Below are positions 1 to 25,263 of a DNA stretch of 25,263 bases, in pieces (positions within the stretch are counted from its first letter, which is position 1; each line of letters begins with the position of its first letter). The notes under the pieces were generated by a model. It was not told where the DNA came from and searched no databases. It saw only the letters and a list, made by a program, of their open reading frames with translations. Made by a program: the position numbers and the translations under genes. Source of the DNA: Pigoraptor vietnamica (lineage: Eukaryota > Opisthokonta > Filasterea); contig CALSCQ010002076.1 of assembly GCA_943704525.1 (NCBI GenBank), forward strand, positions 1-25,263. Direction: 5' to 3'.

Positions 1-79
1 CCCCCCAAAATACACACACACATACACCACGCATACACGTACGCATACAGAGTAGACACAATATAGCAAGGGGTCCCAC
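1..79 (-). other. Putative second intron of the TTC5-like gene (partial)
   Basis: Similarity to TTC5 stops at the codon ending at 80, and the next bases on the minus strand read GTGGGA, a possible 5' splice site. The remaining sequence to the window edge is TG-rich on the minus strand (CA-rich on plus, with a run of C at 1-6) and has no TPR-like coding. The reading frame happens to stay open to the edge, so the intron call rests on loss of similarity and composition rather than on a stop codon. The acceptor lies outside the window. Confidence 0.45.
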
Positions 80-519
80 ATGGTTCAGGGCACCGGAGAA
101 GCAGTTGCGCGCGCCTTCGATGTCGCCCTTCTTCCAGAAGCACTCGCCCAGCGAATTCCACGCGTCAATGAACTTGGGGTCGAGCTTCACAGCACGCGAC
201 AGGGACTCCTCCGCCTCACGATCGTACTCAGGGAGCACGTTCAGAGCGCGGCCGCGAAGATAGTTGAGCACAGGGTTGGACCGGTGCGCATCTGCGCATA
301 GCAAACGGCTGAGTTGCGCGCATAACTTGCGAGCGGAGAAAACGCATTCAACGCACCTACGAGGGGATTGACAACTTCGAGGGCCTTCTTCAGCTCTGCA
401 GCGAGAATCGCGCCCTTCTTGGACGCCTGGGAGACATCCCTCTTTTCGAAAAAGTGGTCGCGCAAGTGGTACACTGCGTCAACAGCGGCCGTTGCACTCG
501 CGACATCCGCGGCAGCCAT
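80..519 (-). CDS. TTC5: TTC5/STRAP-like TPR protein, 5' exons (partial)
   Basis: Two exons, 357-519 and 80-291, encode the first 125 residues of a TPR protein resembling metazoan TTC5 (STRAP). Known roles of that family are p300/p53 stress-response cofactor and recognition of nascent tubulin in tubulin mRNA autoregulation. The N-terminal helix contains [20 protein letters not shown], which parallels the TTC5 segment that begins with a similar Y-x-F-R-D-x-x-F-E. Exon 2 contains [17 protein letters not shown], then a clear TPR with [18 protein letters not shown]. The ATG at 519 was chosen because it sits directly before the conserved helix, with G at -3 and G at +4; upstream Met codons in the open frame precede unrelated sequence. 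Splicing 292-356 restores the frame across the junction. The rest of the gene lies off the low-coordinate edge. Family assignment is from remembered homology and is fairly secure; function in this organism is inferred. Confidence 0.78.
292..356 (-). other. 65-bp spliceosomal intron in the TTC5-like gene
   Basis: The two halves of the TTC5-like coding region are in different frames. A phase-1 intron with donor G|GTGCGT at 356 and acceptor TATGCGCAG|AT at 292 joins them, giving [20 protein letters not shown] across the junction, which keeps the TTC5 pattern. No other GT-AG pair I tried in this stretch gives a continuous alignment. This is the only intron in the window supported at both ends, and it shows that the organism uses the spliceosome. 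Confidence 0.75.
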
Positions 520-858
520 TTCCCCTACAAGCAACGCAAGGACAGCAGCGCTATAACAGGCAGGAAAGCAAGGCAGAGTGAAGCGCAGAGGACAGACAAA
601 GTGCCGGTGGTTTGTGCGAGCCAACGTTTTCCTTCTGCTGGCGATGTTCATCAAGCCAATTGTACCTTGCACATTCCATCCACACGTAACACCGGTTGTT
701 ACGCAGTTCAAAAAAAAAAACAGATTGATGATTTATGGACCGACGACGACGGTGGCCGACGGCTCCAACAAAAAAACGCCGCGCGCGCGCAGAGAAGACG
801 ACAAGGCACGCAATACGCATCGGCACGCACAGCCGCCGGGAATGCAGGACGGCGTCCC
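520..858. other. Intergenic spacer: ODAD3 3' UTR and TTC5 promoter/5' UTR
   Basis: These 339 bp hold no supported gene. On the minus strand they contain the end of the ODAD3 transcript and the start of the TTC5 transcript. Visible items are a CATAAA hexamer at 732-737 (a known weak variant of the poly(A) signal, about 120 bp past the ODAD3 stop), an A-run on the plus strand at about 711-720, an alternating GC run at about 780-789, and a perfect inverted repeat GTAACA-N5-TGTTAC around 687-703, about 170 bp before the TTC5 ATG. No canonical AATAAA is present on the minus strand. Confidence 0.5.
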
Positions 859-2514
859 TCACTTTCCCTTTGGCGCCGCGGGAGGCGCCTGCGCACCGCC
901 GCCGCCGCCACCGCCACCGCCCGGCTGTCGCTTGGGTTTCTTGCCCTTGCGGCGCTTGTCCTGGTGGTGGTGAACAATCTGGTACGCCTGCTTCTTCATC
1001 GCATCGCGGTCCTGGAGCTCGTCCTCGCCGACGTTGTCGTCGTCCGAGGACGAGAAGAGCAGCTCGGCCGTCGCGCCGGTCGCCTCCAACAGCCGGTCGG
1101 GCAGCTTGATGCGGACGTTGTGCTCTGGGAGCGAAATGGGGGGCGGGTGGCGCGCCGGGTCGGCCGTCATCTGGCCCTCGCGCTCGTCGATCTTGGCGAG
1201 GATCTTCAGGAGACGCGTCTCGATCAGCGCGAGCGCGTCGCCCATGTTCTCTTCCGTGACCGTCGGCATGGCCTGCTCGCCCTCGACCTGGCCGATCTTG
1301 TTCGCGAGGTGCTGCACGCCGGCCTTCGCGTTCACAATGACGCGGCTCACGCGCAAGAGGCTTTCGCCCTTCTTGTCGCGACGCTCCGTCGCCTCGCGCA
1401 CGCGACGCTCGAGCTCGTCGACCAGCTGCCGCCCGCCCGACTGCACCTCCCCGGAGTACTTGAGCTCGTTCAGCTGGGCCAGGAGCGCGTTCTTCTCCTC
1501 GGTCAGGCGCACAATAGCGACCTCGTTGTCCTCCTGAAGCTTCGCGAGGTGCGTCTGCGTGTTGCCCTGCGTCATGAACTTGTCGATCACCTCCGTCATC
1601 TCCGAGATGCCCGTCGCCTCCTTGATCTTGCGGAAGGCCTCCTCGTACGTCGTCAGCTTCTTCTCCTGTTCCTCGTCAGGCACCTTGACCGCGTTGCCGG
1701 CGGCGCCTTCGTCCTCGCCCTCGACGACCTGCAACCGCTGCTGTCGCTTCTCCATCTTCTCGGTCGACTCGAGAACGCTTCGCACCATCTCCTTACGCTC
1801 CTTAAGCTCCCGCTCGCGCGCCTTGCGCTCCTCCGCCAAAAACTGCTCGAAATTGTGCAGCTCGAACCGCGTCACCTCCTTCGCGTGCTGCGCGTCCCGC
1901 GACACGACCTGCAGCGCCTCCAATTCCTTCGCCTTCGCCCGAATCGCCGCCTCGAGCATAGCGAGCTGATTGTCGTACGTCAGGCGCTCCTCCTGCAGCC
2001 GCTGCTGGATCGCCTCGTACGTCTTGCGGATGCTCTGCGCCTCGCTGTACTTGATGAGCGCCTTCTCGAGCCGATTTTCGAGACCGCGTATCCGCGCGAG
2101 TTGCGGCGACTCCTCCTCCGTCTTCTTCAGGCTCTTCTCCTCCCTCTCTAAGTCCTCAAGGCGGTCTTCGAGCTGCTGCGACTCTTCCTCCTTCGACGTG
2201 ATGATGTCGCTGAGCTCGTCGGCGCGCTTTCGCAACGTGTTGACCTTGTACTCGAGCTTGCCGATGGGATCGCTCCCAAACGACGCCTCGTCGCTGCCAC
2301 CGCGAATGTCCCCCTTCGTAATCTTCGAAATGCGCTGCCGAAGGTCCTTGTTGGCCGCGCGAAGGGCGGCGATTTCGTCGCGATTCGCCTTGATGGTCCA
2401 TTGCGAATTTTCGTAATACGCCTTCCGGTCTCCCTCCAGCAGCGCAAACCGCCGCTTCAAGTTCTCGAGCTCATCTTCCGGGTTGCCGGACGACGCCGAC
2501 ACGGCCGCAGCCAT
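859..2514 (-). CDS. ODAD3: Outer dynein arm docking complex subunit ODAD3/CCDC151, complete
   Basis: A complete, intronless gene for a 551-residue coiled-coil protein. Family role: CCDC151/ODAD3 attaches outer dynein arms to axonemal doublet microtubules, so it acts in motile cilia or flagella. Signatures match the human protein in order: LLEGDRKAYYENSQW (residues 25-39), GLENRLEKA (144-152), ELEALQVVSRDA, a KEATG segment before KFMTQGN, LNELKYSGE near the middle, PEHNVRIKLPDRLLEATG, then a serine/acidic patch SSSDDDNVGEDE. Nearly the whole chain is heptad-rich coiled coil. Length is close to the 595 of human. The C-terminus is lysine/arginine-rich, then has nine glycines (residues 532-540) and a short Pro/Ala/Lys end, which I do not recall in the human protein. 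The ATG at 2514 has A at -3 and G at +4. An RFX X-box-like site lies about 355 bp upstream. Identification is confident; lack of introns is seen directly. Confidence 0.92.
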   Translation of the reverse strand: MAAAVSASSGNPEDELENLKRRFALLEGDRKAYYENSQWTIKANRDEIAALRAANKDLRQRISKITKGDIRGGSDEASFGSDPIGKLEYKVNTLRKRADELSDIITSKEEESQQLEDRLEDLEREEKSLKKTEEESPQLARIRGLENRLEKALIKYSEAQSIRKTYEAIQQRLQEERLTYDNQLAMLEAAIRAKAKELEALQVVSRDAQHAKEVTRFELHNFEQFLAEERKARERELKERKEMVRSVLESTEKMEKRQQRLQVVEGEDEGAAGNAVKVPDEEQEKKLTTYEEAFRKIKEATGISEMTEVIDKFMTQGNTQTHLAKLQEDNEVAIVRLTEEKNALLAQLNELKYSGEVQSGGRQLVDELERRVREATERRDKKGESLLRVSRVIVNAKAGVQHLANKIGQVEGEQAMPTVTEENMGDALALIETRLLKILAKIDEREGQMTADPARHPPPISLPEHNVRIKLPDRLLEATGATAELLFSSSDDDNVGEDELQDRDAMKKQAYQIVHHHQDKRRKGKKPKRQPGGGGGGGGGAQAPPAAPKGK

Positions 2515-2643
2515 AGTGCGAGCACGCTCGTTCAGGCGATTCGCCCGCCTGCCGGTCGCGTCCCGCTCAAACCCTCTCTAAAAAGACCGAGCCAACGGGT
2601 GGCTCCCAAACAGTTGACACACACACGGCAAGATACAGACCCT

Positions 2644-2658
2644 GTGAGTGAGTGAGTG

Positions 2659-2692
<34 letters not shown>
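2644..2692. repeat. GTGA/GT microsatellite in the ODAD3 upstream region
   Basis: About four tandem GTGA units run into an uninterrupted (GT)n tract of about a dozen units, some 130-180 bp upstream of the ODAD3 ATG. A short AC run lies nearby at about 2615-2626. On the transcribed strand this is CA-rich. Simple repeats like this are length-polymorphic and can form Z-DNA. Whether it lies in the 5' UTR or the promoter is unknown because the transcription start is not visible. Confidence 0.9.
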
Positions 2693-2713
2693 CGCCACGC
2701 TTTTTTGCGCCGA

Positions 2714-2930
2714 GACGTCACTGCGTTTCTTTACGAGGTTGAATGGTGTTGGTGGTTGTGTGGTCATTTGCCGAGTTGCTACTCTCTTCTGATCACATGG
2801 CCAGTTAGATTGCGTCTCCCAGCAATATTCAGTCAAAATTCATCAAAACTCTCAAATTAACATTATCGTTGCCATGGTGATCTGACCTGCTAATTACGTC
2901 ACGGTGGCGTATGGATGCTGTTTGCGTCAC
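2714..2930 (-). promoter_or_regulatory. Three GTGACG (CRE/bZIP half-site-like) motifs upstream of ODAD3
   Basis: CGTCAC on the plus strand (GTGACG on minus) occurs near 2717, 2898 and 2925. The first is part of GACGTCAC and the second part of TTACGTCA, both close to the CRE/bZIP consensus TGACGTMA. They bracket the X-box-like element in the spacer. The motif is short, and three copies in 220 bp is suggestive rather than decisive. Confidence 0.3.
2868..2881 (-). promoter_or_regulatory. X-box-like RFX binding site upstream of ODAD3
   Basis: The minus strand reads ATCACCATGGCAAC. The RFX X-box consensus is GTNRCC, a 0-3 base spacer, then RGYAAC. The right half-site GGCAAC is perfect, the spacer AT is typical, and the left half-site differs only at its first base. 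It lies 354-367 bp before the ODAD3 ATG. X-boxes control ciliary genes in animals and choanoflagellates, and ODAD3 homologues are strictly ciliary. The match is seen; the function is inferred. Confidence 0.5.
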
Positions 2931-3120
2931 TACATATATGGAGTGCTTGTCGCCTGAAGTGCGAGTGTATTTGCAAAACTTACGCGTGCAACGAGAAAAA
3001 AAAGAAGCGAAAACGAAAAAAGTAAAAACGTAGGAAATGCCGCTTGCGTTTTTGCGAGCTTAACGCGGTACGCAGACGACCCGGCCCGTTTGGGTTACGG
3101 GAGCGTCTCACACACAATGC

Positions 3121-3138
3121 CTCGACACAAGAGTCGAG
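3121..3138 (-). other. Perfect 6-bp stem-loop in the 3' UTR of the giant gene
   Basis: CTCGAC and GTCGAG are perfect complements around a six-base loop, 128-145 bp after the giant gene's stop codon. In RNA it would form a short hairpin. It does not match the histone 3' stem-loop. It could help 3'-end formation or be chance; a 6-bp stem is modest evidence. Confidence 0.3.
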
Positions 3139-3265
3139 TGTCCAGTTTACGGAATTCACACACACAGCGCGCACAGCACAACACACCAAGAAGAAATGTT
3201 CAATGTCAGCGGAACGTCAGACTAGACGTCCGATGTCACAGAGAAGAGAAAGAGAGAGAAGCGCT

Positions 3266-6200
3266 TCAAGCCTCCGACTCGTTCGGGCCCTCAGCACCGC
3301 CCTCCTCAGGTTCGAGGTTGTGCAGCGGCGGCATCTGGAGCATGGCCGGCTGAGGCTGGGCGCCGGGCGGCGCGTCGACCGGAAGAGCAGGGCCAACGCG
3401 GACGCTGCTGGGCGGAAGGAGACCGAGAGCTGCGAGGGACGGCAGGCGGCGCGGGGCCGTCGAAGCCTGTCCGTTCGGAGGCGGAATCGGGAGGCGCTGA
3501 AGCGGGGGAAGGACCATCGCGGGCGGCGCCGGCTGGATCGCCTCGCTCGGGAGGTGACGGCGCTTGGCCTGCCAGTTGACCACGTCGGCGCGAGGGCCGC
3601 GCTGCTGAGCCTTGGGCGACGTCGAGCCCTGTCCGAGTGCAATGGGCGCGACAATCGGGGCCTGGCGGGGCAGCGGCGGCGCCGCGATCTGCTGGATGGC
3701 CGGCTGCATGGGCGAGGCGCCAATGTCCGGCATGTTGAGGAACGGATCCGGGTTGTTGCGCATGGCGACCATCGCGGGCGGGCGCGTCCACGGCTGGCTG
3801 GCGTCCTTCGGGAAGTCCGTCGGCATCGGCATGATCTTCTTGGTCGGCTTCGGGCGGAACCGCAGGTACACGAGCACCGCGACCGTCACAATCACGACAA
3901 AGAGCGAGGCCGGCAGCGCGTAGTAGAGGACAGGAACAGACTCCGGGTTGCCAAAGTTGCCCGAGATCGGCGACGTCGTTTCGGAGCTCGCCAGCGAAGA
4001 GTTGTCCGGGTTCTTGAGCAGGCCGTTGATGAACGTGGCCGTCAGGACGCCCGCACGCGGCGGCAGGGACCCAATCACGTCGAGGATAGTGATCTTCAGC
4101 GTGTTGCTCGCGGTCCACTCGCCGACGTAGCTGTTGCCGAGCGCCTGCGAGAACCGAATCAGCTGGTCGATGTTGGCCTTCGTCGCCACCGGCGGCTTGT
4201 TGGTCGGAATGTCAAACACGAACGTAATGACGTCGCCGGGGCTGTAGTAGTCATCGCCCTGGTCGGGGTCCGAAGCGTAGAACGCGATGACCTTCGGCGC
4301 AGGCGAACGCGTAACGTCCGACACGGGCGACGTCGTCGTGATGGTACGAGCGCGCGGGATGAAGTTCGTCAGCGCACTCGCCGAGAGGCCGGCGAGGTAT
4401 GCCTTCGCGGCGCGCGTCGTCGCGGTTGAGTTGCTCGACGTCACGTAGAACACCATCGTCGCGTATCCGTTGTCCTTGGTCCGCACGAGCACAATGTTCG
4501 CTGTCGTCGTGTTGAGCGTCGTCGAGAGGTTCGAGAGGACCTCGCGCTCGATCGGCAGAGAATACTGCCCGTACTGCACGTTGAGGTCAAGCTGGATATA
4601 GTCGGAAAGCGCGACGTCGTTCGAGAGGTCCGCCGACGTCCCGTTGCCTGTGCCGGCAAAGTTATTCAGGAGCCCGCTCTGGATGGCTGACGGGTTGATG
4701 GTGAGCGCCGTGACGACGTCCGCAGAGCTTCCGAGGGTCTGGCCGGTCGAGTCGAGGATGATGATCTCGAGCTCGTTCGCGGCAAGAGAGTCGCCCGTGC
4801 TGTTCGTGTCACGCACGTACAGACGACCGACGAGGTTTGCCCCGTACTTGGACGTGTCCAGCGGCGGGCACGGCGTGCCATCCGAGCTCTTGAAGCGCGC
4901 GACAAAGTTCGCGCCGAGAGTCTCGGGCTTGTCGAACAGCTTCGCGACCATCTCCTTGGGAATGACGTCGCAATGCTTGAAGTTGACAGGACCGTTAAAG
5001 GCGACAGTGACCACCGACCCGCGCGGAAGGGCCTTGCCAGTGTCCGACGAGTCTGCCTGCTCCTTGTTGATGACGAAGTCCGTAATCTTCGGCAGCGCCG
5101 TTCCCCAGTTGCCAGTCCACTGCGGCGAGAGGGCCTCCGAGGCGCGCGACGTCAGCGCCGCGTTGCGCAGGTTGCCAGACGCGCGGACCTGCAGGCGAAC
5201 GGTAGCGTCGAGCAGCGCGAGAGCGTTGGGGATCGGATGAATGCCCTGCGTGATCGCGATCACAAGCGTGGCGCCGGCGTCGGACCACGTGCCCACATAG
5301 TCCGCGCTCGCGAGAATGCCCGGCATCACGAACACGCGGTCAATGTCGCGCTTCGTGTCAACAAACGGCTGGCTCGTCGGCTCGTTGAACTTCACCGTGA
5401 TCGTGTCGCCGATGCCAAACTCCGAGTCGCGGTTGTTGGGATCCGCCGCAATTACGCTCGCAATGTAAGGTCCGAGGATTTCAACCGACACCTCAATCTT
5501 GGCCGACGCGCAGAGCACCGGCATGCCGAGGTCACAGATCGTGTACGAGATCGTTGCAAGGCCGATGAAGCCCGACGCAGGCGCCGTGTACATAATGGCA
5601 GAACGCACAGCGCCCGAGGCGGCGTCCGTCACGTTGACAATGGTGAGCGTGCCGGGCGGCAAGGGGTCGTCGACCCGCGTGCTCATGTAGTCAATGTTGT
5701 TGTCCACGTCCGTGGCCTTCGGCAGGACGTCGAACGTCTGGCTGGCGTTCGCGAGAAGTCTGATGCCGGTGAGCGAAGAGGCGAGCGGCGCGTCGTTGAC
5801 AGAGTTGACCGTCATGAAGATCTTGGCCTGCGCGCACGCCCCGTTCGAGTCGCACACGCGGTAGCTGAAGGAGACCGAGCCCCACCAGTTGAGCGCGGGC
5901 GTGAAGCGGATGATGCCGTTGAGAGAGTTGAGAGACAACGTCGCGTTCGGCAGCGACCGCTCGACGAGCGAGATGGTCATCTTGCGCTTGTCGCGGTTGT
6001 CGTCAATGTCGTTGACGTAATCCTTGGCAAAGATGAGGTACTCGACGTCCTCGTCCGTCGACACCGTAATGTCCTCCGGAACGGGTGGGTAGTTGACGAA
6101 CGTTACGTTGATGCCCACCTTCGCCAGTGCGCACGCGCCCTCAAGGTCGCAGATGCGGTACGTCACAGAGTCCAGGCCGTAGTAGTACTGATCCGGAACG

Positions 6201-9200
6201 TAGAGCAGCACACCGGTCGCAGGGTCGATCGAAACGACACCGTAAGTCGTCGACTTGAAGACAGACAGAAGATCCCCCGTGAGCGTGTCCTCCACGTCGC
6301 TGACGAGCGGAAGCAGCGGCACCGTGATGTTCGTGTCGCGCTTGAGCGAGACGTTCAGTGCGCGGGCAACCGGCGGGTCGTTGATGGGATCGACGACCAG
6401 CGTAAACGCCGACGACACGCACCCGCTCGAGCTGCAACCCTCGTAACTGACCACCTCGCGGCCATTGAAGTTGTGCGCCGGGACGTAGTGAACGATGCCC
6501 GTGGTTTTGTCGAACGTGAGGACACCGTGAGCCGTCGAGTTGAGCAGGTTGACGTTGGCTGGCGTCATCACATCGTCCGGATCGTACACGTGGGTCATCA
6601 TGTCAAAGTCGACGAACGTGTCCTCGTCGAGGCGAACGCTGAACGCAGACGGCCGCGGGAGGTCATCCACCGACGTGATTGTGACCGAAATCGTCGCCTG
6701 CGCGCACGCCGAGTCCGCGTCGCACACCTTGTAAACGAACGAGTCCGAGCCAAAGTAATCGGCGCCGGGCGTGTACGTGGCAACCATCGTGACAATGTTG
6801 ATCGTCGCAGTGCCGTTCTTGGGCTGCGTCACAATCGACAGCAACGTGCCATCGAGAATGGTCTCGACGTCGGCGACGAGGCCGCCGAAGTCCACCGTCA
6901 CCGGCGTATCCTCCAGGGTCGTCAGGCTGGCGCTTTGCGCCGTCGGCACGTCGTTCACAGAGGCAATGCTCAGAGTCACAGTCGCCGTCGCGCAGAGCAC
7001 CGGCGTGCCAAGGTCGCACACAGTGTACTGGAGCGAGTCGGGCCCGAAGTAGTTGGCCGCCGATGCGTAGCGAACCGTTCCGTTCGTCGCAAGCGACGCC
7101 GAGCCGTGCGTGGGTGCCTTCGAGATTGTGATCTGCGCGCCCGTGAGCGTGTCCTCCTTGTCAAACACAAGCGGAAGAAGGTGGAACCAGACAGGCGTGT
7201 CCTCGCTCGTCGCCACGCTCAGGTCGGCGGCGGTCGGCCCGTCGTTGACCGTGTTGACCGTAACGTCGATCGGCAGCGTGAGGCACGAGAACAGATCGCA
7301 GACAGTCACAACGAACGAGTCCGCGCCGAAATAGTCGGCCGTAGGCGTGTACGTGACAACGCCGCCCGCAACAGTGGCCGCGCCATGCGAGGCCGCCGTC
7401 GTGACCGTGACGTTCGCCGTGTCGAGCACGTTGTCGTAGTCGAACACGTTGGCGAAGACAGGAATGTCGAACGACGTGTCCTCGTCGAGCGTGATGTGGT
7501 CCCACTGCCACGTGTTCTTCTTCATCGGCGGGTCGTTGACGGCCACAAGCGAGAGGATGGACGTGACGACGTTGGACGCCGCCATGCTCAGATCCTTCAC
7601 AACGAGCGTAATGACGCGCGCCGTGACGTTGGGGTTGTGGTCGACAATCGTGTAGCGAATGTTCTGCAACACAGTCTCCCACTCCGCAATAGTCGCGACA
7701 CCCGTCAAAGTGAGCGTGCCCGTCGCGTTGTTTCCGCTAATCTTGTTCGAGATGCCCGCGGGAACGTACAGGCTCTCCTGGCCGGCGCTCAGGATAGTCG
7801 TCAGAGTGACCGTTGCCGTCGCCATCTTCGTGTCGTCCGTGTCCGTGATGCGCACCTCGGGGAACACGAGGGCAGACGAGCGCTCGACGACAAACGTGTT
7901 GTAGGTGGTGGCCGTCGTCGCATCCGCAAAGAGCTTGGGCGCGTCGTTGACCAGCACAATCGCGATCGTCGAGTAGAGGCGAATGCTGACGGCAGAGCCG
8001 TCCGAAACGTCGACCGAGAGGACACGGTTCGCGGGGTTCGGCTCGTCGGCAGTGTTCAGGTACCGGACGGTGCGCAGCACCGTCTCGAAGTCGGACGCGG
8101 GCGCCGAGCCAGTGATCGTGAGAGTGCCGCTGGCGTACGAAGCCGTCAGCGACGTTCCAGACGCGTCGGCCGAGAGGCTCTCGAGGGCGCCGTCCGGCGG
8201 CGACGAGACGAACGTCACCGTCACCGAGGCGAGCAGAGGCGAGTCCACGTCCACAATGGTGGCCGCGGCATCGACAATCGCCACCGCCGCGCCTTCCTCC
8301 GTGAACGAGGTCGAGTAGTTGCGGCCCGACGGCGTGCCGTTCAGGTCCACGATCGGCGCGTCGTTCACAGCCTGGAACGTGATGATGACCTCGGCGTAGT
8401 CGCTCGTCGCAGCGCCGTCGTTGACCGCAATGCGCACGTCGCGGGGCGAAGTGTTCGGGTTGCCCGGCTTCGCGTTAGCATTCGAGTAAGTCACTGTCTT
8501 CAGCACCTTCACAAAGTTGGCGACAGAGTCGGGTCCAGTGAGCGTGAGGCGGCCGTTGGCGTAAGCCTTCGTGATCGACGTGCCCGTGACCACAGCGTCA
8601 AGCACCTCCGCGGCGCCGTCCGGCATCGCCTGAAGTTCGGCGTAAGCGCTGGCCATCTGTGCGTTGTCCGAGTCATCGATGGCGAGGTTGTTCGTCGCGA
8701 GGGTGAGAACTCCGCCCTCCACGTAAGTGAGCGCAAGGTCGCGCGACACGGACGTGCTGTTGAGCGTGAGCACCGGCACGTCGTTGACGTACTGGATGGT
8801 CACGCTGCAGTAGGCAGTGACGGAGTGGAACGTCCCGTCGTAGACGACGAACGACACCGTGCGCTGGCCCGGGGTCGCGGGCTCGTCGGCAACGTTCTCG
8901 TAGACGACCAGCTTGAGCGCCGCTTCGTAATCGGCGACCGTCGCCGCACCCGAGAGTGTCAGCGTCCACGACGCACCAGTGTAGCTCGACGTAATGCCCG
9001 TGGGAAGTGTCCCAGCGACGACAAGACGCTCGTTCGCGCCGTCCTTGGCGTTCGTAATCTTCACGACTGCACTCTGCTGCATGAAGTTGCCAGTGTCCGC
9101 GTCGCGGAGAGAGAGATCCGTACCGAGCACCACCGAGGGGCCCTCCTCGACGAAAGTCACAGAGGCGTTCACGTTGCTGCCGTTGAGGCGCAAGACCGGC

Positions 9201-12200
9201 GCGTTGTCGTTCAGCAGCGTGAGCGCGACCGTCCGCGTCAGCGCGGCCGTCGAGAACTTGCCGTCAAACACCTGGAAGACGACGTCGCGGCTGCCCGGCT
9301 CCGGTTCCGCGGCGTCGTTGATGTACTGCGCCGACCGCAGGACCTTCTGGTAGTTCGAGTACGTGTCCGCGCCAATCAGCGAGAGAACGCGAGTCGTGGC
9401 GTCGTACGACGCGGCGATCGCCGTCCCGCTCACGTCGGCAAGGATGCGCTGCGACGCAGCGTCGAGGGAGCTGGTCACAATCGAAATGTTCGCCGAAGCC
9501 ATCAGGAAAGTGCCCTCCGGGTCCGTGTCCGTCAGCGTCAGGCCCGAGTTCGCAAGCGCGACAGCGGGGCCGTTCTCGATGTACGTCACGGACAGCACAC
9601 CGAGCGTGAGCACCGGCGCGTAGGCGTTGATCTGCGTGACCTTGAGGGACGCAGTGACGACAGACTGGTCGGCATCGTCGCTGACCGTGAACGTGAGGTT
9701 GCGCACGCCGGCCGAGGGGACAACCATCGTCGTCTTGTACTGGAACGACTTGACGAGGTTGACAAAGTCAGAAGTCGTCGTGCTCGCCGCAGGCACAAAG
9801 CGGTACCACACGTTGCTGCCCGTAGCGCCCTCGCTGGCCGAGAAGAGCGCGCCGGCATCCGTCCACGTGAGCGCCTCGCTCGGGTAGTCGACGGCGTGCG
9901 CAATGTCGACGCGGAGCCACGACATGGTCGAGTTGTCCTCATCGTAGATGCTCGTCGCGCTGACATTCACAAGGGCAAGAGGTGGGCTCGTCTCAATGTA
10001 CTCGAGCGTAGCCTCCGATGCCGCGCCGTAGAGCGTGAGGATGGGCGGGTCGTTCACCGACACAACCGTGATCGTTGCATTGGCGCGCGAGAGGCAGAAC
10101 GTGCCCGCGGGCGCCAACCGCACCACGTAGTTCACGCCGTACATTCCGTCGGCGAGCGAGCCGTCCGTCTGGTCCCACGGGGCGTATGTGAGGGTGGCCG
10201 TGCCATGGAAGTTGTGGTTAGGCAGGAAGCGCACCGACGCCGTCTCCGCGAGAAGCGTCGCGCGGCGGTCCGTCGGATTGACGGGGTAAATGGCGTTGTT
10301 CTCGAGAACGTTGCCAATGAACTTGCGCCACGTCGGGTCGGCGACCGTCTTGTACTGCCACTCGCCGTTGGAGACGTCCACGTCGAGGACAGCCATGCCA
10401 ATCTGTGTGGTTCCGTCCACGTCGCGTGCCGAAGGTGCGAGCAGGTCAAAGACCGTGATGCCCAGGTTGCTGGCGACGGGCGTGTCCTCGAGGATGGTCG
10501 GGACGATCGCCGCAACGCCGGTCAGAACAGGGGGATCGTTGACAGGCGTCACGATGATCGTGAGGGTGACGACGTCGTCGCTCACGGGCGCGTCGCTCGG
10601 GATGACGAGGGCGTTGCCGCTCATGTCCGGCGCACGCGTCTGGTCCCAGAGGCGGACCTGCAGCGTGGCCTGCCCGTTGAAGTCGAGGTTCGGAACGAAG
10701 CGAAGAGACGTCACCGTCACATTTGCCACCGTCACAGGCGTCGACGGCGACACAGCCGCAAGGTTGGCCCACGCGCCTCCAGAGACCGACGTCTGCCACG
10801 TGCCGTTCGCCACATCCGCGTCGATGACGACGACGCCAAACGTGGTTCCAATATCGACGTCCGACATGCGTCCCGTAAGGAGCGTAGAGATGCGGTTGCC
10901 GCCGTTGTCGGCATCCAGCACGTCCTCAATGATGCTCGGGAGAGAGACGACACCGGGCGCGAGGACCGGCTTGTCGTTGACGCTGGTGACCGTGATCATC
11001 ACAGCACGCGTCTCGTTGCTGAAAGCACCCGCGACGCGGAACATCGCATTGACGTTCGCCTGGCCGCTCAACGAACCGTCCGTCTCGTCCCACGCGGCAA
11101 ACGTGAACTGCGCAGTGCCCCAGTAGTTCGCCGCAGGGACAAAGCGAATAAACACCGTCGGCGCGACGCTGAGGACCGTCGCCGTGGCGCGCGACGTAGC
11201 GGCGGACACGGTGCTCCACGTCGAGCCAGAGTCCGTCGAGGTCTGCCAGTTGCCGTTGCTGCTGTCGACCGAGACGATGGCGATGCCAAAGACCGCGTCA
11301 TAGTCCTCGTCCGTGAGGAGGCCGGCCGCAAGCACGTCCGTCGCAATGCCCGGGTTCGAAGCCGACGGCACGTCCTCGATGATGTCCGCCATCGTCAGCG
11401 TGGCGCCCGTGGCGAGCACCGGCGAGTCATTGACGGAAATCACGGTGATGTTGACAGTCGCCGACGTTGCGCTGAACGCGTCAATGATCGAGGCAAAGCC
11501 GGAGGCATCGAACGACAACGAGCCGCTCGCGCCAGCTGTGCGATCCCACGCGCGAGCCTCCAGCATCGCAGAGCCGTGGAAGTTGCGCGCGGGCGCGAAG
11601 CGAATACGGTCGTTGGCACCGTTCGCGAGGAGAACGGCGCTCGCATCGGCAACATTGAGGGGAACGTCGACCCAGTCCGCGCCGTCAGCAGAGATCTGCC
11701 AGCGGCCGTTCGTTTGTTCGGCAGCCACAATCGCGATGCCCTTGAGAGGGTTTGCGTCAACGTCCGAAACGAAGGCATCAAACAGCGTCGAGACGCGCTC
11801 GCCACGGTTGTTCTCCGTGGGCACGTCCTCGTCGATGTCCGGCATGCGCAGCAAATTGACGTTAAGCACAGGCGAGTCGTTCACCGCCGTAACAGAGATG
11901 ACAGCCCGCGAAACGTTGCTGCGCGCACCAGCCATATCGGCCACGTACACGACGACGTTGCGGTTCCGCTCGGTGGGCGCCTGCGACGGGTTGACATACT
12001 GAATCGACCGGAGCATGCTCACGTAGTCGGCGATCGCAGCCGGGCCCGTAATCTCGAGAACGCGTGCACCCGCAACCGTCGACGTCGACACGTTCACGCC
12101 GCCGACCGCCGCGACGATGAGGTCCTCGCCGTTGTCAGCGGGGTCCGTCAGCGTGGCGCGAAGCAACGACATTTGCGAATCATCCGTATCGGTAATGACG

Positions 12201-15200
12201 TGGGCCGCGAAGAGCGAAACGGGGCCAGCATCCTCAATAAACGCGGCGCTGGCGTCAGCCAACGTGTTGTTGCCGTCCAGAAGCTTCGGCGAGTCGTTCG
12301 TGAGCGTGATCGACACGTTCGAGAACCGGCCAAGGGACACGGCACCGCCAAGGTCCGTCACCGTCACGAGCACCTCGCGGGCGACCGGGTTCGGCTCGTC
12401 CTTGAGGTTGTTGTACGTCAGCGTACGCAGCGTCTCCTCGAACACGGCAGTCGCCGCGGGGCCGTCGATCCGGAGCTCACCAGTGGCCGCATTGTACGAC
12501 ACAGTCACAGATGCATTGAACGCAACCGCCGCAAGCATTTCGTCCGCACCATCGGGGATGGGCGAGAGAATGGCCTGCGCGAATGCCATGACCGCACTGT
12601 CGATGTCGACCAGCGACAGATCCGCCTGCACGATCGAAACGGCTCCGCGCTCCTCCGTAAAGACGGCCGACGTGTTGACGCCCGGCTGAGCGCCGCTGAG
12701 GTCGAGGATGGGCGGGTCGTTGACGTCCGTGAACGCAATGTGCGCGTACACATCGGCGCTCGGACCGAGCCCGTCGAACACGACGAACGAGACGTTGCGA
12801 GGAATGTCAATAGGGTTGCCCGGACGCTCGTTGCTGTTGTGGTACGTCGCAGTGGAGAGCACGGCGATGTAGTCCGCAAGCGGGGCCGTGCCCGTGATCG
12901 TGAGCACGTAGTTGCTGTACGACTTCGAAAGCGACGTCGAGCCGAGGTTAACGTCGAGCACTTCGTTGATGCCGTCGGGGTGAGGCGTCAGGCGAAGGAC
13001 CGCCGACGTCAGCGTCGTGTTGTCGTCGTCCGTCACGAGCAGAAGGTCGGTGGCGAGCCGCAGCGGTTGCTGGCCCTCCGTGTAGGTGACATACATGTCC
13101 GGCACAGGCGACGACGAGTTGAGCGTGACCACCGGGAGATCGTTGACGAAAATGATCTTCGCGTCAGCGGCAACGAGCGTGCTGAAGTGAAGACCGTCGT
13201 TGAGGACGAACGTCACCGTGCGCAGGCCCTCGGGCAGCGGCTCGTCGGCCACATTGTGGTACTCAATCATACCAAACGCGGTCGCATAGTCGGCAACAGG
13301 AGCGCTACCAACAAGAGTAAGCGTGTACGAGGCCGCGTCATACGTGGCGTTGATGCCGGCGGGGAGCGTTCCGGACACCACCAGGCTCTCGGCAGCACCG
13401 TCCTTGCCGTCGGCAATCGCCACGACGGCGCCAACCATGTCGAAGTTGCCGCTGTCGGCGTCCGTGGCGACCACGCTGCGGCTCACGCGCACGGCCGCAC
13501 CCTCCTCGATGAAGATGACGCTGAAGTTGGCCGACGCACCATCCAGAGTGACCACTGGCGTCTTGTCGTTGACAAGCGTGACCGAGACCGAGCGCTGCTC
13601 GACCGACGACGAGAAATCGCCGTCGTTCACGACAAACGAGATGACCCGCGTCGTTCCAACGGGCTCGTCCTCGAGAATCACGTACGTCACCGAGCGCAAC
13701 ACCCGCTCGTAGTTGGCGACAGTGTCCGAGCCCGACAGAGACAGGGTGCGGCTCGTGACGTTGTAGCTCTTGGCAATCGACGTCGATGAAACGTTCGCGT
13801 CGAGACGCTCCGTTGCACTGTTGACCGTCGCCGTCACAATCTTCACCTCGGCACCGACCATGTAGAACATGGTGTTCAGGTCGGCGTCAGTGAGGGTGAG
13901 GCTGCTGTCCGTCACCGCAAGCGGCGCAGAGTCCTCGACGAAGACGGGGGAGAGCGAGCCAAGCGAGAGAACAGGGGCGTTGTCGTTGATGAGCTCAATG
14001 TTGACCGTAATGTTCGACAGAACGCTGTTGTCCGCGTAGTCGTTGGCCACCACCTCGACCGTGCGCGGCGTCGGGTTCGGCTCGACCGCGGTGTTCACAT
14101 ACTTGGCAGACGCAAGAATGTCACGGAACTCCGCCACCGTAACGCTGCTGGCCGCCGCAATGACGAGGGTGTAGTCGCTGCCGACACGCGAGGGCGTCAG
14201 AGTGACGTTGTACCCGTACGTGTTGACCGCAATCGTCTCGTCCGCGTCCTGGCAGCCGTGAATGACGAACGTCAGGCTCGCGAGGTTGTCGTCGTCCACG
14301 TCGATGAGGAAGGGGTGCGCAGCGAGCATGGCACCGGCCGTCTCCTCGCGGAACGTAACCGAGGGCGACGCCGTAGTGTTGTCAAAGTGAATAACGGGCG
14401 GATCGTTCACGGCAACCACCGACACGACCAAAATCGCCGCGTTGCTCGTAAGGCCGGCCGCATCCGTGACAGTCACCGTGACCGTCCTGTCGCCAGGGGT
14501 GGGGTCCTCGCTCGTGTGCTTGTACGTGAGCGATTTGATGATGCCCTCGTACACGGCGCGCGACGCAGACCCGCCGAGCTCGAGCGTGGTCCCGTCAAAC
14601 GCCGCCGTCACGCCAGTCACGTTCGACCACGAAAGCACCTCGACCGCAGACCCATCCACGTGTCCAGCCAGCACGATGTGCGCAGAGACCGTCTTGAACA
14701 AGCCATCGTCCGACAGCCACGTCGAGGGCGCGAGTGTCGTGGGCACATCGTCCTCGACGTAGACCGCCAGCGCGTCGTGGCCCCCGGTCGTCGTATCGCC
14801 ATCCAGGACGGGCGCGTTGTGCATCTTGATCGTCGTGTTGACCGTGTTGCTCCAGAATTGGCCGTCCGTCACACTCGTCCTCAGGAGACGGTCGGTAATG
14901 TCCGGAACGGCGGCCACGTCGATGTAGTACGTGAAGTCGAGAATCTTGGAAAGCTGCGCCGGCGACACAAAGCCCGTCACGTTGAGCGTTCCCGCGGAAT
15001 ACGACCAGTCAAAGTCGGGGCGGCTCACAGCCAGGAGGCGGCAGCCGACGTTCTCCAGGGGCACCACTCCAGTGTGATTGACCTCGAGCGACCACGTGCC
15101 ATCGATGCGCAGACCGTTCAGCGACGACAGGTCGCCCAGCGGGCGGAAGCTGCCGGGCATGCCGCGCGCGCACGCGCCCGCAAGGGACGACGACGCCCCG

Positions 15201-18200
15201 CTCGCGTCAAACACCGTCGCAAACATGTCAAGAACATCGCACGTCGTCGTCGTCGTCTGGTCAAACAGGTCGACCCGCGCTCCCGACGGGTGCACGAGCG
15301 TCACGCGCGTGTCAGCGATGGGACCCGCAATCTGCAACTCGACATCGAGGTCCAGAATGATGCTCGGCTCGACGACGGTGAAGGGAATCGAGAGCAGACC
15401 TGCGACCTGCACCCAGCCCTTCTGGTACGTGAGCGCAGGGACGGCGAACCGGTCATCGAGCGTGACGATGAGGCGCCAGCTCCGGAGAACGCCGTTGCGG
15501 AACGGCTTGTAAGCGTCCGTGACGGTGAGCGTCCAATCGCCGGCAAAGTCGAGGCCCTGGAAGCTCGAGAGTGCCTCGCTCGGGCGCAGGCTCGAGCGGA
15601 GATTGCTGAAGCACAGCCTGTCGACCGACTGAGACGCCAAGTCGTCCAGCACGAGGCCGCGAATGTCCTTGCCGTTGCACTCGCCCGCTGCGCCTCCAAG
15701 GGACAGGCGAGAGAAGAGCTTGACCTTGGTTCCGGCGTGCTCCAGCGTCACGATCAAGTCGCCAATGTAGCCGTGGTCGATGTTGAGCTCGACCTGCACG
15801 CTGCGCACCGCCCCGGCACCGCTCGCCGCCAGCACGTCCGTGACGCAGTAGCTCGTAGACGACCCGGGGCAGTCCACCCGGAGGTCCTTGTCAACGGAAC
15901 CTGAGGACAGGAGAGCCGTGTTGGACACGACCTGCGTCGGGTAGGCAACGACGATCGCCTCGTTCGCGCCGTCGGGAACCGCGTCAAACATGGCCTTGAG
16001 GCCGACGAGGTTGCTGTCAACATCAATCGCCATCGCCTGCCCGCCTGCGATGTGGATCCGCGGGCCGCCCTGCACAAAGATGACGCTGACGCTCGTGTCG
16101 CCCGTGCGGTTGAGCGCGAGCGTCGGCGCGTCGTTACGAGGCGCAATCACGACCGTGGCGAAGGCCTCGGGCCCGTAGAGGTTGCCGTCGTACATGCGGA
16201 CCGAGATCAGCCGCGGTGGCTGGCTGTCGACCGACGCCGTGCTCTTATAATGGACCGTCTGCAGAGCGCCCTGGTACGTCGCAATGGACGCCTCGCCCGA
16301 GATGGTGAGGCGACCAGACACGTCGTAGTCCCAGTCGAGCGCGGGGAAGGCGGTAAGGTCCGCAAAGAGGCTCTCGTCAAGATTGTCGAGCTCATCGACA
16401 ATGCGGACGACCGCCTCGGTCATCGTCGTGTTGTCCATGTCCGTGATCGTGACGTTCGCGAAAGCGAGCACCACGCCGGTAGAACGCTCGCCGTACGTGA
16501 CGTTGACATCGCGCATTCCGAGACCGCCGAGGAACACGAAAGGAAGGTCGTCCACGAGGTGCGTGGAGATGAAGACCGTGGCGACGTTCGTCTCAAGCAC
16601 AGGGCTCGTGAAGCCCGCGTCCGTGACGACAACCGTCACCTCGCGAGCTGGCAGGCGCGTCGGGTTGTGCGACGTGCTCACGTACCGAGCCAAGCGGAGG
16701 ACATTCCGATAAACCGAGATGGTGGCCGAACCGCTGACCGTGATCGTGTGTGTCGCGTTGCCCACGACCGCGAGACCGTAATCCAGAGTCGAGTCATCGA
16801 CGTAGAGGTACTCGTCCTGATCAAGAGCGTTCGTCAGGTTCAGGACAAGCTTGGACATGCGCAAATCATCGTCGTCCGTGATCGCGAGGCTGCGAGCGCA
16901 CAGAGGCGCGCCGACAGACTGCTCCACGAACGTGACGTAGAAGTCGGCTCCAGCGATCGCCGGATCGAGGTCGAGAACCGGCGCATCGTTGATCCAGATG
17001 ATGTTGATCGTCGAGTTGATGGTCACCGCGGCGTCAAGACCATCCGAGGCATCGACGCCAATGTCACGCGCGTCGTTCTTGGGCTCGTCGAGCGTGTTGA
17101 TGTAGCGAACCGTCCGCAGCACTTGCTGGTACATGGCCGGCGTGTCGACTCCCACAAGCGAGAGCGTCGCGTTCAAAGTCGAGTACCACGCCGTGATGGC
17201 CGTGCCCGAAGTGTCCGCCGACAGCGACTCGCCACTGCCGTCCACTGCGTTGCGAATGCGCACGGACGCCGAAACGATCGTCTCGCTGTCCACGTCGATA
17301 ATCGTCATGGCGGGGAACGCAAAGACAGCAGGTCCCTCCTCCGTAAATGATGTGACGTACACGCGTCCGGCCGCAGGCCCGTTGAGGTCGATGATCGGCG
17401 CGTCGTTCACAGCTTCGAAGGTCATGTCCGTGTAGACCGTCTCGCAAGGGTCGACGCCGTCGTAAACGACAAACGCAATCCGCCGCGGCGCCGTGTTCGG
17501 GTTGCCGGGCCGCGCGTTGAGATCCACGTACGTGGCAGTGCGCAGAACAGCAATGAAGTCGGAGACCGATGCCGGGCCAACAAGCGTCAGATTGCCGCCA
17601 GTGTGCACCTTGATAATCGGCGTGCCGCTCACGTCCACGTCAAGGACCTCGTCGGCACCATCCGGCGACATGACCATCGTAAGCGTGGCACTCACGAGCG
17701 TCGAGTTGTCGTCGTCCTCAATGTGCAGCGACGGCGACGCGATGGAAAGGGGCGTCAGGCTCTCGATGTAATCGACAAGGTAGTCCGCGTTGCCAGTGCC
17801 GTTGACGCTCAGGCGCGGCGGGTCGTTCACGTAGATGATCTGGACGACGGTGCTCATCGGTGACGAGCACTGCACGCCGTCACAGACGACAATCTCGATA
17901 GCCCTGAAGCCGGGCGCCGAGCCGGGCTCATCCGCAGTGTTCGCGTACACGACCGAACGGATCACATCCTCGTAGTCGCTAAGGAGGCCGGAACCGTGGA
18001 GCGAAAGCGTGTGCGTTCCAAAGTCGAACGCATCCACCGCAACGTTCGCGTTGCCGGTCGCGCTGATCGACTCGAGCGCGCCGTCCTGAGCGTCCACGAT
18101 TGTGATCGTGGCGCTCACAAGAGTGCCGCCATCGCTATCGGCGTCCGTCAGCGTCACAGACGGGCTCGGATTCCAGACCTGAATCGAGGGACCTTCCTCC

Positions 18201-21200
18201 ACGAACGTGACGGCCGAGGCAGGCGTGATAGTGACAACCGGCGTCTGGTCGTTGCGCAGAGTGACGTCGATGTCCTTCGTCGCCGTGCCTGTGAAGTCAC
18301 CGTCCGAGACAGTGAATGTCACCGTGCGGCTCAGATCCACCGGCTCTTCGATGTTGACGCGCCACGTCACCGTGCGCAGGAGAGCCTGATAAGAAGCGAC
18401 GTCGCAAGCGCCACTCAGCGTAAGCGTGCGAGACGAGACATCGTACGACTTCGTCACCGAGCACGGCAACGTCCCGGCGTCAAGAACATCCCCGGCCACG
18501 TCGGTCGAACCGCCCGACACTACAACCGTGGCAGAGCTCATGAGATAGTCGCCGTTGAAGTCGGCGTCCGTCAGCGTGATCGCAGAATCAACCGCAATCG
18601 CCACTGCGTCCTCGATCCAAGTCGTAGCACCAGTCGACGACGTCAGCACGGGCGCATTGTCGTTGACGGTGTGGACATTGATCGTCAACGTCGCAGTGGA
18701 GCTCGAGAGGAGGCTGTCCGACACAACGAACGAAACCACACGCGCCCCACGCGTCGGCTCGGCGGCATCGTTGACGTAGTGGAGCGACGAGAAGACTGCT
18801 TCGTAGTCATCGACCAATGCAAGGCCAGAGAATGTGAGCGTCTGCACTCCGCCTGTCGTCGAGTCCGTCAAGGTGAGGCCGAGGTCGCTGACCATCGTCG
18901 TGTTCACCGTCACGCGCTCAGCATCCACAATGCCGTTAACGGTGATGGTCGCTGCGCTGAGCGTGATGTTGTCAACGTCGACGACATCGACCGTGATGTA
19001 GTCGAACACCCAAACGTCCTGAGAGAGATTGTCCGACGTCTCAAGGAAGTCAAGCGTCGCCGTGTCGACGGTCACGACAGGCGCGTCATTCACAGGGCGG
19101 ACGACGATAGCGAGGCCGCGCGTCCCAAGGCTAAAGGCGGCGTCGGGTGCCGCGACAGTCGTGTCCACCACATCGCCGACGGCGTCCGACGTCTGATCCC
19201 AGCCCTTGAAGGTGCCCGTCGCCGTGCCAAAGAAGTCGTGGTTTGGAACAAAGCGGATGAGGGCGTCGACGTCGAGGAGAACAGCCGCCGTAGCCGATAC
19301 CGTGGGGAATGTCTGCCACGACGAGCCGCTGTCGGTCGAATACTGCCAGCTCCCGTGCGACGTCACAAGGCCCGTCACGGCGATGCCCTGAACGGCGCCG
19401 TCGTCCACATCAGCCATCACACCGTCCACAAGGTCCGACACAGACGTGCCGCTGCTGTCCGACGTGTCCTCCTCGATCGAGTCGCAGAACGAAGTTCCGG
19501 CAGAAACCACAGGACGATCGTTCACAGGCGTAACCGTGATGTCCAACGACGACTGGGCAGTCAGAGCACCGCCACTTCCCGTGTTGCCATCATCCGAGAC
19601 CTCAATGTCGATGGTCGCGTCGCCGTAGAAGTCCTGCGGGGGGTCGTACTCGAGCGCGCCGAGAAGCGCGTTCACGTCGGCAAGCGGTACGTTTATAACG
19701 ACGGGCGACGTCTGGAAAGTCGCGCCGGCATCGAGCGAGACGCGACCGTGATCAATGGTGATCGTGACCGTGATGGGTCCATTGGCCTCCTCGGCGTCGA
19801 CATCGGCGACAAGGAACTCGGTGTAGAGCGTCAGAATCGTGTCCTCGTCAACCGTCGCCGTGGAGGCCGCGCGGACAATCGAGGGGGCGTCGTTCACCGC
19901 CGTCACGACAACAAAACCAACAAGGTCCGCCGCGCTGTACGCGTCCGTGATGCTGACATCGGTCGCGTCCGCATTCGAGCCGTCCACCACCGAGTTCGTC
20001 TGATCCCAGCCACGCATCGTCACCGTCGCCTGCCCGTTCCAGTCGGCCGTAGGAGTGAACCGCAGCCAGTTGCCGGCCGCAGACGACAGGTGGCTAGCGT
20101 TCGACTGCGAGGCGGACGAGATCGTCGTCCACGAGTTGCCGCCATCCGTAGTGAAAGCCCAAACGCCGTTCGTGCTATCCACCGCGATCACAGCAACAGC
20201 AGTAACCGACGGTCCATCCACGTCAGTGAACTTGCCGCTGATGAACGACGAGATGGCAACAACCGCAGGGCCGTCTTCCGCAACCGTCGCAAGCGTCGCG
20301 GTCGCCGAGGCGCGCACAGGCGAGTCATTGACCGACACGAGCGTGATCGTGGTCGTGATCGTGTTGCCCGCGTCACCATACTCGTCCTGCACGACTGCAG
20401 TGACAGTCCGCTGGAGAGCCGGGTCGAAGGCGTCGTTCGTGTTCACGTACTCGAGGGACTGGATGAGGCTCACGTAGTCGGCGATGGCCGCGACTCCCGT
20501 GCACGAGACCGTCGTCGTGCCCGTGCACGTGATGCCGGACACGGACCCAACAGACAGCGACTCGAGGCTTCCAGCGTTGTGCAACGTAAACGTCGCACTC
20601 TGCATGTTGACGTCGTCGGAGTCCTCGATCGCAACGGCGCTCGCGTTGAAGACCGCAGTGTCCGCGTCGTTCTCCGTGAACGTGAAGCTCTGGCCTGCGT
20701 TCGACAGAAGGGGCGCGTCGTTGACCAGCGTGATCGTCACGATAGCGAACGCCGGAGCGCTGTTCAGGTAGTTGTCGTTAACGACGATTCGAACGTAACG
20801 ATCGTCGGGACTCGGCTCATCGGCGGTGTTGATGTACGAGAGCGTCTCGAGAACCGTCGCGTAGTCGTCAAACGAATAGTTGCCCGAAAGCGACAACACG
20901 CCGGTGCCAGCATTGTAGGACGCCGTGATGCTCGTTCCCGTGACGTCGACCGAGAGGCTCTCAAGGACACCGTCAAGAGGGTTGACAAGCGTGACGACCG
21001 CGTTCGCGAAGTTGCCCGAGTCAATGTCCGTGCACGTGAGCTGCGTCTGAATGAGGACGACTGCAGGGCCTTCCTCGACAAACGCCACCGTCGTGTTGAG
21101 CGCCGCGCCGTCCAGACGGACGACCGGGGGATCATTCACGGGCAAGAACGTGATCTGCACCTCCACATTGTCGCTGGAGAGCTCCTCGGCGCCGTGGTCA

Positions 21201-24200
21201 TCCGTAACATACAGCGTCACCGTCCGCAGAGCCAGCGTGGGAAGGCCAGAGATTTGGTTCTCGTACGTCAGCGAGCGAAGGACTGCGACGTAATCAGCGA
21301 CAGTCGCCGACCCAGAGAGGACCAGGTCAAGATGGTTCCCGCTGCGCACCACGCTCTTCGTGATGCCGGCCACGACGTCAACGTCGAGGAGCTCATTCGT
21401 GCCGTCGGGAACGGGCGAGAGGCGCACCTGCGCCGACGACATGTGCGTATCGTCGCTGTCGGTGATGACAAGGTTCGGGGCGAGAGAAAGCTCTCCGGTC
21501 GCCTCAATGTAGACCGTCTGCGCAAACTGCGCCGCGCCATCGAGAGTCAGAGCCGGCTCATCGTTCACGTACTGGATCGTCAGCAGCGAGTACACCGCCT
21601 CCGACGTAAACACGCCGTCCATCACGTGGAACGAGATGAGCCGAGACCCGCCAAGGGGCTCGTCAGCGTCGTTCCGGTACTTGACCGTCTTGAGAACGGC
21701 CGCGTAAGCCGCAACGCTCGCCGAGCCCGACAGCTGCAGCGTGTACGTGCCCGCATTGTACGTCGCCGTGATCGACCCGGTCCCAGTCGCCGAGAGCGCC
21801 TCGTCCGCACCGTCCGCGCCATCCACGATGACCACCTCGGCACCGACCATCGGCATCGCTCCGCTGTCCGCGTCCGTCAGAGTAAGCGCGTTCGTCGTGA
21901 GCGACAGCAGCGCGCCAGAGTCCTCGATGTACGTCACGCTCGTGTTGACAGCGCCTCCGTTGAGGAGGAGGACCGGCACCTTGTCGTTCACAAGCTGCAC
22001 GGTGACCGTGATATTCTCGATAGTCGTGGAAAACAGCCCGTCGAAGACGCTGAACGACGCCTCGCGGTCGCCGCCCGTCGGCTCGTCCGCCGTGTTCTGG
22101 TACTTGACCGTCCGCAGAATCGTCTGGTAGTTCGCCGCGCTCGTGGCTCCCTGAATGCTCAGCACACCCGACGAATACGTTGCCGTCACAGTGCCCGACA
22201 ACCCGCCCGGAATGGTCACCGACAGGACCTCACTCGAACCGTCGGGAATCGTCGCAAGCGTCACCGTCGCGCTCGCCATCGGGAAGCTCGGCGTGTAGTC
22301 CACATCAGTCACCGTCAACCCGCCGTCGACGACGACACTCGCGCCGTCTTCAACGTACGTGGCCAGCGCGGACGAAAGGACAAGCACAGGCGCGTGCAGG
22401 TTCTCCACCGTCACCGTAAACGTCGCAGTCGACGTGCTGCTGTCCAGCGCACCGTCGTTCACCTGCACCGTCACTGTGCGCGCACCGGGCTTCGGGAGCG
22501 CATTCGTGTTGCGGAACTTGAGCGAAGCAAATACGGCCTGGTACGTCGCAACCGTCGCCGACCCGCTGAACACGACCTGCATCGTCGCGGTGCTGGCGCC
22601 GGTAACGGTATCCGTCAGGCCGTTGGCGTCATACTCAAGCGTATCGTCGTCAAAGCCGCCGTCAACGTCCGCGCGCCCGTCGAGAATGACGGTCATGCTC
22701 ACAAGATCCGCACTGTCGATGTCAAAGAGCTGCGACGTTCCAGCGTCCGCGACGTCGACAGCGGCAGAACCTTGCGGGAAGTTGAGGCTACGAGCCGAGC
22801 TGGCCACCGAGATCACCGGGGCATCGTTCACAGGCGTGATGTCGACTGTGATCACGAGCACGTCGGTGCTATACGGATCGCGATAGTCGTCCACATGAAC
22901 GTCGGCGGTCTGACCAGCCGTACCAGCCGTCTCGTCCCACAGCAGCGCCGACAGCGACGAATCGCCGTCGTAATCAGCGACAGGAACGAAGCGGATGTCG
23001 GCGGTGCTCGGGACCAGGAGCGCAGCAGCCGCGCTGACCGACGCGATGTCCGTCCACGGATCACCGCCGGACAGGCGATACTGCCACTGGCCATTCGCGT
23101 TGTCTACCGTTGTGACAGCAAGCCCAAACTGCGTCGTGCCGTCCACGTCCGAACCAGCTCCGTTGAGCAGCGCCGGCAGAGAGTCGCCTGCGATCGTACC
23201 CGCGGTGTCGTCCTCCGTCACTGCCGTCAACGCAAGCGAGTTGACGAGCAGCACCGGCGAGTCATTAACGGCGGTGATCGTTAGCGACGCGACAGCGCTC
23301 GCCGAGCTAAACGGAGACGTGGCATCAAGAACCACCGGGTCAACGATGGTGCCAGCGAGAGCGGCACCCGTCTGATCCCACGCGACAAACGTCAGGGATA
23401 CGTCGCCATAGAGATTTGAAGCCGTGTTGAACCGAACAGCGCTCACACCGTCGTCCGCAAGAAGGAAGGCCGACGTCGACGAGAGGTTCGACGGCATATC
23501 GTACCACGTGGAACCGTTGATGGTGTACTCCCACACGCCCAGCGACGATCCGAGGTCGTAATCGATGATGCCCACGCCGAACACCGCGTCAGCGTCGTCG
23601 TCCGTGACGCCAGCGCCGAGCACGAGATCGGAAATCGAGAACGAAGTCAGCAGCCCGTCATCCTCGTTCACAGGTCCAATCGAGAACGTGGTCGTTTGCA
23701 CGACAGGCTCGTCATTCACGCTGTTCACCGCAATATCGAACTCGTACTCGTCAGCGCTAAATGCCGTCGACGCATCGAGACTCCGGGCATCCTTGTTCGT
23801 GTGGCCGCTCGTCGAACCGTCCGTCGTGTCCCACGCCGCAACCTTGAACCACGCAGCTCCGTGGAAGTTCGCCACGGGCGTGAAGCGCACCCGCACCGTC
23901 GACACAGCGCGCAAAACGACCGCCGAAGTCCGAGCCACCGTCAACGGCACCTGCGTCCACGCAGTCCCGCTGTTCGTGCTGAACTCCCACCGGCCGTTCG
24001 CCTGGTCCGCGTCAACAATCGCGAATCCAGTCACCGCATCCCAGTCGTCATCCGTAATCAGACCCGCAACAAGCGTTGCCCCATCAACACCCGCGTTGCT
24101 TCCAGACGCAACGTCCTCGTCAATCGCAGGCAAGGCAGAGCTGCCGGTCGCGATCACGGGCCGGTCGTTCACGGAGATCACAGTCACGGTCGCCGTCGCC

Positions 24201-25263
24201 GTCGCCGTGCTGAACGCGTCTGTGATGTCGGACTTGCCCGTGATGTCCGCCGTTTCATTGCTCGCGCCGCTCGTCTGGTCCCACGCCACAAACGAGAACG
24301 TCGCGGTCGACCAGAAGTTCAGCGCAGGCTCGAACCGCACGCGCGTCGTATTCGACTCGCCGCTCAGAAGCAGCGCGCTCGACGTCGTCACAGACGGAAC
24401 CGCGTACCACGTCGTGTTATCAACCGTGTACGACCACACGCCGTTCGTGTCGTCCACCGCGTAAATCGCGATGCCCTTGACTGCGCCAGCGTCAACGTCC
24501 GTCACCGTCCGACCAAGCAGCGACCAAATCGAAATACCCTCGTTCATCGCAGCCGGAATGTCCTCGTTGACCGACGCCAGCGTGAACGCCGCCTGCGTCA
24601 AAACGGGCGAGTCGTTGACGGCGACAACGTCCACGTAGACGCTGCGCGCAACGCTCACAAGCCGTCCGTTGTCGCGAACGGTGATGGTAATCACACGCTG
24701 CACGACAGTGTTCGGCGCCTGCGCCAACGTGCGATACGTGACATTCTTCGCGAGAACGAGAAGGTCGGCGACAGGAAGAGGCCCGAGGAGCAACAGACGC
24801 GTCTTGCCGACAGTGTAAACGACGTCGACGTCAGGGTAGTCGTCTGCTACAACCAAAAGCTCTTCGATGTAGTTGCCAGCCACGTCGCGGTCCTGCGGGT
24901 TCGTGATGATGATCGAAACTGACGTAAACTCGGGGCTGTCCGGGTCGCTGAACAAGAGGTTGTTGTCAAACAGCGTAACGGCCGTCGCGTCCTCGACATA
25001 CGTGCGCGTCGCGCCAGGCCAAGTGACAACAGGCCGGTCGTTCACCAATACAATCGTCACCAGCGACGTCCGCGTGTCGCTCCACAGAAGCGAGTCCGAC
25101 ACCCGGAAAGCAACCGAACGCGTCACCGGCGTAGGCTCGTCCCGCAAATTGTTGTACTTGACAGTCCGGAGGACCGTCTGGAACGCAGCCAGCGTGTCCG
25201 TGCCCGTAATATGCAGCGTCCACGTCGACGCGTCGTACGTGGCCGTCAGCGACGTCCCGGTCG
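3266..25263 (-). CDS. Giant modular type I membrane adhesin-like protein, 5' truncated by the window
   Basis: One open frame of 7,331 residues runs from the window edge to a TGA at 3266-3268 with no intron. The N-terminus and any signal peptide are outside: the frame is open to the edge, and the residues before 25147 continue a repeat unit (FQTVLRTVKYNNLRDEP), so no start lies in the window. Numbering from the edge, the order is: A- and B-type extracellular modules (1-5910) with one module split by two P domains (about 3120-3416), seven tandem-95 modules (about 5911-6598), a membrane-proximal region with three related modules and a SEA-like domain (about 6599-7106), a transmembrane helix (about 7111-7133), and a proline-rich tail (7134-7331). 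Modules carry repeated DxD motifs and V-N-D-x-P linkers like those of calcium-stiffened cadherin-like repeats. The most likely role is a very long cell-surface adhesion stalk. Ligand and partners are unknown. I cannot give a gene symbol. Confidence 0.95.
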   Translation of the reverse strand, partial: TGTSLTATYDASTWTLHITGTDTLAAFQTVLRTVKYNNLRDEPTPVTRSVAFRVSDSLLWSDTRTSLVTIVLVNDRPVVTWPGATRTYVEDATAVTLFDNNLLFSDPDSPEFTSVSIIITNPQDRDVAGNYIEELLVVADDYPDVDVVYTVGKTRLLLLGPLPVADLLVLAKNVTYRTLAQAPNTVVQRVITITVRDNGRLVSVARSVYVDVVAVNDSPVLTQAAFTLASVNEDIPAAMNEGISIWSLLGRTVTDVDAGAVKGIAIYAVDDTNGVWSYTVDNTTWYAVPSVTTSSALLLSGESNTTRVRFEPALNFWSTATFSFVAWDQTSGASNETADITGKSDITDAFSTATATATVTVISVNDRPVIATGSSALPAIDEDVASGSNAGVDGATLVAGLITDDDWDAVTGFAIVDADQANGRWEFSTNSGTAWTQVPLTVARTSAVVLRAVSTVRVRFTPVANFHGAAWFKVAAWDTTDGSTSGHTNKDARSLDASTAFSADEYEFDIAVNSVNDEPVVQTTTFSIGPVNEDDGLLTSFSISDLVLGAGVTDDDADAVFGVGIIDYDLGSSLGVWEYTINGSTWYDMPSNLSSTSAFLLADDGVSAVRFNTASNLYGDVSLTFVAWDQTGAALAGTIVDPVVLDATSPFSSASAVASLTITAVNDSPVLLVNSLALTAVTEDDTAGTIAGDSLPALLNGAGSDVDGTTQFGLAVTTVDNANGQWQYRLSGGDPWTDIASVSAAAALLVPSTADIRFVPVADYDGDSSLSALLWDETAGTAGQTADVHVDDYRDPYSTDVLVITVDITPVNDAPVISVASSARSLNFPQGSAAVDVADAGTSQLFDIDSADLVSMTVILDGRADVDGGFDDDTLEYDANGLTDTVTGASTATMQVVFSGSATVATYQAVFASLKFRNTNALPKPGARTVTVQVNDGALDSSTSTATFTVTVENLHAPVLVLSSALATYVEDGASVVVDGGLTVTDVDYTPSFPMASATVTLATIPDGSSEVLSVTIPGGLSGTVTATYSSGVLSIQGATSAANYQTILRTVKYQNTADEPTGGDREASFSVFDGLFSTTIENITVTVQLVNDKVPVLLLNGGAVNTSVTYIEDSGALLSLTTNALTLTDADSGAMPMVGAEVVIVDGADGADEALSATGTGSITATYNAGTYTLQLSGSASVAAYAAVLKTVKYRNDADEPLGGSRLISFHVMDGVFTSEAVYSLLTIQYVNDEPALTLDGAAQFAQTVYIEATGELSLAPNLVITDSDDTHMSSAQVRLSPVPDGTNELLDVDVVAGITKSVVRSGNHLDLVLSGSATVADYVAVLRSLTYENQISGLPTLALRTVTLYVTDDHGAEELSSDNVEVQITFLPVNDPPVVRLDGAALNTTVAFVEEGPAVVLIQTQLTCTDIDSGNFANAVVTLVNPLDGVLESLSVDVTGTSITASYNAGTGVLSLSGNYSFDDYATVLETLSYINTADEPSPDDRYVRIVVNDNYLNSAPAFAIVTITLVNDAPLLSNAGQSFTFTENDADTAVFNASAVAIEDSDDVNMQSATFTLHNAGSLESLSVGSVSGITCTGTTTVSCTGVAAIADYVSLIQSLEYVNTNDAFDPALQRTVTAVVQDEYGDAGNTITTTITLVSVNDSPVRASATATLATVAEDGPAVVAISSFISGKFTDVDGPSVTAVAVIAVDSTNGVWAFTTDGGNSWTTISSASQSNASHLSSAAGNWLRFTPTADWNGQATVTMRGWDQTNSVVDGSNADATDVSITDAYSAADLVGFVVVTAVNDAPSIVRAASTATVDEDTILTLYTEFLVADVDAEEANGPITVTITIDHGRVSLDAGATFQTSPVVINVPLADVNALLGALEYDPPQDFYGDATIDIEVSDDGNTGSGGALTAQSSLDITVTPVNDRPVVSAGTSFCDSIEEDTSDSSGTSVSDLVDGVMADVDDGAVQGIAVTGLVTSHGSWQYSTDSGSSWQTFPTVSATAAVLLDVDALIRFVPNHDFFGTATGTFKGWDQTSDAVGDVVDTTVAAPDAAFSLGTRGLAIVVRPVNDAPVVTVDTATLDFLETSDNLSQDVWVFDYITVDVVDVDNITLSAATITVNGIVDAERVTVNTTMVSDLGLTLTDSTTGGVQTLTFSGLALVDDYEAVFSSLHYVNDAAEPTRGARVVSFVVSDSLLSSSTATLTINVHTVNDNAPVLTSSTGATTWIEDAVAIAVDSAITLTDADFNGDYLMSSATVVVSGGSTDVAGDVLDAGTLPCSVTKSYDVSSRTLTLSGACDVASYQALLRTVTWRVNIEEPVDLSRTVTFTVSDGDFTGTATKDIDVTLRNDQTPVVTITPASAVTFVEEGPSIQVWNPSPSVTLTDADSDGGTLVSATITIVDAQDGALESISATGNANVAVDAFDFGTHTLSLHGSGLLSDYEDVIRSVVYANTADEPGSAPGFRAIEIVVCDGVQCSSPMSTVVQIIYVNDPPRLSVNGTGNADYLVDYIESLTPLSIASPSLHIEDDDNSTLVSATLTMVMSPDGADEVLDVDVSGTPIIKVHTGGNLTLVGPASVSDFIAVLRTATYVDLNARPGNPNTAPRRIAFVVYDGVDPCETVYTDMTFEAVNDAPIIDLNGPAAGRVYVTSFTEEGPAVFAFPAMTIIDVDSETIVSASVRIRNAVDGSGESLSADTSGTAITAWYSTLNATLSLVGVDTPAMYQQVLRTVRYINTLDEPKNDARDIGVDASDGLDAAVTINSTINIIWINDAPVLDLDPAIAGADFYVTFVEQSVGAPLCARSLAITDDDDLRMSKLVLNLTNALDQDEYLYVDDSTLDYGLAVVGNATHTITVSGSATISVYRNVLRLARYVSTSHNPTRLPAREVTVVVTDAGFTSPVLETNVATVFISTHLVDDLPFVFLGGLGMRDVNVTYGERSTGVVLAFANVTITDMDNTTMTEAVVRIVDELDNLDESLFADLTAFPALDWDYDVSGRLTISGEASIATYQGALQTVHYKSTASVDSQPPRLISVRMYDGNLYGPEAFATVVIAPRNDAPTLALNRTGDTSVSVIFVQGGPRIHIAGGQAMAIDVDSNLVGLKAMFDAVPDGANEAIVVAYPTQVVSNTALLSSGSVDKDLRVDCPGSSTSYCVTDVLAASGAGAVRSVQVELNIDHGYIGDLIVTLEHAGTKVKLFSRLSLGGAAGECNGKDIRGLVLDDLASQSVDRLCFSNLRSSLRPSEALSSFQGLDFAGDWTLTVTDAYKPFRNGVLRSWRLIVTLDDRFAVPALTYQKGWVQVAGLLSIPFTVVEPSIILDLDVELQIAGPIADTRVTLVHPSGARVDLFDQTTTTTCDVLDMFATVFDASGASSSLAGACARGMPGSFRPLGDLSSLNGLRIDGTWSLEVNHTGVVPLENVGCRLLAVSRPDFDWSYSAGTLNVTGFVSPAQLSKILDFTYYIDVAAVPDITDRLLRTSVTDGQFWSNTVNTTIKMHNAPVLDGDTTTGGHDALAVYVEDDVPTTLAPSTWLSDDGLFKTVSAHIVLAGHVDGSAVEVLSWSNVTGVTAAFDGTTLELGGSASRAVYEGIIKSLTYKHTSEDPTPGDRTVTVTVTDAAGLTSNAAILVVSVVAVNDPPVIHFDNTTASPSVTFREETAGAMLAAHPFLIDVDDDNLASLTFVIHGCQDADETIAVNTYGYNVTLTPSRVGSDYTLVIAAASSVTVAEFRDILASAKYVNTAVEPNPTPRTVEVVANDYADNSVLSNITVNIELINDNAPVLSLGSLSPVFVEDSAPLAVTDSSLTLTDADLNTMFYMVGAEVKIVTATVNSATERLDANVSSTSIAKSYNVTSRTLSLSGSDTVANYERVLRSVTYVILEDEPVGTTRVISFVVNDGDFSSSVEQRSVSVTLVNDKTPVVTLDGASANFSVIFIEEGAAVRVSRSVVATDADSGNFDMVGAVVAIADGKDGAAESLVVSGTLPAGINATYDAASYTLTLVGSAPVADYATAFGMIEYHNVADEPLPEGLRTVTFVLNDGLHFSTLVAADAKIIFVNDLPVVTLNSSSPVPDMYVTYTEGQQPLRLATDLLLVTDDDNTTLTSAVLRLTPHPDGINEVLDVNLGSTSLSKSYSNYVLTITGTAPLADYIAVLSTATYHNSNERPGNPIDIPRNVSFVVFDGLGPSADVYAHIAFTDVNDPPILDLSGAQPGVNTSAVFTEERGAVSIVQADLSLVDIDSAVMAFAQAILSPIPDGADEMLAAVAFNASVTVSYNAATGELRIDGPAATAVFEETLRTLTYNNLKDEPNPVAREVLVTVTDLGGAVSLGRFSNVSITLTNDSPKLLDGNNTLADASAAFIEDAGPVSLFAAHVITDTDDSQMSLLRATLTDPADNGEDLIVAAVGGVNVSTSTVAGARVLEITGPAAIADYVSMLRSIQYVNPSQAPTERNRNVVVYVADMAGARSNVSRAVISVTAVNDSPVLNVNLLRMPDIDEDVPTENNRGERVSTLFDAFVSDVDANPLKGIAIVAAEQTNGRWQISADGADWVDVPLNVADASAVLLANGANDRIRFAPARNFHGSAMLEARAWDRTAGASGSLSFDASGFASIIDAFSATSATVNITVISVNDSPVLATGATLTMADIIEDVPSASNPGIATDVLAAGLLTDEDYDAVFGIAIVSVDSSNGNWQTSTDSGSTWSTVSAATSRATATVLSVAPTVFIRFVPAANYWGTAQFTFAAWDETDGSLSGQANVNAMFRVAGAFSNETRAVMITVTSVNDKPVLAPGVVSLPSIIEDVLDADNGGNRISTLLTGRMSDVDIGTTFGVVVIDADVANGTWQTSVSGGAWANLAAVSPSTPVTVANVTVTSLRFVPNLDFNGQATLQVRLWDQTRAPDMSGNALVIPSDAPVSDDVVTLTIIVTPVNDPPVLTGVAAIVPTILEDTPVASNLGITVFDLLAPSARDVDGTTQIGMAVLDVDVSNGEWQYKTVADPTWRKFIGNVLENNAIYPVNPTDRRATLLAETASVRFLPNHNFHGTATLTYAPWDQTDGSLADGMYGVNYVVRLAPAGTFCLSRANATITVVSVNDPPILTLYGAASEATLEYIETSPPLALVNVSATSIYDEDNSTMSWLRVDIAHAVDYPSEALTWTDAGALFSASEGATGSNVWYRFVPAASTTTSDFVNLVKSFQYKTTMVVPSAGVRNLTFTVSDDADQSVVTASLKVTQINAYAPVLTLGVLSVTYIENGPAVALANSGLTLTDTDPEGTFLMASANISIVTSSLDAASQRILADVSGTAIAASYDATTRVLSLIGADTYSNYQKVLRSAQYINDAAEPEPGSRDVVFQVFDGKFSTAALTRTVALTLLNDNAPVLRLNGSNVNASVTFVEEGPSVVLGTDLSLRDADTGNFMQQSAVVKITNAKDGANERLVVAGTLPTGITSSYTGASWTLTLSGAATVADYEAALKLVVYENVADEPATPGQRTVSFVVYDGTFHSVTAYCSVTIQYVNDVPVLTLNSTSVSRDLALTYVEGGVLTLATNNLAIDDSDNAQMASAYAELQAMPDGAAEVLDAVVTGTSITKAYANGRLTLTGPDSVANFVKVLKTVTYSNANAKPGNPNTSPRDVRIAVNDGAATSDYAEVIITFQAVNDAPIVDLNGTPSGRNYSTSFTEEGAAVAIVDAAATIVDVDSPLLASVTVTFVSSPPDGALESLSADASGTSLTASYASGTLTITGSAPASDFETVLRTVRYLNTADEPNPANRVLSVDVSDGSAVSIRLYSTIAIVLVNDAPKLFADATTATTYNTFVVERSSALVFPEVRITDTDDTKMATATVTLTTILSAGQESLYVPAGISNKISGNNATGTLTLTGVATIAEWETVLQNIRYTIVDHNPNVTARVITLVVKDLSMAASNVVTSILSLVAVNDPPMKKNTWQWDHITLDEDTSFDIPVFANVFDYDNVLDTANVTVTTAASHGAATVAGGVVTYTPTADYFGADSFVVTVCDLFSCLTLPIDVTVNTVNDGPTAADLSVATSEDTPVWFHLLPLVFDKEDTLTGAQITISKAPTHGSASLATNGTVRYASAANYFGPDSLQYTVCDLGTPVLCATATVTLSIASVNDVPTAQSASLTTLEDTPVTVDFGGLVADVETILDGTLLSIVTQPKNGTATINIVTMVATYTPGADYFGSDSFVYKVCDADSACAQATISVTITSVDDLPRPSAFSVRLDEDTFVDFDMMTHVYDPDDVMTPANVNLLNSTAHGVLTFDKTTGIVHYVPAHNFNGREVVSYEGCSSSGCVSSAFTLVVDPINDPPVARALNVSLKRDTNITVPLLPLVSDVEDTLTGDLLSVFKSTTYGVVSIDPATGVLLYVPDQYYYGLDSVTYRICDLEGACALAKVGINVTFVNYPPVPEDITVSTDEDVEYLIFAKDYVNDIDDNRDKRKMTISLVERSLPNATLSLNSLNGIIRFTPALNWWGSVSFSYRVCDSNGACAQAKIFMTVNSVNDAPLASSLTGIRLLANASQTFDVLPKATDVDNNIDYMSTRVDDPLPPGTLTIVNVTDAASGAVRSAIMYTAPASGFIGLATISYTICDLGMPVLCASAKIEVSVEILGPYIASVIAADPNNRDSEFGIGDTITVKFNEPTSQPFVDTKRDIDRVFVMPGILASADYVGTWSDAGATLVIAITQGIHPIPNALALLDATVRLQVRASGNLRNAALTSRASEALSPQWTGNWGTALPKITDFVINKEQADSSDTGKALPRGSVVTVAFNGPVNFKHCDVIPKEMVAKLFDKPETLGANFVARFKSSDGTPCPPLDTSKYGANLVGRLYVRDTNSTGDSLAANELEIIILDSTGQTLGSSADVVTALTINPSAIQSGLLNNFAGTGNGTSADLSNDVALSDYIQLDLNVQYGQYSLPIEREVLSNLSTTLNTTTANIVLVRTKDNGYATMVFYVTSSNSTATTRAAKAYLAGLSASALTNFIPRARTITTTSPVSDVTRSPAPKVIAFYASDPDQGDDYYSPGDVITFVFDIPTNKPPVATKANIDQLIRFSQALGNSYVGEWTASNTLKITILDVIGSLPPRAGVLTATFINGLLKNPDNSSLASSETTSPISGNFGNPESVPVLYYALPASLFVVIVTVAVLVYLRFRPKPTKKIMPMPTDFPKDASQPWTRPPAMVAMRNNPDPFLNMPDIGASPMQPAIQQIAAPPLPRQAPIVAPIALGQGSTSPKAQQRGPRADVVNWQAKRRHLPSEAIQPAPPAMVLPPLQRLPIPPPNGQASTAPRRLPSLAALGLLPPSSVRVGPALPVDAPPGAQPQPAMLQMPPLHNLEPEEGGAEGPNESEA
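3269..3862 (-). other. Cytoplasmic tail of the giant protein
   Basis: 198 residues after the transmembrane helix, starting RFRPKPTKK, a basic stop-transfer sequence that sets the tail inside the cell. It is rich in proline and alanine (for example LPPLQRLPIPPP), has no cysteine and no tyrosine, and ends in an acidic stretch EPEEGGAEGPNESEA. It contains one DPF (NNPDPFLN, DNA about 3736-3755), a motif that in animals binds the AP2 alpha appendage, and a basic RRLPS. It has no PPxY, NPxY or catenin-binding sequence that I recognise. It looks disordered, with possible short linear motifs. Confidence 0.8.
3863..3931 (-). other. Single transmembrane helix of the giant protein
   Basis: About 23 residues, VLYYALPASLFVVIVTVAVLVYL, uncharged and strongly hydrophobic, followed immediately by RFRPKPTKK. 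This is the only clear membrane segment in the visible 7,331 residues and defines a type I topology, with the modular array outside. Confidence 0.93.
3945..5470 (-). other. Membrane-proximal region: three related modules
   Basis: Three divergent copies of one module follow the tandem-95 array. Copy 1 (about 5100-5466) has ADPNNRDSEFGIGDTITVKF and WSDAGATLVIAIT. Copy 2 (about 4610-5085) has LPRGSVVTVAFNGPVN and LEIIILD. Copy 3 (about 3945-4305) has ASDPDQGDDYYSPGDVITFV, IDQLIRFSQALG and WTASNTLKITILD. The common pattern is a D/N-rich start, G-D-x-[IV]-T-[VF]-x-F, an I-D-x-[VL] helix, then a W or F and L-x-I-x-I. I recall similar modules in large surface proteins of protists and algae, but I cannot name the family with certainty. 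Confidence 0.6.
4340..4605 (-). other. SEA-like (ferredoxin-fold) domain between modules 2 and 3
   Basis: About 88 residues from DYIQLDLNVQYGQYSLPIER to NFIPRART. The pattern is strand, helix (REVLSNLSTTLN), strand (ANIVLVRTKDNGYATMVFYV), helix (TTRAAKAYLAGLS), strand, as in SEA-like alpha/beta domains that sit near membranes. It lacks the G-S-V-V-V autocleavage sequence at the turn. Assignment is from the pattern only. Confidence 0.4.
5470..7532 (-). repeat. Seven tandem-95 (cadherin-like) modules
   Basis: Seven consecutive modules of about 96 residues (DNA spacing about 283-322 bp) have the tandem-95 pattern: E-D-T near the start, H-G or N-G-T, a Y-T/V-P strand, F-G-x-D-S-F-x-Y, then V-C-D and a closing V-N-D-x-P linker. 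Boundaries lie near 7532, 7233, 6950, 6665, 6377, 6088, 5792 and 5470. All seven have a paired cysteine around the last hairpin (for example VCDADSAC, ICDLEGAC). The last module is the longest and most degenerate. Confidence 0.85.
7532..10050 (-). repeat. A-type hexad 4 (six modules)
   Basis: Six A-type modules with boundaries near 10050, 9617, 9200, 8782, 8357, 7944 and 7532. The A-type pattern is [FY]-x-E near the start, D-x-D, D-G-x-x-E-x-L, a GT-L-x-L-x-G strand, a helix Y-x-x-V-L-R-T-V-x-Y-x-N, E-P then R-x-V-x-F-x-V-x-D-G, and a V-N-D-x-P linker. Each module carries its position signature: GTFLM in position 2, DADTGN in 3, PGNP in 4, DLNGTPSG and FTEE in 5, ITDTDD in 6. Confidence 0.85.
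10050..11876 (-). repeat. B-type quartet 2 (four modules)
   Basis: Four B-type modules with boundaries near 11876, 11427, 10973, 10537 and 10050. The B-type pattern is E-D-x-P, D-V-D, G-I-A-I, N-G-x-W-Q, a W in the next strand, R-F-x-P-x-x-N-[FY], then A-W-D-x-T. Similar modules are common in giant bacterial RTX/VCBS-type adhesins. The fourth is longest (about 487 bp), with an insertion after TWRKFIGN. Confidence 0.85.
11876..14402 (-). repeat. A-type hexad 3 (six modules)
   Basis: Boundaries lie near 14402, 13980, 13565, 13137, 12716, 12295 and 11876. Position signatures repeat those of the other hexads: TMFYM in module 2, DADSGNFDMVGA in 3, PGNP in 4, DLSGAQPG with FTEE in 5, and ITDTDDSQM in 6. 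The linkers after positions 1 and 2 (INDNAPVL, VNDKTPVV) are one residue longer than the other linkers. Confidence 0.85.
15015..15390 (-). other. P domain 2 (proprotein-convertase type), degenerate
   Basis: A second P-domain-like segment: LDVELQIAGPIADTRVTLVH, PSGARVDLFDQ, SFRPLGDLSSLNG, then GTWSLEV. It keeps the sequence L-x-H-P-S-G, F-R-P, L-x-x-L-x-G, G-x-W-x-L-x-V. It lacks the Y-x-G-D turn of copy 1. It carries three cysteines (TTTCDV, GACARG, VGCRLL). Confidence 0.7.
15450..15905 (-). other. P domain 1 (proprotein-convertase type)
   Basis: A well-preserved P domain: VQVELNIDHGYIGDLIVTLE, H-x-G-T-K-V-x-L-F, SLRPSEALSSFQGLDFAGDW, TLTVTDAY, then LRSWRLIVTLDD. This matches the jelly-roll P domain known from kexin/furin-type proteases and from many bacterial secreted proteins. 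No protease domain accompanies it, so its role here is probably structural or in binding. It has four cysteines, two flanking GSSTSY at the start. Confidence 0.88.
16548..19088 (-). repeat. A-type hexad 2 (six modules)
   Basis: Boundaries lie near 19088, 18660, 18248, 17822, 17400, 16988 and 16548. Signatures are GDYLM in module 2, DADSDGG in 3, PGNPNTAP in 4, DLNGPAAG and FTEE in 5, and ITDDDDLRM in 6. Linkers after positions 1 and 2 (VNDNAPVL, RNDQTPVV) are the longer type. Module 2 has a cysteine pair (LPCSV and SGACD) on adjacent strands. Confidence 0.85.
19088..20327 (-). repeat. B-D-B spacer (three modules)
   Basis: Boundaries lie near 20327, 19890, 19520 and 19088. The outer modules are B-type (NGVWAFTTDGGNSW and GWDQT; WQYSTDSGSSW and GWDQT). 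The middle one, about 123 residues, is a different module with DEDTILTLYTEF, ITIDHGRVSL, LGALEYDPPQDFYGDA and DDGNTGSGG. That resembles a cadherin-like module usual in bacterial giant adhesins (D-x-G-N-T-G-S-G-G-A-L). It is the only copy in the window. Confidence 0.8.
20327..22828 (-). repeat. A-type hexad 1 (six modules)
   Basis: Boundaries lie near 22828, 22400, 21983, 21560, 21132, 20718 and 20327. Module 2 has PSFPM, module 3 DADSGAMPMVGA, module 5 LDGAALN with FVEE, and module 6 IEDSDDVNM. Module 4 lacks the PGNP segment of the other hexads. Linkers after positions 1 and 2 (ENLHAPVL, VNDKVPVL) are the longer type. Module 6 has a cysteine pair (ITCTG and VSCTG). Confidence 0.85.
22828..24615 (-). 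repeat. B-type quartet 1 (four modules)
   Basis: Boundaries lie near 24615, 24168, 23715, 23265 and 22828. The four modules match quartet 2 in order: module 1 with DVDA and KGIAI, module 2 with AGLITDDD and DAV, module 3 with FGVGIID, module 4 with DVDGTTQFG and NGQWQY. Confidence 0.85.
24615..25263 (-). repeat. A-type hexad 0, last two modules (partial)
   Basis: The final part of one A-type module reaches the window edge (TVLRTVKYNNLRDEPTP), followed by a complete A-type module (about 24615-25040) that precedes B quartet 1. The first resembles position 5 (NNLRDEPTP, compare NNLKDEPNP in hexad 3). The second, by its place and weaker conservation (TLAQAPNTVV), resembles position 6. The array therefore continues upstream of the window. 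Confidence 0.7.

Follow-up and report, generated by a model that had tools for sequence, protein, structure and literature searches.

The gene studied here is built of repeated modules, and the question it raises is which unit was copied as it grew: the single module, a group of six, or a still larger block. The window, one whole contig of 25,263 bases (C850) from a 32.5-Mb genome, carries on its minus strand a frame of 7,331 codons whose 5' end is open and whose stop lies at 3266. An earlier note on this DNA had described A-type modules in groups of six (hexads), each position with marks of its own, and had concluded that evolution worked with units of at least a hexad. With a probability of about 0.8, we read the frame as part of a type I protein of giant size on the surface of a flagellated protist, which grew by block duplication and would form a calcium-stiffened stalk for adhesion or for a coat.

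We divided the frame into 40 modules (the incomplete x1 being counted), seven C-type modules and a tail (Table 1). Modules measure about 140 residues in type A, about 148 in type B and about 95-124 in type C. An adjoining frame of 551 aa (859-2514, minus strand) finds a match (E 8.8e-10) in the central coiled coil of ODAD1, a protein of outer dynein arm docking, so the organism likely has motile cilia. The strand opposite the giant gene holds an open frame (4973-13789, plus strand, 2,938 aa), probably a by-product of GC-rich codon use.

Table 1. Features of the giant gene in the window (positions of C850).
Feature	Position	Strand	Basis or remark
Giant membrane protein gene, C-terminal part, 7,331 aa	3266..25261	-	ORF translation, open at 5' end
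x1, second part of an A module	25046..25261	-	first 57 residues at the end of contig C583
x2, A module	24620..25045	-	best profile position 6; most identical module G2.6, 0.35
B-type modules B1-B4, four-module spacer	22832..24619	-	module cutting, tree, identities
Hexad H1, six A-type modules	20333..22831	-	module cutting, identity test
Near-identical tract across the H1.6/S1 border	20237..20596	-	partner C583:3893-4252
Spacer B-C-B = S1, S2, S3	19094..20332	-	counterparts X1, X2, X3 on C583
Hexad H2	16556..19093	-	module cutting, identity test
T1-T3, three A modules	14411..16555	-	best profile positions 4, 5, 6; T2 with insertion
T2 insertion with two matches to the P-domain (PF01483), 15467-15805 being the better	15017..15931	-	Pfam
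Hexad H3	11885..14410	-	module cutting, identity test
B-type modules U1-U4, four-module spacer	10058..11884	-	module cutting, tree, identities
Hexad H4	7541..10057	-	source of both AlphaFold2 models (single module, whole hexad)
Seven C-type modules	5477..7540	-	Big_9 / Cadherin_5 / Cadherin_4
Membrane-proximal region	3941..5476	-	no Pfam match at E up to 1
Predicted transmembrane segment	3860..3940	-	hydropathy only
Predicted cytoplasmic tail	3269..3859	-	proline-rich, by translation

The four hexads were recovered at 22831-20333, 19093-16556, 14410-11885 and 10057-7541 (minus strand), at most 10 bases from where the earlier note had placed them. Among their 24 modules, and with x1, x2 and T1-T3 outside the count as not part of a full hexad, mean identity was 0.376 at the same position (36 pairs) and 0.298 within the same hexad (60 pairs), with 0.314 for adjacent modules (20 pairs) and 0.297 for other pairs (180), in agreement with the claim of position-specific modules. 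None of 20,000 within-hexad label shuffles reached the observed same-position mean (shuffle maximum 0.348), and in-register pairing exceeded all five cyclic shifts in six of six hexad pairs. Same-position identity ranged from 0.20 to 0.36 at position 1, from 0.29 to 0.37 at position 6 and from 0.32 to 0.51 at positions 2-5. The module tree that the earlier note had called for, built by maximum likelihood, groups modules by position, with 7 position-label changes versus 18 hexad-label changes; it is weakly resolved (three of 26 inner forks starred), and positions 5 and 6 taken singly are unremarkable in it (83/500 and 64/500 shuffles as low). When x1, x2 and T1-T3 were added as a seventh group, 12 label changes were needed, and 0/200 shuffles were as low.

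In a self-comparison of the protein, the highest summed scores fall at offsets of 0.4 and 0.8 kb, which correspond to neighbours (46 and 31 hits of about 62 and 57 bits each), followed by offsets of 3.7, 4.4, 4.7, 8.4 and 9.0 kb (10-14 hits of about 77-104 bits each), and further ones at 4.3 kb (13 hits, about 59 bits) and 12.7-13.2 kb. Hexad-type offsets thus have fewer but mostly stronger hits than neighbour offsets. The predicted diagonals at 4.3 and 8-8.5 kb are present as hexad-type offsets, but not as a regular step, since the actual steps are 3.74, 4.68 and 4.35 kb. At the DNA level, blastn at E 1e-8 inside the window returned three weak diagonals. The description of hexads parted by spacers of three to four modules also needs correction, because the group between the second and third hexads is itself A-type and scores best as positions 4-5-6.

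A genome search with hexad 4 matched, among the best candidates, C850 and only one other contig, C583 (G000:C583, 2-13576, minus strand). Its frame runs from an ATG at 13576 to base 2 (4,525 aa), begins with a hydrophobic leader and ends within an A module at the low end of the contig, as C850 starts within an A module at its high end. Judged against other modules, the gap between the two frames would be about 8-9 residues, and x1 put together with the end of C583 scores best as position 5 (109.8 bits versus 88.1 for the next position). C583 is therefore most likely the missing N-terminal part of the giant gene, a join that we infer from sequence. Joined, the two contigs would encode a protein of 11,856 aa or more, made up of 54 A, 15 B and 9 C modules, two P-domains and one membrane span, in the order A7 b A6 bb A6 bcb A6 AA bbbb A6 bcb A6 AAA A6 bbbb A6 c7, tail (modules of types A, B and C written as A, b and c). 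Sequons number 86 in the 7,331 aa of the C850 frame and 25 in the 4,525 aa of the C583 frame, and cysteines 36 and 7, respectively, both being commoner in the C-terminal part.

C583 contains four more hexads (G1-G4), the first with seven modules and the following three with six. The extra module, G1.3b, sits after position 3, is most like G1.3 and G4.3, and scores 117.4 as position 3, 113.4 as position 5 and 109.0 as position 4. Over all eight hexads, counted without G1.3b and the five non-hexad modules, identity was 0.384 at the same position (168 pairs), 0.316 within the same hexad (120), 0.332 between adjacent modules (40) and 0.310 for other pairs (840), with 0/5,000 shuffles reaching the observed same-position mean. 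The most identical module sits at the same position for 37 of the 48 modules, where about 7 would be expected, and leave-one-out profiles placed 46/48 correctly, missing G1.1 and H4.1. The conclusion that the hexad or a larger block, not the single module, was the evolving unit is thus repeated in four hexads that lie outside the window from which it was drawn. Since a single clade of C583 hexads is rejected (p-AU 1.4e-7), the hexad copies of both contigs intermingle.

The marks that the earlier note had assigned to the positions fall into two kinds. Three of them, the linker, the x-M and the PGNP marks, are truly positional. Longer linkers after positions 1 and 2 are seen as an extra residue at the start of modules 2 and 3 (0/4/4/0/0/0 for positions 1-6 in the window), and across the eight hexads at 8/8 of both positions and 0/32 elsewhere; G4.3 has S in place of P, and for H1.2, H4.2 and G3.2 the mark hangs on a module cut placed by hand, the VND word being degenerate in H1.2 and H4.2. 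The extra segment before a Met at position 2, written as [FYL]-x-M after DxD, occurs 0/4/1/0/0/1 times in the window and in 8/8 versus 2/40 modules over all hexads, while PGNP, claimed for position 4 in three of four, is found there exactly so (0/0/0/3/0/0) and in 6/8 of all hexads, at no other position. The remaining marks are enriched, not exclusive. All four window hexads have DAD and DGAxE at position 3, but both also occur elsewhere (1/2/4/0/0/1 and 0/0/4/2/2/0), DAD being present in 8/8 hexads at position 3 and in 4/8 at position 2. Position 5 carries [FV][TV]EE and L[NSD]G in 4/4, yet the former extends to position 3 (0/0/2/0/4/0; 6/8 and 3/8 at positions 5 and 3 over all hexads) and the latter further (0/0/3/1/4/1). 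Likewise, the DD mark of position 6 (4/4) is shared with position 4 (0/0/0/3/0/4), with 6/8 and 4/8, respectively, over eight hexads.

How large was the copied block? The spacers of type bcb correspond module by module: X1 and S1 are mutual best matches with an identity of 0.81, X2 and S2 share 0.48 versus at most 0.28 to other C modules, and X3 finds its best match in S3 (0.44), whose own best is W2 (0.45). Correspondence of the B-runs is partial. W1-B1 (0.55) and B2-U2 (0.47) are mutual best matches and U1 is closest to B1 (0.44); W2, B3, B4, U3 and U4 had no clear partner in this comparison, and a B4-U3 pairing at 92/87 in a ten-row tree was not prominent in a fifteen-row tree. The two hexads that precede a bcb spacer, G3 and H1, pair as sisters with full support (100/100), the sole firm pair among whole hexads. 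Therefore, at least one copied block covered a hexad together with its spacer, which bears out the "or larger" of the original claim.

A regular super-repeat with three hexads to the unit, in the order hexad, B-run, hexad, BCB, hexad, would be compatible with this layout. The groupings G3+H1+H4 (p-AU 0.48) and G2+H3 (p-AU 0.51) cost 0.25 and 0.3 log units, and G4+H2, predicted by simple block duplication, costs 7.7 (p-AU 0.26), while the hexad tree prefers G1+G4 (91/88). From hexad to hexad the step is 8, 8, 9, 12, 9, 9 and 10 modules. x1-x2 and T1-T3 look like truncated hexads, as their best scores correspond to positions 5-6 and 4-5-6; best and next scores are 58.4 and 45.9 bits for x2, 75.8 and 73.2 for T1, 62.4 and 44.7 for T2, and 65.7 and 60.6 for T3, the positions of T1 and T3 being decided by narrow margins.

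Upstream of the H1.6/S1 border, in the aligned G3 and H1 blocks with their preceding B-runs, fourfold sites agree at 97/243, where unrelated choice would give 98.1, and 40-codon windows of the same alignment keep 0.38-0.60 of their residues. Because fourfold sites are random while residues are kept, the copies must be old and the protein under selection. The H1.6/S1 border shares 1,016 bases with its C583 counterpart at 80% identity. Within it, the tract 20237-20596 (360 bases, 120 codons) is 85-98% identical in DNA to C583:3893-4252 and agrees at 53/57 fourfold sites (23.9 expected by chance), whereas the next 120 codons agree at 19/49 (19.7 expected), though 72-82% of their residues are the same. 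The simplest reading of the tract would be recent gene conversion; misassembly might also have produced it. The rest of that B module, past the tract, seems to be under unusual constraint.

Regarding the nature of the modules, Pfam scans covered the window frame and the C583 frame, in two pieces each, as well as 24 A and 10 B modules. No Pfam family fits the A modules well, and 9/24 match the calsyntenin C-terminal family weakly at E up to 0.1 (best E 0.00024); in the organism's own genome this family has one match, on C583. Among B modules, 7/10 match Cadherin_5 and 5/10 Big_9, and the C-terminal piece strongly matches Big_9, Cadherin_5 and Cadherin_4. PF00028 (Cadherin) was not found in the scans of the two frames, the 24 A modules and the 10 B modules. 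Over the 24 A modules, N2, D38, D40 and D126 are invariant and D3 and E23 nearly so. N2, D3, D38 and D40 match the cadherin DxD and xND-xP linker calcium motifs; the order of the invariant N, D-x-D and D and the near-invariant E recalls that of cadherin calcium sites. The LDRE calcium motif of true cadherins, as LD[RKQ]E, is present in 0/48 modules, and DRE in 1/48. Calcium at the linkers is likely, with these residues as candidate sites only.

AlphaFold2 predicts a single A module (8789-9214) as strand-rich with one helix (mean pLDDT 96.5), to be compared with the Greek-key beta-sandwich of cadherins. With this model, Foldseek ranked human B4GALNT1 first and cadherin chains from rank 4 onwards (TM-scores by query of about 0.3-0.5). 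VIA-align likewise placed the B4GALNT1 beta-sandwich (residues 143-255) first (Z 10.8, rmsd 2.7, 113 aligned, 24% identity), with E-cadherin at Z 7.2, and below B4GALNT1 the structure searches returned cadherin repeats, cohesins and bacterial adhesin domains. The A module and the B4GALNT1 beta-sandwich may be distantly related. In a sequence search of solved structures with E up to 1, profile A1 gave four chains, all at the level of chance (best E 0.68), and profile A2 none. The model of the whole hexad H4 (mean pLDDT 80.5, alignment of 4 rows) has a pTM of 0.34 and hence does not fix the arrangement of its modules; we dropped the hexad as a rigid unit, for or against which this model does not speak. 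The earlier note had gone further than an evolving unit and proposed the hexad as a structural unit of the stalk. This second part finds no support here, given the low pTM and the apparent tolerance of partial hexads and of a seven-module one. A step of 8-12 modules is unlike a strict structural repeat, and descent alone explains the hexad pattern.

A-type modules also occur in bacteria. A plasmid-borne DUF4347 protein of Burkholderia anthina has 18 of them and adjoins TolC and HlyD-type genes. Its module identity drops from 0.588 (lag 1) to 0.532 (lag 6) and 0.471 (lag 12), while the giant protist protein gives 0.314, 0.352 and 0.353 at lags of 1, 6 and 14; no hexad signal was found in the Burkholderia array, a single and thus small control. 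From 43 matched bacterial stretches, 33 modules were taken by length and score. In a quick tree with these modules and few columns, where the bacterial modules are not one clade (4 changes), the position groups stay clustered (16 label changes summed over all groups, shuffled mean 50.5, 0/200 as low), with position 4 as one clade at 87 and the other positions at 2-4 changes (shuffled mean about 7.7). Position 2 is the best resemblance of 23/33 bacterial modules, from which we claim no origin, since 18/33 come from one protein. Phages had no A-type match at E 1e-5, and one scan of viral contigs confirmed 0 of 49 pattern stretches, while one scan of prokaryote genome contigs gave 3 loci from 201 stretches. 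Among plasmids 15 records matched, of which 3 were examined. One gene of 48,720 bases on a Variovorax plasmid (CP063167.1:19413-68132), annotated as a tandem-95 repeat protein, has three clear A-type modules in the fetched part of about 12.9 kb. B-type matches, mostly in large open frames, were seen on the protist contigs C33, C630, C222, C1265, C529, C82 and C1019, which are absent among the A-type matches. Nor does the protein look like an RTX adhesin exported by a bacterial type 1 system, against which the hydrophobic N-terminal leader on C583, the C-terminal membrane span and the eukaryotic neighbour gene with its ODAD1 match speak.

The same pattern might have arisen from duplication of single modules followed by convergence, if selection for a six-step partner lattice had made equal positions alike. 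Adjacent modules are indeed slightly more alike than other pairs over the eight hexads, neighbour offsets have the largest summed score in the self-comparison, and one such duplication apparently occurred, that of G1.3b. Nevertheless, shared indels such as the extra linker residue and PGNP, as well as the corresponding spacers, are hard to obtain by convergence, and in the bacterial array of the same module type identity falls with distance instead; we regard this explanation as highly improbable. Unlikely, yet to be taken more seriously, is a functional register of the titin kind, in which each hexad together with its spacer would meet one repeat of a surface lattice or partner. Marks and residues kept over random fourfold sites, the retention of whole hexads in order eight times and the titin precedent (PMC10665226) would all fit. 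On the other hand, the hexad step is irregular, partial hexads are apparently tolerated, no partner is known and the whole-hexad model shows no fixed arrangement.

There is very little chance, in our view, that C583 is a separate paralogous gene and not the N-terminal half of the C850 gene. The two contigs are unjoined in the assembly and differ in their sequon counts. However, one half has no stop and the other no start, both break off at contig edges inside an A module, the joined parts of x1 score best as position 5, and the hexads of both contigs intermingle, which by itself would not distinguish one gene from two paralogues.

Our preferred reading starts from what the sequences show, growth by block duplication: six A-type beta-sandwich modules, one hexad, were copied together, and in at least one case the spacer went with them. 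The distinctions between positions, in the form of linker length and small insertions, are older than the block copying and were kept while synonymous sites were randomised. C583 and C850 are likely halves of one gene, and later exchange probably left truncated copies (5-6 and 4-5-6), one duplicated module and one short, recently converted tract. Lined up end to end, the 78 modules, at 4.5 nm each as in cadherins, may make an extended rod very roughly 0.35 micrometre long. Calcium at the linkers and at the D-x-D site would stiffen it, and one membrane span with a proline-rich tail would anchor it for a role in adhesion or as a surface coat. A very long calcium-stiffened cell-surface stalk is the most likely function; we infer it from the invariant N, D-x-D and D and the near-invariant E, with RTX extenders as the tested parallel. 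A bolder and quite improbable proposal is an extracellular counterpart of titin, in which hexad and spacer would be position-coded docking units of a surface fibre. Along a surface or flagellar coat every position would bind a different partner, and the copies would now and then undergo gene conversion.

Growth by super-repeats in the manner of titin is shown here for a single-celled eukaryote, in a giant protein that is extracellular and cadherin-like. The apparent truncated copies and the conversion tract let its duplication steps be read, and the gene may offer a testable case of when block duplication turns into functional register. An uninterrupted frame of about 35.6 kb over two contigs also runs the risk of being annotated as two unrelated fragments.

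Several known systems invite comparison. Calsyntenin consists of a cadherin pair, an LNS domain and a full C-terminal domain. Summed over the repeats of a frame, a stretch of about 60-80 positions of the protist protein scores above the curated threshold for the calsyntenin C-terminal region (PF19699), but the match covers only about positions 155-239 of 354; neither PF00028 nor laminin G was found in the Pfam scans, and we do not class the protein as a calsyntenin. Two cadherins are reported for Thecamonas trahens in PMC4265756. The bacterial A-type arrays share the module type, by profile, and the tandem arrangement with the protist protein, and differ in that identity falls with distance and type 1 secretion genes adjoin the bacterial gene. 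In RTX adhesins, the extenders are likewise long tandem beta-sandwich rods, stiffened by linker calcium (PMC7493085); they belong to bacterial outer-membrane adhesins, whereas calcium binding by the protist protein is a prediction. BapP of Pseudoalteromonas tunicata, a biofilm adhesin by knockout, resembles it in mixed cadherin-like and Big_9 repeats, DxD motifs and, in BapP, modelled linker calcium, but is a bacterial protein of 1,600 aa with 12 beta-sandwich repeats and Calx-beta matches, and the excerpt of PMC12153261 does not mention a super-repeat for it.

The closest parallel in mode of growth is titin, from which the super-repeat principle is already known (PMC10665226); our literature searches found no hexad array of this kind, nor this setting and hierarchy. 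In the titin A-band, super-repeats of several domains were duplicated recursively; its domains resemble each other more where their positions correspond, markedly so in the central C-zone repeats, and linker types are conserved at set positions (PMC10665226). The protist protein differs in lacking a constant step, with 8-12 modules from hexad to hexad, and in being extracellular, cadherin-like and membrane-anchored, whereas titin is an intracellular array of FnIII and Ig domains in register with the thick filament. What the protist protein shares with titin is the way of growth, since across several super-repeats its modules resemble those at equal positions more than those next to them.
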